A DNA stretch of 64,000 bases from Tachypleus tridentatus (Eukaryota; Arthropoda; Merostomata; Xiphosura; Limulidae), in the NCBI RefSeq assembly GCF_004210375.1, contig NC_134834.1, positions 39,708,264 through 39,772,263 of the forward strand. The letters are read 5' to 3'. Under the pieces are notes generated by a model. That model did not search any database, was not told the origin of the DNA, and saw only the letters and a program-made list of their open reading frames with translations. The first letter of the stretch is position 1, and each line of letters begins with the position of its first letter. A program made the translations under genes and the position numbers. This document shows positions 1 to 64,000 of the stretch, piece by piece.

Positions 1-515
1 CCATGTGCAACCCATCATGGTGAACACCAACGACGTTTTTCAACATGACAACGCCCTCACACAGCCCGACTCACCACTGTCTTCTTGAGACACCACAACA
101 TCAACGTTCTTCCCTGGCCTTCCAGATCACCAGATTTAAACCCCATCGAAGATCTTTGTGACGAGTTGGACTGACGTCTGCGACGGCGACAACCTCAACC
201 GCTGACTCTACCTCAGCTTGCAGCAGCTTTGCAGGCTGAGTGGACAGCCATTCCACAGGATGTGATTCGTCATCTCATCGCTTCCATAGACAAGAGATGC
301 CAAGCAGTTATTGATGCTCACGGGGGGCATACTCGTTATTGACGTTGAATGACGTTAAACTTCACCTAGTGAGCGTGGACTTCGCCTTTGTAGACTTTGG
401 ATGTTCAGCAGTGAATGTGCAAAGTTTCACACATGTCATACAGAACTACCCGGAATAAACTTGTTAACAATGTGTCTCATATTTTGCCTTTTGCGTTTCT
501 TTTTTTGAAGAATAT
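1..515 (+). mobile_element. 3' end of a Tc1-like DNA transposon (truncated by window edge)
   Basis: The C-terminal third of a Tc1/mariner transposase is readable on the + strand. Recognisable pieces are a [12 protein letters not shown]-type motif carrying the last catalytic Glu (about bases 115-150), an IPQDVIRHLI stretch and the family-typical end HGGHTRY followed by TGA at 340-342. The reading changes frame in places, so the copy is dead. Noncoding sequence then runs to a GCGTTTCTTTTTTTGAA-type end at about 500-515 next to TA repeats, which looks like the 3' terminal inverted repeat. The 5' half lies outside the window. Confidence 0.8.
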
Positions 516-1200
516 ATATACATTATTAGAATTTATAAAAAGTTCTTAAATTCAAGTTTTGTTAAAATACAGAACAGTAAATAAAGAAGTAGAGTAAACA
601 ATAATATTTTCTATTTTTGAACTTTTTACTCATTTGGGGCTTGACTCAGTAGTGAATATCAAATTTTACAGGAGGATGTGAAACAAAATAATAATCTTTT
701 AGATTTAGCATGTATACATTTCAAAATAACAAAAGGTCATAAATTACTATATCAGTACCTTAGAATTGCATATAATTTATAAAACCAAGTAACTTAGCTC
801 TGTTTGAGCCATAGACGGAATTAAGTGTACATAAATAAGTGCTTCCAAAAATGGAAAGAGGTAGGTTGGGGCACTGAGATCGATTCATTAAATGCAGAAA
901 GCAGAAGAGATGGGAGATTCATGTTCCATATAATAGCTTCTCAATATCAGTAATTTAAATTCCTAACTCATAAGAAACTATAGACTTTGGACATCACAAA
1001 CTCTAATTTGAGCATATCATATAATCCATAAAAACTGATATTTAGATATTGTTTTTTTCAATATTTACTTTTAAATTAAGAACGTAACTAATGTATAATA
1101 CTAAAATTTGAATTATAATTTACAATTTGATACCAAACTTATTGACATACATTTATAAAATAGTTTTTCAATAGCATTTTAAATGTGTCTATAAAAACAT
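516..1200. other. no gene seen; AT-rich flank of copy A
   Basis: AT-rich sequence with no ORF of note, no SINE head and no tandem structure. Similarity to the receptor-gene copies at 13 kb and 53 kb becomes visible only near 1,200. Confidence 0.5.
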
Positions 1201-1657
1201 GACATAGCCTTTGGGCCATGATCTTAGGAAGACCTGAAGAGATGGAACACAGGGATTAATCATTTGATGATATTGGGGTGGGAGAGTATCTGACCTCAAT
1301 ATCCAATTATCTTTTAACTGAACGGTAGGATTCTGTGTTCATTTTTTGCGCTCCAATTTTGGTTTCTGTACTCACACTGCTGTTAGAAATATCTGTGAGA
1401 TACTATATTCATGTATCAGCCTTCCTACGAGATACCATGTTGATAGATCTTATTTTAAGCAAGGTATTAATTTGAGATCTCCGCCTTTATATGATGTATT
1501 ATGTTAGTACGTGTGGCTTCATGTGAAGTACTACGTTTCATGGTTCGAAATATAATGACTGAATACACTTGTTTAAAGAATTATTTGTTGCTTAAGCATG
1601 AGAATACATTTATAGTTATACCTGTAACCCATTATCCATAGCTTATTTAATAATAAT

Positions 1658-4105
1658 ATGTATTTTAATGGTCTTGAAACACGTGATTCTTATTTATTTA
1701 CTTTTTGTAATGATCGTGCAGCGTTCTTTGTTGTTTCTACAACTGGAAAGAAAAAACTCGGGAATGTTTTGAAAAACCGTGTTTTACACAAACAGCTTGG
1801 TGCTGAAAAGACAACCACTAATGAATTGGATATTTTAGAGGCTGTGTCATTAATCCCTGAATATGAGAAGAAGGCCCCGACAAAGAACGTTAAGAAGACA
1901 GAAACTAGTATACTAATAAAGCAAAAAGAGACCGAACGAACAAACCTGGAGACGATAAATGAAAACTACCTAGAAGAAAGGAATACCAGAACGGAGGAAA
2001 ACATGTACGGGTCTGCCTCAGGTTCTGGTGAAAATAGACCAAAGAAACATGTTACAATAATCACGAATGATGAGAAACCTAAAGAGACATTAAAATCTGA
2101 TTCATCGATAAGGGTTCGTATACGTTTAAAGATCTTGTTTCTTATAGTACTCAGTATTTACAACATAAGTATATATATCCATTAATATCAAGGATATGAG
2201 CTTAAAATTAAACTTTCATTTATACGTACTCATATATATTGCGCGGAACAATTAAAATATAATGGAATTAATAGTACATTTTTAATGTCAGTGCAAAATC
2301 ACCGTTATAAAATAATTGTGATCATTCTCTTATTTTATGGATATGAAGGTCCGGCATCTGATTATCCTTACTTTGGTTCGAAATTCGAAAATATAATGGA
2401 ATTAATAGTACATTTTTAATGTCAGTGCAAAATCACCGTTATAAAATAATTGTGATCATTCTCTTATTTTATGGATATGAAGGTCTGGCATCTGATTATC
2501 CTTACTTTGGTTCGAAATTCAATTAACTTCTCATTCATCTTATGATTATAATTAATATTTGGTACAAGTAAATTTACATTTTTACAGTTAAAAACATTTC
2601 ATTTTAATATAAAATATACTGCGTCAAACACCATGTGCAATATCAAACAGATGTTGCATGTTTAAAGTCAGTGTTTTTAATACCGTAGGTTATCCCCAAC
2701 TACTGAGAAAGATGCGTTCAGAGAATCTTTAATGTTCAGAGTCGTTTGAATACATGCGGTTTTTCTACTAAAAGAGGCCTGTACGTGTTCGATACTATTG
2801 AGGTCTGATAAGTCTGTATGCTAGTTAAACTGGTGAATCACCTCTTCTTCAGTTTTAGTACATGTTGGAAGACAATTGCCATCCATTACACTGAAGCTAG
2901 AACCAAATGTAACAGTATAAGATAGTGTAAGAAGTACGCATTACCTTTACTAATGTCCATAGCATTAATAACATCTGGAAAACATAAAGATCAGAATGAC
3001 CTTTCGTAATTTTTCATTCACATACATACTACCACTACTGATAATAAAAACGAACTATTTTGTGTATTAGTGGCACCATAATATATCATTTCGGCTCATA
3101 TTGCCCAGCTTCTTTCGTTTTTTAACCGTATGTACACTGAAATGACGTCATGTTGGAGCTTTGAACATGTGATTCAGATTTTAATCAGGTTACCCATAAT
3201 CGCAATGAATCAGTATATAACAGTAACCTGATTAAAATGTGGAGTGGTATCTTCTTAGTCAAGTACCAGAGTATTTGTGTTATTTTGTTGCAAGTGGTTT
3301 TACTATATCTTGTTAATGAGGGTCTACTATATCTTGTTAATGACGCTTTGAGACATTCTACAACAGTTTGTTCTTTTACTGTCAGCCAACTTTCAATGAT
3401 TTGATAGACATTTAGTGAAATATCCAGTTCTCTTCTTTTGGACTTTACTAAGTTATTGAATATTTTAAAGCACTATAAAGTGCGTGATTTATTCCAAAGT
3501 TGCAAAAAAATAAGACAGTTTGAAAACTATTTCTCTCTGTAACGTGAAGTAAATAACCAGTCATTTGCAGTTCAGATCACATAACTTTTCATGCTAAATT
3601 TAGCTAACAATAAATTGAGTAGAACACTTGACATTTAATTATAACCGTACTTTCATTTTGTCTAGGGAATAATATAAATGGAAAACAGTATTTAAGTTAT
3701 TGTCTGCTGTATATTATTTTTTATTCACTACATGAAATAATGTTTGAGATAGTTTTCCTTGTTTCGAGAAAACATTTATGAAACTAATTTCATAATTTAT
3801 AATTTTCATAAAAAACATTTATTTGGTTTTACGCATGTAAAATAATTGCTCAATTTATGAGGGTTGCGCCACTAAACATAATTATATTCTACATCTTCAA
3901 AGGAACACCAGCATCAAAACAAAAGCTGTCGAAGAATATATCCAGCGACCTCTGTTTCATAGACTTGTGAAAAATTATGATGAAATTATTATCGTTAAAC
4001 CTAACAGTAAACAAGGACATCATAAGAGAAACGTTGTTTTTCTTATTGAAAACTCTGACAACCAAGACAAGTTTTTCATTGCTCAAGCTCGGAAACCAAC
4101 TTGAC
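1658..4105 (+). pseudogene. copy A: decayed copy of the transmembrane and tail exons of gene B
   Basis: Two blocks match gene B on the opposite strand. Block 1 (1,658-2,185) shares FFVVS, LGAEK, ELDILEA, TINENY, EERNT and KPKETLKSDS with gene B's transmembrane/tail exon. Block 2 (about 3,903-4,105) shares its second tail exon (ENxxxxDKF, IAxAxKPT). The spacing between blocks is similar in both loci (about 2.2 and 2.4 kb), and the noncoding DNA between them also aligns, so this is a genomic duplicate and not a retrocopy. Splicing signals seen in B are lost here. The acceptor TTTTAG|TG reads TTTTAATG, and the donor AGC|GTAAGT reads AAC|ATAAGT. Block 2 is also out of frame with its start. The hydrophobic stretch of the transmembrane segment is disrupted. 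I call it a pseudogene of a host gene of unknown function. Confidence 0.65.
2254..2521. repeat. tandem duplication of a 134-bp unit
   Basis: Two head-to-tail copies (2,254-2,387 and 2,388-2,521) differ at one visible base (CCGGC versus CTGGC). They lie in the intron of copy A. The matching place in gene B (about 51.72-51.85 kb) has one copy, so the duplication arose in A after the two loci separated and is recent. Confidence 0.9.
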
Positions 4106-5375
4106 GTATCAGTTAAAGCATTACAAAAGTAAACATGATATTTTATTAGAGATGAAACTAAACGGGATAATCTTGTTAAATCTGCTGATTCCTTACACAA
4201 ATCTGACGTTACAAGGACTCTGAAATAAACACCTGGAAAGGAGTTAGAACGTCGTGAATGTGAATACACAATGGTTATTAGAAAATAAAATAAATAACTT
4301 AATCTTATTTTTCTTCAAAACTGCGAAACAGAATCAGTAAACGAACTAAAAAAACCGCCAATGTTAATAAGTTGTCTCCAGAGTTAAGAGAAATCAAGAT
4401 GGCTTTGATGTCCACACTATACAGTTACAAAATGTGATTGATACTTACAAAATTGCACAAAATTTTAAATTCAGTATCACTGATATTATTAGTTTAGCAG
4501 AAACTTACATAGTAATTTAGCTATTTACGTTTATGTACAAGCAAATTAAATATAAACTTTCAAAGCATAAAGTTTTAAAATTTTATCAGAACTATTATTT
4601 AAATTTAAGAGACTGAGGCTTTAGTTCAACAATGCACAAGCGTTTACTCATATTTTTTTACGATTTCTTTTCAGTATTTACTTATTACGACGTATAATGT
4701 TAAAACGTGTATAAAATATTAAACCAAAAGTAATGAAATGATTGTTTACATATTTTTCGTCCATTTAAATGTAACAGCTATTATACATTAAATGCTCATT
4801 TCAGTACTAATTGTGTGTTTGTTTATATTGTTTGTAATATAGCTCTAAGTATATTGACTGTCACAATATACGTCCAGCAATTCACAGTTGTTACACTAAG
4901 ATTTACATGCGACATTTTTTACTGAAACGCAGGATCTACACGAGCTTCTTCAATTTCAACATTTAATGTGTTTGACATCGTTGATTACTAAGCTTAAGCC
5001 ACGTATTGGTTCTTCAATTATTACGTTGTTATCAGCTTGTGACATTTATAATTTTCTTGTGCTTTGTCTACATGTTGAACTACGTATTAATTATACAACA
5101 TTTTCAGTAGAATTGTTGTGATATGCCTATGGCATATTCTACTCTTATCTTACAGTGTATTTTTATTGTTTTCAAATGGTACTCTGTGATTAACGTGTAG
5201 CACTGTCGAGATATAATTTACATGCACCATTTTCGGTTATTAAAGTATTATTGACATGTGTCATCTTTCAGAGTGACGTGTAGCTAATAGAGATTGCGCC
5301 ACACTGATTGTTACAATTTATGCCTGAGCTCAATAAACTAAAAGTTGAAATACATTTTTACTTCGTGTCCATTAG

Positions 5376-5574
5376 TTGTGCTAGAACTATGAATAAAGAT
5401 AATTTAACTGACTATCAACCATGGTTGAATAGTTCACGTGTTTCTCGTGCACGTACAGCGGGTCCTCTGCATAAACAACTAGATTCTTTCCATCATCTGA
5501 TAGCATGGAGACATGTAATGATTTCTAGAAAATGGCGCCAGTCTTCTATTGGGAATTCGTGTTTTCAAAATTAA
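5376..5574 (+). CDS. candidate terminal exon downstream of copy A (unrecognised)
   Basis: An open stretch follows a pyrimidine-rich acceptor (CTTCGTGTCCATTAG|TTGTG) and runs to TAA after SCFQN. The peptide is basic and polar (SRVSRARTAG, RKWRQSS) with no domain I know. A short minus-strand stretch at 48,934-49,040, downstream of gene B, has a loosely similar W-L-x(2-3)-V-S...R...L...LD pattern. That is the only reason to suspect it is a last tail exon of the same family. It may equally be chance. Confidence 0.25.
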
Positions 5575-5599
5575 GGGCTTCCGTTAGATAATTGTAGAT

Positions 5600-6330
5600 T
5601 GGGCGCATCTAGAAAGTCGATAAAAGTGCAAACAGGCAACTATGCTTTCAATCTGTTCTTGTAGAACTACATACAACTTGATGCAGCATTTTACAATTGG
5701 GAAACTTTCTTGGAGTGTAAGTTAATAATCAACTACAACTTTCTGCACTCTTATAATCAGTTTTACAATCATCAAATTCAATTCACGTACTCTGCCTGTA
5801 ACTTGGTTGTTGTTCTAGTGGATGGAGTCGAAGATATTCTCTTTTTCGTAGTTGTTTGCTTTTAATTAATTCGTCCTGACAGAAAATGTAGGACAAAAGT
5901 TTAATACAATTCATCACACGATAAAATAAATCTTTTATTAGTTTAAGATAGAAATGTTAACACTAAACCTTCCTTTCACTTTTAAATCCGATGCAGAATA
6001 TCCACAATTACGAAATATTCAGATGTTTACTCTCCTAAACTTCATTTTTTAAAAAACCAATTTCCAACCGATAGCAATACTGATGCATAGTTGCAGAATA
6101 ATTCTAATATTTTAACTATCAAAGACTCCCATCGTGCTATTAAACAGAGGAGGATAGATTCAGAAAATCAGATACTTCATTATAAAGTGGTTATTTCTAA
6201 TAATTTTTGTATTTTATTAAATATTAATTTCACTATTTTTAAGGGAATTGTTAGAAATATTAGACAAATCTAATAACTGTAAAAGAGGGAGCTATTTTAT
6301 TGACTTTTCAATGTCAGGTGATAAATAATT
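5600..6330. other. no gene seen
   Basis: AT-rich sequence without convincing exons or repeats. The short ORF near 6.1 kb is low-complexity Asn/Ile/Lys and not credible. Confidence 0.5.
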
Positions 6331-6333
6331 TTT

Positions 6334-6487
6334 TTGTTTGAATTTCGCTTTAAGCTATACGAGGACTAATTCCGCTAGCCGTCCTTAATACAGCAGTTTA
6401 AGACCCACCGACAACTGTAGGGCTACTATTTTAAGAATGAATAGTGGGATTTACCATGACTTTATAACGCCCCCTACGGAGACTTGT
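6334..6487 (-). repeat. S1 SINE fragment (3' half), old
   Basis: Reverse-complement match to the S1 body. The tail-side TTTGTTTGAATTTCGC, the CGCTAGCCGTCC core, and the block around GAATAGTGGGATT and ATAACGCCCC are recognisable but diverged. The tRNA-like head is missing. Confidence 0.75.
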
Positions 6488-7311
6488 ACAATTATCAAAA
6501 TTAAATTCCATAAAGCTTCTTTATTTTGTATTCTATATGATTATTTTATTTAAGATTTTATATTGCACGTCTAATAATATCAAAGACTATTAACTAAAAA
6601 ATAATAAGTTTTAGATATTTCAAGTTTTAATTTATTCTAATACTCGAGTCATCATTCAAAAGTATCATCTAAACTTTTAAGTACGTGTTATAAATGTATC
6701 CAGGTATTTATGTAAACTATACAATATATTGTAAAAAAATCATTTTTCAGAGTGAATAAAACGAATCAAACAACAAGAAATTAGAAATGAATTTTTTTAC
6801 ATTTTATTTTTCCAGTAAACACAAAATCAAAGCTAACAGAATGTTCTCGCGCTTTCGTAAAGTGCATTTTTTAGTTGACTAATACAAAACCAGAGTTCGA
6901 TTATTTAATCTATCGTTTCTTTCTTCACTGAGAGAGCGCGTCCTGGTGTTAGCGTACCTGGAGGGTTTATTATTCGCGTCCCGCTGTCACAAAATTTCTA
7001 TCACACTTTAAGAAAATGTATCCGCTAAAGAGAGGACAGTAAAATTCTAATATCTGTCAAACAGTTGGCAATGAATACTTTTTTCTAGCTGTCTTTCCTC
7101 TAGTTCAAAATAAAAGACTGCTGAGCTCACAAGGTCCTTACTTAGCTTTACGCTAAAATTCTGAAACAAACTAGAATACCTTCACTACATTCTTTCACGT
7201 GCCTTCAAACACACACCTAAGATTATTTATCATATTTTTCGTGATGACATCTTTGGTTGATGAAACAAAATACACTTCACTGTAACCTTGGCTTTACAAA
7301 AAGAAACTTTC
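6488..7311. other. no gene seen
   Basis: AT-rich, no coding-like exon or repeat recognised. Confidence 0.45.
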
Positions 7312-7594
7312 GGGCCCGGCATGGCCAAGCGCGTTAAGGCGTGCGACTCGTAATCTGAGGGTCACGGGTTCGCATCCCCGTTGCGCCAAACATGCTCGCC
7401 CTCCCAGCCGTGGGGGCGTTATAATGTGACGGTCAATCCCACTATTCGATGGTAAAAGAGTAGCCCAAGAGTTGGCGGTGGGTGGTGATGACTAGCTGCC
7501 TTCCCTCTAGTCTTACACTGCTAAATTAGGGACGGCTAGCACAGATAGCCCTCGAGTAGCTTTGTGCAAAATTCCAAAACAAACAAACAAACAA
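7312..7594 (+). repeat. S1 SINE, full length, tRNA-derived
   Basis: A complete copy: GCCCGGCATGGCC head with a Pol III A box (ATGGCCAAGCGCG, 7,321-7,333), a B box (GGTTCGCATCC, 7,368-7,378), a unique body (GTAGCCCAAGAGTTGGCGG), and the tail AGCTTTGTGCAAAATTCC followed by (CAAA)n. This is the best reference copy in the window. Such elements are copied by a LINE in trans. The A and B boxes are the internal promoter. Confidence 0.92.
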
Positions 7595-7599
7595 AGCAC

Positions 7600-10250
7600 C
7601 TTTTTCTTTAGCTAAATTATGAGTTATAATTAAGGAGTTTCTTTGAGGAATTATGAACATGATAATCCATGTTAAAAGCTGTGCCTAACAATCGATTCTG
7701 CACATTAAGCTTTACTCTAACTGTAACTAACATAGAAATATACGTAAATAACAATAAGTATCTATTTCCCTTAACTTCTTCAGCACCTTTATTTTGTACA
7801 ATGTGTAACCAAAGTCCATCGTTTTTTTGTTATCTGATCTCTAGAACATGGCGTGTATAACATTCAACTTGTTACGTAGTATTCTTTATCTTTGACGAGT
7901 CTTCTCTTTATTCCGTTACTTACGTTACGTATTACTAATTCAAATAAGTAAAAATATAAATTTGAAAATAGAAGCTAAATAAATGTTGATACGTATTAAA
8001 TTTATGATATTCTTTTTTAACAGAAATATACATTAATACAAAAATTACATTTTATGAAAACGGTTACCACTAGTAGTACAAATGATGGATTATATACAAC
8101 AGTTTTACAAACTTACTGACGTTAATACTGTCACTCCTCCTTAAGCTAGTTAGTTTGATAGGCTGCACATTCTTATAAGCTGACTTTTTCCGCCGAAATT
8201 GATTTACTAAAGTTGAACGGTTTGTAAAGTTAAAAATCTATAAATGTTGCTAGTTAAATTGTGTAGTCTTCCGATTAGTTAGAGCTAATCAGAGTTGTAT
8301 CTTTTGAGGCCTATAGCACTCTAACTGTAGGTGACTATCAATATTCTTCTTGTATTACTGTTTCACGGTTTTTATATGAATCACGCGAGTCATTCGAAGT
8401 TTCAAGAATGTTCAAGCACGTTTTTATAAGATATGTTGTTGATTACTACTTTTAAGAAACTTCTACAAATTTCTAGAAGTGGGACTTGCACAATACACAT
8501 CCAACAATATACGTCACAGGAAAAAATAAAGCTACGGAAGCAAGCGTATTTAACCATAATAAACTCACGCTATGGAAAAACCAGTACTTTGTGCGATTTG
8601 ATTCTGAGTAGAAAAAATGCAAATACTAATGAAATTAAAGTATTTCTGCTTTTAAAATTTGGTCGTTCCAACTATTTTATGATTGGTCGTGTTAAAATGG
8701 TTTCAAAATACAGACGAAGTTTCTACTTCTGCTAACATTACGACCAAAAATAAATAAGATCATAGATGTTCTTCAAGAATGACTCTACTGACAAAATTTT
8801 ATCAACATATAATTTTATGTGTATGTTTTCCTTCTATCTAATGCAAAGTCGATTTTCAACTAAGTGAAATGGAGGCATACTGTTAGAATTCCATTACTAT
8901 TTGTCTTTCCTTCAAGCCTTCATTTAAGTCATGTTGTCTGATTCTTTTATATATTGTTAATCATTTCATTTGTTATTCTTATAATCTATTGTAACAGTTA
9001 TTTGGTGTTTTTTTGAAACAAAACTAATCTTATCATCCATTACACAGATATTTGTTTGTTGAACGTGTTTTATAAAGCAAGAGATGTAAGACCTATGGGT
9101 ATCTCAAACAATGTTACCGTTTCCGGAAGTGTCCATATTCGTATGTTTGAGTCACGTATATATTTGTATGGCTCTTATAATTGTGGTAAACTTTATAGAC
9201 ACAGCTCATAAAACTCCCACAGATAAAGTATTTGTATATCTTTGTAAAAGAGATGCGATCTGACAGACACCTAGAGATTTCTGAAAGAAAACAGTAGCGT
9301 GGGTTTTGTAATGCGCCTTGTTTTCTATTGAAAAGACGAATATCTACTTTTAAAATTTCGTGAATCTTTTACTTTGCTTTGTGTTTTCAGCCTTTTACAG
9401 GGTTTTTTCCTTTTCTCTAATAGTCTGATTAAGTTTTCTCTTACATATCGTCCAATTAAATTTAAATCAGTTTTTTCTTTACTGATAAAATTTATTTTTA
9501 CAACTTTTATCACCAAAGTATAAGTTTCTATAAATATATCTCTTTTTGCTGTAGTGTTCATTCGAATTTTGTCTCTATCATCTCACTGGCAAGGTCTCGA
9601 ATGCATTTTTTTCCTTTCACCGAAAAATACTAACATCTGTACAGTTTATCAAATTACATGTTTTGTCTGTATTGAGGGTAAAAACCTACTAGATATACTC
9701 AGTTCTGTATTGATGAATTTACTGTTTCTTACATCTGACCCGATTTATGTTTCTGATGGTAAATAATAATGATAAATTAAAATAACGATGATTTTAAAAA
9801 TAAAGTGTAGTTATTTCTCGAGGCCGTTAATAGAGTAGTGTCGCATATTTTATTGCATACATTATTAGTAACACATGGGCAATTTAATTTGTTTCATACA
9901 AGATTTATGAAATTATTGCAAATGTCTCAAGACAGTAAAATTTTTCCGACGACTTTATTAGGAAATGGCAAAACTTTATAATAAACTTTTATTTTCTAAA
10001 AAGCGAGTTCTCTATCAAAACCCTGGGGAGTATTCCGTGATGTGTTTCTTAGTTAACTAACTGCTACATTTCACTCTATCTTTTAGTGAAAAATCTAGTT
10101 TAAGCGGAAGATGGTCATAAGGATCCAAAGGACTATGAAGACCTTTATAGAAGAATATAAGGGTATGAAATATTTTTATTTCTTGAAATCCATATGTCAC
10201 TGTGTTGTGGAGTAGAGAGTGTATAGTACTTCTCGTGATTTATGGCATAC
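7600..10250. other. gene-poor stretch, nothing recognised
   Basis: Several short ORFs occur (for example 8,433-8,735 + and 9,325-9,561 -). None shows a domain, a paired splice site or a duplicate elsewhere in the window. No SINE or tandem repeat was recognised. Confidence 0.45.
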
Positions 10251-10261
10251 GCACGTTTTAA

Positions 10262-10314
10262 TGACGTCACGACAGTACAAATTGCAACGTGAAAGCTTCT
10301 CTTATGTGACGTCA
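10262..10314. promoter_or_regulatory. pair of perfect cAMP-response-element octamers
   Basis: TGACGTCA occurs at 10,262-10,269 and again at 10,307-10,314. The flanks make an inverted pair (AATGACGTCAC ... GTGACGTCATT). This octamer is the CREB/ATF consensus. No gene start is visible next to it, so regulatory use is only a possibility. The inverted flanks could also be remnants of a small inverted-repeat transposon. Confidence 0.35.
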
Positions 10315-10734
10315 TTTTAGTGTGTAATTATTACCTGACAAGTAACTCTACTGCACCGTGGTGCGAGTGGTTAAAAGAGATGAGTCCTCCAGGTTGTCTT
10401 CGTTTTCTTTTCGGGGATATAGCATACTTCAAATAAAATCAAGTTTCCGATTGTGGTTGAGTCGTGGAGGACCTAAAGATTTCACAACTGAGAATTTCAA
10501 ATTGGTAAAACGAAAATATGATCAAGCAAACCAGTTCTGTGATGGTTTTAAGAATTGTCTTAATTTGTTAATTCAGTTCTTTATTTGAAACTATATCATC
10601 AGTTAATAGTCTATAACTGAAAATTTCAATTTGTCAAGCATTCTGAAAGTATGTTAAACGGTCATAATTTCGGCCCCAAAACCACAATCTAGGTAAGAAA
10701 CAAATCTACAATATAAAGAAGTTCACCACTACTG

Positions 10735-10953
10735 TCTTAGTGGTTAGCTTATCTGTAAACATGAAGGTCCCTTATTCGTGTTCGGTTGCCGCAAAAATCG
10801 TGCTTCAAACTTTAGGGCCGTCACATCGAAATAATGAATCAGAATAGCCCAAGATTAATTGGCAAGTGTTATCCAATTCTAATATGTGTTAAAAATTAGG
10901 AAAGACCAGCGAAAATAGCGCTTTGTAGCTTTGCTCGAATATTCTTAACAAAC
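10735..10953 (+). repeat. strongly decayed S1 SINE
   Basis: The order of landmarks matches S1: a TAGTGGTTAGC A-box-like head, a TTCGTGTTCGGTTGCCG B-box region, GCCGTCACATCG, ATAGCCCAAGA, GGAAAGACCAGCG, and TTTGTAGCTTTGCTCGAAT at the tail. Each part is diverged, so this is an old insertion. Confidence 0.5.
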
Positions 10954-10959
10954 TATACG

Positions 10960-12320
10960 AAGTGAGACTAAATGTATTAATTTTATACATATCATAAGTT
11001 ACCTTACGAGTATGAATTAAGCTCAATCTATTTGCATATTACTGCAGATTGTTGTAACTTTATGGGAAACATATTCTGATTCAATATGATATCTGAAGTT
11101 TACTTTTTAAAAGTTACCATTTCGAGAATAACATTCAGTATCAGTACTGCTGATGGGGGAAATAACGTAGTATATGGTTTCATTCGAATTTTAGCATAAA
11201 AAGCAACTATTTTTTATCTGCACATTTTGTTTTTCATATTTTAACTGTTTTAAAGAAGGCACATGCCAGTAGTTACATAGTAAACCTGAGCTTTGTGTGG
11301 AATTTTACTCGTTTAGGTTGTGGCGACTCTCGATTTTTGCCTTGCTATGGTTGTTAACGTTCTAGTTATTACTGTGTGTTTTCTTCTTTACGTGCATTAT
11401 TTTCATTTTTCTATAATCGACATCTCGGGAAACAGATGTAGATTCCAGTTGTTCTGTGTTACACAGTTGACATATCAACTTTAGACGATACGTTAAAAAC
11501 CCTGATGTCTGTCATGCCCCATCTTTTTCTCGCATGCTGTATACTGCAGTATATTTAGAATCTGAGAACGGAGAAAATTAAAGTAATTTTATTTTCTAAA
11601 TACGTTATTCACACGTGTGTAGAATTTAACATTGAACAATTCTGTATATATTATGCTTTAATTAAGATAATTTTGAATCTGTCAAGGATTGTTGCGTGTA
11701 AGTACAGTGAGATACCTTGATCCAGTGACCAAAACACTCTTAACTTAAAACCTTTGGAGGATTTTTGTGTAGGCTATGAATAAATATACGAAATACAGAA
11801 GTACAAATTTCAAGTGTAGTTGATCTCTCAATAATATATACAAATAGAGAAAACAGGACTTAAATATTATCATGAGAAAACTGTTTGAATTGTCTAAGTT
11901 AACCGAGAATTTGGAAAAGGATATAATCTGCATTTTGTAAAATACAGTATTACAAATCATGTACTTTCATTTGTCAGTAAGGCAATGGCGACTGTTAACT
12001 TAATTAATTAATGTAATTAAGAATAAAATATTGGAACAGCCAGGTAATGTTCATGAAAACACATCTATGATTTAAGTGTTAAATATTACAAGTAGAAATA
12101 ACCAATTCGTCTTAGAACGAGAATATCATGTTTATTAATTATACCTACTAATTTATTTTATATTTACTCTTTTTTTATTGTGTCAAAGCTGGGATATTTT
12201 TGAAATAATGAAACCAATTTAGGCGAGGAATTCATTGACTGTGAAGAATTTTGTAGAGTTTTTTTTTATATTGTCTGGAGAAGGTTTCTGATCTATGTAT
12301 ATATTGCGTTTGTAATTAAT
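10960..12320. other. no gene seen
   Basis: AT-rich. The 71-codon minus ORF at 11,745-11,960 is hydrophobic low-complexity sequence without support. Confidence 0.45.
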
Positions 12321-12324
12321 TAAT

Positions 12325-12430
12325 CGCAAAGCTACAAAATTCGGTATTTGTTCTCAGCCCACCATGAATATCAAACCCCGCTCACTAGAATTGTAAATTC
12401 CGAATGCATACCGCTGTGCCACGTAGGAGT
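12325..12430 (-). repeat. S3 SINE, old copy
   Basis: Reverse-strand copy with the S3 order of landmarks: AGCAAAGCTAC-like tail part, CTCAGCCCACC, an AACCCCGCTC B-box region, TTGTAAATTC, CGCATACCGCTGTGCCAC. Diverged from the cleaner copies at 14.8 and 24.6 kb. Confidence 0.6.
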
Positions 12431-12799
12431 CTATTAGAGTTACCCAATTTTTATAACTTATTTATTTCATCTTCAACTTTAGTTAAACTTTAAAAATAAT
12501 CAAAACCACAGTGCAGTGACACATTGTTAATTGCAAAATTAGTTCTCTAAGTCATGTGTTTTTTGAATTTCAATTTTTAAAACAATATTTTAAATAATTA
12601 AACATGTAAATTTATAAATTACTGATTAATTTATGTGTGGCTATATACATATAACAACTCATTTTTCCTTGGTCTGCAATATTAAAAGTAACTACTAAGT
12701 TGAAACACTGTTTTGATCTATTGCAATGGCGGTGACGAAAGCAATTTTAATTGCGAAAACTACCTTCGACTAATAAAATCAGTTATGTTATATTCTTGT

Positions 12800-14200
12800 T
12801 ATGTAGTCTAGCAAGGTGTATCCTTAGGAATACCTAGCTGAAACCCTCTTATATACTATATAGCTCTAGTTATTACATAACAAAATACTTATGTTATAAA
12901 ACTGTGTTTAGGTGATTATTTTAATTAGTTAAATGTGTTGTTAAAGCTAGTAAATAGGAGTTAAAGATACTAGTTGGTTTACTTCTATATAGTTTATAAA
13001 GATGTGTATAGGTTGAATAAGCGGTTTGATTCTTGCTTTGTAGTTTCAAAAAGTGAATAACGGTTGAAGAAACTAGTTGAGTTCCTGTTCAATGGTCTTT
13101 TAAAGTATGTAACTTAGGGACTAAATAAATTAACTAAATTTCCTTAAGTGGCATAGGTCAAATTTTATACTTTATTATCAATGTTTAATATTAAAATGTG
13201 TTATAAATGTAAGAAATATCGTACTTATACAATTAAAAATTTTAAGATATTAAATCAAGACATCGTTAAGCTTAAAGAATTATACATTTGTCTATTATTA
13301 ATAACTTACATTTTCAGTTTTCTCTCTGTTTTACGCAATCGATACAGTAAGTAAATCAGTTTTAAGTACGACTCTCTCTTTTAAGATCCGACTGAAGTGG
13401 TTCTCAAGCACCATTCCTCTTGGCTTCAAAACCTGCAGTTGTAAGATATCCTTGATAGATGGTAGAGGTAGCTCTCATTTCGATGTTTTATTGCTCTGTA
13501 GAAATATACATGTCATCTTCCAGTTCTTGATATTTAAAGTATGTGGAACACAGAAATTAATCTGGCCTCAATACCTGACTATCTTTTAATTGAATAGTAG
13601 GGTTAGGTGTTCAATTGTAGTACTCCCACATTTCAAAATGCTAAGTGTGTTCAGTGCCCCTTTGGAAGTTCAAAAGTCAGTACATTTAATTAACCTTGCG
13701 AATAATACCAAAATAGGTTTTCAGTCATAGCTAACACTACTTACCGAAATTCTATATAATGATTAAACAGGTTTTTCCTCATAGTTGCTACTACTTACTA
13801 AATTTTTGTGTGATGATTTTTCAAGTATTTCTCGTATCTGAATAAAATGATAGAAAATACATTGCTTTAGATTTAACATATAAGAAACTAAAATAAAAAA
13901 AAGTTTTTTGTTTCTCATTTTGTTGAACGGCAGTGTTATTTATATTACTTACCTAAATGCTTCAGTAAAGTTTGGTTTGTGTGCCCAAACTGCTGTTAAA
14001 AATATCTTCCTTCATTTGAGTTACTATATTCATGTATCTTCTTTCATACGAGATATTATGTTGATACACCTAATTTCAAGCGAGATATTAATTTAAGGCC
14101 TCCGACTTTGTATGAGGTATTATGTTGACACATCCGCCTTCATATGAGATACTACATTTGATGGTGTGGAATAATGAAACATCATGACTGAATACACTTG
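12800..14200 (+). repeat. copy C: 5' noncoding part of the receptor-gene unit, cut at the palindrome edge
   Basis: This stretch aligns with the DNA upstream of gene B's transmembrane exon (reverse strand, about 53.9-52.6 kb). Its last part (about 13,540-14,195) also aligns with 1,230-1,570 of copy A. Shared marks include AAAACCTGCAGTTGTAAGATATCC, GGAACACAG..ATTA, CTATCTTTTAATTG and ATGACTGAATACACTTG. In A the transmembrane block begins about 90 bp after that last mark. Here it is replaced at 14,201 by the left palindrome arm, so C has no coding part. Confidence 0.7.
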
Positions 14201-14296
14201 GCTAGTAGAATTGAATGGAGGGAGTTGTATTTGTGACAAGAATGTGTGGCACTATTATTGGTGGAGGGTTTTCGTCTGGTAATTTGCATGAAAGAC

Positions 14297-14443
14297 TCAT
14301 TGCAATGAATTATTTCCAATGGAGGAGCGGTAGGACACTTGTGGTATGCGCAAAAAAACATTTTTGCTTATGGAGGGCAGCACTGAATGAGTATAGCTAT
14401 TTAAGTGAAAGGTAATATACGGAAAAAATTCATTGCAATGAAT
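14297..14443. promoter_or_regulatory. two perfect palindromes TCATTGCAATGA near the ORF end
   Basis: TCATTGCAATGA at 14,297-14,308 and ATTCATTGCAATGAAT (16-bp perfect palindrome) at 14,428-14,443. Both are kept in the right arm. The ATTGCAAT core resembles a C/EBP half-site pair, but no function can be shown. The second overlaps the end of the 74-codon ORF. Confidence 0.35.
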
Positions 14444-14654
14444 AAAATATGTATACATTTGCAATATGTAATAATGAAGTCATTTTGCGAATAAAATCAA
14501 TAAACTGGTAATTTTCAGTTTGAGCTAATAAATTTCTCATTTCTACTAACATGTTTACAACTCTGCTATTTTTTTCTTCTACCCAAGAAGGAAGTGAAAT
14601 ACTGTCAAAGTTGGAAGTATTATGCAGAAAGTGTAAAGACATCTTGGTCCACAT
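14430..14654 (-). CDS. 74-codon ORF, unrecognised, left-arm copy
   Basis: An ATG-started ORF whose frame stays open about 15 codons upstream of the ATG, so it could be an internal or terminal exon. The peptide is mixed-composition and looks real (SLPSWVEEKNSRVVNMLVEM, ending HIANVYIFYSLQ). The right-arm copy at 40,234-40,458 is open over the same length with only two amino-acid differences (Ala/Thr and Asp/Tyr). I do not recognise the family. It sits beside an S3 SINE and could be a captured exon fragment. Confidence 0.35.
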   Translation of the reverse strand: MWTKMSLHFLHNTSNFDSISLPSWVEEKNSRVVNMLVEMRNLLAQTENYQFIDFIRKMTSLLHIANVYIFYSLQ

Positions 14655-14770
14655 TTCAGTAGCCAGTGTATGAGATTTACTTAACCCTTGTTTGAAAATT
14701 CAGCAGGATAACAATCCATAACTTGGTTTCCTCTGTATGAAATTATTTGAAAGAAAAGGAAAGAATTGTG

Positions 14771-14888
14771 TTTGTGTGTTTTCTTATAGCAAAGCCACAT
14801 CGGGGTACTTGCTGAGCACACCGAGGGGAATCGAACCCCTGATTTCAGCGTTGTATATATCCGTAGACATACCGCTGTACTAGCGGAG
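14771..14888 (-). repeat. S3 SINE, left arm
   Basis: Clean copy on the reverse strand. The head CTCCGCTAGTACAGCGG is followed by ATGTCTACGG, a B box GGGGTTCGATTCCCC and the tail TATAAGAAAACACAC. The partner in the right arm is at 40,001-40,120. Confidence 0.88.
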
Positions 14889-15182
14889 GGCGAAGGAAAG
14901 AAATTGGGATGTAAAATTTACAAAGTGATCAGCTTAATGTCATATACTTTTTTAGTTGGAAAGTTTTTAAAAACTAATGAACGTAAAACAAAAAATAAAC
15001 AAAATACCAGCATACAAAAAAACAGTTAACTGATTATTGAAGTAATATACTTAAAGTAATACCCGCTTATTAATTAGTGTTTTGTTCCAGAAATGATCTT
15101 TTTATCTCTAATATTTTACTACTTAGTACAAATTTATATTTAAATCACTATATCATTTTTTTGCAACTTTTCACAAAATGTT

Positions 15183-16552
15183 AAGTGCTTATTCTTTGGA
15201 TTCAGTCTTCTGAACAACTCACATACAGAACCCCAAACCAAAGAGTGTCTACCATATAGAATTTAACACACTTTTCTTTAAGTTTTAAATGTAGAAAAAG
15301 CTCCTGGTGTACATATTACATTAAAACTTACCCTTGGCCAATCTGTTTTATCATAGTATATTTTTATAGGAATCGCCCATTGAAACAATACTTTTTAACT
15401 TTTTCATGATTTTTTCATTTGCTATTTTCTTTTTCTTTGACAAAATATCATAATATAACAATTAGCATGCCATGCAAATATGCGTTTGCCAACAAATATT
15501 ACTTTTAATAATTGCTGTAAAGAACATTCGACATTGCACTATTAAATTTATGACCAAAGTTGAATCTACTTAAACAAAAGATCAATGTTATGTTTCACAG
15601 GCAAAAAGATTCATTATGAAAAACGCTCATTAATCAGGACCGTATACACATTTACAATTATTTAACATGTTTCGTGTTTTACAAGTATAATAATTTGTTG
15701 TAATTTTCTATCATTTATTACATGTTGTATAAGTAATTATTACTTAGCATTTTCAATTCCTTATGTAACTTTCCGCAGCAGACTTTTAGTAAAAATTAGG
15801 TATGTTTTCTATATAAATTATCATAAATAAATACTTTTTGTTTTTTTTAACAGGAGACAAGAGAAGTTGCCACGACTTACTATGAATATAACTCGCATTA
15901 CTGAACGTAACATAGATGAGATGATACTGTCAACAAGTTTAATGTCCGAAATTTTCAACTTTGTGATAACTGCTGTATATATTTTAAATTAGTTGGTTTT
16001 AGAGTTATTCTGTTCCAATTCTTCCTCATCACTACAAGTCATCCTCTACGATAAGGTGCTAAATGTTGGTCAAGTACCATCTTTACTACGATTATTTTAA
16101 AATTATGTTTATGTTTAACTAACAGATGTTTGTATAATAACTAGCAGGTGCTCGTTGAAACAATTCAACTGTTGCGCAGTTGGTAAAAATGTTTTGGTTT
16201 TCAAGCAATGGGTGCATGCAGCACAATATAGAGCGCCCAAGTTCGCTAAGTAGTTGTGTAGATTTTCCAGCTGGATTCCGCTGTTTCTGGTCATTTTACT
16301 GAGCGCAAGAAGAGGCCTCTACCGAGGTGAGCATTTTTTGACAGTTGTCGTTTCTATACGAAGTTTCAAAGGGATTTTATTCAATGCAATTTATTCGACA
16401 TGATACAATAAAATAATGCATGAATAGAATACCAACATGAAAAAATTACATCTTTAAACTGTTACTTTCATTTGGTCGACAAAATAAGTCCTCTTTTTCT
16501 GTTGTTATTTCTTTCTTTTTTTCATAAAATTTCCTCATAAAACAAAACATTT
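15183..16552. other. 1.4-kb segment present only in the left arm
   Basis: In the right arm the flanks meet directly (junction near 39,706: TATATCTTAACATTTTGTG). In the left arm they are about 1.37 kb apart, with a short TAAG at both joints. No transposon ends or genes were seen inside, so a deletion from the right arm through microhomology is the simpler reading. An insertion in the left arm is not excluded. Confidence 0.7.
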
Positions 16553-17370
16553 TTAATAAGATATATTTTTCTCGGATTGACTGCCTCCCAGTGAAACAGG
16601 ATAAGTCTTCACATTGACAATGCTAAAAATCAGTGGACACAGCATATAGCGTGATGTGGGTATGCTATAAGATCTTTGATTGCTTATATTTGTTTTGCGT
16701 TTGAAACTGGTTCTATGGCAGATCGTAAACGCGGCAGGATAATTCTGTTACAAAATAAGAACTTTTCTTAATCAAGTACGTAGTTCTTTCATAATCTGAA
16801 ATATTTAAAACATTTAATTATAAAAAGTCGCGCAACCGTAACAACGCAACATGGGCCAAAGATTGATTGATTTCAACGGTGCACATCTTTAACAGCTCTA
16901 GCGGCACGAGTTAACAAACATAACGACCTTGCGCGGCTTTTGCAACACTTCGTGACCTTCCAGTAGTCCTCACATAATTAACCTCATTTAATCACAATAA
17001 CAATATTGTTTTCCAGCACTGCATTAGCAGGTCTGGTTACTTATAGAAAGCAGTTAAACTCAATGAACCCAAATATTCTTGTTTTAATTATATTATCTAT
17101 TTCTGTCAAGCAACTATTGTTAGTTTCTTCATACACCCTCAAGTCCTTCCTGCATATCCTAAAAATAATTGTTGAACATTTACTTGTCTGATTTAATGGC
17201 TCCTCTGCAGCCTAGGTAATGACATGTGTTTGGATTCTATCACTAAAGCTGTTGTCACTTTTAAGATCTATTTACTTTGGTTGAACGTAAGAATTCTTAT
17301 ATTTTTCATCTCATGTGCTTCACTACAATGCTTCCAATCTCAGTACCATTCTTGTATTTTAGTTCAACAC

Positions 17371-17630
17371 ATGGCTCGGCATGTTAGGGAGTTCGATTCG
17401 CAATTTGAAGGTTGCGGGTTCGAATCCCCGTTTACTGAACATGCTCACCTTTTCAGTCGTTGAGGTGATATAGTGTGATGGTCAATTCCACTATTCACTA
17501 TTAAAAGAGTAGCCCAAGAGTTGACGGTGGAGGGTGATAACTAGCTTCCTTCTCTCTAGTCTTCCACTGCTACATTAGGAACAGCTAGCAAAGATAGCCC
17601 ACTTGTTACTTTGCGCGAATTTCACAACAA
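17371..17630 (+). repeat. S1 SINE, diverged, left arm
   Basis: ATGGCTCGGCATGTTAGGG head, B box GGGTTCGAATCCCC, S1 body with AAGAGTAGCCCAAGAGTTGA and tail TTTGCGCGAATTTCAC. It runs straight into an S2 SINE tail. In the right arm (38,679-38,914) about 260 bp of other sequence separates the two. Confidence 0.85.
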
Positions 17631-17730
17631 CTTACAACGCTAAAAACCGGGTTTCGATACCCGTGGTGGGCAGAGCACAGATAGTCCATGGTGTAGTTTT
17701 GTGCTTAATTCAAAACAACAACAAACAACA
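17631..17730 (+). repeat. S2 SINE, 5'-truncated, left arm
   Basis: Starts at TTACAACGCTAAAAACC and continues through the B box GGGTTTCGATACCC, GTGGTGGGCAGAGCACAG, AGTTTTGTGCTTAATTC and (CAA)n. The right-arm partner (38,287-38,418) keeps the head GGCTCAGCGGTTTGT on its minus strand, so the left copy lost its head with a deletion of about 270 bp. Confidence 0.85.
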
Positions 17731-17974
17731 ACCAGTCTAAATATACTATTACTAAGTTTTCAATTTATAAACATATTCTTGCGTCTATAACTTGGATTCG
17801 TAGAGAAAGCGGACTGTCTAACTATTTGAATGATGGTTAATTGTGGATTTAGACCTTTGATAGGATAGAGTTCTTTGATCCAATGCTAACTTAGCATGTT
17901 TGTTACCACAAAATAGCTAAAATCAGCATCAAACGGGCCATCATTACAAGTGGTGTTCGAATCATTTTGTCCCC

Positions 17975-18045
17975 CTCTACCCCAGTGGCTCAACAAAAAA
18001 TTAGCAGACTAACAGTGCTAAAAATCGAATTTCAATGTCGATTGT
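17975..18045 (+). repeat. possible S2 head fragment
   Basis: CCCAGTGGCTCAACAAAAA, CAGACTAACAGTGCTAAAAATCG and TTTCAATGTCGATTG follow the order of the S2 tRNA-like head, in a poor copy. Also present near 37,970-38,040. Confidence 0.35.
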
Positions 18046-18959
18046 GCAGTTGCACGCTAAACAACCGACCGATCAGCCAATTGAATCATTTTGTAAATAC
18101 GAAGTTGCCGTTGTGACTTCTTTTTTGTCTTTCTGTAACTCGGTTGTCGTGTGTTCTTTGCTGCATTTTTACAATTCGATTCCGAACAAACAGTAGGCCA
18201 GTGTAAGCCCCATATCGAAAAGAATTTTGCATTTTTACATAACATATAGGATTTTCTAATATACACAAAGTTAAAATGAAGTTAGTTAGCCATTCTTTGT
18301 AAATTTGAAGAAAGAGTACCGGAACGTAAACATTCCATATTATTATGAACAATACTGGTATATGACGGAGGCTAAGAAGAGTTATGTGAGTTAATTATAA
18401 AGTAAATACGTAAAGCGCCATATAGTTTAATAGTGGTTAAATGCATAATAGCTTACGCATGCGTACTAATAATGGTTTACTCATGCTAAAATTACCAGCC
18501 TTAAACAATTACTTTTAAAGTAGTTAAATGAACTCAAATGTTACACAGGTAAATTGATAGCGATATAAAATTATATAATCAGGACTCTATCGTACATATG
18601 GCTTGATAATTTTATGAAGTTTTAATGAATAGCCGTGTTTTTCAAGGGTTTTCTAAATGTCATTGTGTTTGAATGTTTTTCAGGGGGTGTGTGATCAGTC
18701 GTCAGGTGCTTACTCACCAACCTCTTCACTTCGTCATCCAAACTTTTTAATTTGACTTGTAAGTGGGGTAACGAAAACGGCGTCAAATCTTTTGAATTTT
18801 CACATAGATTTCGATGACTAAGGTACACCTTTCAACCCTAGTAGCCAACAGCAGTCGATTTAGCAGATTGTCATATTTTAAAAGCTTCATAGCTCTCGAA
18901 TTTTGCCGGTTACAGTAGCGATATCTGTGGAGAGTTTAGGAAAGATGTTTTGCCACATT

Positions 18960-19300
18960 GATCAAATTCGACCCTCATAAAATAAGAAAATATCTTTGTA
19001 TGTCCGAGGTTATCAACAGACTCAAACCAGTGTGACAAAACAATGAGAAATAACATTCTACATTTGTCCTTTATGTTTCATCAGAGTTCGACCACCTTGG
19101 ACTGAGTTATAAAGCAAAAATAGTATAAAAAATCTATCCCCATGTTAACGGATATGGCTGTAACCTTGACCTAAAGTATATCAAATTTTGTCCATATCCA
19201 TTCAGCTGTTTATGATAAATCGTGCTGAGAAACATACACAGAAATAAACACACTGGGATGAAAACATAACCTTCATCATCTTCAATGGCAGATACAATGA
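18960..19300 (+). repeat. possible dispersed repeat (family not identified)
   Basis: The run TGTAACCTTGACCTAAAGTAT, followed by ATCAAATTTTGTCCATATCC and GTGCTGAGAAACATACACAG, has the style of widely dispersed repeats in marine invertebrates. I know this only from memory. The only second copy seen here is its palindrome partner near 36,480-36,780, so this call rests on resemblance. Confidence 0.25.
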
Positions 19301-19805
19301 TTGGTTTAAACACCTGGAAGTTACTTTCTATTTTTGGAGCAAATGGAATTCTGTAACGTTTCTTGTGTGCAGGAAAACATTTTGTTCACTGCCTTGACTG
19401 AGGAGTTAAATGAACCGTCAGTACAGGATAAATGTCAGCTCTGTCCACAGATTTAGCTGCTGTTTCATCAGTCTTTTTTTACATAGAAACAGTTATGGAT
19501 ATACCCGACACATAATACCCAGATATTTTCAGTTACCTAATTTTCAGTGTTTAATTTTGAAAGCACACAAAGTTTAGATGCCTTGTAACGGGCTGGGTGC
19601 ACGTAGTCAGACACATTAATTTTCATAATCCAGTCGAAGTTAAAGAACTGGAACAAAAACTGTTAAACTGGACACACATGAGTTCTATATAACCATCTTT
19701 ACTTGGTTAGAAATATTTACTGTGGGTAGATATTGTTCTTTACTTAAAGAGAAACTACTTGTTTGTTAAATTGTTTAGTAACGTTTACCAGATATATTAG
19801 TGTTA

Positions 19806-20078
19806 TTGTTTGTTTGGGGAAATTTCGTCCAAAGCTACACGAGAGCTATCCACGCTAGCCGTCTAATTTAATAGTTTAAGACAAGAGAGAAGACAGCTGG
19901 GTTTCACCACCCATCGCCAACTCTTGGGCTTGTCTTTTACCAAAGAATATTGGGATTAATCGTCACATTATAACGCCACCACGGCTGAAAGGACGAACAT
20001 GTTTGATGTGACGGGGATTCGAATCCATTCCCCTCATATTACGAATTTAACGCTCTAACTATGATGTTATGTCGGGGC
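19806..20078 (-). repeat. S1 SINE, diverged, left arm
   Basis: Reverse-strand S1 with the TTTGTTTGGGGAAATTTCG tail, CACCCATCGCCAACTC body, B box GGGATTCGAATCC and a decayed head ending in GGGGC. Partner 35,660-35,933. Confidence 0.85.
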
Positions 20079-20592
20079 ATTAGGCCTAGAATCTAAATCT
20101 AATTGTTTAACGGGGCAACGCTTGAATTGTAACCTTACGATACATTTATATTTTATAGATCATTTCCCAGTAAATATATTTTAATGCATGATTCTGTCCA
20201 AATAATCACATTTTTCATGAAACAAGCACCACCTACAGGCTGCTAAATATACCTACAGTTTCGGAAATATAATGTGTTGATGATAAATATGTAATTAATG
20301 TGTTAAAATGAGGCAACACTCATAGTTTACAACAAAAGTTTATTTTCATATCAGTTAACTACTGATCTTGATTTACAGTAAAATGGTAAAACATAAGGAC
20401 AAACACAGTTATTAAATTTCAAGTTGTTCACAAATTAAGAAAAGTTTATATATTAATGCTATATTTCAGTACCAGCCTAAATATATATAAAAATAACTGT
20501 GGGCTATTGTTTTAGGTAGGATTGTTTGATCTGTATCAAAAATTATTCCTGTTCTTGAATCTCTTGTGGTTCTAGTATTAATATTCATGATG

Positions 20593-20679
20593 TCCGCCGA
20601 TGACACAGCAGTATATCTTTAGGTTTAAATTTCTAAAATCAGGGGATAAATTCCCCTCAGTAGAGACAGTGGATAACCA
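20593..20679 (+). repeat. S3-like SINE fragment, left arm
   Basis: ACACAGCAGTATATCTTTAGG head and the GGGGATAAATTCCCCTCAG B-box region match S3 order loosely. Partner near 35,071-35,160 on the minus strand. Confidence 0.45.
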
Positions 20680-20835
20680 AATATTCATGAGAATTTCATT
20701 CTCCGAAAGAAAATACTTGTATTACATTCGTGTATGTTTGTAACTTCGTCAGTCACAATGACTGTCCGACAACCCTTTGAATGGGTTTTCGATCAACTAG
20801 AAGGCCAGGACTTGACTGCACATTGCACGTATGTA

Positions 20836-22226
20836 CACTCTTGTGCAAATTAATTGAAACAAGACAGAAAATTACGATTTTTTCCATTTTTTGCGTTTTA
20901 TTTAAGAGAATCCAAAAATTACTCACAAATTAATACATGATATGACCGCCTTTTTTTTTCAGCAGATCATTAATCGGCTTTGGCATCGAGTCCACGAGTT
21001 GACTACAATCTTTACTAATTTTTGGATCGCGGTACCACACCTCAATTATGGCCTCAATTAGCTTATCTTGCGCATTACAGTCTTTTGCCCAAAGACTTTC
21101 TTTACAAATCGTCCAAAGATTTTCATTAGGATTTAAGTCCGGAGCGTTTTCAGGCCAGTCCAGCACCTTTATTCGCGTTGTAGTCATAAAATTCTTCACA
21201 AGTTTCGATGTGTGGTACGGAGCCAGATCTTGCTGAAAAATGCCAGATCCATCTGGAAATCTCTTTTTCAATTCTGGAATGACTCTTCTCTGCAAAACTT
21301 CGATGTACTGTGGTCCTGGCATTATACCTTCTACGATATGTAAGCCTCCGAAGCCATAGTAGCTGTAAAAGCCCCAAAACATCTTCTTCAAGGGATGTTT
21401 TACGAACTGATTGATGTGAGATTCTCGAAGTTTCTCACCAGGAGATCTGCGAACATGCAGACTTCTTTAACCCTGTACGAAAAAATGAGTCTCGTCACTG
21501 AATAACACCTTTCTCCACTGTTCTTGTGTCCAGTTCTTGTATTTCAGACCCCATTGATACCATTGTTTCGTCATTGAGTTGATAAGAAGTTGTTTTTTGA
21601 CTGGTCTCCTTGCCCTTCGACCGACATCAAGAAGCCTACGACGAACCGTTGAAGAGCTGACTTTTATTCCTTTGACCTCCAAATCTCTTTTTATGGCGTC
21701 AATTCTTTTCCGTTGATCTTTCACACACTCCCTAACCACGTACGCGTCGTCTCTTGGCGTTGTTTTCCTTTTTCAGCCACATCTTTCTTTACGTTTCGGA
21801 CTGATAGATCCGGTACTCACCTTGGCCTTGATTACACCGCTGACGGTCGATAGGCTAACACCAACAACGTCCGCGATTTCCCTGTAAGTCATGCCGGTGG
21901 GCTCGTGCAGTGTCACAATCTTTGTACGCTTTCTAGGAGTCACGTCCATTGTGTATGACGGTTGAAAGACGACTGATAAGCAGTAAAACAAATAGCCTCA
22001 TGTTTTAGGAAACTCTAACGCAATTTCGAATGACGTAATATTCCTCAAAATTTCGTCATATATCCCAAAAAATAGATCGACCGTACTGCAAAACACATCA
22101 AATTACGCCGTCTGTGTGAAAAAATGACTATTAAAGGAAATCAGCGGGTCCAGCGAGCCTACACCGGCCGCCATGCTGAAAATATTGTAAAATGACCATT
22201 TGTTTCAATTAATTTGCACAAGGGTA
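20836..22226 (-). mobile_element. Tc1-like DNA transposon, nearly whole, left arm
   Basis: Terminal inverted repeats of about 29 bp (core CTTGTGCAAATTAATTGAAA) sit between TA dinucleotides (20,834-20,835 and 22,227-22,228), the Tc1/mariner target site. The 1.39 kb element carries one transposase frame of about 340 codons on the minus strand. A second copy at 33,948-34,914 has lost 0.42 kb. Because both copies sit at the same place in the palindrome arms, the insertion is older than the duplication. Confidence 0.95.
20930..21949 (-). pseudogene. Tc1-type transposase with two in-frame stops
   Basis: Starts at MDVTPRKRTKI (ATG 21,949-21,947). The N-terminal helix-turn-helix reads MTYREIADVVGVSLSTVS. 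A second helical region contains VSSSTVRRRLLDVGR. Catalytic residues are visible: the first Asp in LFSDETHF, the second Asp in QQDLAPYH, and Glu in LNPNENLW, 35 residues after the second Asp, which is the DD34E spacing of Tc1. It ends GGHIMY. The length (about 339 aa) is normal for Tc1. The frame is unbroken except for TGA at 21,773-21,775 (after KERCG) and TAA at 21,467-21,469 (after FFVQG), so the copy cannot make a full protein. The first stop is also in the right-arm copy. Confidence 0.92.
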
Positions 22227-22932
22227 TAACAGAAATATGATTGTGTTACGTGCAGCAGCCACGTTGTTTTAAAAGGTCATTCTTGTACCTTGTTCAACCA
22301 AGTGCAACAAAACCAGTTGCCATTATTACATGATTCAGTTCTAAGCATTTACTACTTTTAGAACCTCACGTGGGAGACTGGTTTCCACGAGACTAGATAA
22401 TTACTCACTTCATCATCGAGTATGAGCAATTTAAACCTTTAACTAAGTGTCATTAATGTGTTGCTATTGGTGCAAATAATACGAAGACCTTGACTAGCAA
22501 AAATAAATATTTCATTTTTGTGTGTTTTTGTAACTAGTATAATATATTCACTCTCGCCGTGGAACTCTAAGATCCTGTCATGATTCACAAAGACCTTAAT
22601 CCACCAATCAAGTGTCTCCTTTATCTTAATTACTTCTATAGCTACCTTGCTACGTCAATGCGTCGATTCCTTTATTGATTTGATTCTTGCGAGTTCCCAA
22701 ACTCAATACAGTTTCACGCGTTTAATTAATGTAACGAAAGGTGCAAGGAATCAACGGTCCGATTTGAAAAGAACTGTAGTTCTATTGTATCATCAACATT
22801 GAAACTATAATAATTTTATACATTTGGCATCGAAAAGTAATCATATACTTTAAATATCAACAAATATGGGGAAAAATGATTAATAGTTTTACTGTGTGCA
22901 TCTAAAAAAAGTTACTTGTTTTTCGACACATT

Positions 22933-23039
22933 CCCTTGCAGCGCAGTGGTATGTCTGCAGAATTTACAACGCTATAAAGCAGGTTTCGATACATATAATG
23001 GTCAGAGCACGTTGTGTAGTTTTGTGCTTAACTATAAAG
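22933..23039 (+). repeat. S2 SINE, left arm
   Basis: CAGCGCAGTGGTATGTCTGCAG head, TTACAACGCTATAAAG, a TTTCGATAC B box, GGTCAGAGCACG and TAGTTTTGTGCTTAA tail. Partner 33,188-33,294. Confidence 0.8.
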
Positions 23040-23404
23040 TTTCTCGAAAATAGTCAATTACTAACTCAAAGTATTTATGAATAAAAATATATTTAATGTA
23101 TTATTATTTTATGCCAGTTACAACTACGACGTTCATTTAAGTTTTATTTGACTTTGTTTCGTTTGACTGTTGAAACCTGGATTCCATCGTTTTAATTTCG
23201 CAGACATAACACTGGGTCACTAGGGGATTTGACTTTGTCCACTTAAATTATTGTTGTAATGCATTGTTCTATTATTAGAAATAGGTTTGAAGATAGCGTT
23301 TTGGTTTTGTTCACCTTTAATCTTTCTGTCGTTTGGTTCTCATTTTCTAGGCAGAAAACGTTACTGTTAATTGAAACAACGGAAAGGGTTGGAAGGGTCA
23401 AGTA

Positions 23405-24000
23405 ATGTTTTTTGTAAGCATATACAACAGCGAGTGGTTAGAATGGTCAAGTTATGTTGTACAAGTAAAGAATGGTCCAACAATTGACTTAACTACATTG
23501 TCCTCCACAATTCTGTTAAAAGATTCAATTTCCATTATAAATTCATTAATTGAACAATTGTGTTATTCTTTCACAGTATCGGAAGAAAGAAACTTTAACT
23601 CCAAAAGCGTAAAAGATATATTAAGTTTCGGTATTTATAATAATTATATGTTTTTCAATAACCAGGAATTTAAACAAGTAATAGGAGTTTCATTGGACGC
23701 TAACTATTCTACTTGTATTGCAAATTTATATAGTTATTTTTATGAGAAAATGTTTATTGAACATTACCTAAATCCAGGCATTTTTGCTTTAACTTACAGA
23801 TATGATTGAATTAGTGTAAAAATCCTGAGATAAATGATGTTATTAACACTATTTGTACAGTAGAATTAGAAATTGAAAATACGTCAGTATCTAACGTAGA
23901 GGCACATTATTTAGATTTAGAAATAAAAATAATTGATAATTATATCAATCTAAAATATTTTAATGAAAAAATATTTTGCTTTTGAAATATATGGTTAACC
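23405..24000 (+). mobile_element. reverse-transcriptase fossil, left arm (Penelope-like or a related lineage)
   Basis: Translated pieces (NLYSYFYEKMF, ALTYRYD, and further on VEAHYLDLEIKI) follow the order of a reverse-transcriptase palm domain in a family with YLDD-type active sites and a xxAPFLDL block. I know this family from cnidarian and other invertebrate genomes. Its placement among Penelope-like or virus-associated elements is uncertain to me, so I treat it as a fossil. The fragment is broken and lacks recognisable ends. A second copy lies at the mirror position (32,230-32,820), so it predates the duplication. Confidence 0.6.
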
Positions 24001-24240
24001 TTTTTCAATAATCGTGTACCCTATTCTTCTGTTGTAAGCATTTTAACTTCACAATTAGAATGATTTTGTAAAAATTCCATTTTATTATTAATGTTGAATT
24101 ATTGATGCAAAAATTAATATTTAATGAATTCAATAAAGAAACTCTAAATAAAAATATTAAAAATATTATTTGATGAATATAAGAATGTGTTATATAAATA
24201 TAAAGAAGTAAAGTTTAAGGAAATTTTACTGAAACTTTCT

Positions 24241-24473
24241 CATAAGTATTTTTCCGTCGCGCCAAACGTGCTCGCCCTTTCAGCCGTGGAGGCGTTATTA
24301 CGCGACGGTCAATTCCACTATTCGTTGGTAAAAGAGAAGCCCAATAGTTGGCTCTGGGTGGTGATGACTAGCTGCTTTCCCTCTAGTCTTACACTGCTAA
24401 ATTAGGGACGGCTAGCACAGATAGCCCTCGAGTAGCTTTGTGCGAAATTCAAAAAACAAACATAAGTATTTTT
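24241..24473 (+). repeat. 5'-truncated S1 SINE with 13-bp target duplication, left arm
   Basis: The S1 body and tail (24,254-24,460), lacking the tRNA-like head, are flanked by perfect CATAAGTATTTTT repeats at 24,241-24,253 and 24,461-24,473. Both repeats are kept in the right arm (31,974-31,986 and 31,754-31,766). This is LINE-type target-primed insertion, older than the duplication. Confidence 0.93.
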
Positions 24474-24554
24474 AGTTATTAATAATGTCATTTAAACAAC
24501 TTCGACCTACTTTTATGCGGATGAACACATTGTCACCTACAAATGCTTGTTTAG

Positions 24555-24676
24555 TGTGTGTTTTTCTTATAGCAAAACTACATTAAGCTATTTGCTGAGC
24601 TCACCAAGGAGAAGCGAACCGCTGATTTTAACCTTGTAAATGCACAGACTTACCGCTGTACTAGCGGTGGCGCTCC
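24555..24676 (-). repeat. S3 SINE, left arm
   Basis: Reverse copy with tail TGTGTTTTTCTTATAGC, body TTGCTGAGCTCACC and head TACCGCTGTACTAGCGGTGG. Partner 31,551-31,672. Confidence 0.85.
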
Positions 24677-24710
24677 ATTATAGTATGAAAATTGTTAGTT
24701 ACAGAAGATG

Positions 24711-24989
24711 GAAGTCCAGCATGGCCAAGTGTGCTAAGGCGTTCGACTCGTAATCCGAGGGTCGGGGGTTCGAATCCCGGTCGCACCAAACATGCTCGCC
24801 CTCCCATCCGTGGGGGCATTATAATGTGACACTCAATCCCACTATTCGTTGGTAAAAGAGTAGCCCAAGAGTTGGCGGTGGATGGTGATTACTAGCTGCC
24901 TTCCCTCTTGTCTTACACTGCTAAATTAGGGATAGCTAGCACAGATAGCTGTCGAGTAGCTTTGTGCGAAATTCGAAACAAACAAACAA
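24711..24989 (+). repeat. S1 SINE, full length; contains the inner edge of the left arm
   Basis: Clean full-length S1: A box ATGGCCAAGTGTG, B box GGGTTCGAATCCC, tail AAATTCG(AAAC)n. Similarity to the right arm ends at about 24,929 inside this SINE. The last 60 bp belong to the spacer. Confidence 0.9.
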
Positions 24990-25380
24990 TACAGTGAATG
25001 GTGGTTCAGAGTTATATTAGTTATTTTGAATAACTGGTTGGGACCCTTCACTCTAGTGTTACTTGTCTGCTAGGCTACTAATTAGTTCCTTACCTTCATA
25101 CCTGGAATGCGAATTTCAGGAGGTAAGTTTATCTTACTTACCCCCAAGTGGTGATATATTATTATTTTGATTTCTTCTTCTTTACTTTGGAGAGCAGTCA
25201 CTTTCCCACAATTGTTTGCTGGTAGTAAAGGGTGATATAGATATGGGACGTTATAGGCTCGAACACCCACATCTCGCTCTCCTAATTTCAACTGATTTTG
25301 ATTGTTTTATTGTTCTTGAATTTCTTCATGTGAGACTGACGATTGGAGGTTAAAACTGACAGTCAGTGTTTCCAACCACA

Positions 25381-25641
25381 ATGTGGTTTCTACGTCATCA
25401 GTCAACTTCAAAATCTAGAGTACAGTTTACATATCACATTATAGCTTGTATTCTGGGGATTCTTTTAATTGGTGCAGCGTCTTTGATTTTTGTTCAGATT
25501 TGTTTTTGTTTATTACAAATATATGTTATACAATATATTAATCATAGAAATACAGTGGAGTTTTATATAAGTAAAAAAAATAACGTATTTAAAAATGTAA
25601 AATATGCCATATATCTGAAGTCTTATTTTACAATAGAGTAA
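25381..25641 (+). CDS. candidate first exon with signal-anchor segment (unrecognised)
   Basis: From ATG 25,381 the peptide has a short basic N-terminus (MWFLRHQSTSKSR) and a long hydrophobic run (HIIACILGILLIGAASLIF), then Phe/Cys/Leu-rich sequence. It lies about 1 kb upstream of the Ig-like exon of gene S on the same strand, so it could encode that gene's signal peptide. No convincing donor site with the needed phase was found. The alternative is a chance AT-rich ORF. Confidence 0.25.
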   Translation: MWFLRHQSTSKSRVQFTYHIIACILGILLIGAASLIFVQICFCLLQIYVIQYINHRNTVEFYISKKNNVFKNVKYAIYLKSYFTIE

Positions 25642-26082
25642 AACTACATTTACTAAAATCATAGTGTGTTGTTGTTTTCAATCAGAAGATACTTTTAAAG
25701 TGACTCTAAAAGCGAAAATTATAAATCTAGTGTTATAATATGAAAAGATCAATGTTGACACTTCGTCTTGTGGTGATGACACCACTTCTAACAGCTTGCC
25801 CTCTGACATTAGTGACATGATCATATTATGCTGCCCGATAACATCCTCGTTTTTGGAAAAACATGGGTTTTCATATTAAGTATTTAAAAAAAAAATTGAT
25901 ATTAAATTTGGTTATTACTCCAACTTGTATATTAATTAATTTAATTTTGCATATCACATACATGTCCATCACCTAATTAGTTTATTAATATTTAATTAAA
26001 TAAAGTATTACTTAGATATTAATTAGGAATTTGCACTTCACCATATATTAATCACATTATTAATTAATCTTTAATTAATAAA

Positions 26083-26405
26083 TCTCCCCCAGTAACATCT
26101 CAACCACCCTCCCTCCTGGTATTGTCCTTTGGCAGATAGTACATGACCAGCAAGATCTGCTCACATCTCTGATGATTCCTGGGCAATGGAGATAACTGAT
26201 GGATCTATCTGCTATCTTCATTGCTCTTAGGTGTCCTTGCACAGTCAACTCGTGAATTAGTTTCATCATTTGAGTCCTGTATTCTGTTGTTATGATTTTT
26301 ACACTTCCCCAGTATAATTTCTCTGTTTGACTTGGTACAGCAATTCCTTCTAATATTCTGCTCTATAAGTGCTTTACCCCTTTGTCTTCTGCTCGAATTT
26401 TTCCC
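26083..26405 (-). mobile_element. Ty3/Gypsy integrase fossil
   Basis: The minus strand encodes a zinc-binding integrase N-domain pattern (HELTVQGH ... SCTICQRTIPGGRV), typical of Ty3/Gypsy polyproteins. Only about 0.3 kb remains, without LTRs, gag or reverse transcriptase. It is broken and old. It lies directly upstream of, and antisense to, the Ig-like exon of gene S. Confidence 0.75.
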
Positions 26406-26759
26406 ATATATTGTCACAAAGATTGTGCAGTGAAAAGTGAAATAGTCGCAATGCCTGGACACATAAAACTTAAACCTGAAAGTATTATACTTGGCGCCCC
26501 ACAGGTGATTCCGTGTGCCCCTGACAGCTATAGGATCAAAAGTTATACCTTTGATGTTTTCAAGTATTATTGGTTTGGAATACGGTGGAATAGCAACAGA
26601 TGATGATAAAATTCGGGTAAACAAAGCCACGGGTGATTTAATGATTTATAAATTTGATTTTTCTGATACCGGTGTTTAAAAGTGCGTTATTGAATACTCA
26701 AGAAACTGGGAGATAAAATCACACAATCCAATTTTCATCACTCATTTCTTGGAAGGTAA

Positions 26760-27700
26760 ATGCTTATAAAAATCGATTTTGGAAGTGTTTAGAAGTTAAA
26801 AAAACCAAAAATCTTTAAATAATGAATCGGATTCCATCCATTTTTACTACAATTTATGTACAGTGTTATAAGTTCGATATATATTTAATGATTGTACATT
26901 AATTTTCCGAAATCCATGAAATCATCTTTCTAACTACCTACATACAGCTCACCGCCATTGTTTCCGTGTTAAGTCTGAGGTGTTAAAATGTTGAAAATCA
27001 AACTTGTCTGCAGATATAAATTTATCATTACGAAATAATTTTTGGTTTATTATTATTTTGTACAATAACTAAATACATACATATATATGAATAAATTTAA
27101 TCAATAGCATTACACAATTAATGAAATTAGACATTCCGTGAAGTCCGAAAACGAGATAACCTCATGTTAGAAATTGGAAAGGTTTTGTTGTTTTCTTTAC
27201 AAGTCATAGAACAAATAATTTTAAAAAATCAAAAGTGTTGAATGATTTCTTTAATCGTCTGTGAAAATATTGAAATTACAAAATGCTACAGTGTTATAGC
27301 AGAAATTTTTTTTGTTACAAACACACAGCCAAGTTCTGGTATTCAGAGACATTGTTTAGCCACTTTTCACATCTAAGCGATGAAACAATACATTCTTATC
27401 ATTTGAAATAAGAAAGTTTGAAGAGCTTATTTGATTAACTATGTCTGTTACTGAGCATATCTTTAGTTCTGATCTGGGTAGACATCTTCATTTGTTGGAA
27501 GTTAATATTAAACACGTCACATATTAATGAAAAAGACAAACTTACAGAATAAATACAGCACTGCGTGTTGTTTACTCGCTATTCCGTAAACCAGAAAAAC
27601 ACATGATTTCGTAAATAATTTAAATTCTTTTGGTTTATGTTCTTTCTTACGCTTCACTTTATTTTCCGTCCAGTCATGTTATATATTTTTTAATTACGAT
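26760..27700. other. intron of gene S, nothing recognised
   Basis: AT-rich sequence with no repeat or exon seen before the S1 SINE at 27.7 kb. Confidence 0.45.
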
Positions 27701-27704
27701 TGAT

Positions 27705-27985
27705 TGTTTGTTTGTTTGTTTTTTAATTCCGCGCAAAACTACACGAGGGCTATCTGCGCTAGCCGTCTCTATTTTAGCAGTGTAAGACTAGAGGGAAGGC
27801 AGCTAGTCATCACCACCCACCACCAACTCTTGGGCTACTCTTTTACCAACGAATAGTGGGATTGACCGTCTCGTTATAATGCCCCCACGGCTGAAAGGGC
27901 GAGCATGTTTGGTGTGATGGGGATTCGAACCTGCGACCCTCAGATTACGAGTCGAATGCCTTAACAAATCTGACCATGCCGGGCC
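27705..27985 (-). repeat. S1 SINE, full length, in an intron of gene S
   Basis: Reverse-strand full-length copy from (TTTG)n through TCACCACCCACCACCAACTC, a B box GGGGATTCGAACC and the head GACCATGCCGGGCC. TTTAATTAC occurs on both sides and may be part of the target duplication. Confidence 0.9.
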
Positions 27986-28002
27986 TTTAATTACCAAAAT
28001 TT

Positions 28003-28089
28003 GCGTTTTTCATATAGCAAAGCTACAAAGGGATAACCACTGTATCTACCGAGGGGAAATTGAACCCTTAACTTTAGCATTGTAAATCC
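28003..28089 (-). repeat. S3 SINE, partial
   Basis: TTCATATAGCAAAGCTAC tail, TCTACCGAGGGGAAATTGAACCC B-box region and TAGCATTGTAAATCC. The head end is missing. Confidence 0.75.
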
Positions 28090-28293
28090 TTATTTATTAT
28101 TAATTATGAAAATACATTGAGTTGAAACCTCCTGTGACTTACGATACAATAGATAAAGAGCAAGATAAGCCATCAACTATATTTGTTGGATTTTGTTTAT
28201 ACCTTACAGGATTTCCAATGTATGAGCTTTCACGAAGAAAAGTAGTTAATAATTTGTTATGAGCCTAAAGTGTCATATCAGGTCAAAAATTCC

Positions 28294-28411
28294 CCTAGTG
28301 GACCAGCAAAATGTCTGCGTGCTTCCAATGCTAGAAACCGGGTTTCGATATCCGTGATGGGCAGAGCATAGATAGCCTATGATGTAGTTTTATGCTAAAT
28401 TCCAAACAAAC
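28294..28411 (+). repeat. S2 SINE in gene S intron
   Basis: CCTAGTGGACCAGCAAAATG head, GCTAGAAACCGGGTTTCGAT B box, GGGCAGAGCATAGATAGCC and AGTTTTATGCTAAATTCC tail. Ends 66 bp before the Cys-rich exon. Confidence 0.85.
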
Positions 28412-28799
28412 AGTGCCAAATAGTATTTCTTATGTCAACAATACTTGAACTACGAACCATCTTATACTTTATTTTAGCATGCGTACAACCTAGTGAAAAC
28501 TACCAATGTCCTGAAGGATTCATACTGAGAAAAAACCTGTGTTGTAAGTTGTGCTTTCCTTTAAAGCGTTTATATGTGTGATCAGTATTTGTGAATTCTA
28601 ATTTTTAAATAAATCGAAAAAGGGAAAACTGTTTTGAACAAACTAAGTAGTAAATTAGTTATTATATTCTTCATCCATTATTTTATTTTTAATTGCTAAA
28701 GTTAACATTGTTTACATTTCAAGCTTTTTTTCTTAGATCCAAGTCAACCAGGAACTGAGAAAGAAACATACGTTCCTTCTCCAAGGAAAAGTAAGTTAT

Positions 28800-29880
28800 G
28801 CTCCATATAAGATTACGTAAAACGTACCATTAACGTGAGACAATATGTGTGGAAAGGTTGGTGACAAAATGTCGTGATGGAAAAATATTACTGTGACGAT
28901 GTTTGTGTTGACGCGTGTTGTTCTTTCTTCCCATTAAATTTCTTCAATTCCTTGTTCATGAAGGTAAAAAATGTAGTAATGTGTGAAGACACGATCTCTT
29001 ATAATATTCCAGTACATTGTGGACATTATTTTCTATTCTAAATAACAAATCTCTTACCATTTCACCACTCATAGCAACTTAGGTAAAACATGATTCATTA
29101 AACCACGTCTATCATTCCCACGAATTCACCGTTCACAGTTTGAGCTTTTCTGTTGTCTGAAGTAAGTTTTGGACCAGTAATTGCATGCCATAAGTATTTT
29201 CCTCCTCCTAGTATTGTTGTATTATTTAAACCTTGACTATTTTAGAAAAACTGGTTGACTAGAGCAGAGTTTTAGATTTGTTTACAACATAAAGACCGTC
29301 CATGCACGTTCCCTTTGAATTGTTACCGATAGTTTTCCAATATATTCTCTTTCGTTTGTAGTTCATTTAGACACTAATTACAGATTTCTTTGAATAGTGA
29401 AACATATAAACAGTATTCAGTTTACAAATTGCTAGTAAGTCAGTGTCGACAATCATTCATCCTTGGAAGTCTGAGAACTCGTTACTTTTGCCTTTTGTCT
29501 TGTTACGAATATATATATCTGCTGTAATGGTGGTCAGTCACGTGACGCATCAAATGATTATCCTGATTTGATATGAAAACACAGTCAGTGTATTTGGTTG
29601 TCATAAGATATGATAAGTAAATATTTTTACTTGGATTATCAAGGAAGAAAGTAAATCTAAAGTGATACTTTACACTTCTTTACCTGTACTGTTTTATCCA
29701 TATGCATTAAACTTATACGTGTTTGAATAAAGAGTGAAACTTCTTCGATTCCAGTAACTCAGAATGCTGTAGTTATCTTGTTATTTTCACTGTAAGTATA
29801 CCAAATGAAACGTAGCCTCCTCCAATACTATCATATAACAAAAACAAATTGCACTTGACTTTCTTTTTAACTTATATTTT
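28800..29880. other. intron of gene S, nothing recognised
   Basis: No SINE head, ORF or tandem repeat seen between the linker and transmembrane exons. Confidence 0.45.
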
Positions 29881-30600
29881 TCCATTTCAGCACCATCCAT
29901 GTTAGAACATCCGATTCCATTGGTAACTGCTGCAGTAGGAATACCACTTTTGTTAATTTCTTTAAGGCAAGAACAAAACAGTATTTTTTTATGTTTTGTT
30001 GAATAGATCTTAATATAATTTCTATGTTATTAATAGTTGAACCATGTGTGTATACACTTAATAATGAATTTAAAGGGGCTGAGAAATAAAAAAAATATTA
30101 GTTACTTTCTTTTAATTAAAATTATAAATAATCAAAAGGTTACAAACGCTTGCATTAATAAGAAATATATAAGGGGAAATTAGCATCAATAGTTTACAAT
30201 AAAGTGTATTTTAAGTGTGGAGATTCACTTAAAGCTTAAATTGTGGATCACTTTTTACAATATTACAAGTTCTTCTGATGAAAAACATTCCTTGTAAGTA
30301 TGTTATTGTTCAACCTGTTTTTTATATGTAAATACAATAAGGTACTGTGCGTGTCAGTAGAAATACTTGAAATTGAAACGTGTAAAATATGGGTAACCTA
30401 AACTATTACAATTCGAGTACTTGAGATAAATATAAAAGGCATTTTCATTCAAAAAAGTTCTTTAACTAATTAATGATTTCCAGTTTATTTCAATATGGTC
30501 TTAAAATTGAAATTTATTGCGAGTGTAATAATTATTAAATAATCCCTCTTAAACTCTAACATTTTATTCCTGTTTACATTCGTTAATTTTATTTTAAAGA

Positions 30601-30700
30601 GATGCAACAGGGGTCAACTTGCCATGTCCACCGTAGGGAACTGAACCCGCCTATTTTAGTGTTATATGTTCATATACTTACTGACGTTCCACTGGGAGAG
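30601..30700 (-). repeat. possible old S3 SINE
   Basis: TCCACCGTAGGGAACTGAAC, TAGTGTTATATG, ACTTACTGACGTTCCACTGGGAGAG follows the S3 reverse-strand order, strongly diverged. Confidence 0.4.
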
Positions 30701-31298
30701 AACGTCTCTGTGGCTGTCGTTGTTAAATATTATTATTTCTAGATTATAATTATTTTCCATTTTTAATTGACATAAACACTGATGTACAAATAAGAGTCAA
30801 ATTAAATCATCTGTGTTATTTATTAGCGCTTTTCATTTGTAGTGTCATAATTTGGAAGTGCAATTGTTGTGGATGTAAAACAGTAAAATCAGTAAACACA
30901 GAAGACCATGCAAATAAAGATGACAGAAAAAAAATTAAATATTCACTTCTAGCACAAAAAGTATCAGTATTTTATCTCATGGTTTTCATTGATCTGGTCA
31001 CATATAAGGGAGACAATTCTTCATGTCGTCAGATAACTTTTCATTAATTATGAATTTACGTAAATTCCGTCCAGGGGACCAATACTTGCGCTAATGTATA
31101 ATAATATTTTCTTCATTACCATTTAAGCCGTCTCCAAACCTTTAATAAATGTTTATTCTATAGATTTGTACTGCATGACTCTGTTTATGAGTCATTACCT
31201 CGTAAAGTTGGCTCTCACTCATTCCATTTAGTAGTAGAGAGACATATATACGTATGATGTATAATGTGAGGACTTCCATCCTTCATATACTACGATTG

Positions 31299-31514
31299 CT
31301 AATTTAGTAGTGCAAGACTAGAGGGAAGGCAGCTAGTCATCACCACCCACCGCCAACTCTTGAGCTATTCTTTTGCCAACGAACAGTGAGATTGACCGTC
31401 ACATTATAATGCTCCCACGGCTGAAAGGGCGAGCATGTTTGGTGCGACCGGGATTCGAACCCCCGACCCTCGGATTACGAGTCGAACGCCTCAGCACACT
31501 TGCCATGCCGGGCT
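31299..31514 (-). repeat. S1 SINE cut by the inner edge of the right arm
   Basis: Mirror of the S1 at 24.7 kb, but its 3' tail (about 60 bp) is missing and replaced by spacer sequence. Head GGCATGGCAAGTGTGCTGAGG and B box GGGTTCGAATCCC intact. Confidence 0.9.
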
Positions 31515-31550
31515 TCCATCTACTGTAACTATCAATTTTCATACTATAAT

Positions 31551-31672
31551 GGAGCGCCACCACTAGTACAGCGGTAAGGCTGTGCATTTACAAGATTATA
31601 ATCAGCGGTTCGTTTCTCCTCGGTGAGCTCAGCAAATAGCCTGATGTAATTTTGCTATAAGAAAAACACACA
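31551..31672 (+). repeat. S3 SINE, right arm
   Basis: Mirror copy of 24,555-24,676: CACTAGTACAGCGGTAAGG head to CTATAAGAAAAACACACAC tail. Confidence 0.85.
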
Positions 31673-31753
31673 CTAAACAAGCATTTGTAGGTGACAGTGT
31701 GTTCATCCGCATAAAAGTAGGTCGAAGTTGTTTAAATGACCTTATTAATAACT

Positions 31754-31986
31754 AAAAATACTTATGTTTGTTTTTTGAATTTCGCACAAAGCTACTCGAG
31801 GGCTATCTGTGCTAGCCGTCCCTAATTTAGCAGTGTAAGACTAGAGGGAAGGCAGCTAGTCATCACCACCCTCATCCAACTGTTGGGCTACTTTTTTACC
31901 AACGAATAGTGGAATTGACCGTCGCGTAATAACGCCTCCACGGCTGAAAGGGCGAGCATGTTTGGCGCGACGGAAAAATACTTATG
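31754..31986 (-). repeat. 5'-truncated S1 SINE with 13-bp target duplication, right arm
   Basis: S1 body 31,767-31,973 between AAAAATACTTATG repeats, the mirror image of 24,241-24,473. Confidence 0.92.
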
Positions 31987-32229
31987 AGAAACTTTCAGTA
32001 AAATTTCCTTAAACTTTACTTCTTTATATTTATTTAACACATTCTTATGTTCATCAAATAATATTTTTAATAATTTTATTTAGAGTTTCTTTATTGAATT
32101 TATTAAATATTAATTTTTGCATCAATAATTCAACATTAATAATAAAATGGATTTTTTACAAAATCATTCTAATTGTGAAGTTAAAATGCTTACAACAGAA
32201 GAATAGGGTACACGACTATTGAAAAAGGT

Positions 32230-32820
32230 AAACCATATATTTCAAAAGCAAAATATTTTTTCATTAAAATATTTTAGATTGATATAATTATCAATTATTT
32301 TGATTTCTAAATCTAAATAATGTGCCTCGTAAGATACTGACGTATTTTCAATTTCTAATTCTACTGTACAAATAGTGTTAATAACATCATTTATCTCAGG
32401 ATTTTTTACACTAATTAAATCATATCTGTAAGTTAAAGCAAAAATGCCTGAATTTAGGTAATGTTCAAAAAACATTTTCTCATAAAAATAACTATATAAA
32501 TTTACAACACAAGTAGAATAGTTAGCGTCCAATGAAACTCCTATTACTTGTTTAAATTACTGGTTATTGAAAAACATATAATTAATATAAATACCGAAAC
32601 TTAATATATCTTTTATGCTTTTGGAGTTAAAGTTTCTTTCTTCCGATACTATGAAAGAATAACACAATTGTTCAATTAATGAATTTATAACGGAAATTGA
32701 ATCTTTTAACAGAATTGTGGAGAACAATGTAGTTAAGTCAATTGTTGGACCATTCTTTACTTGTACAACATAACTTGACCATTCTAACCACTCACTGTTG
32801 TATATGCTTACAAAAAACAT
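32230..32820 (-). mobile_element. reverse-transcriptase fossil, right arm
   Basis: Mirror copy of the fossil at 23.4 kb with the same recognisable palm-domain pieces. It is broken and has no ends. It adds no second insertion event. Confidence 0.6.
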
Positions 32821-33187
32821 TACTTGACCCTTCCAACCCTTTCCGTTGTTTCAATTAACAGTAACGTTTTCTGCCTAGAAAATGAGAACCAAACGACAGA
32901 AAGATTAAAGGTGAACAAAACCATAACGCTATCTTCAAACCTATTTCTAATAATAGAACAATGCATTACAACAATAATTTAAGTGGACAAAGTCAAATCC
33001 CCTAGTGACCCAGTGTTATGTCTGCGGAATTAAAACGATGGAATCCAGGTTTCAACAGTCAAACGAAACAAAGTCAAATAAAACTTAAATGAACGTCGTA
33101 GTTGTAATTGGCATAAAATAATGATACATTAAATATATTTTTATTCATAAATACTTTGAATTAGTAATTGACTATTGTCGAGAAACT

Positions 33188-33294
33188 TTGTAGTTAAGCA
33201 CAAAACTACACAACGTGCTCTGACCATTGCATGTATCGAAACCTGCTTTATAGCGTTGTAAATTCTGCAGACATACCACTGTGCTGCAAGGGAA
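33188..33294 (-). repeat. S2 SINE, right arm
   Basis: Mirror of 22,933-23,039, with GTTAAGCACAAAACTACAC tail and CAGACATACCACTGTGCTG head. Confidence 0.8.
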
Positions 33295-33947
33295 TGTGTG
33301 TCGAAAAACAAGTAACTTTTTTTAGATGCTCACAGTGAAACTATTAATAATTTTTCCCAATATTTGTTGATGTTTAAAGTATATGATTACTTTTCGATGC
33401 TAAATGTATACAATTATTATAGTTTCAATGTTGATGATACAATAGAACTACAGTTCTTTTCAAATCAGACCGTTGGGAACTCGCAACAATCAAATCAATT
33501 AAGGAATCGGCGCATTGACGTAGAAAGGTAGCTATAGAAGTAATTAAGATAAAGGAGACACTTGATTGGTGGATTAAGGTCTTTGTGAATTATGACAGGA
33601 TCTTAGAGTTCCACGGCGGGAGTGAATATTTTATACTAGTTATAAAAACACACAAAAATGAAATATTTAGTTTTGCAACGTCAAGGTCTTCGTATTATTT
33701 GCACCAATAGCAACACATTAATGACACTTAGTTAAAGGTTTAAATTGCTCATACTCGGTGATGAAGTGAGTAATTATCTGGTCTCGTGGAAACCAGTCTC
33801 TCACGTGAGGTTCTAAAAGTAGTAAATGCTTAGAACTGAATCATGTAATAATGTCAACTGGTTTTGTTGCATTTGGTTGAACAAGGTACAAGAATGACCT
33901 ATTAGAATAACGTGGCTGCTGCACGCAACACAATCATATTTCTGTTA

Positions 33948-34914
33948 CATCCTTGTGCAAATTAATTGAAACAAATGGCCATTTTACAATATTTTCAGCA
34001 TGGCGGCCGGTGTAGGATCGCTGGACCCACTGATTTCCTTTAATAGTCATTTTTTCACACAGACGGCGTAATTTGATGTGTTTTGCAGTACGGTCGATCT
34101 ATTTTTGGGATATATGACGAAATTTTGAGGAATATTACGCCTTTCGAAATTGCGTTAGACTTTCCTCAAAAATGAGGCTATTTGTTTTACTGCTAATCAG
34201 TCGTCTTTCAACCGTCATACACAATGGACGTGACTCCTAGAAAGCGTACAAAGATTGTGACACTGCACGAGCCCACCGGCATGACTTACAGGGAAATCGC
34301 AGACGTTGTTGGTGTTAGCCTATCGACCGTCAGCGGTGTAATCAAGGCCAAGGTGAGTACCGGATCTATCAGTCCGAAACGTAAAGAAAGATGTGGCTGA
34401 AAAAGGAAAACAACGCCAAGAGACGACGCGTACGTGGTTAGGGAGTGTGTGAAAGATCAACGGAAAAGAAGTGACGCCATAAAAAAGAGATTTGGAGATC
34501 AAAGGAATAAAAGTCAGCTATTCAACGTTTCGTCGTAGACTTCTCGATGTCGGTCGAAAGGCAAGGAGACCAGTCAAAAAACAACTTCTTACTCTCCTGA
34601 AAACTCTCCGGACTTAAATCCTGATGAAAATCTTTGGACGATTTGTAAAGAAAGACTTCGGGCAAACGACTGTAATGTGCAAGATAAGCTAATTGAGGCC
34701 ATAATTGAGGTGTGGTACCGCGATCCAAAATTAGTAAAGATTGTAGTCAACTCGTGGACTCGATACCAAAGCGGATTAATGATCTGCTGAAAAATAAAGG
34801 CGGTCATATCATGTATTAATTTGTGAGTAATTTTTGGATTCTCTTAAATAAAACGCAAAAAAATGGAAAAAATCGTAATTTTCTGTCTTGTTTCAATTAA
34901 TTTGCACAAGAGTG
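33948..34914 (+). mobile_element. Tc1-like transposon, internally deleted, right arm
   Basis: Same ends and TA flanks as the left copy (TA at 33,946-33,947 and 34,915-34,916). The start MDVTPRKR and the TGA after KERCG are shared with the left copy. About 424 bp are missing: the sequence jumps from KKQLL to the SPENSPDLNPDENLW region, removing the first two catalytic Asp residues. Small frame changes occur before the jump. The shared stop was present before the duplication; the deletion came after it. Confidence 0.93.
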
Positions 34915-35070
34915 TACATACGTGCAATGTGCAGTCAAGTCCTGGCCTTCTAGTTGATCGAAAACCCATTCAAAGGGTTGTCGGACAGTCATTGTGACTG
35001 ACGTAGTTACAAACATACACGAATGTAATACAAGTATTTTCTTTCGGAGAATGAAATTGTCATGAATATT

Positions 35071-35160
35071 TGGTTATCCACTGTCTCTACTGAGGGGAAT
35101 TTATCCCCTGATTTTAGAAACTTAAACCTAAAGATATACCGCTGTGTCATCAGAGGACAT
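35071..35160 (-). repeat. S3-like SINE fragment, right arm
   Basis: Mirror of 20,593-20,679 (TACTGAGGGGAATTTATCCCC, TACCGCTGTGTCATC). Confidence 0.45.
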
Positions 35161-35659
35161 CATGAATATTAATACTAGAACCACAAGAGATTCAAGAACA
35201 GGAATAATTTTTGATACAGATCAAACAATCCTACCTAAAACAATAGCCCACAGTTATTTTTATATATATTTAGGCTGGTACTGAAATATAGCATTAATAT
35301 ATAAACTTTTCTTAATTTGTGAACAACTTGAAATTTAATAGCTGTGTTTGTCCTTATGTTTTACCATTTTACTGTAAATCAAGATCAGTAGTTAACTGAT
35401 ATGAAAATAAACTTTTGTTGTAAACTATGAGTGTTGCCTCATTTTAACACATTAATTACATATTTATCATCAACACATTATATTTCCGAAACTGTAGGTA
35501 TATCTAGCAGCCTTGTTTCATGAAGAATGTGATTATTTGGACAGAATCGTGCATTAAAATATATTTACTGGTATATGATCTATAAAATATAAATGTATCG
35601 TAAGGTTACAATTCATGCGTTGCCCCGTTAAACAATTAGATCTAGATTCTAGGCCTAAT

Positions 35660-35933
35660 GCCCCGATATAACATCATAGTTAGAGCGTTAAATTCGTAAT
35701 ATGAGGGGAATGGATTCGAAATCCCGTCACATCAAACATGTTCGTCCTTTCAGCCGTGGTGGCGTTATAATGTGGCGATTAATCCCAATATTCTTTGGTA
35801 AAAGACAAGCCCAAGAGTTGGCGATGGGTGGTGAAACCCAGATGTCTTCTCTCTAGTCTTAAACTATTAAATTAGAGACGGCTAGCGTGGATAGCTCTCG
35901 TGTAGCTTTAGACGAAATTTTCCCAAACAAACA
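35660..35933 (+). repeat. S1 SINE, diverged, right arm
   Basis: Mirror of 19,806-20,078: GCCCCGATATAACATC head, TGGATTCGAAATCCC B-box region, CGAAATTTTCCCAAACAAAC tail. Confidence 0.85.
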
Positions 35934-37161
35934 ATAACACTAATATATCCTGTAAACGTTACTAAACAATTTAACAAACAAGTAGTTTCTCTTTAAGTAA
36001 AGAACAATATCTACCCACAGTAAATATTTCTAACCAAGTAAAGGTGGTTATATAGAACTCATGTGTGTCCAGTTTAACAGTTTTTGTACCAGTTTTTTAA
36101 CTTCGACTGGATTATGAAAACTAATGCGTCTGACTACGTGCACCCAGCCTGTTACAAGGCATCTAAACTTTGTTTGCTTTCAAAATTAATCACTGAAATT
36201 AGGTAACTGTAAATATCTGAGTATTATGTGTCGGGTATATCCATAACTGTTTCTACGTAAAAAAGACTGATGAAACAGCAGCTAAATCTGTGGACAGAGC
36301 TGACATTTATCCTGCACTGACGGTTCATTTAAATCCTCAGTCAAGGCAGTGAACAAAACGTTTTCCTGCACACGAGAAACGTTACAGAATTCCATTTGCT
36401 CTAAAAATAGAAAGTAACTTCCAGGTGTTTAAACCAATCATTGTATCTGCCATTGAAGATGATGAAGGTTATGTTTTCATCCCAGTGTGTTTATTTCTGT
36501 GTGTGTTTCTCAGCACGATTTATCATAAACAGATGAATGGATATGGACGAAATTTGATATACTTTAGGTCAAGGTTACAGCCATATCCGTTAACATGGGG
36601 ATAGATTTTTTATACTATTTTTGCTTTATAACTCAGTCCAAGGTGGTCGAACTCTGATGAAACATGAAGGACATATGTAGAATATTATTTCTCATTGTTT
36701 TGTCACACTGGTTTGAATCTGTTGATAACCACGGACATACAAAGATATTTTCTTATTTTATGAGGGTCGAATTTGATCAATGTGGCAAAACATCTTTCCT
36801 AAACTCTCCACAGATGTCGCTACTGTAACCGGCAAAATTCGAGAGCTGTGAAGCTTTTAAAATATGACAATCTGCTAAATCGACTGTTGTTGGCTACTAG
36901 GGTTGAAAGGTGTACCTTAGTCATCGAAATCTATGTGAAAATTCAAAAGATTTGACGCCGTTTTCGTTACCCCACTTACAAGTCAAATTAAAAAGTTTGG
37001 ATGACGAAGTGAAGAGGTTGGTGAGTAAGCACCTGACGACTGATCACACACCCCCTGAAAAACATTCAAACACAATGACATTTAGAAAACCCTTGAAAAA
37101 CACGGCTATTCATTAAAACTTCGTAAACTTATCAAGCCATATGTACGATAGAGTCCTGATT

Positions 37162-37455
37162 ATATAATTTTATACATGTGTGGCATGGCCAAGCGCGTAA
37201 GGCGTGCGACTCGTGATACAAGGGTCGCGAGTTCGCGCCCGCTTCGCGCTAAACATGCTCGCCCTCCCAGATGTGGGGGCGTATAATGTGACGGTCAATC
37301 CCACTATTCGTTGGTAAAAGAGTAGCCCAAGAGTTGGCGGTGGGTGGTGATGACTATCTGCCTTCCCTCTAGTCTTACGCTGCTAAATTAGGGACGGCTA
37401 GCACAGATAGCCCTCGAGTAGCTTTGTGCGAAATTCCAAAACCATATATTTTATA
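37162..37455 (+). repeat. S1 SINE private to the right arm, with target duplication
   Basis: A full-length S1 (about 37,175-37,443; TGGCATGGCCAAGCGCG head, AAATTCCAAAACC tail) sits between ATATAATTTTATA (37,162-37,174) and ATATATTTTATA (37,444-37,455). The left arm at about 18,560 has a single uninterrupted ATATAATTTTATA, i.e. the empty site. The insertion therefore came after the duplication. The head has small losses near the A and B boxes. Confidence 0.92.
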
Positions 37456-38286
37456 TCGCTATTAATTTACCTGTGTAACATTTGAGTTCATTTAACTACT
37501 TTAAAAGTAATTATTTAAGGCTGGTAATTTTAGCATGAGTAAACCATTATTAGTACGCATGCGTAAGCTATTATGCATTTAACCACTACTAAACTATATG
37601 GCGCTTTGCGTATTTACTTTATAATTAACTCACATAACTCTTCTTAGCCTCCGTCATATACCAGTATTGTTCACAATAATATGGAATGTTTACTTTCCGG
37701 TACTCTTTCTTCAAATTTACAAAGAATGGCTAACTAACTTCATTTTAATATTGTGTATATTAGAAAATCCCATATGTTATGTAAAAATGCAAAATTCTTT
37801 TCGATATGGGGCTTACACTGGCCTACTGTTTGTTCGGAATCGAATTGTAAAAATGCAGCAAAGAACACACGACAACCGAGTTACAGAAAGACAAAAAGAA
37901 GTCACAACGGCAACTTCGTATTTACAAAATGATTCAATTGGCTGATCGGTCGGTTGTTTAGCGTGCAACTGCACAATCGACATTGAAATTCGATTTTTAG
38001 CACTGTTAGTCTGCTAATTTTTTGTTGAGCCACTGGAGTAGAGGGGGGACAAAATGATTCGAACACCACTTGTAATGATGGCCCGTTTGATGCTGATTTT
38101 AGCTATTTTGTGGTAACAATCATGCTAAGTTAGCATTGGATCAAAGAACTCTATCCTATCAAAGGTCTAAATCCACAATTAACCATCAATCAAATAGTTA
38201 AACAGTCCGCTTTCTCTACGAATCCAAGTTATAGACGCAAGAATATGTTTATAAATTGAAAACTTAGTAATAGTATATTTAGACTG

Positions 38287-38418
38287 GTTGTTGTTTGTTG
38301 TTGTTTTGAATTAAGCACAAAACTACACCATGGACTATCTGTGCTCTGCCCACCACGGGTATCGAAACCCGGTTTTTAGCGTTGTAAGTCTGCAAACAAA
38401 CCGCTGAGCCAATGGTGG
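38287..38418 (-). repeat. S2 SINE, full length, right arm
   Basis: Best S2 copy: tail (TTG)nTTTTGAATTAAGCACAAAAC, CTGTGCTCTGCCCACCACGG, B box GGGTATCGAAACCC, TTGTAAGTCTGC and head ACCGCTGAGCCAATGG. Confidence 0.9.
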
Positions 38419-38678
38419 ACATTGAGATTGGAAGAATATAATAATGTTTGTTCTGTAAATTGGTTTTGATGTAAAACTGAAAAATAAAATTCCTACCGAG
38501 GCTGGAAAAAATATAATATTGCTAGAACTGTGATATAGACCTGAGAGAAAACATTGCGACTGAGGCCGTAAAGGGATAATAATGTTGGAATTGTAGTATA
38601 GAACTGCTACACAGAAAATTTTTACTGAAAATGGAAAAACATAATATTGTTAAAGCTGAAATGTAAAACTGTTTGGTT

Positions 38679-38914
38679 TGTTGTGAAATTCGCGCAAAGT
38701 AACAAGTGGGCTATCTTTGCTAGCTGCTAGAGAGAAGGAAGCTAGTTATCACCCTCCACCGTCAACTTTTGGGCTACTCTTTTAATAGTGAATAGTGGAA
38801 TTGACCATCACACTATATCACCTCAACGACTGAAAAGGTGAGCATGTTCGGTAAACGGGGATTCGAACCCGTAACCTTCAAATTGCGAGTCAAACGCCTT
38901 AACATGCCGAGCCA
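38679..38914 (-). repeat. S1 SINE, diverged, right arm
   Basis: Mirror of 17,371-17,630. A few bases after GCTAGCTGC are missing compared with the left copy. Confidence 0.85.
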
Positions 38915-40000
38915 TGTGTTGAACTAAAATACAAGAATGGTACTGAGATTGGAAGCATTGTAGCGAAGCACATGAGATGAAAAATAATATATATATAAAT
39001 ATTATTTGTAATATAAGAATTCTTACCAAAGTAAGAATTACCAAAGTAAAAAGACACTTCATAAATAGATCTTAAAGTGACAACAGGTTTAGTGATAGAA
39101 TCCAAACACATGTCATTACCTAGGCTGCAGAGGAGCCATTAAATCAGACAAGTAAATGTTCAACAATTATTTTTAGGATATGCAGGAAGGACTTGAGGGT
39201 GTATGAAGAAACTAACAATAGTTGCTTGACAGAAATAGATAATATAATTAAAGCAAGAATCTTTGGGTTCATTGAGTTTAACTGCTTTCTATAAGTAACC
39301 AGACCTACTAATGCAGTGCTGGAAAACAATATTGTTATTGTGATTAAATGAGGTTAATTATGTGAGGGTACTGAAAGGTCACGAAGTGTTGCAAAAGCCG
39401 CGCAAGGTCGTTATGTTTGTTAGCTCGTGCCGCTAGAGCTGTTAGAGATGTGCACCGTTGAAATAAATCAATCTTTGAAATGTTTTAAATATTTCAGATT
39501 ATGAAAGAACTTCGTACTTGATGAAGAAAAGTTTACGATCTGCCATAAAACCAGTTTCAAACGCAAAACAAGTCTAAGCAATCAAAGATCTTATAGCATA
39601 CCCACATCACGCTATATGCTGTGTCCACTGATTTTTAGCATTGTCAATGTGAAGACTTATCCTGTTTCACTGGGAGGCAGTCAATCCGAGAAAAATATAT
39701 CTTAACATTTTGTGAAAAGTTGCAAAAGAATGATATAGTGATTTAAATATAAATTTGTACTAAGTAGTAAAATATTAGAGATAAAAAGATCATTTCTGGA
39801 ACAAAACACTAATTAATAAGCGGGTATTACTTTAAGTATATTACTTCAATAATCAGTTAACTGTTTTTTTTTGTATGCTGGTATTTTGTTTATTTTTTGT
39901 TTTACGTTCATTAGTTTTTAAAAACTTTCCAACTAAAAAAATATATGACATTAAGCTGATCACTTTGTAAATTTTACATCCCAATTTCTTTCCTTCGCCC

Positions 40001-40120
40001 TCCGCTAGTACAGCGGTATGTCTACGGATATATACAACGCTGAAATCAGGGGTTCGATTCCCCTCGGTGTGCTCAGCAAGTACCCCGATGTGGCTTTGGT
40101 ATAAGAAAACACACACACAC
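40001..40120 (+). repeat. S3 SINE, right arm, with short (AC)n tail
   Basis: Mirror of 14,771-14,888. The tail has grown to AAAACACACACACAC. B box GGGGTTCGATTCCCC is perfect. Confidence 0.88.
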
Positions 40121-40233
40121 AATTCTTTCCTTTTCTTTCAAATAATTTCATACAGAGGAAACCAAGTTATGGATTGTTATCCTGCTGAATTTTCAAACAA
40201 GGGTTAAGTAAATCTCATACACTGGCTACTGAA

Positions 40234-40458
40234 ATGTGGACCAAGATGTCTTTACACTTTCTGCATAATACTTCCAACTTTGACAGTATTTCACTTCCTT
40301 CTTGGGTAGAAGAAAAAAATAGCAGAGTTGTAAACATGTTAGTAGAAATGAGAAATTTACTAACTCAAACTGAAAATTACCAGTTTATTTATTTTATTCG
40401 CAAAATGACTTCATTATTACATATTGCAAATGTATACATATTTTATTCATTGCAATGA
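40234..40458 (+). CDS. 74-codon ORF, unrecognised, right-arm copy
   Basis: Mirror of 14,430-14,654, opening MWTKMSLHFLHN and open for the same length. It differs by Thr for Ala in RNLL(T)QTEN and Tyr for Asp in FI(Y)FIRK. The upstream frame stays open to a TGA about 15 codons before the ATG. No family recognised. Whether either copy is used cannot be told from sequence. Confidence 0.35.
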   Translation: MWTKMSLHFLHNTSNFDSISLPSWVEEKNSRVVNMLVEMRNLLTQTENYQFIYFIRKMTSLLHIANVYIFYSLQ

Positions 40459-40690
40459 ATTTTTTCCGTATATTACCTTTCACTTAAATTGCTATACTCA
40501 TTCAGTGCTGCCCTCCATAAACAAAAGTGTTTTTTACGCATACCACAAGTGTCCTACCGCTCCTCCATTGGAAATATTTCATTGCAATGAGTCTTTCATG
40601 CAAATTACCAGACGAAAACCCTCCACCACACATAGAATAGTGCCACGCATTCTTGTCACACATACGACGCCCTCCATTCAATTCTACTAG

Positions 40691-41846
40691 ACTATCATTT
40701 CGTTTTTGGCAGAGTTCTTGTTTAGATAGTTGATTTTTTTTGGTGTGCTTTCTAATTATAACTTAAATAGTTATACTGTTGAAATGGTATTTTTTATTAA
40801 TCGCTTTTATTATTGTTAATTCACTGTACAATTTTTGTTGTTTTCCTGTTTGTTTGTTTTTCGCACATTTGTATTCATCTATAAAACAATTTGTTCGATT
40901 CACTATTTACCACGAATGTCGAGGTTAATGTTACCAATTTGAGTGTCACACCTCTTACAAAACACTTTTTCATTCGTAACAGGTGGTAACCAGTCTGTAG
41001 AATGATATTCTTCATGTATTGATAATGTGACTTAAATCAAGAAATATAGAAATGTTCAATATTAGCAACATCTTCCCATTCTCTCACCTACCAAGGAATA
41101 AAGAAAATAGAGTTACAAGTAGGCAGTTTGATCCATCTCACACAAATATATCTACTTTATTTTACATCAACAAAAGTTTGTGTTAAAAAATAACTATTTT
41201 AGTCCCAGTAAAAATAGTTTCATAGTTCAGAAAGTTAAAATTTTGAAACTGAATAATTGCACAGTTTGATTAAAAGAGAGTATTTGGCAAATTATGAAGA
41301 ATAAAATAACAGTGTAGAAAGACATCATTGTGTTGTGAAATTTTAAAGTACATTTGATCACACACAAATTTACAAGATTTATAGAACAGAATAATCAATA
41401 GTGACATTTATATTATTGTGCTTAAAAGCATACATTTGCCCCAATGGATTATTTCACCCATGAATGCTTGGCTGAAAAGATTCTAAACCCATCACATTAC
41501 TAGTACATTTTGATTGTAACAGCTGAAAGCTATTTCAAAAAGTTACTGATGTTATTTTAAAAAGCAGTGCTTACATGTGTCAATGTAACCTGCTGTTTAT
41601 TTTATATTGATACTTTATAGTAGTCTTCATATAATGAGATATTTAATAACGTATGATGTTGCATTTCCTGTATAATAAGATAAGCATACAGTTTTATCAC
41701 CTTACAAATCCTTTAAATAGGTGATATTTCATTGTTCATTTGTTTTTTAAAGCACAATACTTTTATCACCAGAATATGGTAACGTCTTTACGTGCCAAAA
41801 AATTACAGATTTTAATGATATTTATTTTAATGTTTCTGTGATTCAG
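40691..41846. other. unique flank, nothing recognised
   Basis: AT-rich sequence between the palindrome edge and the kinase exon. No exon of a PAK N-lobe glycine loop was found here. Confidence 0.45.
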
Positions 41847-42029
41847 CAGCTGGAAATAAAGCCACAGAAACCGGGACTGGGTTGAAAGTTGCTGTTAAGC
41901 AGATTTATCTAACGTGGCAACCTAATACAGAAGAGTTAATCACTGAACTTCAAGTACTGTGTGAAATGAAACATCCAAACATAGTGAACTACTTGCACAG
42001 TTATCTTGTAGGAGTCGAACTCTGTGTCG
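41847..42029 (+). CDS. PAK-like serine/threonine kinase, one N-lobe exon
   Basis: Exon of 183 nt after acceptor TGTGATTCAG, ending at a weak donor (GTCG|GTGTTC), phase 1 at both ends. The peptide matches the p21-activated kinase N-lobe: VAVKQIYL with the ATP-binding Lys, an ELITELQVL helix with the Glu that pairs with it, then KHPNIVNYLHSYLVG. PAKs act downstream of Rac/Cdc42 on the cytoskeleton. Compared with the usual LVGDELWVV, this exon reads LVGVELCV, changing Asp and Trp. No neighbouring PAK exon was found upstream to 40.7 kb or downstream, where a 3.2-kb minisatellite follows. It may be an isolated duplicate exon or part of a gene with very long introns. Confidence 0.65.
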
Positions 42030-42329
42030 GTGTTCTTAGTGTTACATATCTCTTCATTCTATATTATTTTGAATTCTATTGTTATAAAGTGTACATTAAC
42101 ATACTATCTTTATTAAATTAAGTACGAAAATGTCGAGTAACACTAGGTGTTTAAGAATAATTTCAAATATCAATCTCACAGGTCTACGTTTTTAAAATTG
42201 TGGTTATAAATAATACATTATACCTTACATTTAAGTATGAAGTTATTTCAAAGTCATACATTTATAGAATAAATTAGTAATTATCATATGAAAATCAAAT
42301 ATGGCTACAACCTATAGTCACAATAAAAT

Positions 42330-45300
42330 TATAAGTCAATTGTATAATGTTCTATAAATGATTTAGTATCAGTTGTAGATTGTATCTACATCTCAATCAC
42401 TGTCAGTAGTATAATGCCCTATAAAATGATTAAGTGTCAGTAATATAATATTCTATAAATGATTAAGTGTCAGTTATATAATGTTCCATTTATGATTTAG
42501 TGTCAGTTTTATAATATACTATAAATGATTTTACTTAGCTGTAAATTGTTACTATGAATGATAAAATGCCAGTTGTGTGTACCTATGAATACTTTAGTGT
42601 CAGTTGTATAACGTATCTATAAATTATTGTCACTTGTAAAAAATCAGTTATATAATGTACCTATAAATGATTTACTGTAAGTTGTGTACTGCACTAAAAG
42701 TGATTTAGTGTTAGGTGTATAATTTCCTAGAAATAATTTGGGTTCAGTTGTATAAGGTGGTATAAATGACTTAGAGTAAGATGTAAAAAGTAACTATGAA
42801 TGATTTAGTGTCAGTGGTATAATGTACCAATGAATGATTTAGTGTCTGTTTATAATGAATGTATAAATGATTTAGTCTGTTAGTTGTATAATGTCCTTTA
42901 AATTATTTGTTTTCAATTGTGTAATTTTTTATAAATGATTTAGAACCATTTAGATAATGCAGTTATAAATGATTTTGTCAGTGGTGTAATGTATTTTGAA
43001 TGATTTAGTGGCAGTTGTACAATATACCTATAAATGATTTATTGTTAGCTCTATAACATACGTATAAAAGAATTAGTGTCAGTTGTACCATTTTGTATAA
43101 ATGAATTACTTTAAGTTGTGTAATATATGTATAAATGATTTGGTGTGAGTTGTATATTGTGCTATAAATGATTTGTTCTCAGTTGTATAGTGTAATCTAG
43201 CTATAAACAAATTAGTCTGATGTTTATAATGTATCTATGAATGTCTAAGTGTCAGTTATTTAATGTACCAATGAATGATTTAGTGTGAGTTGTATAATGT
43301 GTTATAAATAATTTATTTTCAGTTTTATAATGTACATATAAATGACTTAGTGTCTTATGTACAATGTACTGCAAGTGATTTAGTGTCAGTTGTATACTGT
43401 ACTTATAAATGATTTATTGTCATTGGTATAATATATTTACAAATAAATTAGTGTCGTCTGTACAATGTTCTGCAATTTCTTTAGTGACAATTGTATAATG
43501 TACTATAAATTATTTTTGTCAGTTTAATAAATCAATTAATGATTTTGTGTGAGATTTAGTGTCACTTATATAATACAACCATGAATGATTTGTATCACTT
43601 GCATTATGTACTATAAATGATTTAATGTCAGTAATATAAAATATCTATAAATGATTTAGTATCATTTGTATAATGTGTTATGAATAATTTACCTTCAGAT
43701 GTATAATGTACCTATAAATGATTTAGTGTTAGTTGTATAATGCACATATAAATGATATTGTGTCATTTCTATAATGTATTGTAAATGATTTACAATCAGT
43801 TATATAATGCAATTATGAATGATTTAGGGTCAGTTGTATAAAGTACAATAAATGATTTGGAGTCAGTTGTATAATGTACCATGAATGATTAAGTGTTAGT
43901 TGTATAATACACCTTTTAAATGATTTACTGTCAGCTGTGTAATGTATGCATGAATGAATTAGTGTCAGTTGTGTAATGTATGCATGAATGACTAAGTATC
44001 AGTTGTTTAATGAACCAATTAGTGATTTAGTGACAGTTTTACAATTTACTGCCAATCATTTAGTGTCACTTGTGTATATAAATGATTGAGTGCCAGTTGT
44101 ATATGTGCTGGTGTTTTAGTGTGAGTTTTACAATTTACTGCCGATGATTCGGTGACATTGTTTTAATGTATATATAAATGATATAGAGTTATTAGTGTAA
44201 TATACAGTGATTTATTTTGAATCAGTTTTATAATGTAACTATAAATGGCTTGTATTAGTTCCATAATATATTATGAATGATTAATTGTCAGATGTATAAT
44301 GTATCTATAAATAATTTTGTGTAAGTTGCATAATGTACAATGAATGATTTAGTGTTAGCTTTATAATGTACCTATAAATGATTTAGTGTCGTTTATACAG
44401 TGTACAACAAATGATTGTGTTAGTTATTGATACATATCTGAATAATGTAGTGTAATTTGTATAATGTATTATAAATTATTTAAATCGGTTATATAAAGCA
44501 ATTATGAATGATTTAGTGTTAGTTGTATAATGTAGTATAAGTGATTTAGTGTTAGTTGTATAATGTAGTATAAGTGATTTAGAATCAGTTATATAATGTA
44601 TTATAAATGATTTAGAATCAGTTGCATAATGTATTTATAAATGATTTAGAATCGGTTGTATAATGTACCATTAATCAAATCATTTAGAGTTAGTTGTATA
44701 ATATACCTATAAATGATTTATTGTCAGCTGCATAATGTATGCATAAATGAATTAGTGTCAGTTGTATAATGTACCCATAAATGACTAAGTGTCAGTTGTT
44801 TAATGTACCAATTAATGATTTTAATGCCAGTTTTACAATTTACTGACAATGATTTAATGTGGGTTTTGAAACACACTGTCAATCATTTAGTGTCATTGTG
44901 TAATATATATAAATTATTGAGTGTCAATTGTATAATGTACTAGAAATGACTCATTTTCAGTTGTATAATGTATCTATAAATAATTTAGTGTCAGTTTTAT
45001 GATGCAATTATGAATCATTCAGTGCCAGTTGTATAATGTACCATGAATCATTTAATGTTAGTTGTATAAATGATTTACTGTATGTTGCATAATTTATCTA
45101 TAAATGGTTTAGTGTCAGTTGTATAATGTGCTATAACTGATTTATTCTCAGTTGTATAGCGTATCTATGAATGATTTAGTCCCAGTTGTATAATGTGCAA
45201 AAATAACTCGTTTTCAGCTGTATGGTGTATTCCATAAATGATTTAGTGTTACTTATACACGTATAAATGATTTGTATTAATTGCATAATGTACTGTGAAA

Positions 45301-45550
45301 GATTTAGAATCAGTTTTATAATGTAATTATTAATGATTTAATGTCAGTTGTATAATGTATATATAAATGACAAAGTTTTTTCTCTAACTACTACAAAAGG
45401 TTTTGAATCAGCTTTATAATGTAAATATGAATCATTTGTATCAGTTGAATAATATACTGTGAATGATTTGTTCTCAGATGTATAATATATCTATAAATGA
45501 TTTATTGTAAGTTGCATAATGTACCATGAATGATTTAGTGTTAGCTTTAA
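42330..45550. repeat. minisatellite, monomer about 34 bp, roughly 95 copies
   Basis: Head-to-tail array. A typical monomer is ATAAATGATTTAGTGTCAG plus TTGTATAATGTACCT. Copies vary by point changes and 1-3 bp indels, giving spacings of about 31-36 bp; a few double-length gaps mark decayed units. There is no higher-order period that I could see by eye. Starts near 42,330 after unique sequence and ends near 45,550. Flanks hold the kinase exon and an S2 SINE. Confidence 0.95.
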
Positions 45551-45652
45551 TTAATTTTGTAACAGTACTTTGTTACAATATGTCACTACGAGATCAATGT
45601 TTTGAAGGTTTATAACTCATAACTTTCCTGATTTTTGACTTATCAAATTATT

Positions 45653-45772
45653 TGGCTCAGCGATAAGACTAAGGGCTGATAACACTACAAATCGGGTTTC
45701 GTTACTTTCAGTGAGAAAAGTACAGATATCTATCTGTTTGGGTAGTTTTCTGCTTGACAACAACAACACAAC
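45653..45772 (+). repeat. S2 SINE, diverged
   Basis: TTGGCTCAGCGATAAGAC head, AACACTACAAATCGGGTTTCG, GTACAGATATC and TAGTTTTCTGCTTGAC(AAC)n tail. Confidence 0.7.
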
Positions 45773-46124
45773 ACTTTAATACATTACAGTTAGTGATACA
45801 TTTGCTGAGTTTGGACATTTTATGTAAGTATCTATTCATACATGTAATGTTCTCAGACGTATATGGTATAAATATATAATTAGAGCATGAAGGTCAAGTC
45901 CATGTATGTAAAGTCAGCATGTTACACATATTGGTCAATTGCTTTTGCAATGTTTAGGAAGATTATGTAACAAACATTATCTACTTCTGCAATGGGATAC
46001 AAAAGTGATTTTGAGTTTGTAAGCATATTTACACTCTATTAATATTTTTATGTTTTATGAAGGTTGAATTAATATATATCTATATTTGTTATTTTTGTGT
46101 AGGAATTAAACTCACTATCCACTA

Positions 46125-46200
46125 GTACAGGCACAGATAGCCTAGCTGCTTTGTACCGTAAAACACCAAATCAACCAACCAACCAGCCAACCAACCACTA
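46125..46200 (+). repeat. SINE tail fragment (S1/S2 type)
   Basis: GGCACAGATAGCC, CTGCTTTGTACC and (CAAC/CAAT)n keep the order of the shared S1/S2 tail. Head and body are missing. Confidence 0.5.
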
Positions 46201-47225
46201 GTACTAGTGAAATGGAGAACCGAGAGAGACGGACTTGTTTACAGTTTAGATTTCTCTACTTTCACCCTCAGCCACTAACATATAAGGAAACTTTTAAGCT
46301 AAAGAAAGAGGCAATAACAAGCTATTTGATTATGTAGTGTGAAAAAGGGGAAAGTCTTTTTATATAACTAAATTCTATTAACATTTTTGCAGATGATTTT
46401 ACAATAAACATTTTTGGGGAATATTAAGAGTCAAATATTCTCGTTCTAATGAAGATAAGTGTGATCATTTTTCTTTTTTTTTGTTCTTCTCATAGCCACG
46501 ATCAAAAGTACTTTGAAAGGTTCACTTGGCTTAAGTTTGTATTGCTAGAATTATGATAAAGGATTTCCATAATTGAATGATAATCATTGCTCTACCAATT
46601 ATATTGTCTATTACTCTAACATTTCTACAAAAGGTCAATATCTACAGATTTCGATAGATATTTTACATCGGTAGGTTGTTATAACAGGTATAAATTATCA
46701 ATAAAAATCAAAGCCTATCATCTCAGGTTTTATCAATATAGATATTATTTCAAAATGTTGAAAAAGAACCCTATAAAACAATGTTTTTCAGAGAATTATT
46801 GGTGTGAAATAATAAAATATGAAGGCTGTAAAATTTACGTCATGGTACCAAATCATTTGTATTTTCTTCAGTTTAGGGATGATACAGATCTTTCACAAAA
46901 ATATAATTTTGACACTAATAAAGGAAGATATGAAATTTATTACTAAGTTGTCTATGGTTTTGACGGTAAGGACACAATTTTTAAAGGGTATAAAGCTTGT
47001 TTGTTTGATGTTAAGCACAAAACTACACTAAGCCAAATATCATTGTCGGTGGAGACATAATACCTCAACATCAAGATCATTATTAACAGTCTCAGTTTTA
47101 TTGCTGTAGCTTTAGCTGTGTTCTTAAAAAAACCTTTGGCCTACTAAAATTAAAGAAGAAATTTTTCCCATATTCGTTACACTGAAGAACCAAAGATAAT
47201 TGCTAGGGACTCATATCAAACATCA
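46200..47225. other. no gene seen
   Basis: Short overlapping ORFs at 46.75-47.03 kb lack domains and splice context. A GTTAAGCACAAAACTACAC run near 47,013 (minus-strand S2 tail) is the only repeat trace. Confidence 0.4.
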
Positions 47226-47229
47226 AACT

Positions 47230-48280
47230 TATTTATAAGACACCATGACAACAGTACTTTGAAAGAAAGTTCTGAAATGACATCGATAGTAACGAGAGGA
47301 AAGTTACATCTTTGCCTTCCAAAAATGGATTTACAGGAAATATTTTGATATCTGACCTCAACCGATAACAAATTTTTATTCACAAATGCCGTTCTGATAT
47401 CTATATATTCCGATAGAACTTTACCTAATTCAAGAACAAGGTGTTTTTCAACGTGTGATAATTCTCCCTTACATACACCAACATTGTTTCCACGTGTACG
47501 ATTATATAAATAAATGAGTAACTCTAGCCCTTCATTATACAACGCTCTTATCCTCAACCATGGATATAACACATACAGGTCAGTCAGTATACGGTGGATA
47601 GATTTATTGGGGAATCAAAAGGAATTAACAATAATTATACCGTGAATGGTGCAGAAAAACAAATTCTTAACTTAAGGGTAGATGTATTCCGTACGGAACG
47701 AAACCTTGTCTATAAGTTTAGTGAGTGTTAATATCATGGATGCCACCCAGTTGATGTATGTAGCATTTGTTAAAGAATATTGTACATTAATGCGTGTTCC
47801 AGCCAAGATTATTTCTGATGTTACCCTTGTCAATTATGTAGTTATTTCTTCCCACTGAAAGCGCAAACATGAATATTTTCCTCAGAGTGACTAAACAAAT
47901 ATCTTTACAGCTGACTCACCACTTCTCACGCTTGACTGAAATTGCACAACACATTTGAAAGTTAGGTCTGCCTGTTTTGTGATATAATATCGTTTATATA
48001 TCAGTTGGAACTAACGATCCATCTCTAGGATAGTTTCTCGTAGATTTTACGGATGAACTTAATGAAGATCGCATCTCATTGTGGGTCGATGGTGGACTGA
48101 AAAACTACACATATCAAAGTATTAAATAGAGAAACCTAAACTTTTCATCAGTGAAGTATATGGTCCTGAATGTGTTTGACATTAAACAACAATCTATAAT
48201 TCCTACAAATTTAACCTTTAAACGGCAGCCATCATCATTTGATGCTGCTACCTACAACATTCCCTCTGTTTAAAGGTTAA
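47230..48280 (+). pseudogene. broken intronless coding-like fossil of unknown origin
   Basis: About 1 kb on the + strand has coding-like composition in several short stretches, with no introns suggested, and is clearly broken in more than a few places. I could not name the family. A large DNA virus-like element, a transposon-borne gene or a retrocopied host gene are all possible, so I treat it as a fossil. The opposite-strand ORF (47,216-47,572) is best seen as its shadow. Confidence 0.3.
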
Positions 48281-48933
48281 ATAGAATATACTGAAACTAT
48301 AAGACACTCTTAATAATCATTTGAGAATAAAACTATATCTGTTGTCTAATTTACATCAAACATTACATCCTTCAAGTCTATAACACGTTACCCTGTGATT
48401 ACTGTATGACAGCATCTTTTAAAAGTTATGTGAGACTTGCGGGTTGAAAGCGTTCAAATATAAAATGTTCTTTTTCTGTTTTACAGGTTCAACAGGATTT
48501 GTAGAAGGTGAGACCTGGTTTCCTCTGAAGCTAATGATTTTTCCTAGTTACTGAGTTACAATAAAAGGTCCTTTTTAGGACCATCGAATCCTTTAAAAAA
48601 AGGATGCTACGATGCAACATTTAATTATATCTGTGGTTGACTTAGTTTTTGAGTTAAATTAATGAGTTGTGAGTCGAGATAAATTCAACAGTTTCTAACA
48701 TAAAAAGAAATACAGTATTTATTCTAATATACCAAATAAGGCAGATGTGTAAGTTATCTAATTCCTATAAACATTTAACTTTCGTTAAAGGTAAAGGCGT
48801 AGGAGCTTCAAAATAATCTATTAATAAAAGTTATGATGAAACTGCCAATATATTTACTAAAATTAAGAAAGATGGCATTCTTAATTATAAACACAATTTG
48901 AATATTATGCCCTTAGATATGAGCCATAATCTT

Positions 48934-49040
48934 CTATAGTTCATCTAATATTTGTAAAGAAGTTTCATTACGACCTATTGTTTTCGACACTGGAACTTTC
49001 AGCCATACTTTACTGGGCTTTAATTGAATTTTTAAAATGT
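48934..49040 (-). CDS. possible last tail exon downstream of gene B
   Basis: The minus strand reads KPSKVWLKVPVSKTIGR ... ILDEL and then stops. It lies 0.6 kb beyond the second tail exon of gene B. It loosely resembles the candidate exon 5,376-5,574 that stands in the same relative place to copy A. Sites and phase are not settled. Confidence 0.25.
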
Positions 49041-49633
49041 TCACCATCATTGAATGTATATACATGTACATAAACATCAATATGTGTGTATGTGTCTGTT
49101 TCTTATACGTTTCCACGTTTCTTGCTCAGTTAACACCAAACTTAACACAGTGATATAGCTCTATTTGTTATTTCTTCATACCATAATTAGATAACCAGAC
49201 CCACCTCTTGCAGTTATATCTTTCACAAATGCTAATAGTTATCTTTAGTGTTTTGCACTATATTATTTATACCCAATAAAAAACTAAGGTTTCAATCTAT
49301 CAAGCGATCTGGTTTGTTGTTTTCTTTATATAGCTTTGTCTATTTTATCATTTGGTTTCAAATTTCTTCTGATGGAAATTACTAATTACATTGAAGAGCT
49401 TAGCTTAATTTCTTTAAGGATATTATCATATAGTTAAAAAGCCACAAAATCATCATATTTATTGGACAGTGTTTTCTGTGTGCTATTATTCTGTGTTCTT
49501 AGTTGTATTATTTATTACATAAAAACATTATTGATTTATCAATACCTTTAGTAGACAGAAAAGTAAGCTTTCGAGTCATGACAGTTGACAGCAAAAAAGA
49601 GAAGACCCAGGTGAATATTATATTCTTTGTGTT

Positions 49634-52465
49634 TCATGTGTGCGTTTTATTTATTATATCAGTGAGTAAAATGTAAAAAAAATAGTAACTTATGAGATAA
49701 GGTAAAGTAATTATTCTCAATATGGTATGCTTCTGAGTTATATAATTTTTGGGTTTTAGTTTCGGAGCTGCTGTAAAAACAGCCTTGTGAGGGATGTCAA
49801 CATATTTAACCTGATTATTCTTTTTACTTTCATGTATAAGAAAATTATGTTTGCTTTGGCAACGTTTTAACTGACACGTGGGTGTTGATTTCGGAGCTCT
49901 AGCAATAATAAATTTGTCTCGGCTTTCAGCATTTTCAATAACAGTAAAAACGTTTCTCTGGTGATGTTCTGGTTTTCTGACAAGTCTTACGGTGATAATT
50001 TTATCATCGCTGTTGACAAGTCTAGTAGACGGAGGCCTGATGTCATTTGACACCTCCCTCTGGATACATTCATCAACGCCTTTTATTTCTTTTGAAGCTG
50101 ATGTTTCTGTCTGAAGATGTAAATAATAAATATCTATAGTGGGGCAATACTCATCAATCGAGAAAATTTTGTTGTTTTAAAAACAATAATCGGTTAATAA
50201 ACATTTTAAAATATATAATTTATTCTTTATGTAGCAATCATTTTACTATAATACGCGTAAAACCAAATAACTATTTATATGCAAATTATGAAATTGGTTT
50301 CAGATATCTGAGAAATGTTTTTTTTTTCAAAACTATAAAATATGTGTCAAGCATTGTCCCAACCAGCGAGGAAGTCAATATACAGCAGACAATAGCTTTA
50401 AATACTGTTTTACATTTATATTTTATATGTTCAGAGAGGATAACTGGTTTGTTTATATTATTGCTAAAACAAAGTTATTGCGTTAAACTAAGCAAAAAGC
50501 TACTCCATAGGTTATCTGTGCTCTACCCACCACGAGTATCGAAACCCGATTTATAGCGTTGTAAACCCGCAGACATACCGCTGAGTTACTGGGGTACTAT
50601 TAAATCAACATAAAACTATTGTTATAAAGATATGTAAATTGTTATATAAATTAAGCATGAAAACTTATGAAATCTGAACTGCGAATGAATGGTTATTTAC
50701 TTTACATTATAATGAGAAAGAGTATTCAAACTGTCTTATCATAGTTGGAGTAAATCACGGAGTTTATAATACTTGAAAATATTCAGTGACCTTAGTAAAG
50801 TCCTAAATAAGACAAGTGGATATCTCACTAAATGTCTATCAGACCAATGAAAGTTAGGTGACTGTGGAAACAAACACTGTTGTAAAATGTCTCAAAGTGT
50901 TATTAACAAGATATGATGGAATCACTTGTAACAAAATGGCACAAATACGCTGGTACTGGACTAAACAGAATGAAATCCACAGTTTAAGTAGGTTACCGTT
51001 ATCTAACGATTCGTTGCAATTATAGGATAACTGTTTAAAAACAGAATCAGATGTTAATAGCTACATCTAACATCATTTCAGTGTACATACGGTTAAAACA
51101 CTCAATAAGCTTGTAAATATTAACAAAAAAGATACACTCTAGTTACAGTAAGACACAAAGTAATTTGCTTTAATATCAGAAATGGAAATATATATGTAAA
51201 TGAAAAATCTCGAATGGACTCTCTGACCTTTATGTTTTCCAGATGTCATTAAGGCTATACATAACAGCAATGGAAGTACCTCTTACCCTATCATATATTG
51301 TTACGTTTGGTTCTGGCTTCAGCTGAATGGATGATCATTGTTTTCGCACATGTAATAATATTGAAGAAGAGGTGATTGACCAGTTTAATTAGTGTACAGA
51401 CTTATTAGACCTCAAAAGTATCGAACATGTATAGGTCTCTTTGGAAGAAGAATCACATGTATTCAAATGACTCTGAACGTTAAGGATTCTCTGAACGCAT
51501 CTTTTTCAGTAGTTGTGGATGCCCCAGGGCCTTAACAACACTGATTTTAAACATGCAATATCGATATGATATTGTTCACACAGTTTGACATAGTATACAT
51601 TACATTAAAGTGAAATGTTTTTAACTCTAAAAATGTTAATTTCCTTCCACCAAATATTAATCGTAAACGTAAGATGAATGAGAAGTTAATTAAATTTTGA
51701 ACCAAATACAGATAAATAATCCGATGTCAGATATTCACAGAAATTAAATATGAGAATGATTGTAATTATTTTATAACAGTAAATTTGCATTAGCATTAAT
51801 AATGTACTATTAATTCCATTATATTTTAATTGCTCCGTGCAGTATACACACATATAGATATATGTAGGTATAAATAAACCTATCTGAAGTGAAAGTTTAA
51901 TATTATTTGTTATTAATGAATATATACTTACGCTGTATAATACTGAGTACTTTAAAAAACAAGAACTTTAAACGTATACGAACCGTTGTCCGTGAATCAG
52001 ATTTTAATGTCTCTTTAGGTTTGTTATTATTCACGATTATCGTAACACGTTTCTTTGATATATCTTCACAAGAACCTGAAGCAGACTTGGGTACGTTTTC
52101 GGCTCTTTTTGTATTTCTTTCTTCTCGGTAATTTTCATTTATCGTCTGCAAAGTGGCTGGTTCTGTCTCTGTTTGCTTTAACAGCATGTTAGTTTCTCTT
52201 TTATTAATCTGATCTATCAGGGTCTTCTCACATTCAAGGGTCATTGAACTAGCTTCCAAAATATCTAATTCACTAGAGATAATCTTTTCAGCACCAAGCG
52301 CTTGGTCTTCTGGCTTTGTAACGGCAAAAACTCCACAAGACCCCAGGACGCAGTTTTTCAAGACTTTCCATCCCCTCAGGGGCCTTTTCATTTCCGTTGC
52401 AGAAACAACAAAGAAAACAATCATAAAAATAATAATAAATAAATAAATCACATATTTCAAGAACA
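49634..52465 (-). CDS. gene B, membrane segment and cytoplasmic tail exons
   Basis: Exon 52,465-51,932 (534 nt, phases 1-1) follows acceptor TATATTTTAG and ends AGC|GTAAGT. It encodes a membrane segment (VIYLFIIIFMIVFFVV), a basic stop-transfer patch with a Cys pair (KRPLRGWK, NCVLGSCG), and a long charged tail with KETLKSDS near its end. The next exon starts at 50,106 (ACAG|AAACATCAG, matching phase) and reads TSASKEIKGVDECIQREV ... DDKIITVRLVR ... DKFIIARAPK. It stays open to TGA at 49,634. I do not recognise the tail: no death domain, kinase or ITAM was seen. By position these exons would continue the Cys-rich exons at 55 kb. The 54.8-52.5 kb gap probably hides another exon, because phases do not join directly. 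Copy A is a decayed duplicate. Confidence 0.5.
50482..50596 (-). repeat. S2 SINE in gene B intron
   Basis: Minus-strand S2: TTAAACTAAGCAAAAAGC tail, TGTGCTCTACCCACCACG, a GTATCGAAACCCG B box, TTGTAAACCCGCAGACATAC and ACCGCTGAGTTACTGGGG head. Absent from copy A. Confidence 0.88.
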
Positions 52466-52479
52466 CTAAAATATACATT

Positions 52480-53900
52480 ATTTATTTATTATTTAATAAG
52501 CTAGGGATAATGGGTTATTCCTTTATTTGTGATCTTAATATAGCTAAAGATATTAATATAAAAGCACTCTTGTGCTTAAGCAACAAATAATTGCATCGAT
52601 TCTGTAAGCAAGTGTGTTCAGTCATGCTGTTTCGAACAATCAAACATAGAACCGCACATGAAAGCAGATGTATCAACATAATACCTGATATGAAGGTAAA
52701 GGTCTAAAATTAATACTTCGCCTGAAATCAGATGTATGAACATGCTATCTCGTATAAAGGCAAATACATGAAATAGTACGTCACAAAGGTAGGTGTTTCT
52801 AACAGCAGTTTGCGTATAGAAACATTTAAGAAAGAACGTAAATAATAATCTTATACAACAAAATGAGAAATAAAAACGCGATTTTTTCTTTCAGTTTTCT
52901 ATATAAACACAATACTAACAACGATTAACTCTAAATAGTTGTCTTTTTTGTTGTTTTCTTCATAAGCAAACACATCTACAAAAATACTTGAAAAGATCAT
53001 CAAGTTTGGTAAGTAGTATTGACTGTAACTGAAAACTTACTTTGGCCTTATTTGTAAGGTTAATTAAACATATTCAGCTTTACTAAGTTCATATTGATGT
53101 TTTCACAAATTAACTACCAAAGGGGCACTAAACACACTTGACATTTTCAAATGTGGGAGCGCTATAACAGAACACCCAATCCTACTATCCAATTAAAAGA
53201 TAAATGGGTATTGAGGCCAGATGCTCTCTTACACCAGTATACTCAAATGAATAATCCCTGTGTTCCACATACTTTAATTATCAAGAACTACAAGATAACA
53301 TGTAACTTACCACAAAGCAATAAGACAGATCGAAATGAGTGCTAGCTCTTACCTCCAACAAGGATATCTTACAACTGTAGGTTTTGAAGCCCAGGGGAAC
53401 GTGACCTTGAAAACCACTTCAGTTGGATCTTAAGACAGAGAGTCGTTTTTCAAACCGTTTTATGCACTGTATCGATAACATAAAACCGAAAGAGAACTTC
53501 AAATGTAACTTAATATTAATAGGAAAGTGTATAATTCTTTAAGCTAAAAAATAATCTTAAAAAATTTAATTAAATAAATATGATATTTCTTACATTTATA
53601 ATATATTTTCATGTTAAGCATTGATAATGTTTAAAATTTTCCAACTGTATACATGTATATGTAATTTTTCTTTACAGTTTAAACAGATAACTAGCAAAGA
53701 AAAATGACGCCTGTTATGTTATTTGAGCTCCCTAACTAGTAGACAAGTAGTACAGTTTTGTAATAACAACAACTATATAGTTATATAACGGGAAATCAGC
53801 TGAGTTTTCCAACATATTTAAATTATTAGACAATATATCAAGAACCCTACTGGCTTTCCCTTCCAAACACACGTGATCAGACTGTATAAGAAAAATCTCG
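52480..53900 (-). repeat. upstream noncoding part of the duplicated unit (copy B)
   Basis: Aligns with copy C (12.8-14.2 kb) and in part with copy A (1.2-1.65 kb) in opposite orientation. A possible small exon lies at 53,428-53,373 (TCTTAAG acceptor, CAGTT|GTAAGA donor, reading PTEVVFKVTFPWASKPTV). Its phase does not fit the next exon, so I do not add it to the gene. Confidence 0.6.
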
Positions 53901-54545
53901 ACATTTTCTTTACGATAATTGACATATTTTTCAATTCAGTATGATACAGTTAGTTAAATTAACTTTGATTCACTTAAATTGTAAGAATATAACACAAATT
54001 AAACAAACTGTCTTTCCATTGACTACTTAATAAAGCCAGTGTGTTTAATAGCTATTCACTTACTGTATTAAGTTCTATAATTAGCTTCTTCACTTATTAT
54101 GGTACATAATTCTTTTTGCTGTCGATTCGTATCCACTGAATGGTAGTCACTTCAACACTATTATTAACAGTAATTTTTACAACTTTTTTCTTCACTGTGA
54201 ATTTCCAACATAAAGAACTATCATTTCGACTATAAACATTGTACGTCACTGCTCACGAAGTTTTTTCGCTTACTTGGTAACAATTCTTTCTAATAGTTTT
54301 ATTCAGAACTTATGACACGGTGCTAAAGTTTTGATAATCCAATATAATTATAATATTATATTAAAACATTTGTTTTGCATTTGGACAAATTACTCTCTTT
54401 TATTTCAACAACAAGATTATGTATGCAATATAAGCATATTAAACATAGATTTAAGTTATGTTTTGTGACATATACTGTTTTAGTTAAATATCTTTAGGTA
54501 TTTTTAGTAATGACGTGAAGCACACAGATTGAGACACCGTTATAT

Positions 54546-54700
54546 TTGTTTGTTTTTCAATTGCGAGGACAGCTGAACGAGGGATTTCAGCGCTAGCCGT
54601 TCCTAATTTTGGAATGATATGCTAGAGAGAAGACAGCTATTCAATACTATCTGTCGTAAATGTTTGAGCCCATTTTTAAAAACGAGTAGTGGGATTTCCC
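54546..54700 (-). repeat. S1 SINE fragment (3' half), old
   Basis: TTTGTTTGTTTTTCAATTGCG tail, GCGCTAGCCGTTCC core, AACGAGTAGTGGGATT body. Head missing. Confidence 0.75.
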
Positions 54701-54845
54701 AATAAATGCAAAGTTTTTGATGCACTAAAAACCATGAAAGTTATAAAGAAGTTTTATTGTAACAATCTGTTTGAGCAGAAATAAACCTTTTTAAAATTTT
54801 AAGGAAACAATAAAAGAAAACTTTAAAACCCTTTTGTCCCATTAC

Positions 54846-55251
54846 TTCTACAAAGGTCTTTATTATCGGCTCCTTTTCATCAGTAATTTCGTCTTCTGGA
54901 CAAGTTACATAGACATCAGCAGCAAAAGATGTCATGTAAGTCCCTCCTGGGCACGGCAGGCAGTAAGTTTGGAATCCATTGTCACAGTGACCAGGAAGAT
55001 ATGTAACTAAAAGCGTTGTAAGTACATATCTAAGCATTTATTAAATTTGTGTTAATTTTATAGTTCTAACAATGTGTTTAGTATCAGAAAACGTATTTAT
55101 TGAACTGAAACTACATGTTTTTAAAATTGTTTCATCTATTTGTCTTTAATGTAAACAGTTAAAGTTATTGAGTGTCATATATACTTACAACGCCTATCAG
55201 CATCTCTTCGGTGTCCTCCAGTGCAGTTGAGGTTCTCGGCTGAAACATACA
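54846..55251 (-). CDS. gene B, Cys-rich extracellular exons
   Basis: Exon 55,251-55,189 (63 nt, phases 1-1; acceptor TTTTTCCCAG, donor GTAAGT) reads VSAENLNCTGGHRR. It mirrors the 66-nt Cys-rich exon of gene S (PSENYQCPEGF) in size, phase and S-E-N-x-x-C-x-x-G pattern. Exon 55,006-54,846 (161 nt, phase 1 to 0; acceptor CTTTTAG, donor GTAATG) reads LPGHCDNGFQTYCLPCPGGT ... VTCPEDEITDEKEP. The CxPCPxGTY motif is typical of GCC2/GCC3 (ephrin-receptor-like) and TNFR-type Cys-rich modules. The C-terminal Cys block of ZPBP/Sp38 is a weaker match from memory. The protein should be extracellular here. Upstream exons, including any Ig domain, were not found in the 8.7 kb before it. Confidence 0.55.
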
Positions 55252-55259
55252 CTGGGAAA

Positions 55260-56480
55260 AACAATAGATCGTTAATCTTTTTTAGCACGTTTAATGTCAC
55301 CGTTGGAATACAAGGTTTTTCACGATGAGCACGACACACTAGCTATATTACTAACTATGACTCATTCTGTAAAATAACAACATAAATGTTACTTTTCGTG
55401 AGAAAAATAAAACATGTGCTTCAAAACTGTTTCTTAACAACAGACTTTTGTTTCTGTATGTACTTCCTGATTGAGTTAACTAATGAAACTAATCACATAA
55501 ATTTGGAAATATATGAAATTACACACAATCTTTTGCTGTAAATTTAAAGTATTGAATATTCAGAAAACGTTCCTAAAAACACTTGGTAGATATGAAATGT
55601 ATCTTTACAGTTCATAAGATTTTTCTTCAGCATACAGTAGTTGAGTTCATTATATCAAATTAACTTTGGAGCCTCACCACTTTTCTCTACAGGCTTTCCA
55701 TAATCCATCTAGTGTTTGATCACATAGTTACTACATCAGTCACCTGACTGGTATGTCTGTGTGTACAATAACATGCATATCTATCTAATTACTCAGTGGT
55801 TCATCTCGTTCCTAGACTGAGATTTTTTTTTTTTTTTTTTTTTGCGCACTGTCGCCTGGCACACTTTGGAGGTTTTTGTCTCTGACGTTTGTGTTCGTAC
55901 GACTTGTTGCAGGTATTTTTCCGAATTGTTCTGGCGAACCAAAATTATTTTTTTGATGCTTTTAAGTACAAGAAATATCTTTGTTTCGAAAAATTTAAAT
56001 TCTCATTTGAATATACTTTAATGATTTGAGCATATAAAAATTTACATTGGAAAAGTCTGTTACATATTTTTCCCAAAAGCGACTAATTTTCGGTGATATC
56101 ACACCATCTACGAAATGTTAAGCTATTAGCACAAGATACATAGAAGCTTATAATAACAATCTTAAGAAGATTTTACAAACAAAAGTTTAAAAGATGCAAA
56201 CAAACACTGATTAATTTGCTTGGTGCAGAGATAGAAAAGAATTGCAATCATTTTGAAGCAAGGAAAATTGACACTGGTTTTGTTGGAGAAACAGTGGTGA
56301 GGGTACTTCATTCTACCAGTACAGTGTATAGTATTAGTGACCATACAGCTCTAGAATTTTAGACCATAGTGCAAACAGTTTCTGCTATCAGTGGTGAAAC
56401 ACTTGTTAGGTAAAGCTCTTTTAAACACTGGTTCATAACTTGTTTTGCCTTGATCTTAACTTATAAGGTTTAAAGTGGAA
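55260..56480. other. no gene seen; includes a 21-bp poly-T run at 55,823-55,843
   Basis: A T homopolymer followed by a short GC-richer stretch (GCGCACTGTCGCCTGGC). No exon or repeat recognised. Confidence 0.45.
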
Positions 56481-56499
56481 TTGTGTGCAACAAAATTTA

Positions 56500-57090
56500 A
56501 GTTTATACTACAATCCTTTAAAGGAGCCAACAGAGTGACTATTGAAGGTGGTGATGAAATCATGCAGTATCTAAAATCCTATTTTGCCTTACCACTAGGA
56601 ATGGCACATTACTAAAACGACTTCATACTGATCAACCAGAATACCTAGATCTGTTTCTTCCGTAATACAATTAAGAGTAATCCTGTCACAACAATTATAA
56701 TTCAAGTTGTGATATCTTGCAGGAATTGCTGTACATTTGTTAAAATTAAAAGTCATTTGCCATTTATTTTCTCAACTCATCAATCTCTCCAAATACTTTT
56801 ATAAGGCAGTAGTACTCTACTCACATCCAGCAACATGGAAAACTGAAGTATCACCAGTTAATTTAATTAATCTGTTAACTTCCTTCATCTTTGTCATTTA
56901 TAAAAATCCAAAAGAGTGAGTGCCATAACCTTAAGCCTTTAAGTATCCCACTCGTTACATTATTCCAATTTGACTGAACTCCATTTGTAACAACCCTCTG
57001 CTTTCTTCCATCTAGCCAGTTTTCTTTCTAAAGAACCAACCTGTCCTGCAGAGATACCTTTTTAACAAACCATTTGTGTGGCGTTTTTGT
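56500..57090 (-). mobile_element. LINE fragment, CR1/Rex-like reverse transcriptase
   Basis: Minus-strand pieces of a non-LTR reverse transcriptase in the correct order: NWLDGRKQRVVTNGVQSNWN, then TSGILKG in place of SGVPQG, FINDKDEG, KWQMTFNFNKC, and ITEETDLGILVD. Between these the frame is interrupted by stops and shifts, and the FADD active-site region is decayed. There are no ends, so it is a dead internal fragment. It lies 1.2 kb upstream of gene B's Cys-rich exons. Confidence 0.75.
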
Positions 57091-57740
57091 TTTTAAGAAC
57101 ATACATAAAAAGTTTTCTTCATTACATCTTGTTACATTTAGTAAAATCAAAGCAACCTGTCATTTCAATCAGTAGGTCTTGTTACATTTTCGAGTTGTGG
57201 TAGTTTTAATTTTTGAATTTTACCAAAATTTCATGCATGTGTAATGCAGAAATCAGCATAAATGTAACTACTGTTTTACAAGTAAGCAAATGGAAATGAA
57301 TTCACTTATAATGAGTTTTATTTCACCATAAAAATTAGAACAGTTTTACCATTATTTAAATAAAAAGTTAGATTTTATGCATCCTTTTTTTATTGGCTTT
57401 TTATTGCAACATTTGTAAGTGACGATTACTTCCCTTACCCTGGTCTCTCACTTTGGATGGATCATTCCAAATGATGAAAACACTAATGCACCAGAGAGGT
57501 TATGGTTATAAGCCGTACCTGCAAAACTGCAAATAGAAATATATAAGATCTGGTTTGGGGACTTCCATTGTACAAAGTGATTAAACTGCAGTGGTGGTTT
57601 ATGAAACTTGTTTCAGAAAGGGTGAAAATTTTATCTTATATTTTAAAATTGTTGCAACAACATTTGGAAATTTCTCACTTGTTATTTCCTTCTCTTTGAA
57701 GCTCAGTTGTTTCCCTTGTAAATTAGTTGCAAGATATTGA

Positions 57741-57953
57741 CTAGGTAATGAATATAAGAGCTCCATTTACATTTTTCAATTTTTCCTTTGCATAACTGTC
57801 AAGCATCTCACTGTCCAAATCTTCACCAATATTGTATTCATCATTCTGAACCTTATTTAATGACACAGCAATGTGCTTTGATATTTTGAACATATCTTTA
57901 ATGTAGCATTGTATAATGTTGTTGTCTATTTCTTGCCTTATCTCAAAATACAA
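57741..57953 (-). CDS. open stretch, possible exon, unrecognised
   Basis: Minus-strand open frame rich in acidic residues (NIGEDLDSEMLDSYAKEKLK), bounded upstream by an in-frame TAA and ending ALIFIT then TAG. Composition is more protein-like than neighbouring ORFs, but there is no ATG at its start and no firm splice pair. Confidence 0.2.
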   Translation of the reverse strand: MYFEIRQEIDNNIIQCYIKDMFKISKHIAVSLNKVQNDEYNIGEDLDSEMLDSYAKEKLKNVNGALIFIT

Positions 57954-57959
57954 TTAATA

Positions 57960-58900
57960 AAGCTTATGAACTCAAATATGGTTTCAAGTAATCTGCCACT
58001 CTAATTCAGTGGGCATCTGTGGCATTGCAAATATAGAACCACCACATTCTTTATATGCAGCAGTAGCTGTGTGGTTATTTATAAATTATTTCATTATTTC
58101 AGTGTATGTTCTTTAATATTCTGTATTTATAGATCTTTAGCCAGGAGATTTAGTGTATAAATTGAACAATCATAGCTAATTTATATATTATCTTTATTTC
58201 TCAGTAATCTTTATTTTATGTACTAAAACTATAAATGAGTAGTTTTTAATTTATTTCATTACTACAGTGGAACTTTACAACTGTACAGTATTTGCTCTAG
58301 ATAACTAGTTCAATTACATATACTAGCTATATAACGCTCTTGTTTGTAAACTATGTAGTGCTGTATGGTAACAAGTGTAGATGTTAAAATAGGTATATTT
58401 ATTTACATAAAAATAGTACTATATGAACTGTATTTTGGTCATAAACAGTGAGAAGAATATACTATTTTGATATCTTACCTTCACTCACAGAATAGCTTTT
58501 CTTGACTAGTATTGCTCTCTATCAGCACAAATGTTTAACATATGCTATTATCCTATAATATCCTGCTTCTGCGTATTCATATTCAAATGATCATGGAGCA
58601 GGTTTTCACTAATGGAAGCTTGACATAACTCCTATTGTAACCAACACTCTTTCAACATGTGCACCAAATCACTTCTTAATTGAAGTAGTACTGCACATAC
58701 ATGCTATTTTTTGCTCACAGTATTTTGTCTGTATTTTCAGTTATTCTCACGACTTCATTTTTCTTTACACTTTGTTCAAGTTTTGCATTTTGGTATTTTA
58801 CCAGTTTTTCCAAAATGTGTGACTTTTCAGGGATATTTTTGTTTTTATATTATGGATTTTACTCTGTGGCAAGTGGAGTCTGACCTGTATACTTTATTTT
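57960..58900. other. no gene seen
   Basis: AT-rich sequence with no recognised repeat or exon. Confidence 0.4.
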
Positions 58901-58954
58901 TGGAAAACACTCTCCATCCTGTGACAATACTTGTTGTCAGTTACATTGTAGTCT

Positions 58955-60000
58955 TTCCTACTGCAGACCTGATTTAGAATTCGAGATGCATCCAAGTTTT
59001 TGTTGATATACCCTATCAACGTGGTAGCTCTGCTTTTCAATATAGAATTTTAAGGCCGCTTGTTACACCGTTTCCAGTTACTTGGTCCTCTTGAGTTTCC
59101 AATGCTCATTTTTTCAAGCTTTATTACAGTGGAGTATGAGAACTCTTACCAGTTCCTGAGTGTTGGAGTGTTGTATCATGGAGGCCTGTCCTCCTGCGAT
59201 GAATCACACCATTTATTTGAGAGTAGAGGGGTGGCATTATGCATGTTTTGATGGCATGTGGAACTTCCTGGTACTGACCTGATGTACAGTTTAAGATTGC
59301 ATCTGTTTTTAATTGTTGCACTGTGCTATATTTTTTTCTATATATCTATTTTTTTTCTGTATCTTGATGTCTTTCCCACTTTGGAACTGATGATCAATCC
59401 CAGATGCCACCAGGTTTTAATTGAAGCATTCCACCATGTCACGTATATATCAAACATCTATAATTGCAGTTTGCCTCTCATACTGAGATGTTTCTCCTAA
59501 CTACTGCTGGATCTATGGTTGGAAATGGTACAGCTAAGTAAGTTCTCATGTGCTGGCTTGTTTCCTTCCTCCTACCGTAGAGTGAATGATGAATGCCAGT
59601 AGCCAACAGGTTTTGGATTGGAGATGCACCTCACCTTTGTGGTTCCTTTATCTACTATTGGCTGGATGTCAGTTCCTGGCAGATCTTGTGTTGTTTGTAG
59701 CTGGATACTGCATATTTTCTCACTTGTTTACAACCAGTTATCTTCCTTGTACTGCAGACCAAAAGTACTATGCCTGTTCCTATCAAGTTTATGCCATCTT
59801 GTCTGAGCTTTCCACCTTCATGCAATCTACTGGGTGCCAGTTTTACTGGTGTTGGTTGGGTTGGATATCATGCAAGTGATGATGGATTTTCATGTGGAAG
59901 CTCAACTTCTTTACCAATTCCCATTTCAAGGAGGAAAGGTAGGCATTCCTCTACCTACTGCAAATCTGATGTAGCATTCCAGATACTGTCTGGTGTTGCT
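58955..60000. repeat. diverged tandem repeat, unit roughly 100-115 bp
   Basis: A recurring block near 58,962, 59,263, 59,368, 59,590 and 59,941 reads, on the minus strand, like GATGCATCTNNAATNNTAAA followed by TCAGNTCTGCAGTAGGNAAG. The intervals (301, 105, 222 and 351 bp) are near multiples of 105-115 bp. Intermediate weaker copies (CCAGTTCCTG.GTGTTGGAGTG) are present. GC content is higher than the surroundings. Overlapping short ORFs on both strands here are by-products. Confidence 0.45.
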
Positions 60001-60009
60001 TGAGATTGA

Positions 60010-61730
60010 ACTACCACTATGGTTTGTTGCATCCTAGCCACTCAACACCCAGGAGTCCCATTCATTGATTATACATGTTCTGGGATTCCTTCATGTTTCA
60101 AACTTCACAGTGTCATTAAAGAGTGAAAAGCAGACCTGAATCAGGTGTGGTGTGATCTCCCACTGAGGTGCATTGTTTTTGCTTTTCATTTCATGCCTTC
60201 TGGTCTTTTTGAGCACTTTCTTTAGGGGTATCCTGTTTCTGTATTAGACTTTCACCAGTTCAGTGTGGGATTTTAGCTATTTTGTGGCAGGAGGTGAGGT
60301 ATCATATGGGAAACTAGGATTTCCTACCCTGCCTCCTCACTTCCAATGATATATGGTGTAGGTCTTCTGAACGATCTTGAAGTGATTAATGAGTGCAGAT
60401 TAAGAGAGCTGCTGCATGATCATGTGCATTAAGTATGCATAAGCAGGAGATGCAGGGCTAGTGATATGTCTTGAAACTTTGAGCCAGTAGAGAGCAGTAC
60501 TAGTCAGGGAAAGCCAGTTTGTGTAAGGAGGTATCTATCAGAAATACATTTTCAGTGTAGGAAAATACTAACATAAATTTTCACTTTAACAAGATAAAAT
60601 ACATTATGAAAATAACTGAAGAGATGAATATCCATAATCCTGTTAGCTTGGTACTATAAATATTAATCACAACAAACATTTATACATCTTTATTTGTATA
60701 GTTGGTGAAATTGTCTTTTCAGAAAATTTTCTTCCAGTATATTAAAATCTTGATCTTGCTTGGCTTTATTTATATGTATATTGTAATCTCTTTTACACAG
60801 CATGGTCTTATGATCTTTCTGAAGACCATGTTGTGAGTGATACTTTTCACATGAACCATTGAGGTTGCTCATAAATAATGCTGATCATGTCATTACAACT
60901 TAATAGGCTAATCCAGAGAAATTCAATCTTTTAAGAATTTAATATTAGCTCTTGTGCAAATATTATTTTGTGTATTGATATATGTACTCTTATGTATTTT
61001 GTATTTAAATTATTAAAATTTTTGCCTTTACAACTAATCTGGAGCTTATTTTTATTTGATGTGTACTCTTTGTGAGAAACTATCTAGTACATATTTTTTA
61101 CTGAATTACTTCAGCAGTAATGTTATCATGCATTGTGTTTTGATGACTAGAAACGTAGCAGTTCAAATATATATAACAAGGAACTTGTTACAAGTCATTA
61201 GAAAAGTAGAGAATTTTTTCATTTTGTTTATCTTGACATTACTCAAATTTTTTTATAATTATGTCAAAAGATCCAGTAGTATGTAGTAAACAACCATAAT
61301 TAGTTGCATATATAATATTATAGAAGTGTAGTTTCTTTATAGACTTGCAGAATATGCTAAACTTTATAACTAGGAATACCGTTTTTCATCGAGACTTTTC
61401 AAATTTTACTTATAGTTTATTTTAATCAAGTTCTGAAGCTTCAGAGGTTAGTTTATAGGGTAGGTTGAATTATTTTCTCCACAACTAATTTTTATAGATA
61501 CTGTTAGGGTGCAAACAGACTGCATAACATTTAAATTACAATTATAGAAGGGTTGAAGTTGTATATTAAACATTTACACTGTACATGGTTGTTGTTGATG
61601 ATATTCTATATTTAATTATATTGACTGAATACATACTTCAGTTCATTACATTTTCATTCAGATTGTTGTAGCATGAAGTGCAATGTTATGTACTTACAGT
61701 ATTTCTATATTACCATTAACTTGTTTATGC
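60010..61730. other. no gene seen
   Basis: 60.0-60.5 kb has the same raised GC as the tandem region and may be a dispersed repeat I cannot name. 60.5-61.7 kb is AT-rich and empty. Confidence 0.4.
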
Positions 61731-61733
61731 CAG

Positions 61734-61870
61734 TTATAAGACAAAAATTACATCCCTCTTATGCTGATCAAATCAGAAACTTGTTAAAGATGCAATGTGT
61801 TTATGCAGTTTTAACAGTTCTTACAGCTGCCAACTTATGCTGGAATATTTGGTATAGAAGGACTCCATGA
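61734..61870 (+). CDS. last exon of an unidentified small membrane protein
   Basis: After acceptor ACTTGTTTATGCCAG an open frame (phase 1 start) encodes IRQKLHPSYADQIRNLLKMQ, then a single hydrophobic segment (CVYAVLTVLTAANLCW), and ends NIWYRRTP followed by TGA. A polyadenylation signal AATAAA lies 178 bp downstream. A positive, short C-terminus after one membrane span is common among small mitochondrial inner-membrane and ER proteins, but I cannot name it. Upstream exons were not located within the window. Confidence 0.45.
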
Positions 61871-62047
61871 TATGCACTGGAGACTGCTGCTGCCCTTACT
61901 TAGATACAGGTTGAAGATTGTTAGCCTGAGGATTGAAAAGGAACATGTAAGTGATCTGGGAATGAGGGATTTTGTAACAATTATCAGGGAATATGCAAAT
62001 TTATTGTTTATATTTTATGTTAAAAGAAGGCTTTGAGTTGTAATATC

Positions 62048-62053
62048 AATAAA
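62048..62053 (+). promoter_or_regulatory. polyadenylation signal AATAAA
   Basis: Canonical hexamer downstream of the stop at 61,868-61,870, at a usual 3' UTR distance. Confidence 0.4.
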
Positions 62054-62639
62054 AAATGTAAATATTTATAAATAAGGACTTGAAACTAATTTTATTGTTA
62101 TTAATTTTTATAATTTTTGTTTTCTAAGAGTTGCATTAAGAAAAGTTGCGATCTCTGATCTGTGTTAATGTGAACTTACCTCAGAGTTTTAAGTTTGGCT
62201 GGAAAACTCTGTATTAAAATAACTGATATTGTATGATATAATAGAATATTGAACATTGTGCTAGAAGTTATTAGAAATTTCAAGACACTGAAAATCACTA
62301 CATTAATTGTTAAGTAATTTATACAATTTTAATATTTCTCTATTATTATTTTGCATACTTAGTGTTTATTATTTTAGAAATATGCTGTAGAAAATTTCAG
62401 TAAAATAAAATGTCTTGTATGGTTTAATATTACTGTAAAGTTTATTATAGGTATGTTTGTTATGCCACATATGTAATAGGTTTAAGAAGTTAAAAAATTA
62501 AATTAGACATTTAGAATTGTAATACAGTTCATGAAAACAGAGTAACAGTATTGATAGCATTATCAGTTGACCAAGATTACAAAATGAAATTGAAATAGGA
62601 AATCTCTCAAGATGGATTCTTCTATGTGGTTTAGAGACT

Positions 62640-64000
62640 TCTAGTGAAGGTTATTTATTTTTAGTTTACCTCCTTTGGGACCTGAACATCAGCCCATGCG
62701 TGTGCAGAGTATGGAGACCTGTGAAGAGGGGAAAGAATCCTGGTTGATAAATAGTATCTGGAGCACTGCAACACACCACTTTGGCCTTAAATTCTTTTAG
62801 ATGTGTGGCCTTTCTAGGGTCAGTTGCCTAGTCCTTTTGGTCTAGAGTCAGCTGAGTACCAGAGTTGGGGATTCTGAGCAGGTGTTGTAGACATTGTCTG
62901 ATGCTGGTGTTTGGGTACAGTGCTCATGAATCCCTGGCATTATAGTGTCCTTGTTGGTATTGTAATATGTCCCTTCATGAGACTCCAGGGTTGATAGTGT
63001 CAGAGGGCACAGAATATTTTTCCTTTCCTTGTTTGGTAAGTTACTACTTACAGAAATCTCTGTTCTACAGTCACCATCAAAGTCAATTCCTGTACCTATG
63101 TTTCTAAGTTCACATTCCTATACTGTCAGATCCTTAGGGCAAATGTCACAACTTTTTGTCCAGAACAGATTAGAGGGATTTGCTGTCCCTCTCAAGTCAG
63201 ACAAGAAGTTAAGTTCTGGAGACATCTTGATTGAAACATTTATGCCACATCTTAGCAAACTCCTTGTGAAGTCAAAATTCCTATTGAGGTTATCCCACAT
63301 GCTATTTTGAACTCTTCATGAGGAGTTATTGTTGAGAGAGCTATTAAAAACATTTTAGAGTTGGAGATACTCACTGGTTTCTCTAGCAAAGGAATTTCTG
63401 CTTTACGACACATCACCGCTTTTGAGGACAGAATTATGTAACTGACCAGTGTTCTAATTTTGACATTTACATCACCACATCATCATGCTTCTATCATGAG
63501 AGGATATTTCTACTACTAGAAAATATAATCATATGTTCCTAACCTTCTCAGATGTTTCCAGTGTCAATGGTGTGAACATACAAAGTTATCTTGTCATAAT
63601 TCTTTGTTGTGTGCCTGTTGTGGTTGCAAAGACCTTGATACATACAGTTGTCAACTTGACCCTCACTGCATCATGGTGTTTCTTATCCCTCTTTTCCATT
63701 CTTGCCTTATGTAGGTGAAAGAGGTACAACATTTTTGTATTGTAAACAACATTACTTAACCAGATGCAAAATAATTATCCATTCACACTCTTTGTCACTT
63801 GAACCTGCTTCTACTGACAGAAATTTGCATAAATAACTCCAGGTTACAAGGAGGTCAAGAGACCTCCTACTACAAAAAAGCAATGTGGTTGCAAGCAGAA
63901 GAGTTCTTCACCCAATACTCCTCCATCTAATTAAAAATGGATAATTTCATACAATGAAACTTTCAAGGTTTTTGTTCTAATTTGGATGAAATTAAGGCTT
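62640..64000 (+). mobile_element. Jockey-like LINE, ORF1 (gag-like) region, truncated by window end
   Basis: Non-LTR ORF1 remnants on the + strand. 63,029-63,310 is open and shows LGQMSQLF, LKSDKKLSSGDILIET and LLVKSKFL, typical of the Jockey-clade gag-like protein. Further on, LNSSRGVIVERAIKN, LTGFSSKGISALRHIT and LILTFTSP follow after frame changes. A perfect CCHC zinc knuckle lies near 63,548-63,590 (RCFQCQWCEHTKLSC), followed by a second Cys cluster. The frame is broken by several stops and shifts. Sequence from about 62,640 may be its 5' UTR. ORF2 would lie beyond 64,000. Confidence 0.75.

Follow-up and report, generated by a model that had tools for sequence, protein, structure and literature searches.

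The large palindrome described here, from the horseshoe crab Tachypleus tridentatus, probably consists of head-to-head copies of a duplicon that were generated by a fold-back or template-switch inverted duplication, with a dead gene copy between them. It seems to be a side effect of genome duplication and not a working device; the event is an ordinary one, and the interest lies in the gene family. The analyzed stretch of 64,000 nt, hereafter the window, is G000:C10:39708264-39772263 in an assembly of 2,167,478,450 bases and 205 contigs. Its GC content is 32.6%. In the mitochondrial contig of the assembly (15,008 bp), read with the invertebrate code, a putative start of COX2, recognized by eye, comes immediately after COX1. 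The window was compared with six loci plus a seventh (C11:101.04), all named by contig and position in Mb.

Architecture of the palindrome

Comparison of the window with itself by blastn yielded five collinear inverted blocks, running from 14202/40690 to 24929/31299 with 84.6-98.3% identity each; the lowest block (84.6%) comprises 147 gap letters and 26 mismatches. The window thus contains long reverse-complement arms, with the same order of sequence, around a spacer (Table 1). In a global alignment the arms are 97.4% identical, with 223 mismatches in 8,511 ungapped core columns, and along their length the identity per 250 columns is 94-100% where letters are comparable, dropping to 88% in a SINE at the inner edge. 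The self-comparison and the arm alignment therefore bear out the large palindrome with a 6.4-kb spacer that a sequence-only reading had proposed for the assembled sequence.

Four larger length differences separate the arms. The left arm has 1,375 bp (15182-16556) and 424 bp (21159-21582) with no counterpart in the right arm, and the right arm has 289 bp (38390-38678) and a 281-bp SINE with none in the left. As the first three stretches are present wholly or mostly in relatives, and the SINE is absent from C13:154, C10:35 and C10:55, three of the differences are best taken as deletions and the fourth as a private insertion. The private indels and the private SINE noted in the sequence-only reading are thereby confirmed. 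Four arm ORFs were compared with Pfam, a survey of ORFs only; two are Tc1-type pieces and two gave no match. Pieces of the left arm's Tc1/mariner-type remnant also lie in the right arm and in C10:35. Rfam (gathering thresholds) and ARAGORN gave no matches over the window.

Table 1. Features of the window, with positions counted from its first letter.
Feature	Position	Strand	Remarks
Unit A	1192-4188	+	Related to unit C (about 70-78%); older, inverted
Unit B	13157-14200	+	Belongs to a further dispersed family; abuts the left arm; blastn against itself and genome search
Outer left junction, B/arm	14200-14202	.	Junction letters
Left arm	14202-24929	+	Dispersed duplicon arm copy; old SINEs and a Tc1-type remnant
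Tc1/mariner-type transposase remnant, left arm	20933-21997	-	Pfam DDE_3, HTH_Tnp_Tc3_2
Spacer	24930-31298		6,369 bp
Inner extension of the left arm	24930-26439	+	Includes segment Z (25543-26439); no right-side counterpart
Inner left junction, Z/Y	26438-26439	.	About 2 bp overlap
Segment Y	26438-30961	+	Sp38-type Ig gene remnant; start and signal-peptide stretch missing, one frameshift, one stop
Right arm	31299-40690	-	Reverse complement of the left arm
Hybrid SINE, right inner junction	31299-31513	.	Read by eye
SINE private to the right arm	37175-37455	.	Arm alignment, relatives
Unit continuation past the right arm	40691-41955	.	Matched as far as 41955 by C10:35.03 Mb, in which 5 kb interrupt the unit at 40987
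Unit C	49637-53639	-	Dispersed family; open frame of 192 aa (51906-52481)

Dispersed copies and unit order

DNA searches of the same genome gave 191 matches for an outer-arm piece (34 of 14,146 candidates scored), 47 for an inner-arm piece (40 of 4,559 scored), 57 and 42 for two spacer pieces (40 of 4,641 and 40 of 257 scored) and 106 for unit C (40 of 3,964 scored), counts that are no measure of true copy number, as only part of the candidates were scored and the first-look candidates include common repeat words. Copies of arm, spacer and unit C are spread over many contigs; among the longest matches, identity is for the most part 90-96% with arm or spacer and 81-95% with unit C. Arms and spacer are evidently pieces of a dispersed mosaic duplicon of about 25 kb or more.

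The full order of the unit is found in C10:64.07, C8:70.4 and C10:55.6, where Y is followed by the piece corresponding to 30962-31512, by 3.7-3.9 kb foreign to the window, by Z in inverted orientation and by the inner arm, likewise inverted. In C10:38.0 Y is followed by the arm and Z is missing, C13:154 and C10:35.0 carry Z and the arm, Y not being in the sequence fetched, and in C11:101.04 Y is followed by a reversed block. The units of C8:70.4 and C10:55.6, which lie on different contigs, align over ~25 kb at 92-94%, including the 5' flank, with 4.4 kb of C8 unmatched. Beyond the SINEs at about 24276-24805 of the window, the arms of C8:70.4 and C10:64.07 carry a sequence other than that of the window. 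Outward of 40690 homology to three other loci goes on beyond the right arm, all three following it to 40970-40987 and one continuing to 41955.

For four Y-bearing relatives a long 5' side was fetched. Three of them (C8:70.4, C10:55.6 and C10:38.0) share an armless 5' flank, and the fourth, C10:64.07, has an inverted duplication of its own. At C8:70.4 and C10:55.6 the 15-16 kb obtained on the upstream side of Y contained no second arm. The common 5' flank has no match of ≥250 bp outside SINEs in the window, where inverted Z and the arm lie directly upstream of Y.

Junctions

At the inner left junction Z and Y overlap by about 2 bp, with a few adjacent letters that agree fully with neither parent. 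Of 56 other scored matches not one crosses this junction, and none of 45 other matches crosses the outer left junction (40 of 1,014 candidates scored). The right inner junction lies in a SINE of which, read by eye, somewhat over half corresponds to the SINE downstream of Y in the relatives and the rest to the arm's inner-end SINE. This hybrid reads as the product of a SINE-SINE deletion that would have taken out Z and nearly 4 kb. In the C10:38.03 unit this interval, Z included, is likewise gone between Y and arm, through a different junction; either it was lost twice, or the order of events differs from the one proposed below.

History of the arms and of segment Y

A tree of the arms was built from seven concatenated segments in six copies, four of the seven segments lacking at least one copy and one of those lacking the right arm. 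Left (L) and right (R) arm were grouped with a bootstrap of 100, with terminal branches of 1.1% and 1.2%. Within the tree segments L and R are 97.7% identical, versus 94.6-96.1% with C10:38, C10:35, C13:154 and C10:55. In each of the six segments that include both arms the L-R value was the highest for either arm, the closest call being 96.5% for L-R versus 96.3% for L and C10:35. The L-R differences (146) divide into 62 that look derived in R, 58 that look derived in L, 17 with both letters found in other copies and 9 other cases, even fewer than four outgroup letters sufficing to judge a site.

The sequence-only reading had suggested arm-to-arm gene conversion, and this found no support. Taken alone the clustering of L-R differences appeared strong (index 2.08, reached in 0 of 500 shuffles), but other copy pairs equal it: in the comparison across copies the L-R index is 1.73, and the other 14 pairs range from 1.11 to 3.58. 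Given their grouping, the balanced private changes and a clustering within the range of the other pairs, the arms look like sister paralogues with no sign of conversion.

For Y, the copy in the window (W) and that of C10:38 form the closest pair (96.8%) and share a TAA stop, and the other four copies split off with a bootstrap of 100. Since the 5' flank of the C10:38 unit is an ordinary one, the palindrome of the window would be younger than the split between W and C10:38, if the tree is right.

The Sp38/ZPBP-type Ig gene family

In the relatives, exon 1 of Y provides a start codon, a signal-peptide-like stretch (read by eye) and the coding sequence of an Ig domain. The open exons 1 of two relatives, L014 and L026, reach 28.3 and 29.8 bits against Pfam Sp38 (PF07354; cut-off 23.1), the broken exon of the window not having been submitted; V-set, Ig_3 and I-set remained below their own Pfam cut-offs for these exons. 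Contactins in the PDB also match the exon by sequence (best 4.5e-9). The predicted domain can safely be placed in the Ig superfamily and is likely an Sp38 member. Read by eye, the later exons encode a Cys-rich piece, a stalk, a transmembrane segment and a tail. The exon edges of Y were also read by eye, and one donor looks like GC, a recognized type of splice donor.

In the window, exon 1 lacks the first 47 bases of a 372-base match and contains a 2-base deletion and the TAA; the start codon and the signal-peptide stretch are missing at the palindrome junction. Judged from these lesions the gene copy is dead. Other copies are damaged too: a one-base insertion is present in both C10:55.6 and C10:38.0, and the latter also has the same TAA.

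With the exon of a relative as query we obtained 146 matches (150 of 176 candidates scored), of which 89, by our own count, represent one close copy each. Of the 89, 69 span the whole query (1 or 2 to 107) with no stop, so that the family comprises at least 69 open first-exon matches on 12 contigs. The remaining 57 rows comprise second halves of copies already counted, further fragments (some 78-95%) and distant relatives (about 30-69%). The spacer hence holds a member of a multicopy Ig-receptor family; the sequence-only reading, which had seen a receptor gene there, is supported in this respect. Contig C19 (69.8 Mb, 3.2% of the assembly) holds 25 of the 89 copies versus ~3 expected by length, copies that are non-independent owing to local duplication. 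Among the 15 exon-1 pairs from six copies, dN/dS was 0.35-4.28 in 13, on small counts, and undefined in two (dS 0). Sp38/ZPBP is expressed in sperm and binds the egg coat. Literature searches joining ZPBP, immunoglobulin and chelicerate, or zona pellucida binding protein, arthropod and gene family expansion, returned nothing, and zona pellucida binding protein together with horseshoe crab gave one paper. Horseshoe-crab genomes are among the subjects of PMC8158250 and PMC7815833.

Inverted duplications at other loci

Inverted arms also occur at C10:64.07 (3.16 kb, 94.5%) and at C11:101.04 (2.5 kb, 95.9%, covering the 3' portion of Y). Both are taken as events separate from that of the window, since in the Y tree C10:64.07 falls with C8:70.4 (bootstrap 86) rather than with W. 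C10:64.07 turns within a 1.9-kb stretch missing from the window, and the junction itself would still allow a turning point common to both that was deleted in the window. Of the neighbors among the 89 exon copies, 2 of 2 within 30 kb lie inverted, as do 3 of 10 within 60 kb and 7 of 29 within 120 kb; inverted arrangements recur without being the rule, and most neighbors are direct. That the sperm-type, Sp38-like Ig family spreads as a very large duplicon through repeated inverted (fold-back) duplications, with palindrome formation driving its amplification, concentrated on one small chromosome, we regard as speculative and improbable. A large palindrome can evidently arise among dispersed duplicates without any upkeep, and the more interesting object is the Ig-receptor family, in whose long blocks inverted duplications recur.

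Origin of the palindrome

We propose that a Y-bearing unit was broken and its 5' flank lost beyond the break. A fold-back or template switch would then have joined inverted Z and an arm upstream of Y with an overlap of ~2 bp, and the deletion between two SINEs at the right inner edge would have followed. A single-copy spacer, microhomology at the junction and the absence of the relatives' 5' flank are all found in the window; the missing flank and the short overlap fit a fold-back or template switch. In the C8:70.4 unit the turning points lie ~9.4 kb apart. Replication template switching leaves the same marks as a fold-back, and naming one or the other as the mechanism that acted would be a matter of inference.

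Much the same sequence would result if an inversion or deletion had brought two separately duplicated neighboring units head to head without fold-back synthesis. Further arm copies do lie on C10 at 35.0, 38.0, 41.2 and 55.6 Mb, and inverted neighbors exist among the units; however, L and R resemble each other more than they do any of the four further copies compared, and the window did not yield the 5' flank that a second unit should bring, which makes such a joining rather unlikely. A misjoin of haplotypes or a read-through hairpin in the assembly is very unlikely: the sequences involved are all repeats, which assemblers may misjoin, but a hairpin is at odds with 2.6% divergence, a private SINE and three deletions, and comparable inverted duplications occur elsewhere in the assembly.

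Least credible of all is a palindrome maintained by gene conversion in the manner of sex chromosomes and protecting a reproductive gene. The arms are indeed sisters, and the enclosed gene comes from a large Sp38/ZPBP-type Ig family; yet the arms have diverged by 2.3-2.6% with balanced private changes and no excess of clustering over other pairs, and the gene is broken and lies in the spacer rather than in the arms. Nor is there support for the upkeep of a fast-evolving gene, raised in the sequence-only reading, given a broken copy between two arms that are both dispersed repeats; that reading as a whole is partly supported.

Two types of mobile element were also considered. A giant transposon with long terminal inverted repeats, suggested by the inverted arms of C10:64.07, was rejected, as those arms turn elsewhere, their outer part differs and other relatives have no second arm in the sequence fetched; among the scored matches, the junctions of the left arm occur in the window only. 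A large DNA virus or Maverick-like element is unlikely, Y looking like a spliced host gene and no such domain appearing in selected ORFs (seven of the window and two of relatives).

Comparison with known systems

Human fold-back inverted duplications, in the sections of PMC3907307 that describe them, have an inverted copy beside a single-copy spacer, with sequence lost beyond the break; microhomology of 2-8 bp is given for 13 junctions, 2 bp in seven of those, and spacers measure 766-70,466 bp. The palindrome of the window resembles the cases set out there in its inverted copy, single-copy spacer, lost flank and short overlap. In contrast, the duplications of the patients in these sections span megabases beside terminal deletions, whereas that of the window measures ~12 kb, stands in a reference assembly and is old enough to have reached 2.6% divergence.

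For the palindromes of the willow W chromosome, the pertinent part of PMC7023750 gives an average of >99% for the four main arms, with conversion inferred, and, for one arm pair, 96-99% along most of the length and numerous indels. With these and with human Y palindromes, as treated in that part, the window has large inverted arms and a short spacer in common, and the one willow pair is similar in identity and indels. Unlike the willow palindromes described there, it has no conversion signal, no gene found in its arms and a broken gene in its spacer.

Compared with the zona-pellucida-binding protein Sp38 of Pfam PF07354, the Ig domain alone was matched, and the gene in the window seems to include a transmembrane segment and a tail (read by eye).

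Mosaic segmental duplications mediated by SINEs form dispersed mosaic blocks with breakpoints at SINEs. The duplicon shares both features, but differs in that its unit includes an Ig receptor gene of which many copies are open.

Units flanking the palindrome

Units A and C, members of a dispersed repeat family, form an inverted pair with ~70–78% identity that encloses the palindrome, and this pair is older. The open frames of the two units are related to each other; a Pfam search with two unit C frames gave no match above cut-off. Within unit A we noticed a tandem duplication of 134 bp (99% identity), which is recent, and elsewhere in the window a diverged tandem array with a period of ~34 bp, ~96 copies and 66% matches. 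The fetched stretches L036-L037 from contig C11 contain an inverted duplication. There, the 3' half of a copy of segment Y (in the window, the broken Sp38-type Ig gene of the spacer) is fused to sequence that matches the window from 49049 on, beside unit C.

Coordinates of flanking units, repeats and open frames
Feature	Location	Strand	Length
Unit A	window 1192-4188
Unit C	window 49637-53639
Tandem duplication	window 2254-2520
Tandem array	window 42335-45541
Inverted duplication	L036-L037 (C11:101.034-101.054 Mb)
Arm ORFs	window 23375-23985
Receptor-like frame	L033:5226-5774	-	183 aa
Transposase-like frame	L015:6851-7909	+	353 aa

Open frames and Ig gene copies

The arm ORFs resemble a decayed piece of reverse transcriptase; Pfam returned no match for them. 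By eye, one frame in another fetched stretch (L033) resembles part of a 7TM receptor and one in L015 a hAT-type transposase; the latter frame lies at C10:64.09 Mb, directly outside the inverted arm on the right. Contig C19, which at 69.8 Mb makes up 3.2% of the assembly, carries 25 of the 89 close copies of exon 1 of the Ig gene family (4–42 Mb) and is possibly a special chromosome.
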